Shown here in pieces: positions 1 to 50,667 of a stretch of 50,667 nt of DNA. A model generated the notes under the pieces. That model did not search any database and had not been told where the DNA came from. It saw nothing but the letters and a program-made list of their open reading frames with translations. The position numbers were made by a program, and so were the translations under genes. The stretch is from NCBI GenBank assembly GCA_002701845.1, contig NZXG01000068.1, positions 1-50,667 of the forward strand. Direction: 5' to 3'. This DNA comes from Pseudomonadales bacterium (lineage in GTDB: Bacteria; Pseudomonadota; Gammaproteobacteria; Pseudomonadales; Ketobacteraceae). How positions within the stretch are numbered: position 1 is the stretch's first letter; the number at the start of each line of letters is the position of its first letter.

Positions 1-357
1 GACCTTTCCAAGCCCATGTTTCTCAAGCAAATGCCTGAAATTGAGAATAGTGGTCTCATCCGGAATCGGCTTGGTTAAACTCAACCCGGCAAAGCGACGC
101 ATGGATTCAATCTCATAGAGCGCATCCTCCATCGCTGGATCACTCAGATTGTAGAAAAGCTGCATACAATGAACACGAAGCATGGTGGATAACTCATACG
201 GACGCCTGCCATTGCCAGGCTGGGGATAATACTTTCGTATCTTACCTTCCAGCCTCTTCCAGGGAATCAGCTCCTCCATCTGATCGAGGAACTTTTCCCG
301 GCGGGTCTTACGCTTCTTGTGATTGTATTCTGCCTCTGAGAAACTGAGTTGATCCAT
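1..357 (-). CDS. IS5-family transposase, N-terminal part, cut by window edge
   Basis: The minus strand is open from an ATG at 357 to the window edge, 119 codons without a stop. The product starts [20 protein letters not shown] and contains [20 protein letters not shown] and [20 protein letters not shown], which are hallmark N-terminal stretches of IS5-family transposases. The DDE catalytic domain would lie further left, outside the window. The protein would cut and move the IS. Its 5' end faces the truncated resolvase gene, so the IS end lies within 358-420. Identification of the family is secure; whether the full copy is active cannot be seen. Confidence 0.9.
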
Positions 358-420
358 ATTGTCCACCATTCATGTGATTCCTGGATTATGCCATACGGGT
401 GGACTTAATCAGAGCATCCC
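358..420. mobile_element. Terminal region of the IS5-family element (boundary approximate)
   Basis: This stretch separates the transposase start from the resolvase gene and should contain the IS terminal inverted repeat. The sequence GTGGACTTAATCAGAGCATC at 399-418 is the likely outer end, because the resolvase reading frame stops at 409-411 inside it and loses family similarity just before. The other IS end is outside the window, so neither the inverted repeat nor the target duplication can be confirmed. Confidence 0.5.
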
Positions 421-1197
421 TAGTTCTTCAGCGGTCTCGTAGGTCACTTTAAGCAAATAGTCTTGCCCATCCGAGTGTAGTTTGCGCATTTGATAGTATC
501 TTGACCATTCATATTCGATGTCTTCTCGCGCTTTTTTCTTTCCTCGTACAAATTTGCTGTTGTTTTCGATATACAGCGAAACTTCTAAAGTGGCAATTTT
601 GATTTTGGACCTTGAGCCAGGTAGCGGAGAGTCGGGATTATTCTCTTGATATTCCTTTAGTATACGGTAAACACTGGCGATACCTATATCGAGTTTTTTA
701 GAAACGGCGTCCCTGGTTAAACCATCCTTTATAAGAGAGATAACTTCATAGGACTTTGCGCGAGCGGTTGGCTGCCGCCCCTTGTATTTGCCATCTTTCT
801 TAGCTTTGGCAACACCTTCTAACTGTCTTTCTCTGCGAAGGTTTGTTTCAAACTCCGCAAATACGCCTAACATGTCGAAAAATGCTTTCCCCGCTGCATT
901 AGATGTATCGATGGGCTGCTCGATAGTTTTTATATAAATCCCGCTTTTGTTCAAATCATGCACAAGGTTTTGAAGATCTCGCAGACTTCGAGAAAGTCGA
1001 TCAATTCTGGTTACTATTAATGTGTCACCTTCTCTAAGGTAATCCAGGCAGGCTCCTAATTCTTTTCGGCCTTCTGTTTTAGTGGCACTTTGTTTTTCAG
1101 AGAATATTTTGCGGCATCCGGCTTTTTTGAGTGCATTTTTTTGCAGGGTTAAATCCTGGTCAATCGTTGAAACCCGAGCATACCCAATAATTGCCAT
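409..1197 (-). pseudogene. Serine recombinase (resolvase/invertase), C-terminus truncated by IS
   Basis: A 262-residue serine recombinase. The catalytic domain opens with GYARVSTIDQD (nucleophile Ser at residue 10) and carries RIDRLSRSLRDLQ and EFETNLRRERQ, followed by the linker KYKGRQPTARA and a helix-turn-helix (TRDAVSKKLDIGIASVYRIL). Such enzymes cut and rejoin DNA at res sites to resolve transposon cointegrates. A long tail from about residue 195 (LEVSLYIENNSKFVRGKKKA) belongs to an extended resolvase subfamily whose members, from memory, run some 30 residues further. Here the frame ends abruptly at EELGML inside the IS5 terminal region. The catalytic part is intact, so it may still work. 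The AT-rich gap behind its start holds candidate res repeats. Confidence 0.8.
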
Positions 1198-1448
1198 GAG
1201 AATTTACCTTATAGATGATTTAACTATCATATATATCTAAATATAGTGATATTTAACTACCATAAATTATTATTTAATTTATATGATAGTATTTTTAATC
1301 ATAACCCAAACCTATCATACAGGTACACTCTATTGATAGATTTGATATTAGGAAGAAGTACTCAAGAATTGTTGATAGATGAGGTGGTTGTTTATTGATC
1401 AGAAAGTTGGCCGTTATCGCACGGTAGAGTGTACTGGGCCAACAGGGA
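1198..1448. other. AT-rich intergenic region with candidate res site
   Basis: This 251-bp gap lies upstream of the resolvase start. It contains a direct repeat, ATTTAACTATCATA at 1218-1231 and ATTTAACTACCATA at 1251-1264 (13 of 14 identical, 33-bp period). An inverted copy ACTATCATATA (1223-1233) versus TATATGATAGT (1280-1290) and another CTATCATA at 1312-1319 are also present. Repeated motifs directly before a resolvase gene are the usual form of a res site. A separate 10-bp inverted repeat GTACACTCTA (1323-1332) / TAGAGTGTAC (1425-1434) has no clear role. Confidence 0.5.
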
Positions 1449-1820
1449 GTGAATTCACAGGATATTATCTACTCTGATTTGTTTGATATACGTAACAACT
1501 TCAATAAGCCTGTCACAAGTAACTTCATTAATTATTTATGGAGATGCTTATCTAAGCTCGGTATAGTTGCAATCAAGTACGCATTTGAAGGTCAAAGTAA
1601 ACTCATAGAAACTCTGATAGAGCTACGGAAACTATTTACTACGACAGCCGTCATGGAAATCAAAGGATATACCAACCTCGTTATTTTGGCTGTTAAAGGC
1701 GACATGCCGGAGCTTGAGTTGATTGGAAAGAAAGCTGACCAATTTGAAGATATCTATAATCTTCAATTTAAACAAATGCTTGATTCGATAACATGGTTGC
1801 CAGAGCGTTTTGATCGCTAA
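1449..1820 (+). CDS. Hypothetical protein, 123 aa
   Basis: An ORF with a GTG start preceded by AACAGGGA, coding for 123 residues (MNSQDIIYSDLFDIRNNFNK at the N-terminus). It has no signal peptide or clear membrane segment and is mainly hydrophilic, with likely helices around residues 45-70 and 90-115. I recognise no family. It is AT-rich like the resolvase beside it and unlike the copper genes downstream, which suggests it came with the mobile element. It lies between a resolvase and an IS1380 remnant, so it may be passenger DNA. Whether it is expressed is unknown. Confidence 0.45.
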   Translation: MNSQDIIYSDLFDIRNNFNKPVTSNFINYLWRCLSKLGIVAIKYAFEGQSKLIETLIELRKLFTTTAVMEIKGYTNLVILAVKGDMPELELIGKKADQFEDIYNLQFKQMLDSITWLPERFDR

Positions 1821-1941
1821 AATAGGCTAGATATAATGTTCAAATCCCCCGCTAGCCGAATATTTCACCAAAAGAAGGAGGCGGAACCGTTTAGCCCTTA
1901 TAATGTAGGTGCTTTAGCCAAAGAATAAGGACGGTCCTGCC

Positions 1942-2550
1942 ATGACAGAATGTTACCAGAGAGGCCTGGAATTTCCACGTGTTAAACGGTCGAATATTAA
2001 GGTGAATTTTGGAGGCGGGGAGATCACCTTTGATGGGGGAATGCTGCTGTTTAGAAGCGTAGATCGCAAAATTGGATTGACCAAGGCGTTGGATAGGGTA
2101 CTGAAATATCCTCGGGTTCAGGGTCGTTGTAAACACAAGCAGCTAACGCTTTTACGCCAGCGGATTTACGCCATGGAGGCAGGCCATGAAGACCTGAATG
2201 ACCATGAGGCATTATCCAAAGATGTCGGATTCCAGACGGCCGTTGAGAGCGATCAGTTTCTCAGTAGCGCCCTTACATTATGTCGCTTGGCGCAACGGGC
2301 AGACCGGAAGACAGCGATCGCCCTGCACGAGGTTTTAGTCGAGCAATTCATTGGCAGCTTTGCCGTAGCGCCGAACCAATTGATCCTGGACTTTGATGCG
2401 ACTGACAACCCTGTTTATGGGGGTCAGGTGGGTAAGTATTTCAAGGGGTTTTACGATGGCTACTGTTTTTTACCCTTGTATGTGTTTTGCGATCTATGCT
2501 ACCAGACCCTCAGCCACACCAACCGTTGCCCGACTCTCGTACAAAACTGA
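1942..2550 (+). pseudogene. IS1380-family transposase, truncated remnant
   Basis: The frame begins MTECYQRGLEFPRVKRSNIK and carries the IS1380-family blocks FGGGEITFDGGMLLFRSVDR, GHEDLNDHEALSKD and LILDFDATDNPVYGGQ, the latter holding the first catalytic Asp. Family similarity stops after YCFLPLYVFC (about residue 185). A short family-like stretch (YATRPSA) may continue in another frame, which suggests a frameshift near 2495. The catalytic remainder of a roughly 450-residue enzyme is missing. The copper-type palindrome at 2560 begins just after, so the remnant abuts the cus promoter region. It cannot transpose on its own. Confidence 0.85.
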
Positions 2551-2559
2551 GAGGATGAG

Positions 2560-2583
2560 CAAGATTACACCCATGTAATCTTG
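2560..2583. promoter_or_regulatory. CopR/CusR-type palindrome A (cop box) upstream of cus operon
   Basis: The core ATTACACCCATGTAAT lies at 2564-2579, with arms extended to CAAGATTACA / TGTAATCTTG, followed by GGGTCATG. The same core occurs near 9804, 31753 and 47011. It sits about 80 bp before the first gene of the efflux operon and fits binding by an OmpR-type copper response regulator such as CusR, encoded at 47109. The upstream outer arm is less symmetric than in copy D, possibly because the IS1380 remnant ends here. Confidence 0.75.
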
Positions 2584-2659
2584 GGGTCATGTTGCTGTCA
2601 GGCTGTAGCGGTATGCTCTCCATAACGGATATGACACGAACGTGGGTTATGGGATATCA

Positions 2660-3031
2660 ATGAAACGAAGTCCTTGGGTCTTATGGTTTTTGCTGATAAC
2701 ACTCCTTGCGAGACCGGTGTTCGCGGTAGCACCGGTGAGCGATTTTACACCTGACATAGACCTCTCTGTAGCCAATACACCGGTCAGCGCCGCTCACGAC
2801 GGCGAACACTGCGACATGAGTAACGAAAACGCCATATCAAGTAACAAGCTGGCATGCTGCGACGAAGGGGGCTGCGGTATCGACTGTTCGATGGCGGGTT
2901 GCTTTATGGTGACATTGCCGATCTCCGCTTTACTATTCCATGCATCTTTTCTGACCTTATACGATGGGGCCACCTTATCAGCCAGTCCTGTTGCATTTCA
3001 CTTTCCTATCCTTCGTCCTCCGATCGCTTAG
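2660..3031 (+). CDS. Secreted Cys-rich small protein, first gene of copper efflux operon
   Basis: A 123-residue protein read from the ATG at 2660, preceded by GGGA. A GTG at 2642 is an in-frame alternative. It has a signal peptide (MKRSPWVLWFLLITLLARPVFA) and a central metal-binding-like cluster with HCDMSNE and ACCDEGGCGIDCSMAGC, seven Cys in about 45 residues. A hydrophobic segment follows, and the protein ends ILRPPIA. The layout resembles small secreted proteins of copper operons (CopL or DUF2946-like), but I cannot assign the family firmly. A periplasmic copper-binding or sensing role is inferred from the Cys/Met content and from its place between the cop box and DUF411-cusCBA. The protein at 25270 shares the same plan and the PPIA ending. 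Confidence 0.7.
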   Translation: MKRSPWVLWFLLITLLARPVFAVAPVSDFTPDIDLSVANTPVSAAHDGEHCDMSNENAISSNKLACCDEGGCGIDCSMAGCFMVTLPISALLFHASFLTLYDGATLSASPVAFHFPILRPPIA

Positions 3032-3153
3032 TTAAATTGAGATATCACGTTTCTCAGGACAACCACATCCTGTGGCCGATAGCGGCGTGCGTGATTGAAC
3101 CGTTTCCGTTTCTGACCTCTTAATCCATTAACATCACCATCGGAGTCATCTAC

Positions 3154-3687
3154 ATGGACATTTTAAAGCGTCTAAGAACCCTATTGGGTTTGCTCTTATT
3201 ATCTTTATTGACTGCCTGTACGGACACAAATGAATCAGCCGAATCTCATCAGACGGCACAAAGTAGCCCCGCTGAACAACTGATTGTCTATAAAAGCCCT
3301 AAGTGTGGTTGCTGCAAGAAATGGATCGATCACCTGGAGGATTCTGGGTTTGATACACAATATAAGCATCCCAAGGATTTAGGTGCGGTCAAAGAACGGT
3401 TTCAAGTAGCTCAAGCAATCCGGTCCTGTCATACCGCGGTATCGAAGCAAGGTTTTGTGTTTGAAGGGCATATCCCGGCACGCTATATACAGCAATTTTT
3501 GGCTAATCCCCCGGAAGGGGCGTTTGGCTTAGCCGTACCGGCGATGCCGGTCGGTAGCCCGGGAATGGAGGTGAATGAGCGATTCATGCCGTATCAAGTG
3601 CTGTTGTTGAAAAAGGACGGCAGCACCGAGGTATTTGCTGCTGTTGAAAACGCGGCACAGCAATATGAAGAGGCGGATCAGCCATGA
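3154..3687 (+). CDS. DUF411 family metal-binding lipoprotein
   Basis: A 177-residue DUF411 protein. The N-terminal signal ends in a lipobox-like LLTAC, predicting a lipid-anchored periplasmic protein. The domain starts with LIVYKSPKCGCCKKWIDHLE, giving a CGCC thioredoxin-like metal site. CHTAVSKQGFVFEGHIPA and GLAVPAMPVGSPGME are the conserved middle and late blocks. DUF411 proteins are often found with copper and silver efflux genes and are thought to handle copper in the periplasm. The stop overlaps the start of the outer-membrane factor gene by ATGA, so the two are translationally coupled. Confidence 0.9.
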   Translation: MDILKRLRTLLGLLLLSLLTACTDTNESAESHQTAQSSPAEQLIVYKSPKCGCCKKWIDHLEDSGFDTQYKHPKDLGAVKERFQVAQAIRSCHTAVSKQGFVFEGHIPARYIQQFLANPPEGAFGLAVPAMPVGSPGMEVNERFMPYQVLLLKKDGSTEVFAAVENAAQQYEEADQP

Positions 3688-4985
3688 AACGATGCCTATT
3701 TCTGTTGCTGAGTTTTTATGCGGTTTTAGCAAACGCACAGGACATTGATGGTCCTCTGGTGCTCGAAGCCGCCATTCAACAGGCGATTTCTAATGACCCC
3801 TGGTTAAGCGGAAGCTATCACCGGCAAGAAGCTCTTAAGGCCGAGTCTGTGTCAGCGGCCAGCCTTCCTGATCCCAGGGTCAGCCTGAGTGCAGGCAATT
3901 TCCCGGTAGACACTTTTGACCTCAGCCAGGAAGCCATGACGCAACTGTCTGTTGGCATCAGTCAAATGTTTCCAAGGGGCAGCAGTCTGGCGCTATCGAG
4001 CCAACAAAAACGGAAGCTGTCCCTCCAAGAACCATTTTTACGCCAGGATCGTATGGCCAAAGTACAATCCATCGTTACGCGTCTGTGGTTGGAAGTCTTT
4101 AAAGCCCAGGAAAGCATACGGTTGATTGAGCAGGATCGTTCCTTGTTCGAGCAGTTGGTGGATGCAGCTAAAGCCAGTTATTCCTCAGCGATTGGACGGG
4201 CGCGGCAACAGGATCTGGTGCGAGCGCAACTGGAACTGACCCGGATAGATGATCGACTCACCGGGTTGCGACAGCAGAAGGAAGCCAATCTACAGCGGCT
4301 GTCTGAGTGGGTTGGCAGCCTACCCAACGTCAGGCTTCCCGCCAATCTCCCCGAATTGGGCGCCCACACTCTCCCGGTGAGGGAAAAAAGCTCCATGCAG
4401 GCACTTTACGAGCAAGTCTACCTGCACCCCGCCTTACGGGCGGTGGATCAGCGCATTGATGCCATGGAAACCGGTGTGGATCTGGCACATCAGAAGTACA
4501 AGCCTGAATGGGGGCTAACTGCCCAATATGGCTATCGCGATGAAGATCCCATGGGGCGTGAACGGGCGGATTTATTTTCGGTTGGTATCAGTTTCGATCT
4601 GCCAGTCTTTACCGCCAACCGGCAGGATAAGGAGGTCCGTGCTGCAGTGTCACGGGCCGAGGCCATTAAAACCGAAAGACAGCTGATAGCGCGTCGATTG
4701 GTGGCGGAGCTGGATACTACGATCAGTCAACTACAGCGTTTGAACGAACGCTTCGCACTGTATGACCGGCAGCTATTGCCGCAAATGGCGGAACAAGCTG
4801 AAGCTTCCCTCACAGCCTATAACAATGACGACGGCGATTTTGCCGAAGCCGTGCGCTCCCGTATCGCTGAACTGAACGCCAAGATCGATGCGCTGGGTAT
4901 TGCAGTAGAGCGCCTGCAAGTGATTACCCACATGAAATATTTACTGGCGGGTAAGACCAATGCCAACGCCCCCACGGTTAAATGA
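3684..4985 (+). CDS. cusC: TolC-family outer membrane efflux protein (CusC-like)
   Basis: A 433-residue outer membrane factor with a signal peptide (MKRCLFLLLSFYAVLANA). It has two long helical repeats typical of the TolC/OEP fold, including LPDPRVSLSAGNFPVD, QSIVTRLWLEVFKAQESIRL and the second-half VGISFDLPVFTANRQDKEVR. It forms the trimeric exit duct of an RND pump. It lacks an obvious N-terminal lipobox Cys and so differs from E. coli CusC. The next two genes encode the adaptor and the pump. The symbol is given by role, not proven orthology. Confidence 0.88.
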   Translation: MKRCLFLLLSFYAVLANAQDIDGPLVLEAAIQQAISNDPWLSGSYHRQEALKAESVSAASLPDPRVSLSAGNFPVDTFDLSQEAMTQLSVGISQMFPRGSSLALSSQQKRKLSLQEPFLRQDRMAKVQSIVTRLWLEVFKAQESIRLIEQDRSLFEQLVDAAKASYSSAIGRARQQDLVRAQLELTRIDDRLTGLRQQKEANLQRLSEWVGSLPNVRLPANLPELGAHTLPVREKSSMQALYEQVYLHPALRAVDQRIDAMETGVDLAHQKYKPEWGLTAQYGYRDEDPMGRERADLFSVGISFDLPVFTANRQDKEVRAAVSRAEAIKTERQLIARRLVAELDTTISQLQRLNERFALYDRQLLPQMAEQAEASLTAYNNDDGDFAEAVRSRIAELNAKIDALGIAVERLQVITHMKYLLAGKTNANAPTVK

Positions 4986-5002
4986 ATGCACAGGAGCAAA
5001 TC

Positions 5003-6634
5003 ATGAACGCGTTAAACAAAACACTTGCCGGCGTTGTTATCGGTGCTTTTTTCGGCGCTTCGGGCGTCTGGCTTTTAGGCGTAGGCGAGCCCTCCAACAC
5101 CAGCGCCGATGCCAATGACCGTAAACCGCTTTACTGGGTCGCCCCCATGGACCCTAACTACAAACGTGATAAACCGGGCAAGTCCCCCATGGGCATGGAT
5201 CTGATTCCAGTCTATGAGGAGCAAGGGGCAGACGACTCGCCAGGCACAATTACGATTAATCCCGATGTGATTAACAACCTCGGTGTGCGCACAGCAACAG
5301 TTCAGCGCGGTAAAATGACCAACACCGTACAGACGGTGGGATACGTGCAGTACGACGAAGACCGTTTGCTACATATCCATCCCAGAGTGGAGGGCTGGAT
5401 TGAAAAGCTTTACGTCAAAGCAGCGGGCGATCCGGTCGCAAAGGGCGAACCCATCTATGAACTCTATGCGCCCACATTGGTAAATGCTCAGGAAGAACTG
5501 CTACTGGCGCTTAAACGCAATAACCCCACCCTGATACAAGCAGCCATCGAACGCCTGGCCGCGCTGCAGGTTCCCCAATCGGAAATCGACCGCGTAAGAA
5601 AAACAAGGCGGGTCAGCCAGACCATTAAGGTGAGTGCGCAGCAAACGGGCGTCGTGGACAACCTGATGGTGAGAGAAGGCATGTTTGTTAAACCTGGCAT
5701 GAGCCTGATGGCGATTGCTCAATTGGAGCATATCTGGGTGATTGGTGAAGTGTTTGAACGGCAGGCTTCCCTGGTGCGCGTCGGTGATGCCGTGCGGATG
5801 AGGTTGGATTATCTACCCGGTCGTGAATGGCTGGGGCAGGTAGACTATATCTACCCATCGCTCAATACCACCACTCGTACGGCCCAGGTTCGGGTTCATT
5901 TCAACAATCCTGACACCTATTTAAAGCCAGGTATGTTTGCTCAGATGCGCATTCAGGCCGAACCCATGGAAGGCGCCTTATTAATTCCGCGAGAGGCTCT
6001 GATTCGCACCGGGAACCAATCCCGGGTGGTGTTGGCGTTGGGAGAAGGACGTTTCAAGTCTGTTGCCGTTAAGGTGGGACATATCACTGACGAACAAGCG
6101 GAAATCACTTCGGGGCTCGATGCAGGTGATCGCATTGTGACTTCGGCTCAGTTCCTGATTGATTCTGAATCCAGTAAAACATCGGATTTCCGCCGCATGA
6201 ACCACGGCTCTGACGATGAAGGCGGCATCGCACAGCCGAAATCGGTATGGGTGGGCGCTCATGTTAAAAACATCATGGCTGGCCACCGCATGCTCACGCT
6301 CAAACATGAACCCATTGACGACTGGCAATGGCCGGCCATGACCATGGATTTTGCCGCCGCAGAAAATGTTGACTTAACGGGCCTGAAGCCCGGTATGAGC
6401 CTGCATGTGGAAGTCACCAAGAAGGGTGGTAACGACTATATCATCAGCCAGATCCACCGCCCTGACGGTGCTAATAGCATGCCCATGCCCGAAGCTGATT
6501 TACCTATGGACCACAGTCAGCATCAGGACAGGGATCACCAGGGTATGACCATGGATCATAGCCAACATCAATCCATGCAGCATGACAGTAAGGAAGTGGA
6601 TCACGGCCGCCATAACATGGAGGACAAACCATGA
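5003..6634 (+). CDS. cusB: RND periplasmic adaptor, CusB-like, with heavy-metal and CusF-like domains
   Basis: A 543-residue adaptor read from the ATG at 5003, which has the RBS CAGGAG. The frame is open back to 4982. Domains in order: an N-terminal membrane anchor or signal (about 1-30), a heavy-metal-binding motif ([30 protein letters not shown]), barrel-sandwich and helical-hairpin regions (about 80-230), a beta-barrel and membrane-proximal domain to about 390, then a CusF-like OB domain ([20 protein letters not shown]). The tail is rich in His and Met with three MDHSQHQ-like repeats. It links CusA to CusC and is thought to pass Cu(I)/Ag(I) to the pump. Carrying its own CusF-like chaperone in cis is a notable feature. 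It overlaps cusA by ATGA. Confidence 0.93.
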
Positions 6635-9600
6635 TTGAAGGTATTATTCGCTGGTCCGTCCACAACCGTTTTTTTGTGTTACTGGCGACATTGATCCTGG
6701 TGGGGATTGGCGGCTGGTCACTCAAAAACACACCCGTTGACGCGATTCCCGATCTGTCCGATGTACAGGTGATTATCAAAACCAGCTTCCCCGGCCAGGC
6801 ACCGCAAGTGGTGGAAGATCAAGTCACCTATCCGCTCACCACCGCCATGCTCTCCGTGCCAGGGGCCGTCACGGTAAGGGGATATTCCTTTTTCGGGGAT
6901 TCTTATGTCTACGTGATTTTTGACGAAGACACCGACGCCTACTGGGCCCGCTCGCGAGTGTTGGAATACCTGTCGCAGGTAGCGCCAACCTTACCTCCCA
7001 ACGCACGACCACAACTGGGGCCGGACGCCACCGGCGTGGGCTGGGTTTACCTTTATGCATTGGTGGATCGCACGGGTCAACAAGACATCAGCCAGTTACG
7101 CAGTCTGCAGGACTGGTTTCTCAAGTACGAATTGCAAACGGTACCCGGCGTGTCGGAAGTCTCCGCGTTAGGGGGCATGGTAAAGCAATACCAGGTGAAA
7201 GTGCACCCGGACAAGTTGCGAGCCTTCAACATCCCATTGTCCCACATTCAGATGGCGATCCGGCGGGGAAATCAGGAGGTAGGGGCTTCGGTGGTGGAAA
7301 TGGCCGAAGCTGAGTACATGGTTCGGGCCTCCGGCTATATTCAGGGGCAAGAGGATCTTGCCAATATCCCGCTTGGTCTGAATGTGAACGGGACACCGTT
7401 GTTGCTAAAAGACGTTGCTGATATCGAAGTCGGGCCACAGATGCGACGGGGCATCGCTGAACTCAACGGTGAAGGCGAAGTCGTTGGCGGTATTGTGGTC
7501 ATGCGCTTTGGCGAGAATGCGCAAAAAACCATTGACGGTGTCAAAGCCAAGTTGGAAACCCTTAAAGACGGGCTGCCTGAAGGCGTTGAGATCGTGACCG
7601 TGTATGATCGTTCCGGCCTGATCGAGCGTGCCATTGACAACCTCTGGCATAAGTTATTGGAAGAATTCATCGTTGTTGCCTTGGTGTGCGTGGCTTTCCT
7701 TTTTCATGTCCGTTCCAGCCTGGTGGCTATCATCAGTCTGCCGGTCGGCATTTTAGCGGCTTTTATCGTCATGCATGCCCAAGGGCTCAATGCCAACATC
7801 ATGTCATTAGGCGGGATCGCCATTGCCATCGGTGCGATGATCGACGGCGCCATAGTGATGATCGAAAACATGCATAAACACATGGAGCGAACACCCTTAA
7901 CGAAAGAGAATCGTTGGCAAATTGTCGCAGAATCCGCTGCGGAAGTGGGGCCGGCTCTGTTTTTCAGCCTGTTGATCATTACGGTAAGTTTCGTGCCGGT
8001 GTTCACCCTGGAAGCCCAGGAAGGGCGCATGTTTTCGCCCCTGGCATTCACCAAAACCTACGCGATGGCGGCCAGTGCCGCGCTGGCAATTACCCTAGTG
8101 CCGGTACTGATGGGGTATTTCATCCGTGGTAAGGTGTTGCCTGAACACAAAAACCCGCTGAACCGGGCGCTGATTGCTGTGTATATGCCCGTATTGAAAA
8201 CCGTACTCCAATATCCCAAATCCACGCTCGTACTGGCGCTAATCATCACGGTGGTGGGGTTTTGGCCGGTGAACAAGATCGGCAGCGAGTTCATCCCGCC
8301 GCTGGATGAGGGTGACCTGATGTACATGCCAACCACCTATCCTGGACTATCTATCGGTAAAGCGCGGGAGATTCTGCAACAGACCGACAAGCTGATTGCT
8401 ACGGTGCCCGAAGTAAAAAGTGTTTTCGGCAAAATCGGCAGGGCAGAGACAGCCACCGATCCCGCGCCCTTAACCATGATCGAAACTTTTATCCAGATCA
8501 AACCGAGAGATGAATGGCGTGAAGGGATGACCACCGACAAGCTCAAAAAAGAGTTGGATGCGCTGGTGAAATTTCCCGGGCTGACGAATGCCTGGGTGAT
8601 GCCCATCAAAACCCGTATCGACATGCTGGCCACTGGCATCAAAACCCCGGTGGGCATCAAAGTGGCCGGCCCCGACCTGAAAGAAATTGAAAAAATTGGC
8701 AAGCGCCTGGAGCAGGTCTTAAACGATGTGCCGGGCACAGCGTCCGTTTACTCTGAGCGGGTGGCAGGAGGGCGCTATATTAAAGTGGACATCCAGCGTG
8801 AAAAAGCCGCACGTTACGGGCTTAACATTGCAGATGTACAGCAGGTGGTTGCCACGGCGATCGGTGGAATGAATGTCACTCAAACCATTGAGGGGCTTGA
8901 ACGCTATCCGGTGAACCTGCGCTACCCTCAGGATCTTCGCAATTCCCCCGAGCAGCTCGCCTTACTACCGATTGTGACCGGCACTGGCCAGCGTATCGCA
9001 TTGGCTGACGTGGCGAATGTCTATGTGGAAGACGGACCGCCCGCCATCAAAAGTGAAAACGCGCGCCTTAACGGCTGGACCTTTGTCGATATTGACGGGG
9101 TTGATATCGGCAGCTATGTCAAAGAGGCCATGGTTGTGGTGGCCGACCAGGTTGATTTACCGGCAGGCTATTCCTTGAATTGGTCAGGGCAGTACGAATA
9201 CATGTTACGCGCCAAGGCGAAACTGACTTATGTGGTGCCTCTGACATTAGCCATCATTATTGTGCTGCTCTATTTCAACTTCCGCAGTTTTGCCGAGGTA
9301 GCCATCATCATGGGCACCTTGCCCCTGGCCATGGTAGGTTCGATCTGGCTGATGTATCTGTTGGGATACAACTTCTCAGTCGCGGTCGGGGTAGGCTTTA
9401 TTGCGCTGGCGGGTGTGGCTGTAGAAATCGGCGTCATCATGCTGGTGTACCTTAATCAGGCTTATCAACATATGGTGGAAGAGTGTGAAAAGAAAGGCGT
9501 GGAGCCGAGACTGAACACACTACGCCATGCTGTACTGCATGGTGCCGGATTACGGGTGCGTCCAGTGATGATGACTGCAGCAGCGATTATCGCGGGACTG

Positions 9601-9756
9601 TTACCGATCATGTACGGCACAGGCACCGGCTCTGAAGTCATGAGTCGCATTGCAGCGCCGATGGTGGGCGGAATGATTGGCGCGGTCATACTGACGTTAT
9701 TGGTCCTGCCAGCCACCTACCTGCTTTGGAAACGATCCAAAGTAAACGTATCTTGA
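6631..9756 (+). CDS. cusA: Heavy-metal efflux RND pump, CusA/CzcA family
   Basis: A 1041-residue inner-membrane RND transporter of full family length. It has the N-terminal helix ([20 protein letters not shown]), [20 protein letters not shown], and the TM4 proton-relay block [18 protein letters not shown]. The periplasmic cleft includes [20 protein letters not shown] and [14 protein letters not shown], and the C-terminal block ends [20 protein letters not shown]. The HME class uses proton import to export metal, and the [17 protein letters not shown] pattern favours the Cu(I)/Ag(I) subclass. It is the last gene of the operon; no T-rich terminator follows, and a perfect palindrome starts 40 bp downstream. 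Confidence 0.95.
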
Positions 9757-9796
9757 ATACATTTACGCGATTTTTTTGATTTGAGTCAACAAAACT

Positions 9797-9826
9797 CCCC
9801 AACATTACACGCGTGTAATGTTGGGG
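9797..9826. promoter_or_regulatory. CopR/CusR-type palindrome B, perfect 30-bp dyad
   Basis: A perfect 30-bp inverted repeat centred on ATTACACGCGTGTAAT (9804-9819), flanked by CCCCAAC and GTTGGGG. It shares the ATTACAnnnnTGTAATsTTGG pattern with copies A, C and D. It lies 40 bp after cusA and about 75 bp before the MerR-type promoter at 9902, so it most likely activates the AMP-phosphorylase operon. As RNA it could form a strong stem, but no U-run follows. Confidence 0.75.
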
Positions 9827-9901
9827 TAACCCCAGCGTAAGCGTCTCCCCATTAGCATAAACAACTGAAATCGATGGTTCATGCCCCATCACAAATGCTG
9901 C

Positions 9902-9932
9902 TTGAGCTGTGTGCAGGACATAGGTGTATAAC
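9902..9932 (+). promoter_or_regulatory. MerR-type promoter 1, upstream of AMP phosphorylase operon
   Basis: TTGAGC (9902-9907) and TATAAC (9927-9932) are separated by exactly 19 bp. This over-long spacer is characteristic of MerR-activated promoters. The spacer holds the dyad AGCTGTGT-GCAGG-ACATAGGT. It matches promoter 2 at 31930 in all but a few positions. The start of transcription is expected near 9939, about 90 nt before the ATG at 10030. Confidence 0.8.
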
Positions 9933-10029
9933 CTCGTTCCATACCTTGATTTTACGGAATCAGGGACACTCCCTTCAATCAATAGTCTAAAACGACAGGC
10001 AGCTTGTGGCGCCAAGTAAGGATTGGTCA

Positions 10030-11538
10030 ATGAGATATGGGAATACGCTAAAAGTATTGGATATCGGCATCGACACCCATCAAGAGCCGATAGTGTATAT
10101 GCGCGCCGATTGCAATATTTGCCGCTCTGAAGGCTTTACGGCTAACAGCCGTGTCTTGCTGATCTACAACACGAATCGAGTGATCGCCACGATCAATGTC
10201 GTGGATGAAAAGGTACTGGCACCGGGTAGCGCAGGGCTGTCTAAAATCGCCATGGAGCGATTGGGTGTTGCCACGGGGGACTCGATCAGCGTTAGCTATG
10301 CGCCGGTGGTGAACTCATTGGGCGCGGTGCGCAAAAAAATCTTCGGTCATAAACTCTCTGACAAAGAAATCGGGGCGGTTATCAAAGATATCAGCGCCCA
10401 TCGCTACACGGATATCGAAATCGCCAGCTTTCTCAGTGTATGTGCGGGGAGCCGCCTGGATGTTGATGAAATAATCGCCTTGACTCAGGCCATGGTTGCC
10501 TGTGGTAAACGCTTAACCTGGCCAGGCACTGCCATGGTGCTGGACAAGCATTGCATTGGCGGATTGCCGGGAAATCGTACCACGCCGCTGGTAGTCTCCA
10601 TGGTCAGCGCTGCCGGGTTAACCATACCGAAAACATCGTCGCGCGCCATCACCTCACCGGCAGGGACTGCCGACACCATGGAGTCTTTGACCAACGTCAA
10701 TCTGGATCTCGCCAGGATTCAAGAGGTGGTCGCCGAAACACACGCCTGCCTTGTCTGGGGCGGGGCGGTGAATCTCAGTCCTGCCGATGATCTTTTGATT
10801 CGCATAGAACGCGCTCTGGATCTGGACGGCGAAGGCCAGTTAATTGCCTCTGTGCTTTCCAAAAAGATAGCCGCGGGTTCGACTCACGCCGTCATTGATA
10901 TTCCTAAAGGTCCTACTGCTAAAGTCCGAACCCACAAAGATGCCGAGCGACTTGCATCATTATTTACTCAGGTTGGAGCTGCCTGTGGCGTACACATCCG
11001 CTGTTTAATTACCGATGGCATACAGCCTGTTGGCGAAGGCATTGGCCCTGTGGAAGAGGCGAGGGATGTATTGGCGGTATTGCAACGAGCAGATACCGCA
11101 CCCAAGGACCTGCGCGAGCGAGCGCTTATAATTGCGGCGCAATTGTTTTCAATGGCCGACGACATTTCCTATCCGCGAGGGCTGATCAAGGCGACCGATA
11201 TCCTTGATAGCGGTAAAGCCTGGACGCAGTTTCAGCGCATTATGAAAGCACAAGGCGGCTTGAAACCATTGCCCGAGGCCTACTATCAACACACCGAAAC
11301 CGCAAGAACAACCGGAGTATTGCAGGGCATTGATAATCGTCGGCTCGCCAGGTTAGCAAAACTGGCGGGCGCACCGGCCACTGCTGCGGCGGGATTGCGA
11401 TTACATAAGCGTGTTGGCGAAACGATACACGAAGGAGACGCCTTATTTACGCTGTATAGCGATACCGAGGGTGAGCGGCAATATGCGCTTGCGTATTATC
11501 AGCAGACGGATATTTTTTCCATTGGGGAAACATCATGA
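10030..11538 (+). CDS. AMP phosphorylase / thymidine phosphorylase family protein
   Basis: A 502-residue enzyme read from the ATG at 10030 (RBS AAGGA); a GTG at 10006 is less likely. It matches AMP phosphorylases: KHCIGGLPGNRTTPL (phosphate and ribose site), IPKTSSRAITSPAGTADTME, ACLVWGGAVNLSPADD, GEGQLIASVLSKKIAAGSTH and PVGEGIGPVEEARDVL. It carries the N-terminal extension (about 1-85) found in AMP phosphorylases and absent from ordinary DeoA. The known reaction is AMP + Pi to adenine + ribose 1,5-bisphosphate. No R15P isomerase or RuBisCO is present here, so the archaeal pentose route is not indicated. It overlaps the PRPP synthetase gene by ATGA, which points to salvage of the ribose phosphate. 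Substrate choice is inferred. Confidence 0.85.
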   Translation: MRYGNTLKVLDIGIDTHQEPIVYMRADCNICRSEGFTANSRVLLIYNTNRVIATINVVDEKVLAPGSAGLSKIAMERLGVATGDSISVSYAPVVNSLGAVRKKIFGHKLSDKEIGAVIKDISAHRYTDIEIASFLSVCAGSRLDVDEIIALTQAMVACGKRLTWPGTAMVLDKHCIGGLPGNRTTPLVVSMVSAAGLTIPKTSSRAITSPAGTADTMESLTNVNLDLARIQEVVAETHACLVWGGAVNLSPADDLLIRIERALDLDGEGQLIASVLSKKIAAGSTHAVIDIPKGPTAKVRTHKDAERLASLFTQVGAACGVHIRCLITDGIQPVGEGIGPVEEARDVLAVLQRADTAPKDLRERALIIAAQLFSMADDISYPRGLIKATDILDSGKAWTQFQRIMKAQGGLKPLPEAYYQHTETARTTGVLQGIDNRRLARLAKLAGAPATAAAGLRLHKRVGETIHEGDALFTLYSDTEGERQYALAYYQQTDIFSIGETS

Positions 11539-12464
11539 ATGATTCGCAAAAAAAGACATTTGATCATTGGCCGCTTATATTTGACCTGGTTAGTCACCCC
11601 TTGACCGATTCATTGGGTCGAGCCATCGGAGCGTACCCAGGTGAGCTTGATACCCGCCAATTTCCTGATGGCGAATCTTACTTGCGAATACTATCTGATT
11701 TGGAAGGTCGCCCTTGTATTGTCGTTGCTGATCTGTCAAACCCTGACCCCAAGTTTTTACCCTTACTGTTCTTACTGGAAACACTGCGAGAACTCGGTGC
11801 CTCGCAAGTAGGATTGATCGTACCTTATCTGAGTTACATGCGCCAGGATCGGCGTTTTGTCGAAGGAGAAGCGCTCACTTCGCGAATTTTTGCCCAGGCA
11901 CTTTCAAAGCATATCGATTGGCTGGTAACTGTCGACCCTCATCTGCATCGCTACCACTCACTGGATGAGATTTATTCCGTACCAAACCGCGTGGTGCAAG
12001 GGGCGCCAGCCTTGGCGCAATGGCTGAAGACGCAAAACAACCTGTTACTGGTGGGGCCAGATAGTGAAAGTGAGCAGTGGGTGTCGAATATCGCCGCTTT
12101 CAGTCAACACCCCTACGTGATTGGAGAAAAGCAACGCTACGGTGATCGCCATGTGGAGGTGACGCTTCCTGATATTGAAAAATATCAGGAACGAGCTGCC
12201 GTTATTATTGATGATGTCATCTCAAGCGGCCAGACCATTCTCGAATGTATAAAAACCCTCAGATCCAAGGGAATAGGCAACATTCAATGCGTGGCCATTC
12301 ACGGTATTTTTGCGGGCGACTCTGATCAAGCACTGTATGAGGCTGGTTTGAATCAACTGGTAACCACCAATACCGTTCGTCACTCATCAAATGCCATTGA
12401 TATAACACCACAGCTAATTCCGCCCGTCATCAGCTTACTAAAATCATCTGGATTGCGATCATGA
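11535..12464 (+). CDS. Ribose-phosphate pyrophosphokinase (PRPP synthetase) family protein
   Basis: A 309-residue protein of the PRPP synthetase family. Visible motifs: PYLSYMRQDRRFVEGEAL (flexible ATP loop), VTVDPHLHRYHSL (metal and ribose-5-phosphate region) and the PRPP loop VIIDDVISSGQTI. The usual reaction is ribose 5-phosphate + ATP to PRPP + AMP. It is divergent from housekeeping Prs and is coupled by 4-nt overlaps to AMP phosphorylase before it and the beta-CASP nuclease after it. The three may convert AMP or RNA-derived nucleotides into bases and PRPP. Whether it accepts ribose 1,5-bisphosphate is an open question. Confidence 0.88.
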   Translation: MNDSQKKTFDHWPLIFDLVSHPLTDSLGRAIGAYPGELDTRQFPDGESYLRILSDLEGRPCIVVADLSNPDPKFLPLLFLLETLRELGASQVGLIVPYLSYMRQDRRFVEGEALTSRIFAQALSKHIDWLVTVDPHLHRYHSLDEIYSVPNRVVQGAPALAQWLKTQNNLLLVGPDSESEQWVSNIAAFSQHPYVIGEKQRYGDRHVEVTLPDIEKYQERAAVIIDDVISSGQTILECIKTLRSKGIGNIQCVAIHGIFAGDSDQALYEAGLNQLVTTNTVRHSSNAIDITPQLIPPVISLLKSSGLRS

Positions 12465-13816
12465 AAATTACTTTTCTAGGCGGCACTGAAACAGTCACGG
12501 GATCGAAATATTTACTGGAAACAGACAGAACCTCAGTGCTGGTGGATTGTGGCCTGTACCAGGGATATAAGTGGTTACGCGAGCGAAACTGGCAATCGTT
12601 GCCACTGGATATCACCACGTTGGATGCAGTTTTGCTCACTCATGGGCACCTGGATCACTCTGGTTACATACCTGCCTTGTATAAACGCGGTTTTCGTGGC
12701 CCGGTGTATACCCATCACGCCAGCAAAGCCCTGTGCCAAATATTGCTGGCTGATAGCGGTCATCTTCAGGAGGAAGATGCCAAATACTACAGTAAACATA
12801 AGCTAAGCAAGCACAAGCGACCGGAACCACTTTACGACCGTCAAACCGCTGAATCAAGCATGGCGCTGTTTCGGGGAATTAACTTTGACGAACTGATTGA
12901 CCTGGGTGATATTCGCTTTTATCTGCAACCGGCGGGGCACATCTTGGGTGCGGCAAGCATTATTGTTGAAGCAGAAGGTAAGCGTGTTGGTTTTTCTGGG
13001 GATGTGGGGCGTTTCGATGATGTACTGATGCTCCCGCCGCGCCCCCTACCGGAGCTTGACCTGTTGCTGATGGAGTCCACCTACGGTAACCGACCGCATG
13101 CTCCTCACGATGCCGCACAGCAATTGGCGGCAATCGTAAACCGAACAGCAAAGATAGGTGGTGTGTTGCTCGTGCCGGCTTTCGCTGTCGGTAGGGCGCA
13201 GGCTTTACAGCACCTGCTGGCAAACCTTATGGATATGGGTACCATTCCGAAGCTCCCCATCTATCTCGACAGCCCGATGGCTATCAAGGTAGCGGACGTT
13301 TTTTGTAGATTCAGCGACCAACACCGCTTAAATCACGACCAATGCCACCGCATGTGTGATCTGGTGACCTATACCCGTACAGTGGATGAATCCAAGGCTC
13401 TGGCGGGTCAGTCTTTTCCCCACGTCATTATTGCAGGCAGCGGTATGGCCACCGGCGGTCGTATTCTTCATCACTTTAAACGGCTACTTAGCGATAGCAA
13501 AACAACCGTATTATTTACCGGCCATCAAGCCGGTGGTACTCGCGGAGCGAAAATGATAGCCGGTGCGGATGCTGTAAAAATACATGGCGGCTGGATCCCT
13601 GTGAGGGCAAAAGTCGATGTAATTTCCGGCCTCTCTGGACATGCGGATTATCTAGAATTAACCGAATGGTTGTTTCAATCCAAATTACCCAAAAAGACGC
13701 CAATAAAGCTGATTCATGGCGATCCAGAGGCGCTGGACGGATTGCGCATGTATTTACAGGGACACACTGAATTCCACGTAAGCGTGGCCGGTTATCGCGA
13801 TATCCTGCGACTTTAA
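12461..13816 (+). CDS. Metallo-beta-lactamase/beta-CASP RNA nuclease
   Basis: A 451-residue MBL-fold protein of the beta-CASP (CPSF/YSH1-like) group. Zinc motifs: LTHGHLDHSGYIP (HxHxDH), PAGHILGAAS, FSGDVGR and the late SGLSGHADYLEL. The beta-CASP block contains LVPAFAVGRAQALQHLL and IYLDSPMAIKV, and GSGMATGGRILHHF is the RMM-type ending. Family members cut or degrade RNA from the 5' side or internally. The start overlaps the PRPP synthetase stop by ATGA. With AMP phosphorylase, a path from RNA through AMP to adenine and PRPP can be proposed, but this is inference from gene order. Confidence 0.9.
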   Translation: MKITFLGGTETVTGSKYLLETDRTSVLVDCGLYQGYKWLRERNWQSLPLDITTLDAVLLTHGHLDHSGYIPALYKRGFRGPVYTHHASKALCQILLADSGHLQEEDAKYYSKHKLSKHKRPEPLYDRQTAESSMALFRGINFDELIDLGDIRFYLQPAGHILGAASIIVEAEGKRVGFSGDVGRFDDVLMLPPRPLPELDLLLMESTYGNRPHAPHDAAQQLAAIVNRTAKIGGVLLVPAFAVGRAQALQHLLANLMDMGTIPKLPIYLDSPMAIKVADVFCRFSDQHRLNHDQCHRMCDLVTYTRTVDESKALAGQSFPHVIIAGSGMATGGRILHHFKRLLSDSKTTVLFTGHQAGGTRGAKMIAGADAVKIHGGWIPVRAKVDVISGLSGHADYLELTEWLFQSKLPKKTPIKLIHGDPEALDGLRMYLQGHTEFHVSVAGYRDILRL

Positions 13817-13937
13817 TTAAACAATCAGCACCATCAGATGAAAAACCAAGTACCACCAGCGGCTCATTTCCACAACACCGCTTGTGATGAAGGCAGCGGT
13901 CAACACCGACAATCAAACAAGACAGGAGTGGATTTAT

Positions 13938-14198
13938 ATGAAACTGCATGAAGTCAAATTTGGTACAGCCTGCGCAATCACCGCAGCACTGCTCTGGGTT
14001 CTTTGTACCATTCTCGTGTTGGCGATGCCGTCGTTAATGCTTTCCTTGACCGGGGCTATGGTGCATATGCAGTTGCAGGATATGGGATGGCACCTGAATC
14101 TGGCAGGCGCGCTTCTCGGGTTGCTGGCATGGGTGTTAGCGGCTGGTTTCTCCGGGTGGTTGCTTGCCAGTGTTTATAACCGGTTGCTGAATCGATAA
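13938..14198 (+). CDS. Small membrane protein, DUF5676-like
   Basis: An 86-residue protein with two hydrophobic helices (about 9-35 and 50-78) and a short basic end (NRLLNR). The ATG at 13938 has the RBS AGGAG; the frame is open back to 13884 without a ribosome site. The pattern resembles DUF5676 membrane proteins, which occur beside stress and metal genes and have no known function. It stands between the nuclease and the hflKC genes in the same direction. The DUF assignment is by recollection of the pattern and is moderate. Confidence 0.65.
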   Translation: MKLHEVKFGTACAITAALLWVLCTILVLAMPSLMLSLTGAMVHMQLQDMGWHLNLAGALLGLLAWVLAAGFSGWLLASVYNRLLNR

Positions 14199-14208
14199 AG
14201 GTAGGTAC

Positions 14209-14334
14209 ATGAACGATGTCAATGAACGCCAGCGTCGGTTTCTGATTGGCGCTACTTCATTTTTGATTATTCCTCGGCATCAGTACCTTGATAACCACGT
14301 ATTGGAGATTGGCACCGATGCTTCAACTAATTAA
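14209..14334 (+). CDS. Tiny ORF, possible gene remnant
   Basis: A 41-codon frame with an ATG at 14209 preceded by AAAGGTAGG. The product begins MNDVNERQRRFLIGATSFLI and has one short hydrophobic stretch. I recognise no family. Given the damaged genes just downstream, it may be the start of a lost membrane-protein gene. The spacing and RBS allow translation, but nothing else supports it. Confidence 0.3.
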   Translation: MNDVNERQRRFLIGATSFLIIPRHQYLDNHVLEIGTDASTN

Positions 14335-14385
14335 GGCCGCCTGCTACAAGTACGATAGCGAAAGCACGCCCAAAAGGAGATATAC

Positions 14386-15366
14386 ATGAATGATAATACT
14401 CACCCATCTTTACCGGATATACCGGCTACGCCTCGTCAGATTGCGCTTGGTTTGATAGTCGTGCTCGCCGTTTATCTGGGATTTAGTAGCTATTACACAG
14501 TGTCGGCGGAATCTGTTGGTATTGTTCAGCGTTTCGGACACTATCACTATGTCGTTGATCCGGGTTTACATTTCAAAATTCCATTTGGCGTTGATCAGAT
14601 AACGCAGGTACCCGTAAAACGCCAGTTAAAAGAAGAATTTGGCTTTGGCACACCGGGCGCGACATTCAAACAACAGATGTCAGACCCTCGGGAATGGCGA
14701 CTGGAAACCATCATGGTCACCGGCGATTTGAACACTGCTTTAGTAGAGTGGGTTATTCAGTTCCGTATCGAAGACGCATTTGATTTTCTGTTTAAAGTAC
14801 GCGATCCCGGTGATGCGCTGAGGGATATTTCTGAGTCGGTGATGCGTGAAGTGGTGGGTGATCGCACAGTGGATGAGGTGCTCACCATTGGTCGTCAGGA
14901 TATTGAAGCCAATGCGCAATCAAAAATGCAGGAAGTGGTGAACATGTATGAGATGGGACTTCGCATAGATCAGGTTCAGCTAAAAAATGTCAACCCGCCA
15001 CAGCCTGTCCAGGCGTCGTTTGACGAAGTCAATGAAGCTCAACAAGAGCGGGAGCGCATGATAAACGTGGCACGCGGTGAATACAATAAAGCCGTACCCC
15101 GTGCCAAGGGTACCGCGGAACGTACCATTCAGGCTGCGCAAGGTTACGCCATTCAGCGTGTCAATCAGGCGGAAGGCGATGCAGCAAAATTCAATGCGCT
15201 GCTGGCGGAATACATTAAGGCTCCTGATGTAACACGTCGCCGCCTTTACCTGGAAACCATGCAGGAAGTGATGCCTGTGGTAAAAAATAAAATCGTTCTC
15301 GATGATAAGGCGGCATCGGTGCTGCCTTTACTCCAGCTCAACAGCATGCAAGGAGGTACTCAATGA
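14386..15366 (+). CDS. hflK: SPFH/band 7 protein, HflK-like
   Basis: A 326-residue membrane protein with a single N-terminal helix (about 17-37), then an SPFH domain (SAESVGIVQRFGHYHYVVDP, GLHFKIPFGVDQ, VQLKNVNPPQPVQASFDEVN) and a long helical tail. It lacks the Gly-rich N-terminus of E. coli HflK. HflK and HflC form a membrane cage that controls the FtsH protease. The start has a strong RBS (AAAAGGAGA). It overlaps hflC by ATGA. The FtsH partner downstream is broken, so this pair may act on another FtsH encoded elsewhere or have its own role. Confidence 0.88.
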   Translation: MNDNTHPSLPDIPATPRQIALGLIVVLAVYLGFSSYYTVSAESVGIVQRFGHYHYVVDPGLHFKIPFGVDQITQVPVKRQLKEEFGFGTPGATFKQQMSDPREWRLETIMVTGDLNTALVEWVIQFRIEDAFDFLFKVRDPGDALRDISESVMREVVGDRTVDEVLTIGRQDIEANAQSKMQEVVNMYEMGLRIDQVQLKNVNPPQPVQASFDEVNEAQQERERMINVARGEYNKAVPRAKGTAERTIQAAQGYAIQRVNQAEGDAAKFNALLAEYIKAPDVTRRRLYLETMQEVMPVVKNKIVLDDKAASVLPLLQLNSMQGGTQ

Positions 15367-16319
15367 ACCGTGGTATCTATATCGCACTGGCGATTCTTTT
15401 TCCCTCGCTGATTGTCGTTTATGAGGCCTTCTATACCGTTAATGAAACCGAGCAGGTAATCATTACCCAGTTTGGTAAGCCGGTTGGCAATATTGTCGAG
15501 GAAGCTGGCTTGAAGCTTAAGATACCCTTTATCCAGGAAGTTAACAGGATCGAAAAGCGTATTTTGCTGTGGGATGGTTCAGCGAACGACATGCCAACCA
15601 AAGACAAACTTTATATCACCGTTGATACCTTTGGGCGATGGCGAATCAAGGATCCCTTGCAGTATTTTTTGCGTCTGCGTGATGAACGAAGTGCACAGTC
15701 ACGACTTGAAGACATCCTGGGAAGTGAAACGCGGAATGCCGTTGCCAAACATGAGCTGATCGAAATTGTTCGTAGCACGAAAGGTAGATCGCCTGCTATC
15801 GATCCGCTGTTAAAGAAGGCGGATGTAGGTAAATTACTTCCTATAACGCGGGGTCGCCGACAAATCGAAGAGGATATTTTGGCTGCAGCGTCGGTGAAAT
15901 TGTCCGAGTTCGGAATTGAATTACTGGACATTCGCTTCAAGCGGATCAATTACAACGAAAGCGTCAGGCAAAAGATATACGCGCGAATGATCAGCGAACG
16001 TCAGCAAATCGCCGAACGATTCCGATCCGAGGGGGCAGGGGAGGCTGCCAAGATTATCGGTAATAAAGAGCGGGATTTACAGCGCATAGAGTCAGAAGCT
16101 TATCGAGAAATCCAGTCAATTCAGGGCGTGGCCGATGCCAAGGCCACCGATATTTACTCTGCCGCTTACAATCGGTCACAAGCAGCACGTGAACTTTATG
16201 ATCTGGTCAAAACACTGGAAACCTATAAAAAAGTGATCGATCCGTCAACGACACTGGTGCTGACAACGGAAAGCGAGCTCTATCGGTTGATGAACGGTGT
16301 CAATCAGCCCCGAAAATGA
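15363..16319 (+). CDS. hflC: SPFH/band 7 protein, HflC-like
   Basis: A 318-residue protein with an N-terminal membrane helix (about 4-24), an SPFH domain (NETEQVIITQFGKPVGNIVE, AGLKLKIPFIQEVNRIEKRI, DTFGRWRIKDPLQYFLRLRD) and the HflC block LSEFGIELLDIRFKRINYNE followed by the ARMISERQQIAERFRSEGAG helix. It pairs with the preceding HflK and, in known systems, regulates FtsH at the inner membrane. Length and motifs are complete, so unlike ftsH it has not decayed. Confidence 0.9.
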   Translation: MNRGIYIALAILFPSLIVVYEAFYTVNETEQVIITQFGKPVGNIVEEAGLKLKIPFIQEVNRIEKRILLWDGSANDMPTKDKLYITVDTFGRWRIKDPLQYFLRLRDERSAQSRLEDILGSETRNAVAKHELIEIVRSTKGRSPAIDPLLKKADVGKLLPITRGRRQIEEDILAAASVKLSEFGIELLDIRFKRINYNESVRQKIYARMISERQQIAERFRSEGAGEAAKIIGNKERDLQRIESEAYREIQSIQGVADAKATDIYSAAYNRSQAARELYDLVKTLETYKKVIDPSTTLVLTTESELYRLMNGVNQPRK

Positions 16320-16420
16320 TAAGCCCCTGGAAACATAATGCTTGTTGCTTGCGCACGGCCAACGAGTTCATCCAAGGGGTGTAAACCTACTGCAACGAGG
16401 TGAACGCTGAGGAAAAAGAT

Positions 16421-16942
16421 ATGGACAGAGAAAAGCAATTAAACCTCGTGTATTTGTTTGTTGCGATATGGGGGGTTGTGCTCTTTCAAAGCTTCCTGGG
16501 CCATACCACGCGTCAGGTTGAGCTTAGTTATAATGAATTTGAGCGCTACCTGGAACAGGGGTGGCTTAAAGATCTTGCGGAAAAGCTGGCACCCTATAAC
16601 GTGAACTATAAAGGCGTTATCACTGGTGGCCCCTTGGCAACATTGATCGGCTGGTTTGCGGCTTTGGTATTCTTTCTGGTGTGGTTTCTGCTGTTTCGCA
16701 AAAGCCGGCTGGGCGCCCGTATCCCCAAAGGTATACTGTTGGTGGGCCGCCCGGATAAAGCCGGTCGGGAACAGATTTTGCGCGTGCATTTGAAGAAAAT
16801 TCAGGCCGATGAAGCCGTCAGTATCTCAGCGGTAGCATCGCTTACAACCGGGTTTAGCGGTGCGTTTCAGATCGGATCCAGAAGGCAGCATTCTCGCGTT
16901 ATCGCTCAACGGAGGACGCTTGATCTACCAGCATTCCAATAA
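16421..16942 (+). pseudogene. ftsH: FtsH protease remnant lacking ATPase core and protease domain
   Basis: The ATG at 16421 has the RBS GAGG. The N-terminus (LVYLFVAIWGVVLFQSFLGH) and second membrane helix (GWFAALVFFLVWFLLF) look like FtsH. The frame then jumps in phase: LFRKS joins RLGARIPKGILLVG, and that joins RPDKAGREQILRVHLKK. Comparison with intact FtsH shows that the linker, the Walker A, Walker B and SRH region are missing. Similarity ends at LTTGFSGA (about 16862), so the zinc protease domain is gone as well. At least two of the deletions keep the frame. The rest overlaps the start of the HtrA-like gene. No ATPase or protease activity is possible. Confidence 0.88.
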
Positions 16943-17776
16943 GGTGTCACTTGTCTATGTTCTCATCGGCTTGGTAACCGTATTCTGGTTAGGGGCTTGC
17001 TGGCAAGACTGGCTGAGCCATCGTGACCTGGAATACCGGCCGGTAACGGCTCGCGGTGAACTGGGAGCGGAAGAGCAGAATACGATTGAAGTGTTCCAAC
17101 AGGCTCGGGCATCCGTCGTGTTTATTACGACGCTATCTCAAATCGTCAATCCCTGGAGTCGAAGCGTGTTCAGCGTGCCGGCGGGCACGGGCTCCGGCTT
17201 GTTATGGGATGCCAAAGGCCATATCGTTACCAACTACCATGTTATCCAGCGCGCCAGCGGTGCCCAAATCCGATTGACTGATGATCGCACCTTTAATGCG
17301 ACGCTGGTCGGCGTTAGCCCGGAACATGACCTGGCAGTGCTGCGTGTACAGTCTACTTTGGGGCACCAGCACCCATTCCATTGGGCAGCAGTAGCGATTT
17401 AAAGGTAGGCCAAAAAGTCTACGCCATTGGCAATCCGTTCGGTCTTGATTATACGCTAACCACCGGCATTGTTTCCGCCCTTGACCGCAGCATCGGCGAA
17501 ACCAGCGGACAGACCATTCGTGGTGTGATTCAGACGGATGCTGCCATCAACCCAGGCAATTCGGGCGGCCCGTTATTGGACAGTGCCGGCCGGCTGATTG
17601 GTATTAATACCGCCATTTATTCCCCTTCAGGAGCGAGCGCCGGAATAGGCTTTGCCGTGCCGGTGGATACCATCGCCAGCGTTGTGCCACGACTGATACA
17701 TGAGGGTCGTTACGGACTGCCTGACCTTGGTAGTAAACTGGATTTGGATGATGGCACGATTCAGGAGTTGCAGTGA
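16920..17776 (+). pseudogene. HtrA/DegP-like S1C serine protease, frameshifted, no PDZ
   Basis: Frame one runs to 17402 and frame two from about 17380 to 17776. Together they give a membrane anchor (VYVLIGLVTVFWLGACW), the protease block with His in HIVTNYHVIQ, Asp in [11 protein letters not shown] and Ser in [20 protein letters not shown]. Loss of one C near 17376-17379 breaks the frame: restoring it turns the bases there into the family-like [20 protein letters not shown]. The start is taken as a TTG at 16920 with GGAGG before it; the frame is open to 16860. The C-terminal PDZ domain is missing and the end ([17 protein letters not shown]) looks like a deletion junction. The gene probably no longer makes a full protease. 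Confidence 0.85.
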
Positions 17777-19071
17777 TGACTGAGAAGACTCGAATTGTGA
17801 TTGTCGGTGGCGGTGCCGGGGGACTGGAATTGGCGACGCGGTTGGGGCGTAAGTTCCGTCAGCAACCCTCAATCTCTGTGTTATTGGTCGACAAGCAGCC
17901 ATTTCACGTTTGGAAACCCCTGTTCCATGAGGTTGCCTCTGGTTCACTGGACATAGATATGGATGGTGTTGATTACCGTGCCCATGCGGCCAATCATGGC
18001 TTTGAATTTCAATTAGGGGCACTGGCAGGGCTGGATCGCGTAAACCGCAAAATCCAGTTGTGTCCGTTGATCGACGACAACGGTGACGTGTTCGTTCCTC
18101 AACGGACCATCAATTACGATATTTTGGTGCTGGCAATCGGGTCGGTATGTAATGATTTCTCTGTCCCCGGTGTCCGTGAGCATTGCTTTACCCTGGATAG
18201 TGCCGCAGACGCTAATCATTTTCACGAGATGTTGCTCAATCACTTTCTTAGAATGAAGGCATTTGGCCGTGAAGAGCCCCTCAGTGTGGTGATTGTTGGC
18301 GGTGGGGCGACTGGTGTGGAGCTTGCGGCTGAGCTGTACAAAATCACCGATTATTTACCTGTCTATGGTTTTCCGACAATTGACCGCGGTTCATTGACTG
18401 TTCATGTCATCGAAGCCTCGGATCGGATACTTAAAAGCCTGCCCACGCATATATCAGATAAAGCCACCCGGATTTTAACCGGTTTGGGGGCAAAACTTAT
18501 GACCAACGCGGTGGTAGCGTCGATATCCAGCAACGCTGTCATTTTGAAAGACGGTAAAAAGATATCGGCAGACGTGGTGGTCTGGTGTGCAGGTGTCAAA
18601 TGCCAGGATGTTCTGAGAAACATTGATGGCCTTACAACCAACCGCGTCAACCAGATTGTTGTTGATCAGGGGCTGCGTTCTGTTGATGACAAATTTATCT
18701 ATGCATTGGGCGATTGTGCCGCTTTCACCCAAAAAGATGGTTCACAGGTACCACCTCGTGCCCAATCGGCTCACCAAATGGCAGCATGCGTTTACAGGAA
18801 TATCCATAATCAGTTGAATGGATCCCCCAGCATTCGCTTTCAATACAGTGATCGCGGTTCGTTGGTGTCCTTTGCCGATTACAGTACGGTGGGTGTGTTG
18901 GCAGGGCTGGTTGGTAAAACGTTTTTCGTGGAAGGTGGGATCGCGAAATACCTGTATATATCACTGTACCGGCTACACCAGATTGCCTTACACGGCGTTT
19001 TAAAAACCGCCTTGCTAGCCTTGGTCGGGCGTATCAACCGCCGCCTGCGGCCACCTCTTAAGCTTCATTAG
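17776..19071 (+). CDS. Type II NADH dehydrogenase-like FAD oxidoreductase
   Basis: A 431-residue flavoprotein. The FAD-binding Rossmann motif is RIVIVGGGAGGLELATRLG near the N-terminus, the second NAD-binding motif is VVIVGGGATGVELAAELY (about 170-190), and the late FAD motif YALGDCAAF is present. The C-terminal YLYISLYRLHQIALHG helix fits membrane attachment. NDH-2 oxidises NADH and reduces quinone without pumping protons. The ATG at 17776 overlaps the preceding stop (TGATG) and has CAGGAG 8 nt upstream. In this cluster it may keep electron flow when complex I is damaged by copper or oxidants; that is inference. Confidence 0.9.
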   Translation: MTEKTRIVIVGGGAGGLELATRLGRKFRQQPSISVLLVDKQPFHVWKPLFHEVASGSLDIDMDGVDYRAHAANHGFEFQLGALAGLDRVNRKIQLCPLIDDNGDVFVPQRTINYDILVLAIGSVCNDFSVPGVREHCFTLDSAADANHFHEMLLNHFLRMKAFGREEPLSVVIVGGGATGVELAAELYKITDYLPVYGFPTIDRGSLTVHVIEASDRILKSLPTHISDKATRILTGLGAKLMTNAVVASISSNAVILKDGKKISADVVVWCAGVKCQDVLRNIDGLTTNRVNQIVVDQGLRSVDDKFIYALGDCAAFTQKDGSQVPPRAQSAHQMAACVYRNIHNQLNGSPSIRFQYSDRGSLVSFADYSTVGVLAGLVGKTFFVEGGIAKYLYISLYRLHQIALHGVLKTALLALVGRINRRLRPPLKLH

Positions 19072-19162
19072 ATTATTGTGCTAAGGAATCAATGAATGAA
19101 TACGAAAACGCATTGCCATTACCTCACGCAGTATTCACGTTCATCAAAAACGGAGACGCTCC

Positions 19163-19789
19163 ATGAATAGTTCGCTTAGCCGGTACAGGGTCATGCCACT
19201 AACGTTAAGAAAATCACTGCTGTGCTTACTGCTTGCATTACCTTTGCTCAGTGGCTGCGGCATTAACAATATTCCTACTTACGACGAACAGGCCAAGGCA
19301 GCCTGGGCACAGGTGGAAAATCAATATCAGCGGCGTGCTGACCTTGTGCCAAACCTGGTGGCAACCGTGAAAGGCTATGCAGCCCATGAGAAAGAGACAC
19401 TGACAGCGGTTACGGAGGCCCGCGCTAAAGTCGGTTCCATTCAGCTGGGAAAGGGACTGCTTGATAACCCCCAAAAGCTGCAACAGTTCCAGGCAGCACA
19501 AAGTGAATTGGGTTCGGCGTTGCAGCGGTTGATGGTAGTCGTTGAACGGTACCCGGATCTAAAAGCCAACCAGAACTTTCTGGCATTGCAATCGCAACTG
19601 GAAGGTACAGAAAACAGGATCAGTGTTGCCCGCCGAGACTTTATAAATTCCGTGAATCAATACAACCGGGAACTCCGAACGTTCCCAGGCAGAATATGGT
19701 ACTGGCTACTGTACGACGATATGGAATTACGTGAAACCTTTCAGGCGACCAGTGAAAACACTGAGCAAGCGCCCAAGGTGGATTTTTAA
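19163..19789 (+). CDS. LemA family lipoprotein
   Basis: A 208-residue LemA protein. The signal ends with a lipobox-like LPLLSGC, followed by NNIPTYDEQAKAAWAQVENQ, YQRRADLVPNLVATVKGYA and the helical core ending in RRDFINSVNQYNRELRTFPG, the signature of the family. LemA proteins are membrane-anchored helical bundles of unclear function, often next to TPM-domain proteins, as here. It starts 92 bp after the NDH-2 gene and abuts the next start (TAATG). Confidence 0.92.
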   Translation: MNSSLSRYRVMPLTLRKSLLCLLLALPLLSGCGINNIPTYDEQAKAAWAQVENQYQRRADLVPNLVATVKGYAAHEKETLTAVTEARAKVGSIQLGKGLLDNPQKLQQFQAAQSELGSALQRLMVVVERYPDLKANQNFLALQSQLEGTENRISVARRDFINSVNQYNRELRTFPGRIWYWLLYDDMELRETFQATSENTEQAPKVDF

Positions 19790-20475
19790 TGAGTAGCGTC
19801 AGGCTTTGCTGCATTGCTTTGTTTTTGTTGTGGTCGGATTTGGCTAACTCCGCAGACGTCACCTTTCCACCACTATCAGGGCGGGTGGTGGATAAAGCAG
19901 GTCTGTTAGACCAAGCCACGGCTACCCGGCTTGAACAGCGCCTAAAGGCCCACGAGGCTGCTACTGGCAACCAGGTTGTGGTGGCGACGCTTAATAACCT
20001 CCAGGGCCTCAGTATTGAGGAGTATGGATATCAATTGGGGCGAGCATGGGGTATTGGTCAAAAGGGCAAGGACAATGGCGTATTGCTGATAGTGGTACCC
20101 GGTCTTCGCAAGGTGCGTATTGAAGTTGGGTATGGCTTGGAAGGCGTACTGACGGATGCCCTGTCCGGCAACATCATCCAGGCGGTGATTCTGCCGGCAT
20201 TCCGCGCCGGTAATTTTGATCAAGGCATTGTTGATGGTGCCGAGGCCGTTATCCAGGCGCTGGGCGGGCAGTACCAGTTTAGGTCGCCGCCACCCCTTAA
20301 TGACGAGTTACCTCCCTGGTGGGTGATCTTCTTTATCCCCCTGATATTTTTACGACGGTTTGGACTGGGCGGATTTTACGGTTACCACGGAGGCCATCAT
20401 GGCGGTTCGCGGCGCGGAGGGTTTAGCGGCGGCGGTGGTGGTTTCGGTGGTGGCGGCGCTTCAGGAGGTTGGTGA
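19789..20475 (+). CDS. TPM domain protein with Gly-rich tail (YgcG-like)
   Basis: A 228-residue protein with a signal peptide (to about residue 23), then a TPM_phosphatase domain (FPPLSGRVVDKAGLLDQATA, GNQVVVATLNNLQG, LLIVVPGLRKVRIEVGYGLE). A membrane helix (WWVIFFIPLIFL) and a tail of Gly, His and Ser repeats ending GGGGASGGW follow. Family members are membrane-attached and paired with LemA; acid phosphatase activity and a role in membrane protein quality control have been proposed for some. It is coupled to LemA upstream and to a second TPM protein downstream. Confidence 0.92.
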   Translation: MSSVRLCCIALFLLWSDLANSADVTFPPLSGRVVDKAGLLDQATATRLEQRLKAHEAATGNQVVVATLNNLQGLSIEEYGYQLGRAWGIGQKGKDNGVLLIVVPGLRKVRIEVGYGLEGVLTDALSGNIIQAVILPAFRAGNFDQGIVDGAEAVIQALGGQYQFRSPPPLNDELPPWWVIFFIPLIFLRRFGLGGFYGYHGGHHGGSRRGGFSGGGGGFGGGGASGGW

Positions 20476-21092
20476 TGCAGTTTTCAGAAGAATTACAGAA
20501 ACGAATCAGCGATGCGATTAGCGACGTTGAACGGCTCACCGACGCTGAGGTGATGTGTGTGCTTGCACCGCGCAGCGATGATTATGACTACATTCCTGCT
20601 TTATGGGCAGCATTGGTTGCCTTGCTGTTTCCATTGCCTCTATCGCTGACTCCCTGGTGGGGGCACAGCAATACGCTGTCGCTACTACAGCTGGGGGTTT
20701 TTGCCTTGGCCTGGCTGGGCTTTCGCTGGCAGCCGGTGTTCCAGCGCATTATTCCCAAATCCGTAAGGTACTGGCGCGCAGGCAACATGGCTCGACGACA
20801 ATTTTTGCAGAACGGCCTACATCATACACGAGATGGGGCCGGATTTTTGATTTTCGTCTCGGCACAGGAGCGCTACGTGGAAATTCTTGCTGATCACGGC
20901 ATCGCAGCAAAGATATCGGATGAGCAATGGCGGTATATCGTTGCCGCCTTCGTGTTGCAGGTGAAGCGCAACCAGATAGCCGATGGGTTTATACAGTGTA
21001 TTGAGTCCTGCGGCGAGCTGTTAGCTCAATGCTATCCGGCGACTCAGGAGAAGAACGAGTTACCCAACAAACTGGTCGTGCTGCCGGGTTAG
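20475..21092 (+). CDS. Second TPM domain membrane protein
   Basis: A 205-residue protein read from the ATG at 20475, overlapping the previous stop (TGATG) with CAGGAGG 6 nt upstream. The N-terminal part (IADAEVMCVLAPRSDDYD-like segment around residues 14-37) precedes two membrane helices (about 39-57 and 65-85). The TPM core continues with GFLIFVSAQERYVEILADHG and KISDEQWRYIVAAF. It is the usual partner of LemA and YgcG-like proteins. Exact function is unknown. Confidence 0.85.
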   Translation: MQFSEELQKRISDAISDVERLTDAEVMCVLAPRSDDYDYIPALWAALVALLFPLPLSLTPWWGHSNTLSLLQLGVFALAWLGFRWQPVFQRIIPKSVRYWRAGNMARRQFLQNGLHHTRDGAGFLIFVSAQERYVEILADHGIAAKISDEQWRYIVAAFVLQVKRNQIADGFIQCIESCGELLAQCYPATQEKNELPNKLVVLPG

Positions 21093-21150
21093 GTCAGCCA
21101 CCGGTAATCGTAATAACAGATATGCGGAACAACAACGAGGAGTTCATACC

Positions 21151-22146
21151 ATGAAACGGTTTGCTATCAATGGTGCCGGCAGGATCGGTCGGCTGGTGAT
21201 TCGAGAGTACCTGCATCGGAAACCCGATAACCTGACATTAGTTGCGATCAACGATCTAACCGACACGGATACCCTGGCGTATTTATTGGAATTCGACTCT
21301 GTGCATGGTCGGCTGGCCGGGCCGGTTGAATCTTCAAATTGTCAACTTCGCGTCTCCGATAATGAAATTCCTGTTTACCACCATTCGGAACCAGAGCGAC
21401 TGCCCTGGTCCGACCTTGCAGTGGATTGGGTACTGGAAGGCACCGGTAAATTCAGGAAACTTGAAGACGCAAGCAAACATATTACGGCCGGCGCCAGGAA
21501 AGTACTGATCAGTGCACCCTCAGAGTCAGCCGATCTGACGATTATTTATGGTGTCAATCAGCACGAATTCGAGCCTGACGCGCACTGTGTTATTTCCAAT
21601 GGCTCCTGCACGACCAACTCACTGGTTCCAGCGCTGTCGGTCCTGCTCGAACACTATGGTATTGAAACCGCCTCCGCTACGACTATCCATGCCTACACCT
21701 CCTCGCAAGGGCTGGTTGATGTCGCATCACGAAAGCGTATTCGAGGACGTGCAGCAGCCGTCAATCTGGTTCCGACATCTACCGGCGCGGATAAGGTGGT
21801 TACGGCCGTGTTACCTGAGCTGGCAGGTAAGTTCTGTGCGCTGGCGGTCAGGGCGCCGATCCCTGATGGTGGCCTGACGGATATGACAGTCCGTCTTCAA
21901 CAGGCAGTCACCGAAGCGCAAATTAACCAGTGTTTAGCAGATGCCTGCCAGGACAAGCTGAAAGGTGTTATGGACTTCACGCAGCAGGAGTGGGTAAGTA
22001 GCGATATCATCGGTAATCCTCACTCAGCCATTGTGCATGGATTATCGACCCGCGTAATTGGTGATCGCACAGTCAAGATCCAAGTGTGGTACGACAACGA
22101 ATATGCCTATGCCTGCCGTTTACTGGATCTGCTTGAAACGCTCTAA
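21151..22146 (+). CDS. Glyceraldehyde-3-phosphate dehydrogenase, type I family
   Basis: A 331-residue GAPDH-like enzyme. NAD-binding start FAINGAGRIGRLVIREY, catalytic block ISNGSCTTNSLVPALSVLL (Cys near residue 150, partner His in TIHAYTSSQGLVD), and phosphate-site block LVPTSTGADKVVTAVLPEL. The C-terminal VWYDNEYAYACRLLDLLE is conserved. SNGSCTTNS replaces the usual SNASCTTNC, so it is not the typical glycolytic copy and may be an extra isoenzyme. The oxidation of G3P with NAD(P) is expected. RBS is GAGGAG. GAPDH is a known target of copper and oxidants, so a second copy in this cluster makes sense, though this is inference. Confidence 0.9.
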   Translation: MKRFAINGAGRIGRLVIREYLHRKPDNLTLVAINDLTDTDTLAYLLEFDSVHGRLAGPVESSNCQLRVSDNEIPVYHHSEPERLPWSDLAVDWVLEGTGKFRKLEDASKHITAGARKVLISAPSESADLTIIYGVNQHEFEPDAHCVISNGSCTTNSLVPALSVLLEHYGIETASATTIHAYTSSQGLVDVASRKRIRGRAAAVNLVPTSTGADKVVTAVLPELAGKFCALAVRAPIPDGGLTDMTVRLQQAVTEAQINQCLADACQDKLKGVMDFTQQEWVSSDIIGNPHSAIVHGLSTRVIGDRTVKIQVWYDNEYAYACRLLDLLETL

Positions 22147-22211
22147 TTGTAACCGCATACCGCTGGTGTTATGTACTAAGCGACCACTCAAATATAAAGG
22201 CGAGATTGATT

Positions 22212-22871
22212 ATGGAACAAACAGTAAGCCATTCCGGAGCCTGGGGCTTGGCTCTCATCATGATAGTGTTTGTATCATGGATATTTTATAAGTACTTTGC
22301 GCCCAAATCCTGGCACGAGTGGGCAAGCGCAGGGGTGGTGCAGGCCTTTATCATCGCGCTATACGCGGAAATGTACGGCTTTCCGCTTACGATCTATTTA
22401 CTTTCCCGGTTCTTTGGTCTGGATCGTGGCGATATGGATGCAAGCTTGTGGTCATCATTGCTGGGCCTGGGTGATACAGGCATGATGGTTTCCATGATAC
22501 TTGGGTATGCGTTGGTTTTTTTGGGCATTGGGATTTTTTTTAAGGGGTGGCAGCAGGTTCACAGAGCGCGACAGCATTCCCGTCTGGTTACAGACGGGCT
22601 CTACAAGTACGTTCGCCATCCCCAGTATACCGGACTTTTTATCGCGTTGTTTGGTGAAGGGGTTGTACATTGGCCAACCTTATTTTCAGTGGGCCTGTTT
22701 CCTCTTGTCGTGTTTGCATACTACCTCCTGGCCAGAAGAGAAGAACGGAAAGTGTTGGCTGAATTTGGGGAATTTTACCGACAGTACCAACGCCAGGTGC
22801 CTATGTTCATACCAAATAAAAACCAGTGGCGCGAGTTTTTCCAGGCGTCATCTTCAAGCTCTGACAGATGA
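22212..22871 (+). CDS. Isoprenylcysteine methyltransferase-like membrane protein (copy 1)
   Basis: A 219-residue ICMT/PEMT-type membrane methyltransferase, read from the ATG at 22212. It has four to five membrane helices. YAEMYGFPLTIYLLSRFFGL lies in the first half, and the SAM-binding C-terminal region carries YVRHPQYTGLFIALFGEGVV and RREERKVLAEFGEFYRQYQR. Bacterial members methylate lipids or small substrates; none is proven here. The stop overlaps the PLD gene by ATGA. A paralogue at 35395 shares the EMYGFPLTIY and RHPQY blocks, linking the two halves of the island. Confidence 0.85.
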   Translation: MEQTVSHSGAWGLALIMIVFVSWIFYKYFAPKSWHEWASAGVVQAFIIALYAEMYGFPLTIYLLSRFFGLDRGDMDASLWSSLLGLGDTGMMVSMILGYALVFLGIGIFFKGWQQVHRARQHSRLVTDGLYKYVRHPQYTGLFIALFGEGVVHWPTLFSVGLFPLVVFAYYLLARREERKVLAEFGEFYRQYQRQVPMFIPNKNQWREFFQASSSSSDR

Positions 22872-24007
22872 ACCCTGATAGCTACACCACAACGATGGCT
22901 TTGTTGCCAACCTGCAGTAGAGGCCTGGACGGTCCTGACATTACAGATGAAACCTTCCAACTCTTTATAGAAGGTGATGATTTATATAATGCGATGTTGG
23001 CTGCGATCAGGAAAGCGCAGCATAGTGTGCAACTTGAAAGTTATATCTTTGCGGATGATAACATTGGCCAGGTCTTTGCGCGTGCTCTGGTAGATAAAGC
23101 CAGGCAGGGCATAACTGTGAAAGTTCACCTTGATGCGGCCGGTTCCCTGTTTTGGGTATCGCGCCGCCTGGAAAACATGATGCGCCACGATGGTGTTCAG
23201 CTACGCTGGTTTCACCGATGGAGTTGGCGCAATCCCTGGCGCTATAATCGGCGCAACCATCGCAAACTATTGATTGTCGACGAAGAAACTGCGTTCCTGG
23301 GTGGGTTCAATATCCATAAGGAAAGCTCAAGGCGTAATTTTGGTGAAGCAAGGTGGCGTGACTCGCATGTCAGGGTCGGTGGCCAGCTCAGCCAGATAGC
23401 CTCGCAATTATTTGAGGCATTTTGGGAAGGCTCACTGCATTGGTCACCCGTCAGCGCCGGTTCTGGTGATCAACTACTGCACAATCACTCACGAAACTGC
23501 AACCACAGGTTAAGGTGTGTCTATATTGACGCCCTAAAACGGGCAGAGCGCTATATTTATATAACAACGCCTTATCTTGTGCCGGATCAACTAATTCTCA
23601 GTCAACTATACCATGCCGCTTCCCGGGGCGTAGAGGTGTTCCTGCTGGTGCCTGAAAAATCCGATGTTCCCATTGCTCGCTGGGCAGCGCAGTCCATTTA
23701 TGCCGGGCTGTTTTCTTCTGGGGTGCGGGTGTTCGAATACTTACCACGCATGCTTCATGCAAAAACCATCGTTGTCGACGATGGCTGGTCCATGGTTGGC
23801 ACGGCCAATTTGGATTATCGCAGCCTGTTTCATAACTACGAACTGAATCTTGTAAGCACAAGCCCAAATCTGGCTACCAATCTTAAAGCGCAGTTCCTGG
23901 TTGACTTAGCGGAATCTGCTGAAATTGGTCAGCAGCAATGGAAAAAACGTGGCCTTGCAACGCGTTCCCTTGAGCGCTTTGCAAGGCTATTTAGGTATTG
24001 GCTGTGA
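22868..24007 (+). CDS. Phospholipase D-type cardiolipin synthase
   Basis: A 379-residue protein with two PLD motifs: HRKLLIVDEETAFLGGFN (about residue 135) and HAKTIVVDDGWSMVGTANLD (about residue 295). It also has VQLESYIFADDNIGQVF and YIYITTPYLVPDQLI. It lacks the N-terminal membrane helices of ClsA and resembles ClsB-type cardiolipin synthases, which join phosphatidylglycerol units or exchange headgroups. It is translationally coupled to the methyltransferase, suggesting joint action on membrane lipids. Confidence 0.88.
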   Translation: MNPDSYTTTMALLPTCSRGLDGPDITDETFQLFIEGDDLYNAMLAAIRKAQHSVQLESYIFADDNIGQVFARALVDKARQGITVKVHLDAAGSLFWVSRRLENMMRHDGVQLRWFHRWSWRNPWRYNRRNHRKLLIVDEETAFLGGFNIHKESSRRNFGEARWRDSHVRVGGQLSQIASQLFEAFWEGSLHWSPVSAGSGDQLLHNHSRNCNHRLRCVYIDALKRAERYIYITTPYLVPDQLILSQLYHAASRGVEVFLLVPEKSDVPIARWAAQSIYAGLFSSGVRVFEYLPRMLHAKTIVVDDGWSMVGTANLDYRSLFHNYELNLVSTSPNLATNLKAQFLVDLAESAEIGQQQWKKRGLATRSLERFARLFRYWL

Positions 24008-24045
24008 ACCGTCGATGAAATAGCCAAAACATATATGAGTGCCCA

Positions 24046-25122
24046 ATGAGAAAAATAATGATACTCGGTGGTTATGGTGCCGTTGGCAAACACATAGCCA
24101 CAGAGCTGGCGAAAATCTACCCGAATCAGATTATCGTGGCCGGTAGAAATGGGGAAAAAGCATCTTCCTTGGCAAGCGCACTGAATAACACAGTGATTCC
24201 TCTTGCGTTTGACCTAGATACATTGTCAGAGAATGACGCCAGACTGAATGATGTGGCGATCCTTATTATGTGCATTGAAGCTCGTAATGCACCAACAGCC
24301 AAGCAATGTGCGCAGAGAGGCATACATTATCTCGACACCTCTGCCAGCTATGATTATTTGAAAGAGATTGAGCGCTTGCATAACAGTGCTGAAAAGGGTT
24401 GCGCTACCTTTTTACTCAGCGCAGGGATCGTGCCCGGCTTAAGTAATCTGTTAGTAAAACATTGTGTGAATACGTGCGGCAACCGAGGCGTTGCGGAAAT
24501 ATATGTATTACTGGGGTTGGGGGAAGCGCATGGCGAAGCGGCTATTCATTGGTCGATTGAGCAAATGAATGCCGAATATGTGGATAGCCTCGGGAATCGT
24601 ACGAAAAGCTTTGCGAACGCAAAGCAGACTGCTTTCCCCGGAGACCGCTTTGCTCGAAATGCCTACCAGTTTAATTTCTCTGACCAGCACGTGCTTCCCC
24701 ACACATTATCGATCAGTTCAGCCACCACAAGACTGTGTTTTGAATCGCGCTTCATCACTGCGCTATTTTATTTCATGAGCGCTAGCGGGATAGGAAAAGT
24801 ATTGAAGCTGCCGTTCGCCCGTAATGCAATGACATATTGCCTGCAAAAGTTCCGTTTTGGTACCGATCGTTTTTCTGTAAAGGTGGTTTATCGGCAACAA
24901 GCCACAGATGGTGCGACGTTTAGCTGTTCAATAACAGGCCATGAAGAAGCAAGAATCACGGGTATTACCACCGCATTACTCGCCCATCAAATGATGAAGA
25001 CTGACTACCCCCATGGGGTTTTCCACATAGAACAGTTATTCGAACCTATGAAAATAATTAATGATCTGAATCAACATGGCATTCAATTCGAGCAAACCAA
25101 TATGCGGTTTGGTAATGATTAA
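24046..25122 (+). CDS. Saccharopine dehydrogenase-like NAD(P)-binding protein
   Basis: A 358-residue protein with an N-terminal Rossmann motif (KIMILGGYGAVGKHIATEL), then IIVAGRNGEKASSLASALN and HYLDTSASYDYLKEIERLHN. These are typical of saccharopine dehydrogenase NADP-binding domains. The substrate cannot be told from sequence. It begins 38 bp after the cardiolipin synthase and appears to be the last gene of the rightward series. The 147-bp gap after it holds a weak inverted repeat (CATACCT / AGGTATG). Confidence 0.82.
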   Translation: MRKIMILGGYGAVGKHIATELAKIYPNQIIVAGRNGEKASSLASALNNTVIPLAFDLDTLSENDARLNDVAILIMCIEARNAPTAKQCAQRGIHYLDTSASYDYLKEIERLHNSAEKGCATFLLSAGIVPGLSNLLVKHCVNTCGNRGVAEIYVLLGLGEAHGEAAIHWSIEQMNAEYVDSLGNRTKSFANAKQTAFPGDRFARNAYQFNFSDQHVLPHTLSISSATTRLCFESRFITALFYFMSASGIGKVLKLPFARNAMTYCLQKFRFGTDRFSVKVVYRQQATDGATFSCSITGHEEARITGITTALLAHQMMKTDYPHGVFHIEQLFEPMKIINDLNQHGIQFEQTNMRFGND

Positions 25123-25269
25123 ATCATACCTTATGCTATTTTACCCTTACCTTAGGTATGTACTGGCTCAGGTTTAAACCATGGCGTGTCACGAAAAGGC
25201 GCAAGATTCAATTGAACTCTCGTTGATGTTTGGTAGTCTTAATAGATACAGGCGCACAGGACACATATT

Positions 25270-25653
25270 GTGGAAACAATGTATTCGGCAACCAGAAAAC
25301 TAGTGATAGTCGGTTTGCTTTTTATAAGCAGCAATGCACTATCGATAACCGTTGATCACACCTATGTGAATCATTTGTCTGTGCCTGTTCACATCCTCCA
25401 TCACACTTCCAAATCTGATAAACAGGTCGCGACAACGCTTAATAGTAAACGCTGTCACGAAGCTGTAAGACCACGTTTGTGCAGATGTGATAATTGTAAT
25501 GATTGTGAACTGTTCCATTGCGCAACCGCTCCCACCATTACTTCGGTAATGCTGATCTATCAGGCGATACCGCGATCCCAAACCTATAGTTTTGATTGCT
25601 CTGGTATTGCGGCAGCGCATTCCTTGCCACCCTATAAACCACCGATCGCGTGA
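25270..25653 (+). CDS. Secreted Cys-rich small protein, paralogue-like to the one at 2660
   Basis: A 127-residue protein with a GTG start at 25270 (AGGA 8 nt upstream); ATG at 25279 is an alternative. It has a signal peptide (KLVIVGLLFISSNALS), His residues in the middle, a Cys cluster (RLCRCDNCNDCELFHC) and the ending LPPYKPPIA. The architecture matches the first gene of the cus operon, which also ends in PPIA. A periplasmic metal-binding role is inferred. Its stop codon is inside a 47-bp perfect palindrome. No cop box or MerR box was seen upstream. Confidence 0.6.
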   Translation: METMYSATRKLVIVGLLFISSNALSITVDHTYVNHLSVPVHILHHTSKSDKQVATTLNSKRCHEAVRPRLCRCDNCNDCELFHCATAPTITSVMLIYQAIPRSQTYSFDCSGIAAAHSLPPYKPPIA

Positions 25654-25693
25654 CATTGTGACAATCAATTATTGATTGTCACAATGTCACGCG
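25647..25693. repeat. 47-bp perfect inverted repeat (23-bp arms, 1-bp centre)
   Basis: The left arm 25647-25669 starts CGCGTGACATTGTGACAATC and the right arm 25671-25693 is its exact reverse complement, around a T at 25670. It contains the stop codon of the Cys-rich gene. Each arm holds two TGTGACA-like half-sites. No T-run follows, so it is not a classical terminator. It may be an RNA hairpin that protects the 3' end, an operator, or a cruciform site. Confidence 0.85.
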
Positions 25694-25815
25694 CTGGCCT
25701 CAGTTATAGCGTGTTGTACATATTAGTGATATTGGTGTCGCCCCAAACACATATTGTGCTTGTGACACCTGAGATTCAATATGAAGACTATAAAGATTAT
25801 ATTTTGGAGATAACC

Positions 25816-26172
25816 ATGAAAAACATCGCGATTAACATCATTCTGGTATTGATGGCATACTTGACTGTTTCCACGAATTCTTATGCCGATGATCCATTGA
25901 AAGAGCAGATGCAGGCGCAGCGATCAGCATTGAAAGCTTTTGAAGGTAGCCCAAACCTGTCAGCAGCGAAGTTTGCCGCATTGGAAAAGAGCATTGCACT
26001 CATCAAGAAACGCCAACAGGAGAAGAGAGAAGAGAATATTGCCTGTCTTGAGGCTGAAAAGAACCTGCCAACGGACATAGAAACATGCTTTGAAGTGGAA
26101 TCAACCGACGATGCGCAACTCAGCTTGCTGGTGTTGGCGGTTGAACAGTTAGTCCAGGCGCAGCAACAGTAG
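25816..26172 (+). CDS. Small periplasmic helical protein
   Basis: A 118-residue protein read from the ATG at 25816, preceded by TTGGAGA. The frame is open back to 25672 without support. It has a signal peptide (MKNIAINIILVLMAYLTVST, cleaved near NSYA) and a helical, charged body with a KSIALIKKRQQEKREEN helix. Two Cys (in IACLEAE and ETCFEVE) could form a disulfide. I recognise no family. A strong hairpin follows. Confidence 0.6.
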   Translation: MKNIAINIILVLMAYLTVSTNSYADDPLKEQMQAQRSALKAFEGSPNLSAAKFAALEKSIALIKKRQQEKREENIACLEAEKNLPTDIETCFEVESTDDAQLSLLVLAVEQLVQAQQQ

Positions 26173-26187
26173 GCGAATGGGGTAGCT

Positions 26188-26222
26188 CCCCTCTATAGTT
26201 ACAATTGCTTGCTATAGAGGGG
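26188..26222. terminator. Hairpin between convergent genes
   Basis: An 11-bp perfect stem, CCCCTCTATAG (26188-26198) and CTATAGAGGGG (26212-26222), with a 13-nt loop. It lies between the end of the rightward small protein and the end of the leftward EamA gene. No clear T-run is present, but position and stem fit a terminator shared by both strands. Confidence 0.6.
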
Positions 26223-26257
26223 TAAACTCACAAGTAGTTGTACATGGCTGGTTGGTC

Positions 26258-27151
26258 TTAGTCTGCCATTGTGTGTTTCGAGCCAAGTGGTTGATTCGTC
26301 GTTGTAGCGACCAGTATAATAGAGGCAATAATCAGACCGATACCAGCCCACTGGTTGAATGAAAATGATTCAGAAAAATAGGTATACCCAATTGTTAGCC
26401 CGAAAACCGGCGTTAAAAAACTGAAAACGTTGAGCTTGTAAAGGGGAGCCTTGTCCATTAGCCAAAACCACAAAATCAAAGGTAGCGCAGTCCCCGGCAG
26501 AGCCAGGATAAACAACACCCACAGGAATTCACCAGACCAATGTGCCGACTGTTGATCCTGAATTAAAGTCAACAGCCCTAATGGAATAGAGCCCAACACT
26601 AACTGGAACCCCATGGCGTAAAGTATATCGATTTTGTTGACCACCAGTTTTAGTAAAATATTGCCAATGGTAACCCCAAGCGCTGCCAACAAAATGTAGG
26701 CAATGCCTAGCAGAGAATGTCCTGTCCCTAGTAATGTATCCACGCTAATCACAACGATGCCAGAAAAACCAAGTATAGCACCCACTACGGCTGGCTTGTT
26801 CATTCTCTCGTTAAGAACATACCACCCCAGAACGGCAGCAATCAGTGGCTGTGTATTCGATATCACGGTGGCTAAACCTGGGGCAACGAGTGTACCGGCA
26901 TAAAACATACCCCAAAAACCTAAACTGGTGGCTGTGAGCCCAATCGCCAGAATATACACAAAGTCTCTCAGCGTTTTCGGCACTGGACGTTTAAACAGAA
27001 CGGCCACGACGATTAAGAGGATGCCAGCAAAAACAGCACGTAGGGTCGCGGTTAGCATAATCGGCGCATAGGGCTCGCTTAACGTTATCATAGGATAACA
27101 AATCGCCCAGCCCAACATGACCATTGAGGCTCCCAACCCAGTCAGTTTCAA
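26258..27151 (-). CDS. EamA/DMT family transporter
   Basis: A 297-residue membrane protein with about ten helices, arranged as two EamA repeats. The first holds FWGMFYAGTLVAPGLATVIS and NTQPLIAAVLGWYVLNERMN; the second holds FWLMDKAPLYKLNVFSFLTP and GLTIGYTYFSESFS. The start is a TTG at 27151 with GAGGGAG in front. Members export amino acids or other metabolites; the substrate is unknown. It is encoded alone, with about 100 bp to the next gene, and no copper-type site was seen upstream. Confidence 0.88.
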   Translation of the reverse strand: MKLTGLGASMVMLGWAICYPMITLSEPYAPIMLTATLRAVFAGILLIVVAVLFKRPVPKTLRDFVYILAIGLTATSLGFWGMFYAGTLVAPGLATVISNTQPLIAAVLGWYVLNERMNKPAVVGAILGFSGIVVISVDTLLGTGHSLLGIAYILLAALGVTIGNILLKLVVNKIDILYAMGFQLVLGSIPLGLLTLIQDQQSAHWSGEFLWVLFILALPGTALPLILWFWLMDKAPLYKLNVFSFLTPVFGLTIGYTYFSESFSFNQWAGIGLIIASIILVATTTNQPLGSKHTMAD

Positions 27152-27250
27152 TGCCTACTCCCTCTTAAACTTTTGGTTCGAGATTTCCATAGATATTCAA
27201 TATGAAAAGCAGATATAAAGGGTACGGATTCAAGCCTCATCGTTTTTTGG

Positions 27251-27868
27251 CTACGCCCACAGATTGAGTGAAAAGTGTTTCATGATACCCGTCAGTATAT
27301 CACTACGTGTCAATATACCGTGCAATGTACCACTATCTACGATGGGCATGGCACCAATACGACGCTCAACAAAAAGACGTGCAATATATCGGGCATCTGT
27401 ATCCGGGCTGGCCGTTAGCACCTCCCGTTTCATGATGTTCACAATCGATAGGTCGGGGCTTGGTGATTTTTTGGGTGGTAAGTCCATGCCCGATAAAAAG
27501 TGTAGTGCATCACGATCGGATAATATGCCAGTGATAATCTGATTATTCCCGAGTACAGGCAAATGACGAAAGCCAAAACGTTTGAATAGATTGAGCGCAT
27601 CCTGAATAGAATTCCGCGTGCTGACCGTGATCACAGGCGAAGACATTAACTGCTTAGCCGCGATCAATGATTGCCCTTCAGTCAGCTTGTCAATGCGTGC
27701 GTATACCTGCCGGGAGTGACCTCGCTGATAAGATTGGGGCGGCACTACATCAGGGCCAGTCGGGCGCAATTTGCTGATTTTTTCCGCTGCTTGTAATTGA
27801 GGTTGTTTGAATAATTTCTCAAGTGGCCAGTGATCGGGGCCGCTCATACTATATACGGTAAAAGTCAC
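27251..27868 (-). CDS. CBS-pair domain protein
   Basis: A 205-residue protein with an N-terminal region of about 65 residues and two CBS domains (MSSPVITVSTRNSIQDALNL to about residue 125 and MKREVLTASPDTDARYIARL to about 195). CBS pairs bind adenine nucleotides such as AMP and ATP and sense energy state. The start is a GTG at 27868, overlapping the pflA stop by GTGA. Its place behind pflA suggests energy-dependent control of pyruvate formate-lyase or its activation, which is inference. Confidence 0.85.
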   Translation of the reverse strand: MTFTVYSMSGPDHWPLEKLFKQPQLQAAEKISKLRPTGPDVVPPQSYQRGHSRQVYARIDKLTEGQSLIAAKQLMSSPVITVSTRNSIQDALNLFKRFGFRHLPVLGNNQIITGILSDRDALHFLSGMDLPPKKSPSPDLSIVNIMKREVLTASPDTDARYIARLFVERRIGAMPIVDSGTLHGILTRSDILTGIMKHFSLNLWA

Positions 27869-28704
27869 TTTAAAAAGCCCGACGTTTTCGTCTGTTTGCT
27901 GAAAGTATCGTTTGATGGCTGGCTAACCTCCAGATGATAGCTTTCAAGCACATCAGCAATCTCTATAACGGTTTCGGAAGCGGGTGGTTTAACGCCTGTG
28001 AGTTCATAATGCTCGCCCAAAGCAGCCCATTTATATTCACCTAATGCATGATAGGGTAAAAGCTCAACTTTCTCGACGTTTTTCATCGGACTCAGGAATC
28101 GTCCTAACGCATGCGCCGATTCTAAATCCGTCGTATATCCTTCAACGATTACATACCGAACCCATACCGGTTTTCCGCGCTCTGCAAGGTATTCTGCAAA
28201 TGCCAGTGTGGGCTTGTTGCTCATTTTAGTCAGTTGTAAATGGCGCTGGTTTTCCATTTGCTTGATATCCAGTAAGACCAGATCGGTATAACGGATTAAT
28301 TCATGAATCGGCTCTGTCAAGTGAGCCGCATAACCATTGGTATCCAGGCAGGTATGAATACCGTAGCGAAAGCATTCCTTAAACAGCTCCTTCAAGAACT
28401 CCGCTTGCAGTAAAGGCTCACCGCCAGACACTGTTACGCCACCACCACTGAACTTAAAGTAGGCTTGATACTCCAATACAATGCGCATTATATCTTGAAC
28501 GGTTTGTTGTTTTCCGCCATGCAGATCCCATGTATCCGGGTTTTGGCAGTATTTGCATCGCCACAAACAGCCCTGCATGAATATCACTAATCGTATGCCC
28601 GGGCCATCCACTGTGCCGAAGGATTCGAGCGAATGTATGTGTCCGTAAAGAGTGGATACTGCGTTTTTACTTGTCTGATTAGAATGATGCTGTTCTAAAG
28701 CCAT
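27865..28704 (-). CDS. pflA: Pyruvate formate-lyase activating enzyme
   Basis: A 279-residue radical SAM protein read from the ATG at 28704; a GTG at 28707 is possible. The cluster motif CLWRCKYCQNPDTWDLHGG (CxxxCxxC) binds the 4Fe-4S centre. FKFSGGGVTVSGGEPLLQ is the SAM-binding block, and DLVLLDIKQ follows. It has an N-terminal extension of about 20 residues relative to E. coli PflA. It makes the glycyl radical on PflB by hydrogen abstraction and is oxygen-sensitive. The gene overlaps or abuts the pflB stop. Confidence 0.94.
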   Translation of the reverse strand: MALEQHHSNQTSKNAVSTLYGHIHSLESFGTVDGPGIRLVIFMQGCLWRCKYCQNPDTWDLHGGKQQTVQDIMRIVLEYQAYFKFSGGGVTVSGGEPLLQAEFLKELFKECFRYGIHTCLDTNGYAAHLTEPIHELIRYTDLVLLDIKQMENQRHLQLTKMSNKPTLAFAEYLAERGKPVWVRYVIVEGYTTDLESAHALGRFLSPMKNVEKVELLPYHALGEYKWAALGEHYELTGVKPPASETVIEIADVLESYHLEVSQPSNDTFSKQTKTSGFLK

Positions 28705-28706
28705 CA

Positions 28707-30998
28707 CTATAGTGACTCGCTAAAAGTGCGCGCGATCACCTCGCGCTGCTGCTCTTTGGTTAATGCATTGAACCGAACGGCATAGCCTGACACGCGGATG
28801 GTTAATTGAGGATAAAGGTGTGGGTTGTCCATGGCATCAATGAGCGTTTCCCGGTTCAATACATTGATGTTGATGTGTTGGCCTCCTTCTTGTTTTTTAT
28901 CGTTATAAAAATACCCATCTAACAAACTGATGAGATTGGTGGTTCGCGCCTGACTATTCGGCCCCAGTGCATTAGGCACAATGGAGAAGGTATAGGAAAT
29001 GCCGTCTTGTGCGGAGCTGAAAGGCAGCTTGGCAACAGAGGTTAGCGACGCCAGCGCTCCATGGTCATCACGACCGTGCATGGGATTAGCACCAGGTGCA
29101 AAGGGCTGACCTTTGCGCCTTCCATCGGGGGTATTACCGGTTTTTTGGCCATACACAATGTTAGATGTAATGGTCAATATAGATTGGGTCGGAACTGAAT
29201 TCCGATAGGCTTTTTGCTGCCGGAGCTTATCCATAAAGAGCACCACCAAATCCCGGGCTATGGTATCGGCCCGAGGATCGTTGTTACCGAACGCGGGGTA
29301 CTCTCCTTCAACCTCAAAATCAATAGCCAAGCCTGTTTCATTGCGGATCGGTTTCACGCTGGCGAAACGAATTGCCGAGAGAGAATCCGCGGTTACTGAT
29401 AACCCCGCAATCCCGCAGGCCATCGTGCGATAGACATCTCTGTCATGAAGCGCCATTTGCACAGCTTCATAACAATATTTGTCGTGCATGTAATGAATAC
29501 AGTTCAGCGCGGTGATATATTCTCTGGCTAACCAGTCCATCTGCTGATCCAGTCGCTGCATTACGTCATCAAAGACCAGCGTATCGCTTCTGATAGGCGG
29601 CTTTAATGGCGCTACCTGCAAGTTAAGCTGCTCATCCACTCCACCGTTAATCGCGTAGAGTAACGTTTTTGCCAGATTGGCTCTGGCGCCAAAAAACTGC
29701 ATTTGTTTACCGATCACCATCGGACTGACACAGCAGGCGATACCATAATCATCGCTACCGAGCTGTTCTCTCATGAGATCGTCGTTTTCGTACTGAATAG
29801 AGCTGGATTGAATCGATACTTCGGCACAAAAACGTTTAAAGGTATCAGGGAGACGCTGCGACCAAAGCACGGTAATATTGGGCTCCGGACTCGGCCCCAT
29901 AGTGCCCAGCGTGTGTATGAACCGAAAGCTGGTTTTGGTTACCAGTGGCCGCCCATCCAGGCCCATGCCGCCAATGGATTCGGTCGCCCAGACCGGGTCA
30001 CCGGAAAATAGCTGATCATAGTCCGGGGTTCGAAGGAAACGAATCATGCGCAATTTCATGACAAAATGATCAATGATTTCCTGAGCTTCCTTTTCAGTGA
30101 TCAACCCGTTCTTTAAATCCCTTTCGATGTATATATCAATAAAGGTTGTAATCCGGCCAAGCGACATAGCCGCACCATTTTGACTTTTTATAGCCGCCAA
30201 ATAGGCAAAGTATGTCCATTGTATCGCTTGCTGAGCGTCCTTAGCCGGGCGACTGATATCGAAACCATAAGAAGCCGCCATCACTTTCATTTGCGTTAAC
30301 GCTCGCGCTTGTTCTGCAATTTCCTCGCGTAGCTGAATAATCTCATTAAGGTGCTTCCCGTTAGCCAAGTCGGCATCCAGACTTACATGCTGGTTGCGTT
30401 TATCTGCCTGAAGGCGATCAACACCATAGAGAGCCACACGCCGATAATCACCGATAATTCGCCCGCGACCGTAGGCGTCTGGCAAACCGGTAATGATACC
30501 GGATTTACGGCACAAACGAACCGATGCCGGATAGACGTCAAACACACCTTGATTGTGCGTTTTCCGGTATTCGCTAAAGATGGTTCTTATATTCCCATCA
30601 AGTGGTTTTCCATAGGTGTTGCATGCCGATTCTACAATGCGAATACCGCCATTGGGTAACAAAGCGCGTTTAAATGGTTGGTCGGTTTGAAGGCCTACGA
30701 TCTTTTCCAGTGATTGATCGATATATCCGGCCGAATGGGACGTAATCGATGCGACAACTTCGTTATCGAAATCTAACGGTCCGTGTCGATTGTTTTCCTC
30801 AATTATTTTTGACGAAACTCTGCTCCACAGCTCAATTGTCGCTGGCGTAGCGTTTTCAAGAAATCCGTTATCCCCAGTATAAGGAATATAGTTGCGTTGA
30901 ATAAAGTCGCGTACATCAATATGCGTAGACCAGGGGCCATCCAAAAAACCTTTCCAGGCGCTGGATTCTACATCGGCGCTGTTCGATGGTTTTGCCAT
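28707..30998 (-). CDS. pflB: Pyruvate formate-lyase (formate C-acetyltransferase)
   Basis: A 763-residue glycyl radical enzyme of E. coli PflB length. The catalytic pair is in [14 protein letters not shown] (about residue 420) and the radical Gly is Gly738 in [12 protein letters not shown]. The N-terminal start [20 protein letters not shown] and the [20 protein letters not shown] stretch are typical. It converts pyruvate + CoA to acetyl-CoA + formate without oxygen. The gene is preceded by AGAAGG. It lies in a unit with DUF2934 upstream and pflA and the CBS protein downstream, and the unit starts behind a MerR-type promoter. The linkage to metal stress is unusual. Confidence 0.96.
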
Positions 30999-31108
30999 TG
31001 ATAGAATACCTTCTGGTTGCAGTCGGATGGGTCCTTCCTGGCCTTGAATTTACACGTTACAGCTATTTTAAACCCGTATAATGACCAATACATCTAAGAC
31101 GACTGCAT

Positions 31109-31345
31109 TTACTTTTCAGAAAGTTGCGAATTTATTTCCGTTTCAGCTTCCAGCCAATCCATTAATTTTTCTTCATCACAGCCACAAAACTGGCGCTTTT
31201 CCGCTTTGTAGTAAGCTGCCTCAGCAATCATTTGTGCCTTTTTACTGTCAGTAATAGTAGCATCATTGAGCTCGTTGTGGGCTGCTGTCGTTTTACTGAT
31301 TTCGTTTTGTGTGGTTTTTTTAGATTTGTTTTTTGAGGCAGACAT
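31109..31345 (-). CDS. DUF2934 family small protein
   Basis: A 78-residue protein with a charged, low-complexity N-terminal half (MSASKNKSKKTTQNEISK) and a C-terminal DUF2934 block (MIAEAAYYKAEKRQFCGCDE, then DWLEAETEIN). RBS is AAGGA. DUF2934 proteins are small and of unknown function. The CGC pair within the block is not usual as far as I recall. It is the first gene after MerR-type promoter 3, about 110 bp before pflB, with no terminator visible in between. Confidence 0.78.
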   Translation of the reverse strand: MSASKNKSKKTTQNEISKTTAAHNELNDATITDSKKAQMIAEAAYYKAEKRQFCGCDEEKLMDWLEAETEINSQLSEK

Positions 31346-31395
31346 TTACGGTTCCTTTTGAATGTAGTCACTGTTTTATTCTGATCTGTGTGGTG

Positions 31396-31426
31396 ATCGT
31401 ACACCTATGCCCAGGACCTATGTCAA
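31396..31426 (-). promoter_or_regulatory. MerR-type promoter 3, upstream of DUF2934-pfl unit
   Basis: Read on the minus strand, TTGACA (31426-31421) and TACGAT (31401-31396) are separated by exactly 19 bp. The spacer ends in GCATAGGTG, matching promoters 1 and 2 (ACATAGGTG). The left half-site is less conserved (ATAGGTCC versus CTATGTGC). Transcription would begin near 31389, about 45 nt before the DUF2934 start. Confidence 0.7.
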
Positions 31427-31752
31427 CACAACGAACATCTACCTCTATGAGGAAAAAGTTAACCAGGTGACGACAATCCAGGGTATTTGCTCTGAAGCTA
31501 AACCGATCCGTTGAGATCATTCGATAAGCGCTATCACAGCTCGCCGCGTAACCGTGCGCTACTTTCTGATTTTGCTTCCTGTTGCCAGTTATAGCAGGGA
31601 ACTATTTGTTTCTCAAAATATGTTTCTCAATATAATCGTCGATGCATTGCATTGTTTTTTTGAGTGTCGCTGTTGTCGATGTTTGGTAAAGGATGTGAGT
31701 GGGGCTGCGCACCGCCAACTTTATTGACGCAAATTAAAAGAATGAGCCATAG

Positions 31753-31768
31753 ATTACAGATCTGTAAT
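31753..31768. promoter_or_regulatory. CopR/CusR-type palindrome C
   Basis: ATTACAGATCTGTAAT is a perfect 16-bp palindrome followed by GTTGGCGTAA, as in copies A, B and D. It lies about 170 bp before the MerR-type promoter of merR-copA and about 330 bp upstream of the minus-strand promoter 3. The plus-strand unit is the more likely target. Confidence 0.7.
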
Positions 31769-31929
31769 GTTGGCGTAATTTGGGTGACAGCGAGGCTTAT
31801 TTACAATGATGATTGACAGGAAAGGTGTCACTTGCCCCTTAGGCACTTGATTGAATCTGCCTTATCGCTTTAAACATCCAGGATTCAGGAGCAACTGACG
31901 AAGTCTGGCAATGTGTTTATGCAAGGTGC

Positions 31930-31960
31930 TTGACCTATGTGCGGGACATAGGTGTAGGGT
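31930..31960 (+). promoter_or_regulatory. MerR-type promoter 2, upstream of merR-copA unit
   Basis: TTGACC (31930-31935) and TAGGGT (31955-31960) are 19 bp apart. The spacer contains the perfect dyad ACCTATGT-GCGGG-ACATAGGT (31933-31953). This is the standard layout of a MerR-activated promoter. It is the best of the three copies and probably autoregulatory for merR at 32049. Confidence 0.85.
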
Positions 31961-32048
31961 GGAACACCAGGCAGGCAACTGGGTTTCGAGCCCGGGTTCT
32001 GCAAGGTACGACAACGCAGGCATCCACATGTGATCCAGGAGAAAGCCT

Positions 32049-32459
32049 ATGAAAGTATTGGAACTGGCAAAACAACTGGGTGTGACGGCGGAAACCGTGC
32101 GGTTTTACACACGGATAGGTGTATTGAGGCCGACCAAGGATAGTGCTAATGGCTACAGGATATACAGTGATAAGGATCTGAGGCGGTTGCGGTTTGTACT
32201 GAACGCCAGGCAACTGGGTTTCTCCGTGGACGACATCAAGGAAATTCTCGCTCATGCGGACAGGCAAAGATCACCCTGTCCTACGGTGAGGCGGCTGATA
32301 GAAAGACGCCTCCATGAGACCGAGCAGCGATTTTCAGAGACGCAAAGGCTTCGAAACCGCATGCAGGAGGCTGTAACACAGTGGAGTAGGAAACCGGACA
32401 AAGCACCGACAGGCCATATGATCTGTCATTTGATCGAAGAGTTTGCCGAGGGGAATTGA
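32049..32459 (+). CDS. MerR-family metal-responsive regulator
   Basis: A 136-residue MerR regulator with RBS CAGGAG. The winged helix-turn-helix is VLELAKQLGVTAETVRFYTR through NGYRIYSDKDLRRLRFVL, and a long dimerisation helix follows (about 80-112). Metal-site candidates are Cys77 (RSPCPTV) and Cys126 (HMICHLIEE) with His123 and His127. CueR, the Cu(I) sensor, has Ser at the 77 position and two Cys in the C-terminal loop. This protein has Cys77 and only one loop Cys, so its ligand is uncertain. It likely binds the three MerR-type promoters described here. It overlaps or abuts copA. Confidence 0.92.
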   Translation: MKVLELAKQLGVTAETVRFYTRIGVLRPTKDSANGYRIYSDKDLRRLRFVLNARQLGFSVDDIKEILAHADRQRSPCPTVRRLIERRLHETEQRFSETQRLRNRMQEAVTQWSRKPDKAPTGHMICHLIEEFAEGN

Positions 32460-32461
32460 GC

Positions 32462-35071
32462 ATGGCAACACCGAAAACGGAAAAAGAAATGAACTCAAAG
32501 AATTGCTGCTGCGCAGACAAACCGGACAGCGCCGGCACTCACCCGAAACCACAGGCTAATCGCGATACTTCAAAACCTTCGCAAAGCGGCCAGAATGCGA
32601 CAGCTCAGCTCATTGTACCCGGTATGGGCAGCAATCATTGCGCTGGCCTGGTCAAGACCTCGATCGAACGATTACAGGGCGTTGCCACGATTCAAACGAA
32701 TATCGCCAGCCACCAGGTTGATATTGTGTTTGATGTGAACAAGACGAATCTGGATGAGATTCGAATCGCGGTGGAAAGCGCGGGTTATGACGTTGCTGAT
32801 GCCCAGTTATCGCTCAATGGCGATGCACAAAAGGTGGCGATGACGGTGCCCGGGATGGGAAGCAACCACTGTGCCGGGTTGGTGCGCACATCCCTGGAAC
32901 GGCTACAGGGAATTGTGGATATTCAAACCAACATCGCCAATCATCAAGTGACCGTGAGTTTTGATCCTGGACTGGTGGACCGACAGGCACTGAAAGCGAC
33001 GGTGGAAAAGGCCGGCTATGATGTGGCCAGCATTGAAAGCGCCTCCAGCGACTCGCACCAGGCAGCGGAGGACGCAGAAGAGCAATACCTTGCGCAGGCG
33101 TGGCGCAACCTGTGGTTTGCCGCGATTCCAACAACGATCATCATGTTGCTGATGATACCGGAAATGTTCTGGCAACCTATACCCGGCTACCTGGCAATCG
33201 TAGCGCTGCTGGCATTCCCCGTGGTGTTTTTTAGAGGCGGGAAAGCCACTCACCGATCAGCCTGGCGCTCCCTCAAGAATCGAACTGCCAACATGGATGT
33301 GCTGATTTCACTAGGCAGCATGCCGCCCTATCTTATTGGCTTAATTGGCTTTTTCTATCCCATGACGTCGTTTATCGAAATGGCCTCGACCATCATGACG
33401 TTTCATATGCTGGGCCGCTACCTGGAAACGCGCGCAAAAGGCCGTGCATCGCAGGCAATCAAGCGACTTATCAATCTGGGTGCAAAAACAGCCATTATCA
33501 TTCGAAACAACACTGAGCTGGAAGTGCCTGTTAAAGAATTGATCATCGGCGATGTAATGGTCGTCAAACCCGGAGGCAAAGTGCCGACCGATGGCGAAAT
33601 CGTGGAAGGGAACAGCCATCTGGATGAGTCTATCGCTACCGGTGAATCAGTACCGGTAGAGAAGGGGCCGGGTGACCTGGTTCTGGGTGCCACCATCAAC
33701 AAAGAAGGGCTGTTAAAGGTTAAGGCGACCAAGATTGGTGCGGATACCTTTTTATCCCAGGTTATCCGACTGGTTGAGCAGGCGCAGGGTTCCAAGGTGC
33801 CGATCCAGGAATTCGCTGACAGAGTCACTGCGAGCTTTGTTCCCGCGGTGATTGCAATCGCACTAATGAGCTTCGTGGCCTGGATAGTATTTGCCGATAC
33901 GTTTCGTCCGATACTGGAATGGGGCGCCACGTTTCTCCCTTGGGTAGATCCGTCACTTAGTCCGATAATTGCCGCTACACTGGCGGCCGTTGCTGTGCTT
34001 GTTATCGCATGCCCCTGCGCCTTAGGCCTGGCCACCCCAACCGCCATCATGGTCGGATCCGGCATGGGGGCAGAAAAAGGGGTGTTAATTCGCTCAGGGG
34101 AAGCCATTCAAACTCTAAAGGACATAAAAGTCGTAGTACTGGATAAAACAGGCACCATTACTGCGGGTAAACCTTCGCTCACCGATGTGATACCCACATC
34201 AGCCTTTTCCAGTGAGGTATTGTTAGCTGCCACGGCAGCGGTCGAATCTGGTTCAGAGCACCCCTTGGCGCAAGCGATTGTGCAAGGCGCTAAAGAGCGT
34301 CAATTACACATTCCCCCTTTGGAGAATTTTCGGTCTATCACCGCGCGCGGTGTAGAAGGGGTCGTCAATGGTCAACTCGTCCACGTGGGCAGTCGCCGAC
34401 TGCTGAGTGAGCAGGGTGTCGATCTGGGTGAACTGGATGAGACCTTAAGATCACTCGAAGTTCAGGGTAAAACCGCCATGCTCGTTGCTATCGATAAACA
34501 GGCAGCAGGTGTTGTCGCGGTGGCGGATACCATTAAAGAAGACTCCAAATCTGCTATTAAAGCCATGCATGAACTGAATATCCATGTGGTCATGGTGACT
34601 GGAGACAACGAACGAACCGCCAAGTATGTGGCGGATCAGGTGGGTATCGACCAAGTATTGGCCAATGTGTTGCCCGAAGGAAAGGTGGACTCGGTTAAAC
34701 AATTACAAGCTAAATACGGTAACAGTGTGGCCATGGTGGGCGATGGCATTAACGATGCACCTGCGTTAAAGCAAGCCAATGTCGGGATTGCGATAGGTGC
34801 GGGTGCTGATGTGGCAATAGAAGCGGCCGATGTCACCCTGGTCAAAGGCGAATTAACCAAGCTGGTGGAAGCCATACTCTTGTCGCGGGCAACCTTCAGA
34901 AAAATCGTACAAAACCTGTTTTGGGCCTGGTTCTACAATCTTGCGGCAATCCCCGTCGCTGCGGTGGGGTTACTACACCCGATGATTGGTGTCATTGCAA
35001 TGACGGTCAGTTCGCTCTCCGTTATCGGCAATTCTATTCTGTTGAAACGGGCGAAAATCAACGTTAATTAG
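32462..35071 (+). CDS. copA: Cu(I)-type P1B ATPase with two atypical HMA domains
   Basis: An 869-residue ATPase read from the ATG at 32462. A CCC cluster (residues 15-17) precedes two HMA-like domains (about 48-115 and 128-195). Both carry PGMGSNHCAGLV in place of GMTCxxC, so each has one Cys. Next come the membrane helices, the actuator TGESVPVEKG, VIACPCALGLATP (CPC), DKTGTITAGKPSL, SGSEHPLAQAI and GDGINDAPALKQA. The last helices have YNLAAIPVAAVG and MTVSSLSVIGNS, the Cu(I) signature. It pumps Cu(I) out of the cytoplasm. The tandem GMGSNHC pattern is the odd feature. Confidence 0.94.
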   Translation: MATPKTEKEMNSKNCCCADKPDSAGTHPKPQANRDTSKPSQSGQNATAQLIVPGMGSNHCAGLVKTSIERLQGVATIQTNIASHQVDIVFDVNKTNLDEIRIAVESAGYDVADAQLSLNGDAQKVAMTVPGMGSNHCAGLVRTSLERLQGIVDIQTNIANHQVTVSFDPGLVDRQALKATVEKAGYDVASIESASSDSHQAAEDAEEQYLAQAWRNLWFAAIPTTIIMLLMIPEMFWQPIPGYLAIVALLAFPVVFFRGGKATHRSAWRSLKNRTANMDVLISLGSMPPYLIGLIGFFYPMTSFIEMASTIMTFHMLGRYLETRAKGRASQAIKRLINLGAKTAIIIRNNTELEVPVKELIIGDVMVVKPGGKVPTDGEIVEGNSHLDESIATGESVPVEKGPGDLVLGATINKEGLLKVKATKIGADTFLSQVIRLVEQAQGSKVPIQEFADRVTASFVPAVIAIALMSFVAWIVFADTFRPILEWGATFLPWVDPSLSPIIAATLAAVAVLVIACPCALGLATPTAIMVGSGMGAEKGVLIRSGEAIQTLKDIKVVVLDKTGTITAGKPSLTDVIPTSAFSSEVLLAATAAVESGSEHPLAQAIVQGAKERQLHIPPLENFRSITARGVEGVVNGQLVHVGSRRLLSEQGVDLGELDETLRSLEVQGKTAMLVAIDKQAAGVVAVADTIKEDSKSAIKAMHELNIHVVMVTGDNERTAKYVADQVGIDQVLANVLPEGKVDSVKQLQAKYGNSVAMVGDGINDAPALKQANVGIAIGAGADVAIEAADVTLVKGELTKLVEAILLSRATFRKIVQNLFWAWFYNLAAIPVAAVGLLHPMIGVIAMTVSSLSVIGNSILLKRAKINVN

Positions 35072-35083
35072 TCGGAGGTCATC

Positions 35084-35368
35084 ATGGCTCAGCAATCACA
35101 ATCTTTTTGGTTTACGCCCAAAGGACTGGCGGCTTTGGGGCTTATCGGTGCCGTCAGCTATTTTCTGCTGATGGAGCACCGCGAGCATCTTTTTCAATTC
35201 TTACCCTTCCTGATTCTGTTGTTGTGTCCGTTAATGCATCTCTTTATGCACGGCGGACACGGGGGGCACGGAGATCATACTGATCATAGTGATGAATCCG
35301 AGAAAGATGCTTATCAACAGGGACTGGAAGACGGACGCAAGGAAAGCCAGCACCGCCATCATCATTAG
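35084..35368 (+). CDS. DUF2933 small membrane protein with His-rich tail
   Basis: A 94-residue protein with two hydrophobic segments (GLAALGLIGAVSYFLL and LFQFLPFLILLLCPLMHLFM) and a C-terminal His/Gly/Asp region (HGGHGGHGDHTDHSDE). The family is common in copper and silver clusters and has no known function; metal binding by the tail is inferred. The RBS is GGAGG. It comes 12 bp after copA. Confidence 0.85.
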   Translation: MAQQSQSFWFTPKGLAALGLIGAVSYFLLMEHREHLFQFLPFLILLLCPLMHLFMHGGHGGHGDHTDHSDESEKDAYQQGLEDGRKESQHRHHH

Positions 35369-35394
35369 AATAACGTTACCAAGGGAGAACATAC

Positions 35395-36048
35395 ATGCAC
35401 GGTGATTCCGCTTACGGGCTCTGGACGTTAGTCGTTATCAATTCAGCCATTTTCATTTTCTTTGCGTTCAGCTTTACCAAGCCGCAAACAAAAACAGACT
35501 GGCGCAGCCTGGGTGCTTTTTCAGCCTTTGTCATTGCTTTGTTTACAGAAATGTATGGTTTTCCGTTAACTATCTATTTCTTGTCCGGCTGGCTCGCAGA
35601 AAAATACCCCAGTATTGACTTTTTATCCCATGAGAATGGCCACCTGTTACATACACTGATGGGGTTTGAAGGTGACCCGCATTTTGATCCACTGCATATC
35701 GCCAGCAATCTATTCATTGTGGTGGGTTTCTTTCTGCTGGCTTCCGCATGGAGTGTATTGCACAAAGCCCAGCAAACCCGGTCACTGGCGACAACCGGGT
35801 GGTATGCCCGGTGCCGGCATCCTCAGTACGTCGCGTTTATCCTGATTATGTTTGGCTTTTTATTGCAATGGCCCACCATTCCCACGGTGGTGATGTTCCC
35901 CATATTGGTGGTGGTGTATGTGCGCCTGGCAAAACGGGAGGAACGTATAGCTATAGAAGAGTTTGGCGATGAGTACCGCCGTTATATGGCGTCAACGCCC
36001 GCATGGATTCCAAAACTCAGCACCAGTGAAACAGCTTCAAGCGAGTAA
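35395..36048 (+). CDS. Isoprenylcysteine methyltransferase-like membrane protein (copy 2)
   Basis: A 217-residue paralogue of the protein at 22212. It has the same EMYGFPLTIYFLSGWL block, then CRHPQYVAFILIMFGFLLQW and KREERIAIEEFGDEYRRYM. Five membrane helices are likely. Members are SAM-dependent methyltransferases; the substrate is unknown. It lies between DUF2933 and a Met-rich secreted protein in the copper unit, whereas copy 1 is coupled to a cardiolipin synthase. Confidence 0.85.
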   Translation: MHGDSAYGLWTLVVINSAIFIFFAFSFTKPQTKTDWRSLGAFSAFVIALFTEMYGFPLTIYFLSGWLAEKYPSIDFLSHENGHLLHTLMGFEGDPHFDPLHIASNLFIVVGFFLLASAWSVLHKAQQTRSLATTGWYARCRHPQYVAFILIMFGFLLQWPTIPTVVMFPILVVVYVRLAKREERIAIEEFGDEYRRYMASTPAWIPKLSTSETASSE

Positions 36049-36100
36049 CAACAACTCTACAAAGCAAAGTAAACGAGACCAGCACCAAGAGGAAATTCCA

Positions 36101-36571
36101 ATGAAAAAATTGATTCCAGCATTAGTCTTCGCAGCCGCAATTTCGTCACCTGCCTTTGCCGAGAAAGGGCACAATCATGACGATGGTAAAGAAGGTGCCA
36201 TAGGCGGCATGATGATGGGTATGATGAGCCATGATCAAATGATGGCGATGCATAAACATATGCAGGAAATGCATGATCAAATGGCAAAAATCAAAAGCGA
36301 AACCGACCCGGATAAACGCCATAAGTTAATGCAAGAGCACATGGAGGCCATGCAAAAAGGCATGCAGATGATGAACCATGGCATGGGAAAAGGCATGAAC
36401 ATGGCCAAACACAAGAAAGAAGGTATGGCGGAAAAAATGGATGAAAAAACCATGATGAAGCGGATGAATATGATGGAGCAACGCATGAATATGATGCAAA
36501 TGATGATGGGGCAGATGATGGATCACGAGTCCGAGAGCAGAAAAACACGGCGTCACCGTCATAAGAAATAG
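36101..36571 (+). CDS. Periplasmic Met/His-rich protein
   Basis: A 156-residue protein read from the ATG at 36101 (RBS AGAGG); the longer frame from 35963 overlaps the previous gene and lacks support. It has a signal peptide (MKKLIPALVFAAAISSPAFA), then HNHDDGKEG and a run of Met-rich helices (MMMGMMSHDQMMAMHKHMQE, MKRMNMMEQRMNMMQMMMGQ). The end is basic. More than 40 Met residues suggest periplasmic Cu(I) or Ag(I) binding, as with CopC/CusF-type chaperones, although it is no member of those families. Confidence 0.8.
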   Translation: MKKLIPALVFAAAISSPAFAEKGHNHDDGKEGAIGGMMMGMMSHDQMMAMHKHMQEMHDQMAKIKSETDPDKRHKLMQEHMEAMQKGMQMMNHGMGKGMNMAKHKKEGMAEKMDEKTMMKRMNMMEQRMNMMQMMMGQMMDHESESRKTRRHRHKK

Positions 36572-36624
36572 CGGGTTTAAATCCTCCGATTCATCGCAAT
36601 AATGCACCCTACCAAGGAGATTGG

Positions 36625-37977
36625 ATGAAAGATCAGGATCGTACCACACAATACGATGAGGGCAGTTTGACGCTGACCGGAACCGTGATGCTCGGCACCG
36701 GCGTTATGATCGGCGCCGGGATATTTGCCCTAACCGGGCAGATGGCCGAAATGACTGGCGCCCTGTTTCCGCTGGCATTTCTGGCTGCTGCCGTGATCGT
36801 TTCATTCAGTGCCTATTCCTATATCAAGATTTCCAATGCCTACCCCTCAGCCGGGGGCATCGGCATGTATCTCCACAAAGCCTATGGGGATCGGTTACCC
36901 ACGGCCTTTAATGCCCTGTTAATGTATTTTTCGATGGTTATTGCGCAAAGTTTTCTGGCTCGTACCTTTGGCTCATATACCATGCAGTTGTTCGGCGGCG
37001 ATGAGTCAGGCCGTATGGTGCCGATACTCGGCGTTGTATTAATTATCAGTGCTTTTATCGTGAACCTGCTTGGCAATCGGTTGATCCAGGGAGTTGCCGG
37101 GCTGATCGGCATCCTGAAAATTGGCGGTATTTTGATTTTTGGTGTTGTCGGTGTTTGGCTGGCGGATAGTCTGGCGGTTGATTTCAACCGTGTAGGGGAA
37201 ACCGGTACGATGGCCAATTTCCTTGGCGCAACCGCCTTAGGGATTCTGGCTTTTAAAGGCTTTACGACTATAACTAATAGCGGTTCGGAAGTCATCGATC
37301 CTCATAAAAATGTTGGCCGCGCCATTATTATTTCCATCGCGGCCTGCGTGCTGATCTACACGCTGGTTGGTTTTGCGGTTGCCAGCAATCTTTCTCTGGC
37401 TGAAATCATCGAGACCCGCGACTACTCGCTGGCGGCTGCGGCCAGACCAGCGCTCGGTGAATACGGTGTATGGTTTACGGTTGCCATTGCCATCACGGCA
37501 ACTGCCGGCGGTATCCTTGCCAGTATCTTTGCCGTTTCCCGTATGCTGGCGATGTTGACGGAAATGAAGCTGGTTCCTCATCGGCATTTTGGTATGCCGG
37601 GAAGCATCCAGAAACACACATTGGTATATACGGTTGTTTTAGGGCTGATCCTGACAGCGTTCTTTGATCTTTCTCGTATCGCCGCGCTGGGGATTATATT
37701 CTATCTGGTTATGGATTGTGCGATTCATTGGGGTGTCATTCGCTATCTGAAAGACGATATCAACGCTAAAGGCTGGATTCCGGTTGTGGCCATTGTATTG
37801 GATCTGTTGGCGTTGGTTGGGTTCTGCTGGGTGAAGTTAAACTCGGACCCGTTTGTTTTGGTAGTCGCATTAATCACGATGGTGCTGATTGCTCTGGGTG
37901 AGGTTTGGTTCTTGCGATCGGCTACACGAAAGCAGGAACAGCATGAGAGCCACTCCCATGAGCACCATCATTCGTAA
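36625..37977 (+). CDS. APC-family amino acid permease-like transporter
   Basis: A 450-residue protein with about twelve membrane helices and the APC start (GTVMLGTGVMIGAGIFALTG, SYIKISNAYPSAGGIGMYLH). Other helix blocks are LGILAFKGFTTITNSGSEVI and FAVSRMLAMLTEMKLVPH. It ends in a His-rich tail (HESHSHEHHHS) that is not usual for amino acid permeases and fits a metal-rich setting. The substrate is unknown. The RBS is AAGGAG. It is followed at 28 bp by a small protein. Confidence 0.88.
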   Translation: MKDQDRTTQYDEGSLTLTGTVMLGTGVMIGAGIFALTGQMAEMTGALFPLAFLAAAVIVSFSAYSYIKISNAYPSAGGIGMYLHKAYGDRLPTAFNALLMYFSMVIAQSFLARTFGSYTMQLFGGDESGRMVPILGVVLIISAFIVNLLGNRLIQGVAGLIGILKIGGILIFGVVGVWLADSLAVDFNRVGETGTMANFLGATALGILAFKGFTTITNSGSEVIDPHKNVGRAIIISIAACVLIYTLVGFAVASNLSLAEIIETRDYSLAAAARPALGEYGVWFTVAIAITATAGGILASIFAVSRMLAMLTEMKLVPHRHFGMPGSIQKHTLVYTVVLGLILTAFFDLSRIAALGIIFYLVMDCAIHWGVIRYLKDDINAKGWIPVVAIVLDLLALVGFCWVKLNSDPFVLVVALITMVLIALGEVWFLRSATRKQEQHESHSHEHHHS

Positions 37978-38005
37978 TGGGTTATACGGTTAGGGAGCAT
38001 TAAAT

Positions 38006-38377
38006 ATGACCGGTAAAAAAGAACATCGTTTAGGGGTTTCTGAAGTAAACCTAGTGGTTCGTCATTTGAAGCTTGAACCGGCGGACGGCTCCCGCTTGCT
38101 CGATGCCATTGCTGAAATTGATGAACTTTACGGATTAGATGATATTTCCTTTGACGACAGGTATCACGTACTCAACATCGCTTACGATGCATCGCGGCTT
38201 TGCCTTGATGGGGTTGAAGATGTCCTGAAAAAGCATGCGGTTGAAGTCAGCCATGACTGGTGGACGCGTTTTAAAACAGGCTACTACCGGTTTGTCGATG
38301 ATAACGTAAAGGACAATGCGGGCCATGAACCCTGGAGTTGCCACCAGTCGCCACCGGGCAATAAACGCAAAAACTGA
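38006..38377 (+). CDS. Hypothetical protein after APC permease
   Basis: A 123-residue soluble protein with RBS GGGAG. The first 80 residues (EVNLVVRHLKLEPADGSRLL, LYGLDDISFDDRYHVLNIAY, DGVEDVLKKHAVEVSHDWW) suggest an alternating beta-alpha ferredoxin-like fold, as in HMA domains, but no CxxC is present. The rest is polar with KTGYYRFVDDN. I recognise no named family. It is placed with the next gene and probably serves the same pathway as the permease. Confidence 0.65.
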   Translation: MTGKKEHRLGVSEVNLVVRHLKLEPADGSRLLDAIAEIDELYGLDDISFDDRYHVLNIAYDASRLCLDGVEDVLKKHAVEVSHDWWTRFKTGYYRFVDDNVKDNAGHEPWSCHQSPPGNKRKN

Positions 38378-38398
38378 TCATTTTTAAAGGGCAAAAAT

Positions 38399-38857
38399 AT
38401 GCAGATTGAAACTCTAAAAGATGTGCTCCACTGGACTCAGCAGTTTCATCACAATTTGAGTGAATGTTTATCTCATTGTGAAGACAAGAATGTAGATGAG
38501 AGAGCCAGGATAATGTTGGATTATCTGTCTGAGCACGAGAAAGTGCTAAGCGGTGTCGTGAGCGGCTTTGAGAAATCAGGAAACGAACATGCACTCAACA
38601 CCTGGTGCTATGAATTTGTCAACCGGCACCCGATTACCCAACACGTACACTGCGACGCGCCGTTCGCCGAGTTGGATGCCACCCAAATCATGGAAGTGGT
38701 GTCAGACCAGCACCAACAGGTGATTGAGCTTTACCGGCATCTTGCTTCGCGGGCTGATATACCCGCAGCCAGAGAACTGCTGGAAACACTCCAGGCACTG
38801 GAAGAGCATGAAATGATGCGCATGACTCATGCGTCCAACCGGCTTGAAGATTACTGA
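38399..38857 (+). CDS. Helical-bundle protein, ferritin/hemerythrin-like
   Basis: A 152-residue, all-helical protein. Helix candidates carry spaced His and Glu: QQFHHNLSECLSHCEDK, LSEHEKVLSGVVSGFE, SDQHQQVIELYRHLASRA and LEEHEMMRMTHASNRLEDY. The EEHEMMRM motif resembles the metal-binding helix of rubrerythrin or hemerythrin-like bundles. A metal centre is plausible but the family is not confirmed. No signal peptide is present, so it acts in the cytoplasm. Confidence 0.65.
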   Translation: MQIETLKDVLHWTQQFHHNLSECLSHCEDKNVDERARIMLDYLSEHEKVLSGVVSGFEKSGNEHALNTWCYEFVNRHPITQHVHCDAPFAELDATQIMEVVSDQHQQVIELYRHLASRADIPAARELLETLQALEEHEMMRMTHASNRLEDY

Positions 38858-38883
38858 TCGGGCCCTTACACGTAACGCATCCG

Positions 38884-40017
38884 ATGCTCAAGTTTGTTAT
38901 AAAGCAACTACTACACGACAAAGCCAATACCTTTATTACCGTGTTGGCGCTGTCTGCTTCTATTGCAGTGATTGTGGTATTGCAAGGTTTCGAGCAGGGG
39001 CAATATGAACAGCTCAAGCTTGCCTCCATTAATCGTGGCTCAGACCTGATTGCCGTGCAGTCGAAAGTGAACAATTTCATGGCCACTCGCTCGGTGATTC
39101 CACAGTTGGCGCGGGAACAGATCGAAGCTGTTCCCGGCGTTAAGGCTGCGCACCCCTTAACCACGCTGCCGGTCATTTACCGGCATAAAAGCATGCAAAC
39201 ACCGATTTACCTTATTGTGTTTGATACCGCCGGTGGTCCATCGAATTTGCTGGCGGGCGAAGCAAAGAACCGAGGCCAAGGCATTGTTATCGATCGTTCT
39301 TTAGCCAAAAAGTACGACCTGAGCATCGGCGATGAGTTCATTGTGGCGAATTTTGCGTTCAGCATATCTGGGATAACCAGTGAAGCAGCGTTCATGACAC
39401 CCTTTGCGTTCATAAACTATGATGGATTGATCGATTTTTTTCTGGATTCTGATATTGCATCGGATTTGAGCACCTTTCCGTTGGTCAGTTTTTTATTGAT
39501 CGAAACGGATCCCAAGGCACCATTGGAAAAAATACGGCAAACTATCGAGGGCGAGGTGACCTCGGTTGATCTGTTCACGCTTTCGGAAATGGCAAAAAAT
39601 GACGTGAAGCTGGGCCAGGGATTTTATAAACCCATCCTAGGTTTGCTGGTGAGCGTGGGGTTCTTGCTGGGGTCTTTGTTGATTGGCCTGTTGATGTTTT
39701 CGGCCGCTCACCGGCAACAAAGGGATTTTGCAGTCATGTTGGCGTTAGGCTTCAAAGCCCATCATTTGTTTGGTTTCACTTTATGCCTATCCAGCGTATT
39801 GCTGTTGCTCTCGGCTGTACTTGGCTTGTTGCTTGCCGACTTTATCGGTCATTTAATTGAATCGGCGCGACCGGTTTATTATTTTGCTGTATTTCACCCT
39901 CAGGTACTTACTAAGGCAGGCATTATCGTTGGGCTCTTTGCCCTGCTGGGCGCCGTGGCCCCCTATGGGCTTATCCGCAAGTCTGACCCAATAACTGCGC
40001 TTCACAGGGCCTCCTGA
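38884..40017 (+). CDS. FtsX/MacB-type ABC permease 1
   Basis: A 377-residue membrane protein: one N-terminal helix (TFITVLALSASIAVIVVLQG), a large periplasmic domain (about 45-245), and three C-terminal helices (LLVSVGFLLGSLLIGLLMFS and following). This is the FtsX architecture of mechanotransmitting exporters. It lies 3 bp before a second permease and forms an ABC exporter with the ATPase at 41146. The substrate could be a lipoprotein, lipid or metal complex. Confidence 0.88.
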   Translation: MLKFVIKQLLHDKANTFITVLALSASIAVIVVLQGFEQGQYEQLKLASINRGSDLIAVQSKVNNFMATRSVIPQLAREQIEAVPGVKAAHPLTTLPVIYRHKSMQTPIYLIVFDTAGGPSNLLAGEAKNRGQGIVIDRSLAKKYDLSIGDEFIVANFAFSISGITSEAAFMTPFAFINYDGLIDFFLDSDIASDLSTFPLVSFLLIETDPKAPLEKIRQTIEGEVTSVDLFTLSEMAKNDVKLGQGFYKPILGLLVSVGFLLGSLLIGLLMFSAAHRQQRDFAVMLALGFKAHHLFGFTLCLSSVLLLLSAVLGLLLADFIGHLIESARPVYYFAVFHPQVLTKAGIIVGLFALLGAVAPYGLIRKSDPITALHRAS

Positions 40018-40020
40018 AAG

Positions 40021-41142
40021 ATGAAAATGATACTGCGATGGGGATACAAAACACTCACTATGCAAAAGGCCGCAACGCTGGCCAGCATGGTTGGTATTGC
40101 GTTTTCGTTTTTACTTGCTTTGTTCTTTGCCGCGGTATGGCAGGGTGAAACTCAGCAAATTGTCGCCTATCCCAATAAAATGAATCCCGATCTTTGGGTT
40201 ATGCAGGACGGCGTATCCAACATGCACATGGCATCGTCCTTTGTTTGGGACTGGAAAGGGGAGGCGATCGCAAAGATGGCAGGTGTTGAGCAGGTGACGG
40301 GGTTTTTATATCTCAATACCGTGATACAGGTCCAGGATAACAAGCTGTTCGGTTTTGTGGTGGGGTTATCTGATGGAAAAGATCGCGCTGGGCCTTGGGC
40401 ATTAAGTGATGGAAGGCACCTGGAAAACCCGGATGAGATTATCGTTCCTGATACTCTGAGTTCTGTCTTTGGTCTGGCGCAGGGCGATACGGTTCGGATA
40501 GTGGACAAGGGCTATCGGGTAGTGGGGTTTTCCAAGGGTACATATTCCTCAGCAAACCCGGTTTTCTTTGTGCTCAAGGATAGATTGCAAGCTTCTTTGT
40601 CATCCGATGGTACGCTTTCCTATTACCTGGTGGATACCGAGCCTGATGTCGATATAAAAGCGCTTCAGCAAAAGATCATGACTGAGATTGACAATATCAA
40701 TGTGGTCACTCAAGCGGAATTCATTGCCAATGACTACGAAATGGCAACCCAGATGGGCGCCGAAACCATTCTGATCATGACGCTAATCTGTAGCACTCTG
40801 GCGGCGTTGATCATAGGATACGCCTGCTATTCCTTGGCGATTAAAAAGCGCAAGGAACTGGCCATTATCAAGGCTGTGGGCGCCAGGGATTACCAATTGG
40901 TTATAGTGGTTTTATTGCAGTCGATAGCCGTCACTTTACTGGCGTATCTGTTAGCTATTAATTTCCTGGTGCTGTTGAGTGTGGCGATGCCCTTGATAGC
41001 ACCACAGATCACGGTGGCGCTAACGCCGTCGCTAATACTAAAACCAGTGCCATTGGCATTCGTAATCGCCGTTATCGGGTCAGTCTATCCGGCGATTAAG
41101 TTGATTAGCCTGGATCCGGCCCTGGCCTACAAAAATGGGTAA
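40021..41142 (+). CDS. FtsX/MacB-type ABC permease 2
   Basis: A 373-residue permease with one N-terminal helix (TLASMVGIAFSFLLALFFAA), a periplasmic domain with Met/His residues (SNMHMASSFVWDWK), and three C-terminal helices (ETILIMTLICSTLAALIIGY and KLISLDPALAYKNG at the end). It partners with the previous protein as a heterodimer. The gene is 3 bp before the ATPase, so the three are in one operon. Confidence 0.88.
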   Translation: MKMILRWGYKTLTMQKAATLASMVGIAFSFLLALFFAAVWQGETQQIVAYPNKMNPDLWVMQDGVSNMHMASSFVWDWKGEAIAKMAGVEQVTGFLYLNTVIQVQDNKLFGFVVGLSDGKDRAGPWALSDGRHLENPDEIIVPDTLSSVFGLAQGDTVRIVDKGYRVVGFSKGTYSSANPVFFVLKDRLQASLSSDGTLSYYLVDTEPDVDIKALQQKIMTEIDNINVVTQAEFIANDYEMATQMGAETILIMTLICSTLAALIIGYACYSLAIKKRKELAIIKAVGARDYQLVIVVLLQSIAVTLLAYLLAINFLVLLSVAMPLIAPQITVALTPSLILKPVPLAFVIAVIGSVYPAIKLISLDPALAYKNG

Positions 41143-41145
41143 TCG

Positions 41146-41982
41146 ATGAGCATCATTTTAGAAACACGCAGTATTTCCAAATCTTTTGGGGTTGGAGCTG
41201 CTAAAGTTAGCGCCGTCGACCAAATTTCGCTCCAGATCAGAATGGGTGAAATATTACTTATTATGGGGCCGTCTGGCTCCGGCAAAACAACCTTTCTGTC
41301 AATGCTGGGGGGCCTGCTGAGTGCCGATGAAGGTGAAGTGCTCATTGATGGGGTGGATATCACGCAGTTGAAACCTTCGCAGTTACCGGATATCCGGGCC
41401 AAAACCATCGGCTTTATCTTTCAGTCCTTTAATTTGCTGGATGCTCTAACAGTCGAAGAGAATATTCTGTTTCCCGCGTCACTGCTTGATGAGAAAACGG
41501 ACTCCGTAAGGCAACGTTGCGGCGAACTGATTAGAAAGTTAGGGCTACAGGATCGCCGAAAAGCGCTGCCCCAAACACTCTCAGGCGGGGAAAAACAACG
41601 TGTTGCCATAGCCCGTGCACTCATCAATCAACCGAAGGTGATTTTAGCTGATGAACCGACCGGGAACCTGGATTCCCAATCCGGCCAGGAAGTCATGATG
41701 CTGTTGCATGATGTCGCTCGGGATCAGGGTGTGGCGGTGCTGATTGTTACTCATGACCCAAGAGTAGAAGATATCGCAGATCGGATATTATGGCTTGAAG
41801 ACGGTAAAATTATTGACCGCAAGGCCGAATCCCATCAATGGATAAAAGACCCGGTTTGCGGTATGCGGGTTGATGAATGGCGCGCCTTACATTTTGTGGA
41901 TTATCAAAAGTCACGCTATGCGTTTTGCTCCCGCCGATGCCGTGAGCGATTTGTTGAAAATCCAGAAAAATACGTTGAGTAA
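41146..41982 (+). CDS. ABC exporter ATPase fused to YHS metal-binding domain
   Basis: A 278-residue protein. Residues 1-225 form a LolD/MacB-type ATPase: Walker A MGPSGSGKTTFLSMLGG, Q-loop FIFQSFNLLDALTVEEN, signature LSGGEKQRVAIARAL, Walker B VILADEPTGNLDS, and H-loop IVTHDPRVEDIADR. The C-terminal 45 residues are a YHS domain (DPVCGMRVDEW, then YAFCSRRCRERFVENPEKYV) with three Cys. YHS domains are found in Cu/Ag ATPases and metal chaperones. Fusion to an FtsX-partner ATPase suggests metal-gated export. It ends the rightward unit. Confidence 0.92.
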   Translation: MSIILETRSISKSFGVGAAKVSAVDQISLQIRMGEILLIMGPSGSGKTTFLSMLGGLLSADEGEVLIDGVDITQLKPSQLPDIRAKTIGFIFQSFNLLDALTVEENILFPASLLDEKTDSVRQRCGELIRKLGLQDRRKALPQTLSGGEKQRVAIARALINQPKVILADEPTGNLDSQSGQEVMMLLHDVARDQGVAVLIVTHDPRVEDIADRILWLEDGKIIDRKAESHQWIKDPVCGMRVDEWRALHFVDYQKSRYAFCSRRCRERFVENPEKYVE

Positions 41983-41996
41983 TGCCCGTAGTGAAC

Positions 41997-42362
41997 TTAG
42001 TCCAGCAGCACTTCGGCCTGTTCTAAGGTGTTTTTGAGCTGGACGATGGTGTCGTCGACGCTTTCCATGTAGTCATATTTGTACTTGCTCATTTTTTCTT
42101 TGATGTGTGGGTAATCGCTAGCCATCAGGTTTCTCAGGACTAAGAGTTTGCGCTCTATTGTTTCCACTTGAAACTGTAAATTTTTTAATTGCTCTTCAGG
42201 GTTAGTCGCGGTTTGAAAATCGGACTGTCGCTGCCGCACATCACGATTATATTCCTGAATGTCTTTAATCGGGTCATGAGCCGAGTGTGAAGATGCTAAT
42301 GTGGGAATGAATAGCATGCCCGCTAATGTAAACGCATGGAAAGACATAGACTTTTTCAACAT
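41997..42362 (-). CDS. Periplasmic helical protein
   Basis: A 121-residue protein with a signal peptide (MSFHAFTLAGMLFIPTLASS) and a coiled, charged body (PEEQLKNLQFQVETIERKLL, then EKMSKYKYDYMESVDDTIVQ). It has His but no Cys pattern. I recognise no family. It is the last gene of the leftward copper-oxidase unit, about 80 bp after the cytochrome gene. Confidence 0.6.
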   Translation of the reverse strand: MLKKSMSFHAFTLAGMLFIPTLASSHSAHDPIKDIQEYNRDVRQRQSDFQTATNPEEQLKNLQFQVETIERKLLVLRNLMASDYPHIKEKMSKYKYDYMESVDDTIVQLKNTLEQAEVLLD

Positions 42363-42440
42363 AAACTCCTTTCAGTCTTTGAAATAGAAATGGGCGTCAC
42401 AGGTTAATCATATGTATCAGGCATGGGTCGCCATTTAATA

Positions 42441-43013
42441 TCAATGTTCCTCAGGCGCGCCTCGGGCAGTCAATATCTGGTATTGCGCCTCAGAGAGGGT
42501 CGGCAAACGTTGCAGGAAGGTCACCATATCCCAAATCCGCTCGTCACTGTGGGTCGGCCCCCAGGCCGGCATGCCCGATGCTTTGATGCCGTGCTTGATA
42601 ATCCAGAACTGACGTTGTAACGCGGCTTCACTGGAGCCTGAATGGTTGCCATGGTCATGACCATGGGCATCTGCGGTTACCGTCAGGTTAGGCGGTGAGG
42701 GGTATAATCCGATTGAAAAATCGCTTTCGGTTTTGCCGGGCTTCAGGTGGCAGCCGGCGCACATGTCGTTATAATCAGCGCCACCGGCAAGCAAGCGTTC
42801 TGGCGAATCCAGGTTTGTCGGTATTTGAATATCACCGGTAGCACGGGCAACAGACCGCTCCCGCAGGGTTTCCAGTAGCCAGTAGGTTACTTTGAAATGG
42901 GGTACGTCTGCACCAATGGGATAAAGACCCGAATAAATAAACGCGCCCCCCGCAGCCAGTGCAAGTACACCGGCAATCATCAAGCTCTTGATAAAGTCAG
43001 CAAGCGTTGGCAT
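42441..43013 (-). CDS. Membrane-anchored c-type cytochrome
   Basis: A 190-residue cytochrome with an N-terminal membrane helix (SLMIAGVLALAAGGAFIYSG) and a single haem site CAGCH (in YNDMCAGCHLKPGK). A distal Met lies in GIKASGMPAWGPTH, followed by WDMVTFLQRLP. A His/Gly segment (HGHDHGNHSG) sits between haem site and axial Met. It may take electrons from the multicopper oxidase encoded upstream, which is inference. RBS is AAGGA. Confidence 0.88.
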   Translation of the reverse strand: MPTLADFIKSLMIAGVLALAAGGAFIYSGLYPIGADVPHFKVTYWLLETLRERSVARATGDIQIPTNLDSPERLLAGGADYNDMCAGCHLKPGKTESDFSIGLYPSPPNLTVTADAHGHDHGNHSGSSEAALQRQFWIIKHGIKASGMPAWGPTHSDERIWDMVTFLQRLPTLSEAQYQILTARGAPEEH

Positions 43014-43035
43014 GTGAATATCCTTGATTTATACG

Positions 43036-43314
43036 TTAGTGCCCGTGATCCAAATGCTGCTCTCCAGATGCCTTTTTGTGGCCCCGGTGATTCGCTTTGA
43101 CATCGGTATCCTCTTGATGGTGCGTATCAGCCATGCATTTTTTCATCATGGCCTGCATAACGGGGTCATTGCGGTCCATTTTGCTGTGATCCATATTATT
43201 CATGGCAGCACAATCCGGTTTCTCCGCATCTTTCATGTGTTCTTTCGGGTCATGGGCTTGCGCCAGCAATGGCAAGCTCAATCCAGCAACCAATAGCATA
43301 TATTTAACTTTCAT
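43036..43314 (-). CDS. Small periplasmic Met/His-rich protein
   Basis: A 92-residue protein with a signal peptide (MKVKYMLLVAGLSLPLLAQA) and a body rich in His, Met and Asp (MNNMDHSKMDRNDPVMQAMM, HHQEDTDVKANHRGH, ending HLDHGH) and two Cys. It is likely a periplasmic copper-binding protein. It lies between copB and the cytochrome gene and shares their direction. Confidence 0.72.
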   Translation of the reverse strand: MKVKYMLLVAGLSLPLLAQAHDPKEHMKDAEKPDCAAMNNMDHSKMDRNDPVMQAMMKKCMADTHHQEDTDVKANHRGHKKASGEQHLDHGH

Positions 43315-43355
43315 GTTGTGTTCCTTTTAAGTTATTAGTGGTGACAAACCGATGC

Positions 43356-44216
43356 TTAGAACCAGAATTTCAACCCGGCAACAGCTTGAGTCGTTGAGCG
43401 ATCTTCTCCTGCGGCACGTCGGTAATCGGCTGTATCGCCAAACGCGCCAGTCCATTCAACACCCACATAAGGCGCAAACTGGCGGCTAATTTCATAACGC
43501 AGGCGCAAGCCCAATGCGATGTCTGACAAGCCTGAGCCAATGCCATTTTCGGCATCATCCTTGCCATACAGACTCAGTTCGGCCCGAGGTTGCAACACCA
43601 ACCGTTGTGTTAACGGCAGTTCGTACTCTGCTTCAGCAGCGAGTGCCGTTCGGCTGTTGTCGCCTATATAGGCAGTGATATCCAATTCAAACCAATAAGG
43701 TGCCAGCCCCTGAACGCCCAACGCCAGCCATTGACGGTTCTGGCCTTCGCTCGATTGATCGAGGCGAATACCAACTTGCGTATCGAAATAGCCATTCAGC
43801 GCACGGCCCCATAACAGATCAGTTGAGCTTTCCTCCAGGGTGTCGTCTGCGATATCGCCTTCTGCCTTGATCACCAGGCGATCATAGGTGGTGCCGTACC
43901 AGGCTTGCAGGTCATAGACGGTGGTTTCGCTGTCTTTCTGGTATTCAATTCGGTCACCCAACACGGCCCAGAACGCATGTTCATCAGCCAGTGTGAGCTG
44001 TCTCGGGCCGGGTAATGCGTAAGGGCCCTCGGTGAGGGTGTATCCTCCTGAGTAAGCATGGGGATCCCGGGCATCCGGCGGGGCGCTGCCACCTTGCATT
44101 TGCCCCATGTCATGCGTCTGAGCGCCATGATCCATTTCGGCCAATACGTAATTTGCTTGCAGATAACTAAAGGCGAGTGCAAGAGCTGGCAAGCATTTCA
44201 TCGGTTTCAATCTCAT
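43356..44216 (-). CDS. copB: Copper resistance outer membrane protein CopB
   Basis: A 286-residue protein read from the ATG at 44216, which overlaps the copA stop (ATGA). A signal peptide (MRLKPMKCLPALALAFSYLQ) is followed by the Met/His segment MDHGAQTHDMGQMQGG, then the CopB barrel: FWAVLGDRIEYQKDSE, TDLLWGRALNGYFDTQVGIR, and the C-terminal QFAPYVGVEWTGAFGDTADY. CopB is an outer-membrane beta-barrel that works with CopA in periplasmic copper tolerance. The Met-rich region is shorter than in Pseudomonas. Confidence 0.92.
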   Translation of the reverse strand: MRLKPMKCLPALALAFSYLQANYVLAEMDHGAQTHDMGQMQGGSAPPDARDPHAYSGGYTLTEGPYALPGPRQLTLADEHAFWAVLGDRIEYQKDSETTVYDLQAWYGTTYDRLVIKAEGDIADDTLEESSTDLLWGRALNGYFDTQVGIRLDQSSEGQNRQWLALGVQGLAPYWFELDITAYIGDNSRTALAAEAEYELPLTQRLVLQPRAELSLYGKDDAENGIGSGLSDIALGLRLRYEISRQFAPYVGVEWTGAFGDTADYRRAAGEDRSTTQAVAGLKFWF

Positions 44217-46027
44217 GACACCACCACCTCGCGGAACATCCCCGCATCCATATGAAACAGAAGGTGGCAATGCCAGGCCCAACGCCCCAAATCGTGTGGC
44301 GTGGTTAAAAAGCTGATACGTTGCGCCGGTTGTACCGGAATGGTGTGGCGACGCACCCGCAGTTCACCCTGGTCGGTTTCAAGTTCACTCCACATGCCGT
44401 GCAGGTGCATGGGGTGGGTCATCATGGTGTCGTTCTGGAGGATGATCCTGACCCGCTCATTATGGCGCAGGGAAACTGGTGTGCTCTGTCCGAATTCAAG
44501 CCCGTCGAAAGACCAGCTATAGCGCTCCATATTACCAGTCAGATGCAATTCAAGCTCCTTCGCAGGGGGCCGACGATCAGCAAGGATACCGTCAATGGAT
44601 TTGAGGTCCGCCAGTGTCAATACCCGGTGGCTTTTCGGACGCAACCCCTTTTGGCGTAGATCACGCAAGCCAATACCCGGATCATCCAGGTTGGTCCGGG
44701 GCATATCCACTCGCATATCCACGGACGGACCATACTCGGTGCGTGCATGACGAACAGTGGAAGACGGCTTTTTCAGCTGGTGTTTGCCCTGTGTCATATC
44801 ATGCATATCAAGGTGCTGATGTTGGCCGTGATCCATCTGACTGTGGTCCATTCCACCATCGCTATTTCCGTGGTTCATTGCGCCCATCATATCCCTCATG
44901 GTCAACCATTCGACCGGATCCAGCTCGGGTACCGGTGCATCCAGCCCCGGCCGAGTGGCCAGCGTACCTCTGGCATAACCACTGCGATCGATACTTTGGG
45001 CGAAAATGGTATAGGCGTCTTCCCGCGGTTCGGCCACCACATCGTAAGTTTCGCCAGGGCCAAACCGGAATTCGTCCACCGTAACGGGTTCCACATCCTG
45101 ACCGTCGGCCTGAATGACCGTTAGCTTTAAGCCGGGAATACGCACATCATAAAAACTGTTACTGGCTGCATTAATAAACCGCAGGCGTACCCGGTCACCT
45201 TTGTTAAACAGGCCGGTCCAGTTCCCGGCCGGTGCAGCTCCGTTCATCAGAAAGGTCATGGTAGCTGCAGACAGATCAGCAAGATCCGTGGGGTTCATCC
45301 GCATCTGGTTCCACATTCGGCGTTTTCCTAAAGCCGCCTGTAGCCCCATGCTGGCTACATCTTCGGAAAAATCGAAGAAGGTGGGCTGGCTGAAGTTATA
45401 GATATCACTTTGTACCTTTAATTTGCTGAAAACGTGCATCGGGTCTTCATCTGTCCAGTCTGAGAGCTGAATCACGTGATCCTGATCGGCAGGGTGCCGT
45501 TCACCTGTTCTGGGCTCTATGATCAGTGCTCCGTACATCCCTGTCATTTCCTGAAACCCGGAATGGCTGTGATACCAGTAGGTGCCACTCTGGCGGAGCT
45601 TAAAGCGGTAGGTAAAGGTTTCCCCCGGTGCAATACCCGGGAAACTGATGCCGGGCACCCCATCCATTTGATAGGGCAACAGAATGCCATGCCAGTGAAT
45701 AGACGTCGGTACCGATAATCGATTGGTAACCCGAATAGTTACCTCATCACCTTCGCGTAACCGTAGGGTAGGGGCGGGGATTGATCCGTTAATGGTGGTT
45801 GCCATTCGGGTTACGCCGGTGAAATTGACCGGGTTTTCGGCAACGACCAGATTGATCTCGCGCCCGCTAAGGACTGGCGGGTTGTTGTGACCTCGTAGCG
45901 ATGCTTTAATTTGGGCGCCGGCCTGCAACCAACCGGGCGTTAAACCCAGTACGCCGCCGATCGCCACCCCCTGCACGAAGCGGCGCCGCGTCAGGTGGTC
46001 AGGGATCCTGTTTAACGATTTGGTCAT
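44213..46027 (-). CDS. copA: Multicopper oxidase CopA/PcoA
   Basis: A 604-residue oxidase read from the ATG at 46027 (RBS GAGGA). A Tat signal (RRRFVQGVAIGGVLGL) leads it. Copper sites: SIHWHGILLP, YWYHSHSGFQ, HPMHLHGMWSE and WHCHLLFHMDAGMF, which hold all four copper ligands. The Met/His-rich segment (about 390-440) includes GNSDGGMDHSQMDHGQHQHL. It oxidises Cu(I) to less toxic Cu(II) in the periplasm. It overlaps copB. The frame continues to 46123 but without an RBS. It is distinct from the ATPase also called CopA. Confidence 0.95.
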   Translation of the reverse strand: MTKSLNRIPDHLTRRRFVQGVAIGGVLGLTPGWLQAGAQIKASLRGHNNPPVLSGREINLVVAENPVNFTGVTRMATTINGSIPAPTLRLREGDEVTIRVTNRLSVPTSIHWHGILLPYQMDGVPGISFPGIAPGETFTYRFKLRQSGTYWYHSHSGFQEMTGMYGALIIEPRTGERHPADQDHVIQLSDWTDEDPMHVFSKLKVQSDIYNFSQPTFFDFSEDVASMGLQAALGKRRMWNQMRMNPTDLADLSAATMTFLMNGAAPAGNWTGLFNKGDRVRLRFINAASNSFYDVRIPGLKLTVIQADGQDVEPVTVDEFRFGPGETYDVVAEPREDAYTIFAQSIDRSGYARGTLATRPGLDAPVPELDPVEWLTMRDMMGAMNHGNSDGGMDHSQMDHGQHQHLDMHDMTQGKHQLKKPSSTVRHARTEYGPSVDMRVDMPRTNLDDPGIGLRDLRQKGLRPKSHRVLTLADLKSIDGILADRRPPAKELELHLTGNMERYSWSFDGLEFGQSTPVSLRHNERVRIILQNDTMMTHPMHLHGMWSELETDQGELRVRRHTIPVQPAQRISFLTTPHDLGRWAWHCHLLFHMDAGMFREVVVS

Positions 46028-46143
46028 AGCGTGTCCTCTAAAGCCTCTATTCATAGTGTCACACTCGTAATGCGTACATTCTAGGGACTGAAAACTGTCA
46101 GCAGCATGACCCCAGCATGACAATGCGGTAATCCGGGTGGTCG

Positions 46144-46896
46144 CTACCCCAGCAAAGCCGGCTTAACGAGCATCCAGATCGCCATGCCCAGCATCATGAG
46201 ATTTTCAGTAAGTGAGATAAAACCCAGCGGCACGTTGCTCTCGCCTCCCACGCAGGCACACTTCAGCTCTCTTTTGTCGATGTACACCGCCTTAAACACC
46301 GATACGGCACCGACAGCTCCGATGAACAGCGCGATCGGTATGGAAACGAAGGGCAGCACCCCGGCAATCATCAACAGCCCAGCCATACCTTCTCCATAGG
46401 GGTACACGTATCCGTAGGGCACCCATTTTTGCGCCAGGAGATCATAGTTGAGAAACATGGTGGAAAAGCCTTCCACATCGCGTATTTTCAGGTAGGCGAG
46501 ACCACACATGGAAAACGCGATAAACCATTCAAAGGTGCGTAGAGATAACCATTGACCCTCGACCACCGAAGCAGCACCGGCTGCCATTAAAAAGGTCATT
46601 GAAAACAATGAGATAACTGGCCAGTAGGTGGTTTCATCCTCGCTCTTTGATGGTTTGCCAAAATAGGCTTGCAGCTCATCGAAACCGCCAATCCGATCGT
46701 CATTAATAAAGGTTTGGGGCGTGGTATCTACATTATGCTCGTTCTTGAACGCGTTGATCGCTTCACGGCTTTTCAGGTGATGATCATCAACCTCATACCC
46801 CTGACTCTCCAGCAGATGCTTGGATTTCAGTCCGTAAGGGCAGAGATGGTCGTCCATCACCATACGGTACAGTTGCGCGGTTTTAGGTGCTGACAT
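46144..46896 (-). CDS. Glutaredoxin-MauE fusion protein
   Basis: A 250-residue protein with an N-terminal glutaredoxin-like domain (about 10-80: YRMVMDDHLCPYGLKSKHLL with CPYG, then TPQTFINDDRIGGFDELQAY). A four-helix MauE/DoxX-like membrane domain follows (VISLFSMTFLMAAGAASVVE, GMAGLLMIAGVLPFVSIPIA, and KCACVGGESNVPLGFISLTE with a CAC pair). Such proteins are proposed to transfer electrons across the membrane for disulfide or metal-site repair. It starts 102 bp from a 42-bp cop-box palindrome shared with cusRS. Confidence 0.88.
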   Translation of the reverse strand: MSAPKTAQLYRMVMDDHLCPYGLKSKHLLESQGYEVDDHHLKSREAINAFKNEHNVDTTPQTFINDDRIGGFDELQAYFGKPSKSEDETTYWPVISLFSMTFLMAAGAASVVEGQWLSLRTFEWFIAFSMCGLAYLKIRDVEGFSTMFLNYDLLAQKWVPYGYVYPYGEGMAGLLMIAGVLPFVSIPIALFIGAVGAVSVFKAVYIDKRELKCACVGGESNVPLGFISLTENLMMLGMAIWMLVKPALLG

Positions 46897-46997
46897 CTTG
46901 TTTCCTCCTTAAATGGTCGCCCCCTCGCAATAGTTATTGCTAAGCCAGGAGTGTTTTCGGATAGACCGCTCATATTAACGGCAGGCAGCTTTCCCCG

Positions 46998-47039
46998 ACA
47001 TGACTCCAAGATTACAAACATGTAATCTTGGAGTCATGT
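46998..47039. promoter_or_regulatory. CopR/CusR-type palindrome D, 42-bp dyad between cusR and glutaredoxin-MauE
   Basis: Two perfect 19-bp arms (46998-47016 and 47021-47039) surround AACA, centred on ATTACAAACATGTAAT (47011-47026) and extended by GACTCCAAG/CTTGGAGTC. It is the longest of the four copies. It sits 70 bp before cusR and 102 bp before the leftward glutaredoxin gene, so it can serve both, with CusR as likely ligand and autoregulation likely. Confidence 0.8.
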
Positions 47040-47108
47040 TCCTGTTGGAATACAGCCGATAAGCTTAGAGCAATGTTAAAAAATGCTGGAATTTAAGGCG
47101 GTAAAGCA

Positions 47109-47801
47109 ATGCGCTTGCTAGTGGTCGAAGACGAGGTCAAAACGGGCGATTATTTGCAGCAGGGCCTGAGAGAGGCAGGCTTTATGGTCACGTTAGCGCG
47201 TAATGGGCTGGACGGACACCATCTGGCGATGACTGAAACATTCGATCTACTGGTGTTGGATGTCATGCTGCCGGATGTTGATGGCTGGCGCATCGTCGAG
47301 TCGATCCGCGAGGCCGGGCGCCAGACGCCGGTGCTCTTCCTGACTGCTCGCGACAGTGTGGAAGACCGGGTGAAAGGTCTTGAAATGGGCGCTGATGACT
47401 ATCTGGTGAAACCGTTTGCCTTCGCCGAGCTGCTGGCCCGGGTTCGCACCCTGTTACGTAGACGCACAGCGCCGGTGTTAACAGATCAGATCCAGGTGGC
47501 GGATTTAACCCTTGATCTGCCGCGCCATCGAGCAACTCGCGCCGGACGTAAAATCAATCTGAGCCACAAGGAGTTTTGCCTGCTGGAGCTGCTGGCCCGC
47601 CGCCAGGGCGAGGTATTGCCCCGGTCCCTGATAGCATCGCAGGTGTGGGATATGAACTTTGATTCCGACACCAATGTCATCGATGTGGCAATCCGCCGTC
47701 TGCGAGCCAAGATCGATGACGACTTTGAGCCAAAGCTTATTCATACGGTGAGAGGCATGGGGTACAAACTGGATGTCGAGGACGATTATGGCGAACGTTA
47801 G
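47109..47801 (+). CDS. cusR: OmpR-type copper response regulator CusR/CopR
   Basis: A 230-residue regulator. The receiver domain starts [20 protein letters not shown], with the phospho-acceptor Asp in [14 protein letters not shown] and the Lys in [14 protein letters not shown]. The winged-helix DNA-binding domain has [20 protein letters not shown] and [15 protein letters not shown]. It is the heavy-metal subfamily (CusR, CopR, PcoR). The gene overlaps cusS. It is the best candidate to bind the four ATTACAnnnnTGTAAT sites. Confidence 0.94.
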
Positions 47802-49197
47802 CCTGGCAAATCGTCGTCCGCTATCACTCAACAATCGTGTGATGCTATTCGTTGCCATTGCCATTACCCTAAGTTTGCTGTTGATTGGTTACCTGGTGCA
47901 AAAAACGGTAGAACGTCACTTTGAGGAACAGGATGCTGATGAATTGGTGGTAATTACCCATGCGGTGGAAGAGGCGCTTGAAAAAGCCAGTAAAGAGCGA
48001 GTTACACCGGAAAGTATTCTCGATAAGGCTGTCTCAGGTCATCATGGTGTGTATTTTCAGGTTTGGGATGCAAACTATCAGTTAATTTTTGGCTCAGCCG
48101 ATTTCCAGCCACCAGCACATTTACCGACGCTCGCACCGTTAAGTCGCATTCATGCTGACAACTTATACCAATGGGAAATAGAGGATAAAGTGTACCGTGG
48201 TGCAATATCACTCCTGCATATTGGTGATGCTCGTTATCGGGTTGTCGCTGCTATCGACATGGGCTTCCATATTCATTTTCTGGAGAGCTTTAGCCACACG
48301 CTCTGGCTCATTATGATCCTGGCAGGAGTCGTGACTTTACTGGCTGCCTGGTTCGGAGTCCATCAAGGCCATGCCCCACTACGCGCTTTAAGTGAGGCCA
48401 TGCGGGATATTCAAGCTGATCGTTTAGATGTGCGACTGGATACGGACACGGTACCGGCGGAATTGATCACGTTGGTCGATTCCTTTAACCGCATGATCAG
48501 CCGGCTTGAGGAAAGCTTTGAAAAATTGTCTTACTTTTCGGCGGATATTGCCCACGAATTACGCACACCCCTTACCAACTTGATAACCCAAACCCAGGTG
48601 GGGCTTGGCAAGTCAAGAAGCCTTGAGGAATACAGGGAGTTACTGTATTCCAATCTGGAAGAGCAGGAACGCTTGACAAAGATGGTCAACGATATGCTAT
48701 GGCTTGCCCAGAACGACAATGGTTTACTCGATCCCGATTGGGAATCGTTAGATTTGGTGCAGGAAGTCAGAGCCACCTTTGAATTCTTTGAAGCGCTGGC
48801 AGATGAGAAAGGTGTTCGCTTACAAGTCGAGGGTAAGGCCAGCTCAATGACCGGAGATCGAGCGATGTTGCGACGGGTATTATCGAATCTGCTTTCCAAT
48901 GCTATTCGGTTTACACCCCGTGGCAAAGACGTGAGTGTAAGAGTATCGGATAGCACTGCATCAACGAACTTGGTTGTTGAAAACCCTGGTGCCGAAATTC
49001 CAGGTGAACACCTGCCACGGTTGTTTGATCGGTTTTACCGGGTTGATCCGTCACGAAAGCGGGAAAGCGAAGGCGCAGGACTTGGCCTAGCGATTGTCCG
49101 TTCCATTGTGGAAGCGCATGGTGGCACCGTTGATGCAAATTCCCAACGAGGACGAACCTCATTCAGCATTAGCTTCCCCCGTAAAACATCTAATTGA
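47788..49197 (+). CDS. cusS: Heavy-metal sensor histidine kinase CusS/CopS
   Basis: A 469-residue kinase read from the ATG at 47788 (RBS GAGGA); 47773 is an alternative. Two membrane helices (about 16-36 and 165-185) flank a periplasmic sensor with [19 protein letters not shown]-like helices. HAMP, then [20 protein letters not shown] (His phosphoryl site), and the ATPase motifs [30 protein letters not shown]. It detects periplasmic Cu/Ag and phosphorylates CusR. Confidence 0.93.
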
Positions 49198-49288
49198 TCA
49201 GCAAGTTCTTGCTTTATCAACGCATGGCACTTAAGCAAAAGGGGCTTTGTACGTTGGGTATTACTGGATAAAGCATGTGTTAAAGTGG

Positions 49289-50152
49289 TCATTCGTGCCG
49301 AGTTTTTCGCAACGGTTCAAGGAGTTGTGGCATATAGCCGACAGGATAATCTGGCTCAGATGCAATACCCAGATCGTCGCTGCCTATCACGCGGTCACCA
49401 TCATAGTACCACGTTCCTAACAGGTGGTCGGTAAAGGTTGTGAAAAGACCGAAGTTTACATCGCCTTCTTCTGCAGTGTTCAAATGGTGGAAGCGATGCA
49501 CTGCGTTGATTGCCAACACAAACTTTAAAGGACCCGCATAGTAAGCAACGTTGGAGTGTTGCAACAGGAGCTGTAGGGTGACCGCCGTTGCGAGCAATAC
49601 CATTATCTCCGTTGGTGCCCCCATTAACAGCAAAGTAGCTACTCCGGCGGTTGTTTCAATTAGCTGATGTAGTGGGTGCTTCATCAGCCCATTAAATCCG
49701 TACATTCGCTTAACGCTGTGGTGAATCGCGTGTAGCCGCCACAGTACGCGAAGTCGATGACTGGCATAGTGCGCCAGCGTAATCCCGACATCTGCGATCA
49801 AAATAGCTAGGATAAACTCCAATGCCAGGGGCCAGTCATTCGGCCAGATGGCCCCCAGAGTTAATGAGTCACCGACCAAAGGCAGGCTAAAAAGGCCTGC
49901 TATAGTTAACGACTCATTAATAGTGGCATGCAGGGTGTCGCGCTTCTGATCCCCTGCGGGTGTATTGAACGCAATGTCATAGGCTGCCAGTTGTTCAGCC
50001 AGAAAGGAAAAACCGATAAAGATTAAAACCCAGGCTACCAGCCAGGGTTTCGAATAACCCTCAGATATCCAGTAGACGGCGACGCCGTTGCCTATCAAAA
50101 GGAAAAACGGCAGGTACAGAGTGCGTACCAATAATTCAATGGTTTGGCGCAT
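49289..50152 (-). CDS. Sterol desaturase/fatty acid hydroxylase family protein
   Basis: A 287-residue membrane protein with three His motifs of the di-iron oxygenases: HYASHRLRVLWRLHAIHHSV (HxxxH and HxxHH) and AVHRFHHLN. Four helices surround them. Members hydroxylate or desaturate lipids. The substrate is unknown. It lies beyond the copper genes and is followed by an AraC-type gene in the same direction; a link to copper is not implied. Confidence 0.88.
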   Translation of the reverse strand: MRQTIELLVRTLYLPFFLLIGNGVAVYWISEGYSKPWLVAWVLIFIGFSFLAEQLAAYDIAFNTPAGDQKRDTLHATINESLTIAGLFSLPLVGDSLTLGAIWPNDWPLALEFILAILIADVGITLAHYASHRLRVLWRLHAIHHSVKRMYGFNGLMKHPLHQLIETTAGVATLLLMGAPTEIMVLLATAVTLQLLLQHSNVAYYAGPLKFVLAINAVHRFHHLNTAEEGDVNFGLFTTFTDHLLGTWYYDGDRVIGSDDLGIASEPDYPVGYMPQLLEPLRKTRHE

Positions 50153-50233
50153 CGTTCAAAGTTCTCTTGGTTCACATTGACTGATTTAGTGTGTCAGAAC
50201 GATGGGCAGAAACATTGAACGAAACTGCTAATC

Positions 50234-50667
50234 TCAAGTAAGAAGCCGCATTATAGTGCGTGAACTGACACCAAAGGCTTGCGTGACGGTACGACAAAAA
50301 TGGGCCTGATCAGAAAACCCTGCGGAGACTGCGGCAACCGCCAACGGCATTTGACGCGAAAGTTCGAAGCAGACGATTAACTTTAGCCATTTTTTGTAGC
50401 TTCGCAGAGGCAGGCCCGTTTGTTCCTTAAACCAATGAGAAAACCGGCTAGGGGACAGGCACACTAGCCCTGCTAAATCGTTTAGGGGGCTGTTCGAGCC
50501 GTCAATAACATCCTGTTTCAACCGAGATAAAACTCGAAGCAACCGATCATTGATTTCTATCTTTTCACTCTGCTGATAGTGGGCCTGAAAGGCGTCCAAT
50601 GCCGATTGAAGATTGTCTGCCTGATAAACACATGACGTGAGCCGGGCGGCTATTGATGGGTGTACCA
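50234..50667 (-). CDS. AraC-family regulator, C-terminal part, cut by window edge
   Basis: The minus-strand frame is open from 50234 to the window edge without a stop, so the TTG at 50599 is probably internal. The visible part ends in a double helix-turn-helix domain: LNDLAGLVCLSPSRFSHWFK, EQTGLPLRSYKKWLKLI and VAAVSAGFSDQAHFCRTVTQ. The sensor domain is outside the window. The regulator might control the adjacent desaturase-like gene (81 bp away), as neighbours in one direction often are co-regulated. Confidence 0.88.
   Translation of the reverse strand, partial: VHPSIAARLTSCVYQADNLQSALDAFQAHYQQSEKIEINDRLLRVLSRLKQDVIDGSNSPLNDLAGLVCLSPSRFSHWFKEQTGLPLRSYKKWLKLIVCFELSRQMPLAVAAVSAGFSDQAHFCRTVTQAFGVSSRTIMRLLT

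Follow-up and report, generated by a model that had tools for sequence, protein, structure and literature searches.

Gene content and promoters of the locus

The window, i.e. the whole stretch of 50,667 nucleotides analysed here, carries the following features:

2564-2579: copper-box-like palindrome upstream of the cus genes
3684..9756, plus strand: outer-membrane factor, CusB-like adaptor with a CusF domain, and CusA
9776..9789, plus strand: FNR/ANR-like box TTGATTTGAGTCAA upstream of promoter 1, aligned with the boxes of relatives
9797..9826, plus strand: palindrome with the copper-box-like core ATTACA-N4-TGTAAT (9804-9819)
9902..9932, plus strand: MerR-type promoter/operator 1, TTGAGC-N19-TATAAC (pattern scans)
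10030..11538, plus strand: AMP-phosphorylase-like gene (AMPP), thymidine phosphorylase family (PRK04350 above cutoff)
11535..12464, plus strand: ribose-phosphate diphosphokinase, i.e. PRPP synthetase (PRS; PRK07199 above cutoff)
12461..13816, plus strand: MBL-fold beta-CASP protein (models)
27251..27868, minus strand: CBS-domain protein, overlapping pflA
27865..28707, minus strand: pflA, radical SAM enzyme activating pyruvate formate-lyase (PFL), CLWRCKYC
28707..30998, minus strand: pflB, formate C-acetyltransferase with CC pair and RVSGYAV motif (TIGR01255)
31109..31345, minus strand: gene for a small DUF2934 protein, opening the PFL unit
31426-31396, minus strand: MerR-type promoter/operator 3, TTGACA-N19-TACGAT, with imperfect arms (pattern and weight matrix scans)
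31753..31768, plus strand: copper-box-like palindrome ATTACAGATCTGTAAT, flanked by the divergent promoters 2 and 3
31930..31960, plus strand: MerR-type promoter/operator 2, TTGACC-N19-TAGGGT (pattern scans)
32049..32459, plus strand: merR; C77, C126 and mostly H127 are conserved in the clade
32456..35071, plus strand: P1B-type ATPase with CPC, YN and MxxSS (motifs and models)
35084..36048, plus strand: DUF2933 protein and isoprenylcysteine-methyltransferase-like (ICMT) protein, the usual followers of merR-ATPase
47011-47026: copper-box-like palindrome upstream of the response regulator
47109..49197, plus strand: CusR/CopR-like response regulator and CusS/CopS-like sensor kinase

P1B-1 ATPases transporting copper or silver are recognized by the motifs CPC, YN and MxxSS. 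The ATPase at 32456 contains all three (CPC at 519, YN at 827, MTVSS at 849), and the first cysteine is missing from both of its N-terminal metal-binding domains. The MerR encoded at 32049 scored below the cutoff of the CueR model TIGR02044 (80.9 vs 147.4 bits) as well as below those of the equivalog models for ZntR (93.8 vs 143), mercury MerR (86.4 vs 150.85) and CadR-PbrR (76.1 vs 151.45 bits). Its C77 aligns with a cysteine of mercury-type MerR proteins and not with CueR. Judging from the setting copper is the likely signal, but none of the metal-specific models reached its cutoff with this MerR. The genome encodes a second merR of the same clade with its own site on contig C38; therefore the MerR at 32049 may not be the only regulator.

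Three MerR-type promoters exceed chance expectation

The original prediction described three promoters with a 19-bp spacer each, and we found them in the sequence exactly at these positions. Metal-activated promoters of the MerR family have spacers of 19-20 bp, which agrees with the 19 bp at all three sites. Moreover, CATAGGTGTA is present in all of them. The arms of operator 2, ACCTATGT-N5-ACATAGGT, form a perfect inverted repeat within the spacer; that of site 1 is nearly perfect, whereas site 3 has it only in part. Compared with the consensus of the clade, site 3 has two deviating positions in its left arm and one in its right arm, and is therefore the weakest of the three.

The three promoters are real and not a product of chance. 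A pattern fitted to them matched three times in the window and never in 100 shuffles, and a pattern derived from relatives likewise gave exactly three matches compared with none in 100 shuffles, with one mismatch at site 1, none at site 2 and three at site 3. Throughout the genome (4.9 Mb) the fitted pattern, allowing up to three mismatches, found these three sites only, each of them twice because the region is duplicated on contig C6 with 99.97% identity. Site 3 reached 28.7 in a weight matrix built from 26 sites that included sites 1 and 2 but excluded site 3, compared with 21.0 for the best of 200 shuffles of the window.

The palindrome is paired with merR in related genomes

Related genomes also contain the palindrome TTG-ACCTRTGT-N5-ACAYAGGT-GTA with its 19-bp spacer. 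Of 390 genomes of the order, 37 have the element (48 matches vs three for a reversed control pattern), as do 12 of 369 genomes of the class. Directly downstream of the 54 matches lying outside the window and the copies on contig C6 and in G004, we found merR in 38 cases, a P1B-type ATPase in 6, a merR remnant in 2 and neither in 8. Both remnant cases belong to G583, where 16 residues of merR are left and in one case the ATPase follows; the 38 merR cases include the second site of G453, with only 29% identity, and G508, whose match spans 72 residues. A set of 48 chosen loci used in the merR and promoter scans had omitted some second sites and the class-level matches in G136, G161, G194 and G281, all restored in the recount of 54; these four matches have neither merR nor the ATPase downstream. 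Among named plasmids, a site scoring at least 26 precedes merR in eight of the nine examined, taken from 20 matching records. The arms vary between genomes; across 37 distinct sites, a set to which site 3 does not belong, paired positions are complementary in 26 to 37 sites.

Because most related matches directly precede merR, the palindrome is most likely the operator of the clade to which the MerR at 32049 belongs. Strong comparative data back the reading of the sites as MerR-type promoters and the assignment of the palindrome to this clade. The conservation in relatives on which the original prediction depended was observed for the element at merR and, through operon linkage, for AMPP, whereas the private sites 1 and 3 extend only to the near-identical island of G004.

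The nucleotide metabolism genes were linked to merR

The AMP-phosphorylase-like protein exceeded the cutoff of the broader subfamily PRK04350 but not that of the AMP phosphorylase model TIGR03327 (AMP_phos; 469.4 vs 535 bits). Its best PDB sequence matches are 4ga5/4ga4, and judged by eye the ATG at 10030 is a more likely start than the GTG at 10006. In ten relatives and on two Methylophaga plasmids the AMPP, PRS and MBL genes are located downstream of operator and merR on the same strand, where they may be co-transcribed. An AMPP relative with at least 50% identity is found in 17 of 47 genomes with a site, and in 10 of these 17 it lies on the same strand within 10 kb downstream of site and merR. 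Sites are commoner in genomes with AMPP (18 of 76) than in those without (19 of 314); 58 of the 76 AMPP genomes carry no site.

The gene order indicates that AMPP-PRS-MBL was ancestrally downstream of merR, a point missed in the earlier reading, and this make-up is therefore inherited. In the window the AMPP unit is detached, but the promoter ahead of it is a copy of the ancestral cusA-merR one, including its copper-box-like and FNR-like boxes. About 160 bp around promoter 1 are 73% identical to the cusA-merR intergenic DNA of G003 and G570. No private site was present before AMPP at the AMPP loci scanned outside the island; therefore only two genomes are known to have the split form, G000, described here, and G004, whose islands are 99.8-99.9% identical and share all three sites. 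The comparative data are strong for the proposal that the merR-ATPase and AMP-phosphorylase/PRPP-synthetase units share a palindrome.

The pyruvate formate-lyase unit

Pyruvate formate-lyases are characterized by a CC pair and a glycyl-radical motif. The pflB product has both (CC at 422, RVSGYAV) and scored 1209 bits with TIGR01255 (cutoff 994). Site 3 heads the DUF2934-pflB-pflA-CBS unit, 50 nt before the ATG of DUF2934. It scores only 28.7, whereas 45 of 48 related loci reach at least 31.8. The operator was absent from all 18 other (foreign) PFL loci examined, and G004 retained site 3 although most of PFL is deleted there. Sites are not clearly commoner in genomes with PFL (4 of 27) than in others (33 of 363). 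General membership of PFL in the regulon was ruled out by the 18 site-free loci and this lack of a clear genome association. The original prediction had the MerR driving three units: the shared palindrome supports this for merR-ATPase and AMPP-PRS, but the link to PFL depends on one lineage-specific site; it is not established and is weaker than that of AMPP.

Copper-box-like and FNR-like boxes

The promoters of the locus also contain copper-box-like and FNR-like boxes, which had been missed before. Four perfect copper-box-like palindromes are present, one each ahead of the cus genes, AMPP, merR and the response regulator; the minus strand of the palindrome at 9797..9826 also reads as a terminator-like stem. 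The weight rests on these four and not on the scan with up to two mismatches, which gave 6 matches vs 2.2 expected, a number reached in 3 of 100 shuffles. Such palindromes with at most one mismatch are present in 21 of 51 site promoters vs 8 of 1286 control stretches, and perfect FNR-like boxes in 16 of 51 vs 23 of 1284, in a comparison of related genomes with controls that are mostly coding DNA. Scanning for FNR boxes with up to two mismatches gave 60 matches vs 30 expected, which is uninformative alone, so only perfect boxes were counted.

Discussion

The locus is best read as a MerR-type copper-resistance regulon that has been extended to nucleotide metabolism and, in this lineage, perhaps to fermentation. 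The window would represent a copper-resistance island in which the MerR at 32049 binds the palindrome within promoters of 19-bp spacing and, once loaded with metal, distorts them so that transcription starts. The sensor would thereby switch on merR itself with its copper-type pump and probably the separate nucleotide-recycling operon of AMP-phosphorylase-like, PRPP-synthetase and MBL genes, and perhaps the DUF2934-pflB-pflA-CBS operon with the fermentation enzyme. A rearrangement would have separated the second unit from merR, so that a copy of the former cusA-merR promoter now stands ahead of it. The copper-box-like palindrome at the promoters of the first two units could provide a CusR/CopR-type input, and the FNR-like box at the second suggests joint control by metal and low oxygen. 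We consider this reading, with one MerR sensor of a copper island acting on the first two units and probably the third, to be probable.

It is quite possible, though somewhat doubtful, that the MerR works only at promoters 1 and 2 whereas site 3 is a relic or a poor site, with PFL under other control such as an oxygen sensor. The imperfect arms, low score and lineage-specificity of site 3, its persistence in G004 after the loss of most of PFL, and the lack of a comparable site at the 18 PFL loci elsewhere agree with this. However, site 3 outscores the best of 200 shuffles, has the 19-bp spacer and lies 50 nt from a gene start; in about 724 kb of neighbourhood DNA, operators aside, nothing exceeded about 15 among the matches listed (scores 8-30). 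We regard it as unlikely that the CusRS/CopRS-like two-component system, together with an FNR-like protein, is the main input and the MerR sites only fine-tune. The four perfect copper-box-like palindromes and the FNR-like boxes in 16 of 51 site promoters point in this direction, as does an AMPP-PRS-MBL trio of Bradyrhizobium listed as lowered in fixK2 mutants (PMC9104804). Many site promoters, though, have neither box, and therefore the MerR element is the common one in a set that was chosen by it.

A spread of the shared sites as mere copies, through duplication or mobile elements and without regulatory meaning, is very improbable. The whole region is indeed duplicated in the genome and near-identical in G004, but outside the operator and the copper-box stretch the flanks of the three sites have nothing in common except short matches due to chance, and between genomes the arms differ while staying complementary (in 26 to 37 of the 37 distinct sites at each position). 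Transposon ends were ruled out, as the flanks differ.

Beyond a single MerR sensor, we tentatively propose a wider role, which seems possible but is far from assured: a MerR clade would use an operator code of its own to run a copper-and-low-oxygen response. Its outputs would include AMP/PRPP turnover (AMP-phosphorylase-like protein, PRPP synthetase, beta-CASP MBL) and pyruvate formate-lyase in one lineage, and nucleotide recycling and fermentation would belong to Cu(I) tolerance under oxygen shortage. Central nucleotide metabolism genes follow this metal switch in several families and also on plasmids. This gives a concrete handle on the role of bacterial AMP-phosphorylase-like genes, and a connection of copper stress with low oxygen and nucleotide pools becomes directly testable.

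Comparison with known systems

We found no description of a regulon combining merR-ATPase, AMPP-PRS-MBL and PFL in the portions of PMC open-licence texts consulted. The plasmids of Methylophaga pinxianii and M. thalassica are similar in that operator and merR are followed by AMPP-PRS-MBL on one strand; they differ by the single promoter found, and no PFL is annotated in the stretch examined. Clusters of merR-copA-cupredoxin-DUF2933-ICMT, described for Alteromonas and others, share the gene order and are borne on plasmids or islands, and copper induces their merR and copA (PMC8478169). The Alteromonas plasmid L201 carries the operator before merR with a score of 30.0. In contrast to our locus, AMPP, PRPP synthetase and PFL are not reported in the parts of that article considered, and the terms 'phosphorylase' and 'pyrophosphokinase' are absent from its main text.

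In Bradyrhizobium diazoefficiens, bll3117-bll3116-bll3115 encode a thymidine phosphorylase family protein, a PRPP kinase and an MBL protein (PMC9104804, PMC6515984). According to Table 2 of each article, this trio is induced in microoxia and lowered in fixK2 mutants. The same table also lists a DUF2933-ICMT operon and phosphoketolase-acetate kinase. These FixK2 genes differ from our units by their CRP/FNR-type control, and the relevant passages mention no MerR operator.

Similar principles were described by Permina et al. (2006, PMC1526738) for CueR/HmrR and other metal regulons of the MerR family, with a MerR-family activator, a palindrome in a 19-bp spacer, a Cu-type P1B ATPase as target and few target operons. 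However, the CueR signal ACCTTCCC-5-TGGAAGGT and the other signals in the sections considered differ from ACCTRTGT-5-ACAYAGGT, and the CueR residue facing C77 is not a cysteine in our alignment. MerR-type metal regulons are usually described there as comprising few genes, for transport and detoxification, whereas the putative targets at our locus include nucleotide metabolism.

Results

The original prediction placed three MerR-type promoters in the window; sequence inspection bore out their positions and a 19-bp spacer in each. The sites and units are as follows:

9902-9932 (+): site 1, before unit 2, an AMP-phosphorylase-like protein (AMPP), PRPP synthetase (PRS) and an MBL beta-CASP protein
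31930-31960 (+): site 2, before unit 1, merR, a P1B ATPase, then DUF2933 and isoprenylcysteine-methyltransferase-like (ICMT) proteins
31426-31396 (-): site 3, before unit 3, DUF2934, pyruvate formate-lyase (PFL), PFL activase and a CBS protein
Neighbours of the units: CusA, a CusB-like adaptor with CusF domain, an outer-membrane factor, CopB, a CopA-type multicopper oxidase and CusR/CusS-like proteins

A pattern built from the three sites matched exactly three times in the window and never in 100 shuffles. As it was fitted to the sites, we repeated the test with the relatives' pattern TTGACCTNTGTNNNNGACANAGGTNTA, which gave exactly the same three sites (one mismatch at site 1, none at site 2, three at site 3) and no match in the shuffled window. 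Moreover, in a weight matrix of 26 sites that includes sites 1 and 2 and leaves out site 3, the latter scored 28.7 versus a maximum of 21.0 among 200 shuffles. Across the whole genome the pattern fitted to the sites, at up to three mismatches, finds no others. Each of the three is present twice, since window 8760-50667 is duplicated on contig C6 (46752-4845, L007-L009; 99.97% identical, 12 mismatches in 41.9 kb). One end of this duplicate falls inside cusA, and past the window a lower-identity match continues to C31 52945.

The region around the units is a copper/silver island. The merR product stayed below the cutoff of the ZntR, MerR, CueR and CadR models alike. The ATPase (32456-35071) carries the motifs CPC, YN and MTVSS; both its N-terminal metal-binding domains read GMGSNHCAG, without the first Cys of the metal-binding motif GMxCxxC. 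The AMP-phosphorylase-like protein matched subfamily PRK04350, with AMP_phos below cutoff. A resolvase and a DDE transposase piece (409-2550) lie at the island's left edge; to the right of the window, contig C31 carries a Tn7-like module near the island (L026:11558-16311; integrase with TnsA-like part, TniB-like ATPase, TniQ), adjoined by KfrA-like and large NERD/helicase proteins.

At order level, the element matched 48 times in 37 of 390 genomes (up to two mismatches) and the reversed control pattern three times; a class-level sample had it in 12 of 369 genomes. Once copies from the window, C6 and G004 were removed, together with reverse readings of palindromes, 54 match rows resulted, part of which may be chance. 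merR lies within 1.3 kb downstream in 38 of them, and a P1B ATPase takes its place in six (G712 twice, G526, G448, G696, G012). Two rows from G583 (L078, C1:63495 and 65028) have only the last 16 residues of merR downstream, the second site leading to a P-type ATPase; here merR is lost and the promoter kept. Eight rows have neither gene (G364 first site, G112 twice, G136, G161, G194, G281, G545). On these counts the element serves at places other than merR as well. The operator most likely belongs to the MerR clade of the window's merR. In an alignment of 39 MerR rows including the window (one truncated, several near-identical), C77 is present in 38, C126 in 37 and H127 in 32; C77 faces a Cys in two mercury-type MerR structures and a residue other than Cys in CueR.

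A relative of this MerR occurs on 20 plasmid records. Among nine examined, eight have a site scoring at least 26 before merR, and in Acidovorax the site is only degenerate (19.4). On Acidovorax sp. T1 plasmid p1-T1 (L205) the relative lies between acetate kinase and phosphoketolase genes, with PRPP synthetase-AMPP-MBL nearby. On the Vibrio sp. dhg plasmid a further site precedes a P-type ATPase gene encoded on the opposite strand.

Unit 2 is an old member of the system. Genomes with AMPP have a site more often (18 of 76) than those without (19 of 314). AMPP is not tied to the operator-merR system, 58 of the 76 having no site. Of 47 genomes with the site, 17 have a relative of AMPP with 50% identity or more. 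It follows site-merR in the same orientation, no more than 10 kb away, in ten (G570, G506, G018, G533, G485, G555, G666, G649, G631, G453), is detached from merR in two (G000, the window's own genome, and G004), and lies elsewhere or on another contig in five (G322, G431, G663, G448, G526). In five measured loci the gaps from merR to AMPP are mostly below 130 bp, with at least one of about 140 to 480 bp in each, so that a single transcript is likely. The gene row is TolC-adaptor-permease-merR-HMA-ATPase-DUF2933-ICMT-AMPP-PRS-MBL in Methylophaga thalassica and merR-HMA-AMPP-PRS-MBL, with no ATPase annotated in between, in M. pinxianii. Among 50 AMPP locus records scanned (several overlapping), none outside the three of the window's island had a private site. 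The window's cusA-AMPP DNA aligns with cusA-merR DNA of three relatives (G003, G570, G506). The aligned stretch takes in an FNR-like box and a copper-box-like palindrome as well as the operator and its GTATAACCT -10 region. From this alignment we conclude that the promoter ahead of unit 2 is a copy of the former merR promoter that has survived.

Among the 390 genomes, 27 have a PFL homologue (E up to 1e-150). The original prediction had one MerR driving all three units; in relatives the element does recur, mostly before merR, and its link to PFL does not: no site was found at the 18 foreign PFL loci with DNA (of 27 foreign matches), about 1.5 kb or less being fetched on each side. Sites occur in 4 of 27 PFL genomes versus 33 of 363 others, no clear enrichment. 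In G004 (C1:200325 onward, L028-L030) the island is 99.8-99.9% identical, starting inside cusA (window 7965), and all three sites are present; it lacks window 28160-30932, and with it most of pflB and a large part of pflA. The 27-base elements are identical there, the wider promoter stretches not letter for letter.

Copper-box-like and FNR-like boxes point to possible further inputs. The perfect form of the copper-box-like palindrome (ATTACA-N4-TGTAAT) is found at 2564, 9804, 31753 and 47011. Among 51 promoters (three of the window and 48 chosen loci), 21 have such a box with at most one mismatch versus 8 of 1286 control stretches, and 16 have a perfect FNR-like box, the operator itself excluded, versus 23 of 1284; both contrasts are overstated, the promoters being mutually related and the controls mostly coding. 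Promoter 3 has neither box of its own nearby; nearest are a one-mismatch FNR-like box 311 bp upstream and, farther off, the shared copper-box-like palindrome.

Discussion

We consider it probable that MerR controls units 1 and 2, and somewhat favour the same for unit 3; if real, unit 3 is a lineage-specific addition to the regulon. Copper is the likeliest signal because of the genomic setting; given C77, the metal could also be silver or a divalent one. At C38:141820 (L107) the same genome has another merR of this clade, which is preceded by a site of its own and accompanied by a P-type ATPase and cus/cop genes, so that cross-talk is possible. The surprising part is that nucleotide turnover is wired repeatedly to a metal switch.

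MerR-family activation of promoters with 19-20 bp spacers is described as working via altered DNA structure (PMC1526738). A table of another study lists the Bradyrhizobium AMPP-PRS-MBL trio bll3117-3116-3115 and a DUF2933-ICMT operon as FixK2-box units (ATGATCTGGGTCAA and TTGATCTGCGTCAA) lowered in fixK2 mutants (PMC9104804), and the trio has positive fold values in a microoxia comparison table (PMC6515984). In Alteromonas, copper induces clusters of the make-up merR-copA-cupredoxin-DUF2933-ICMT (PMC8478169).
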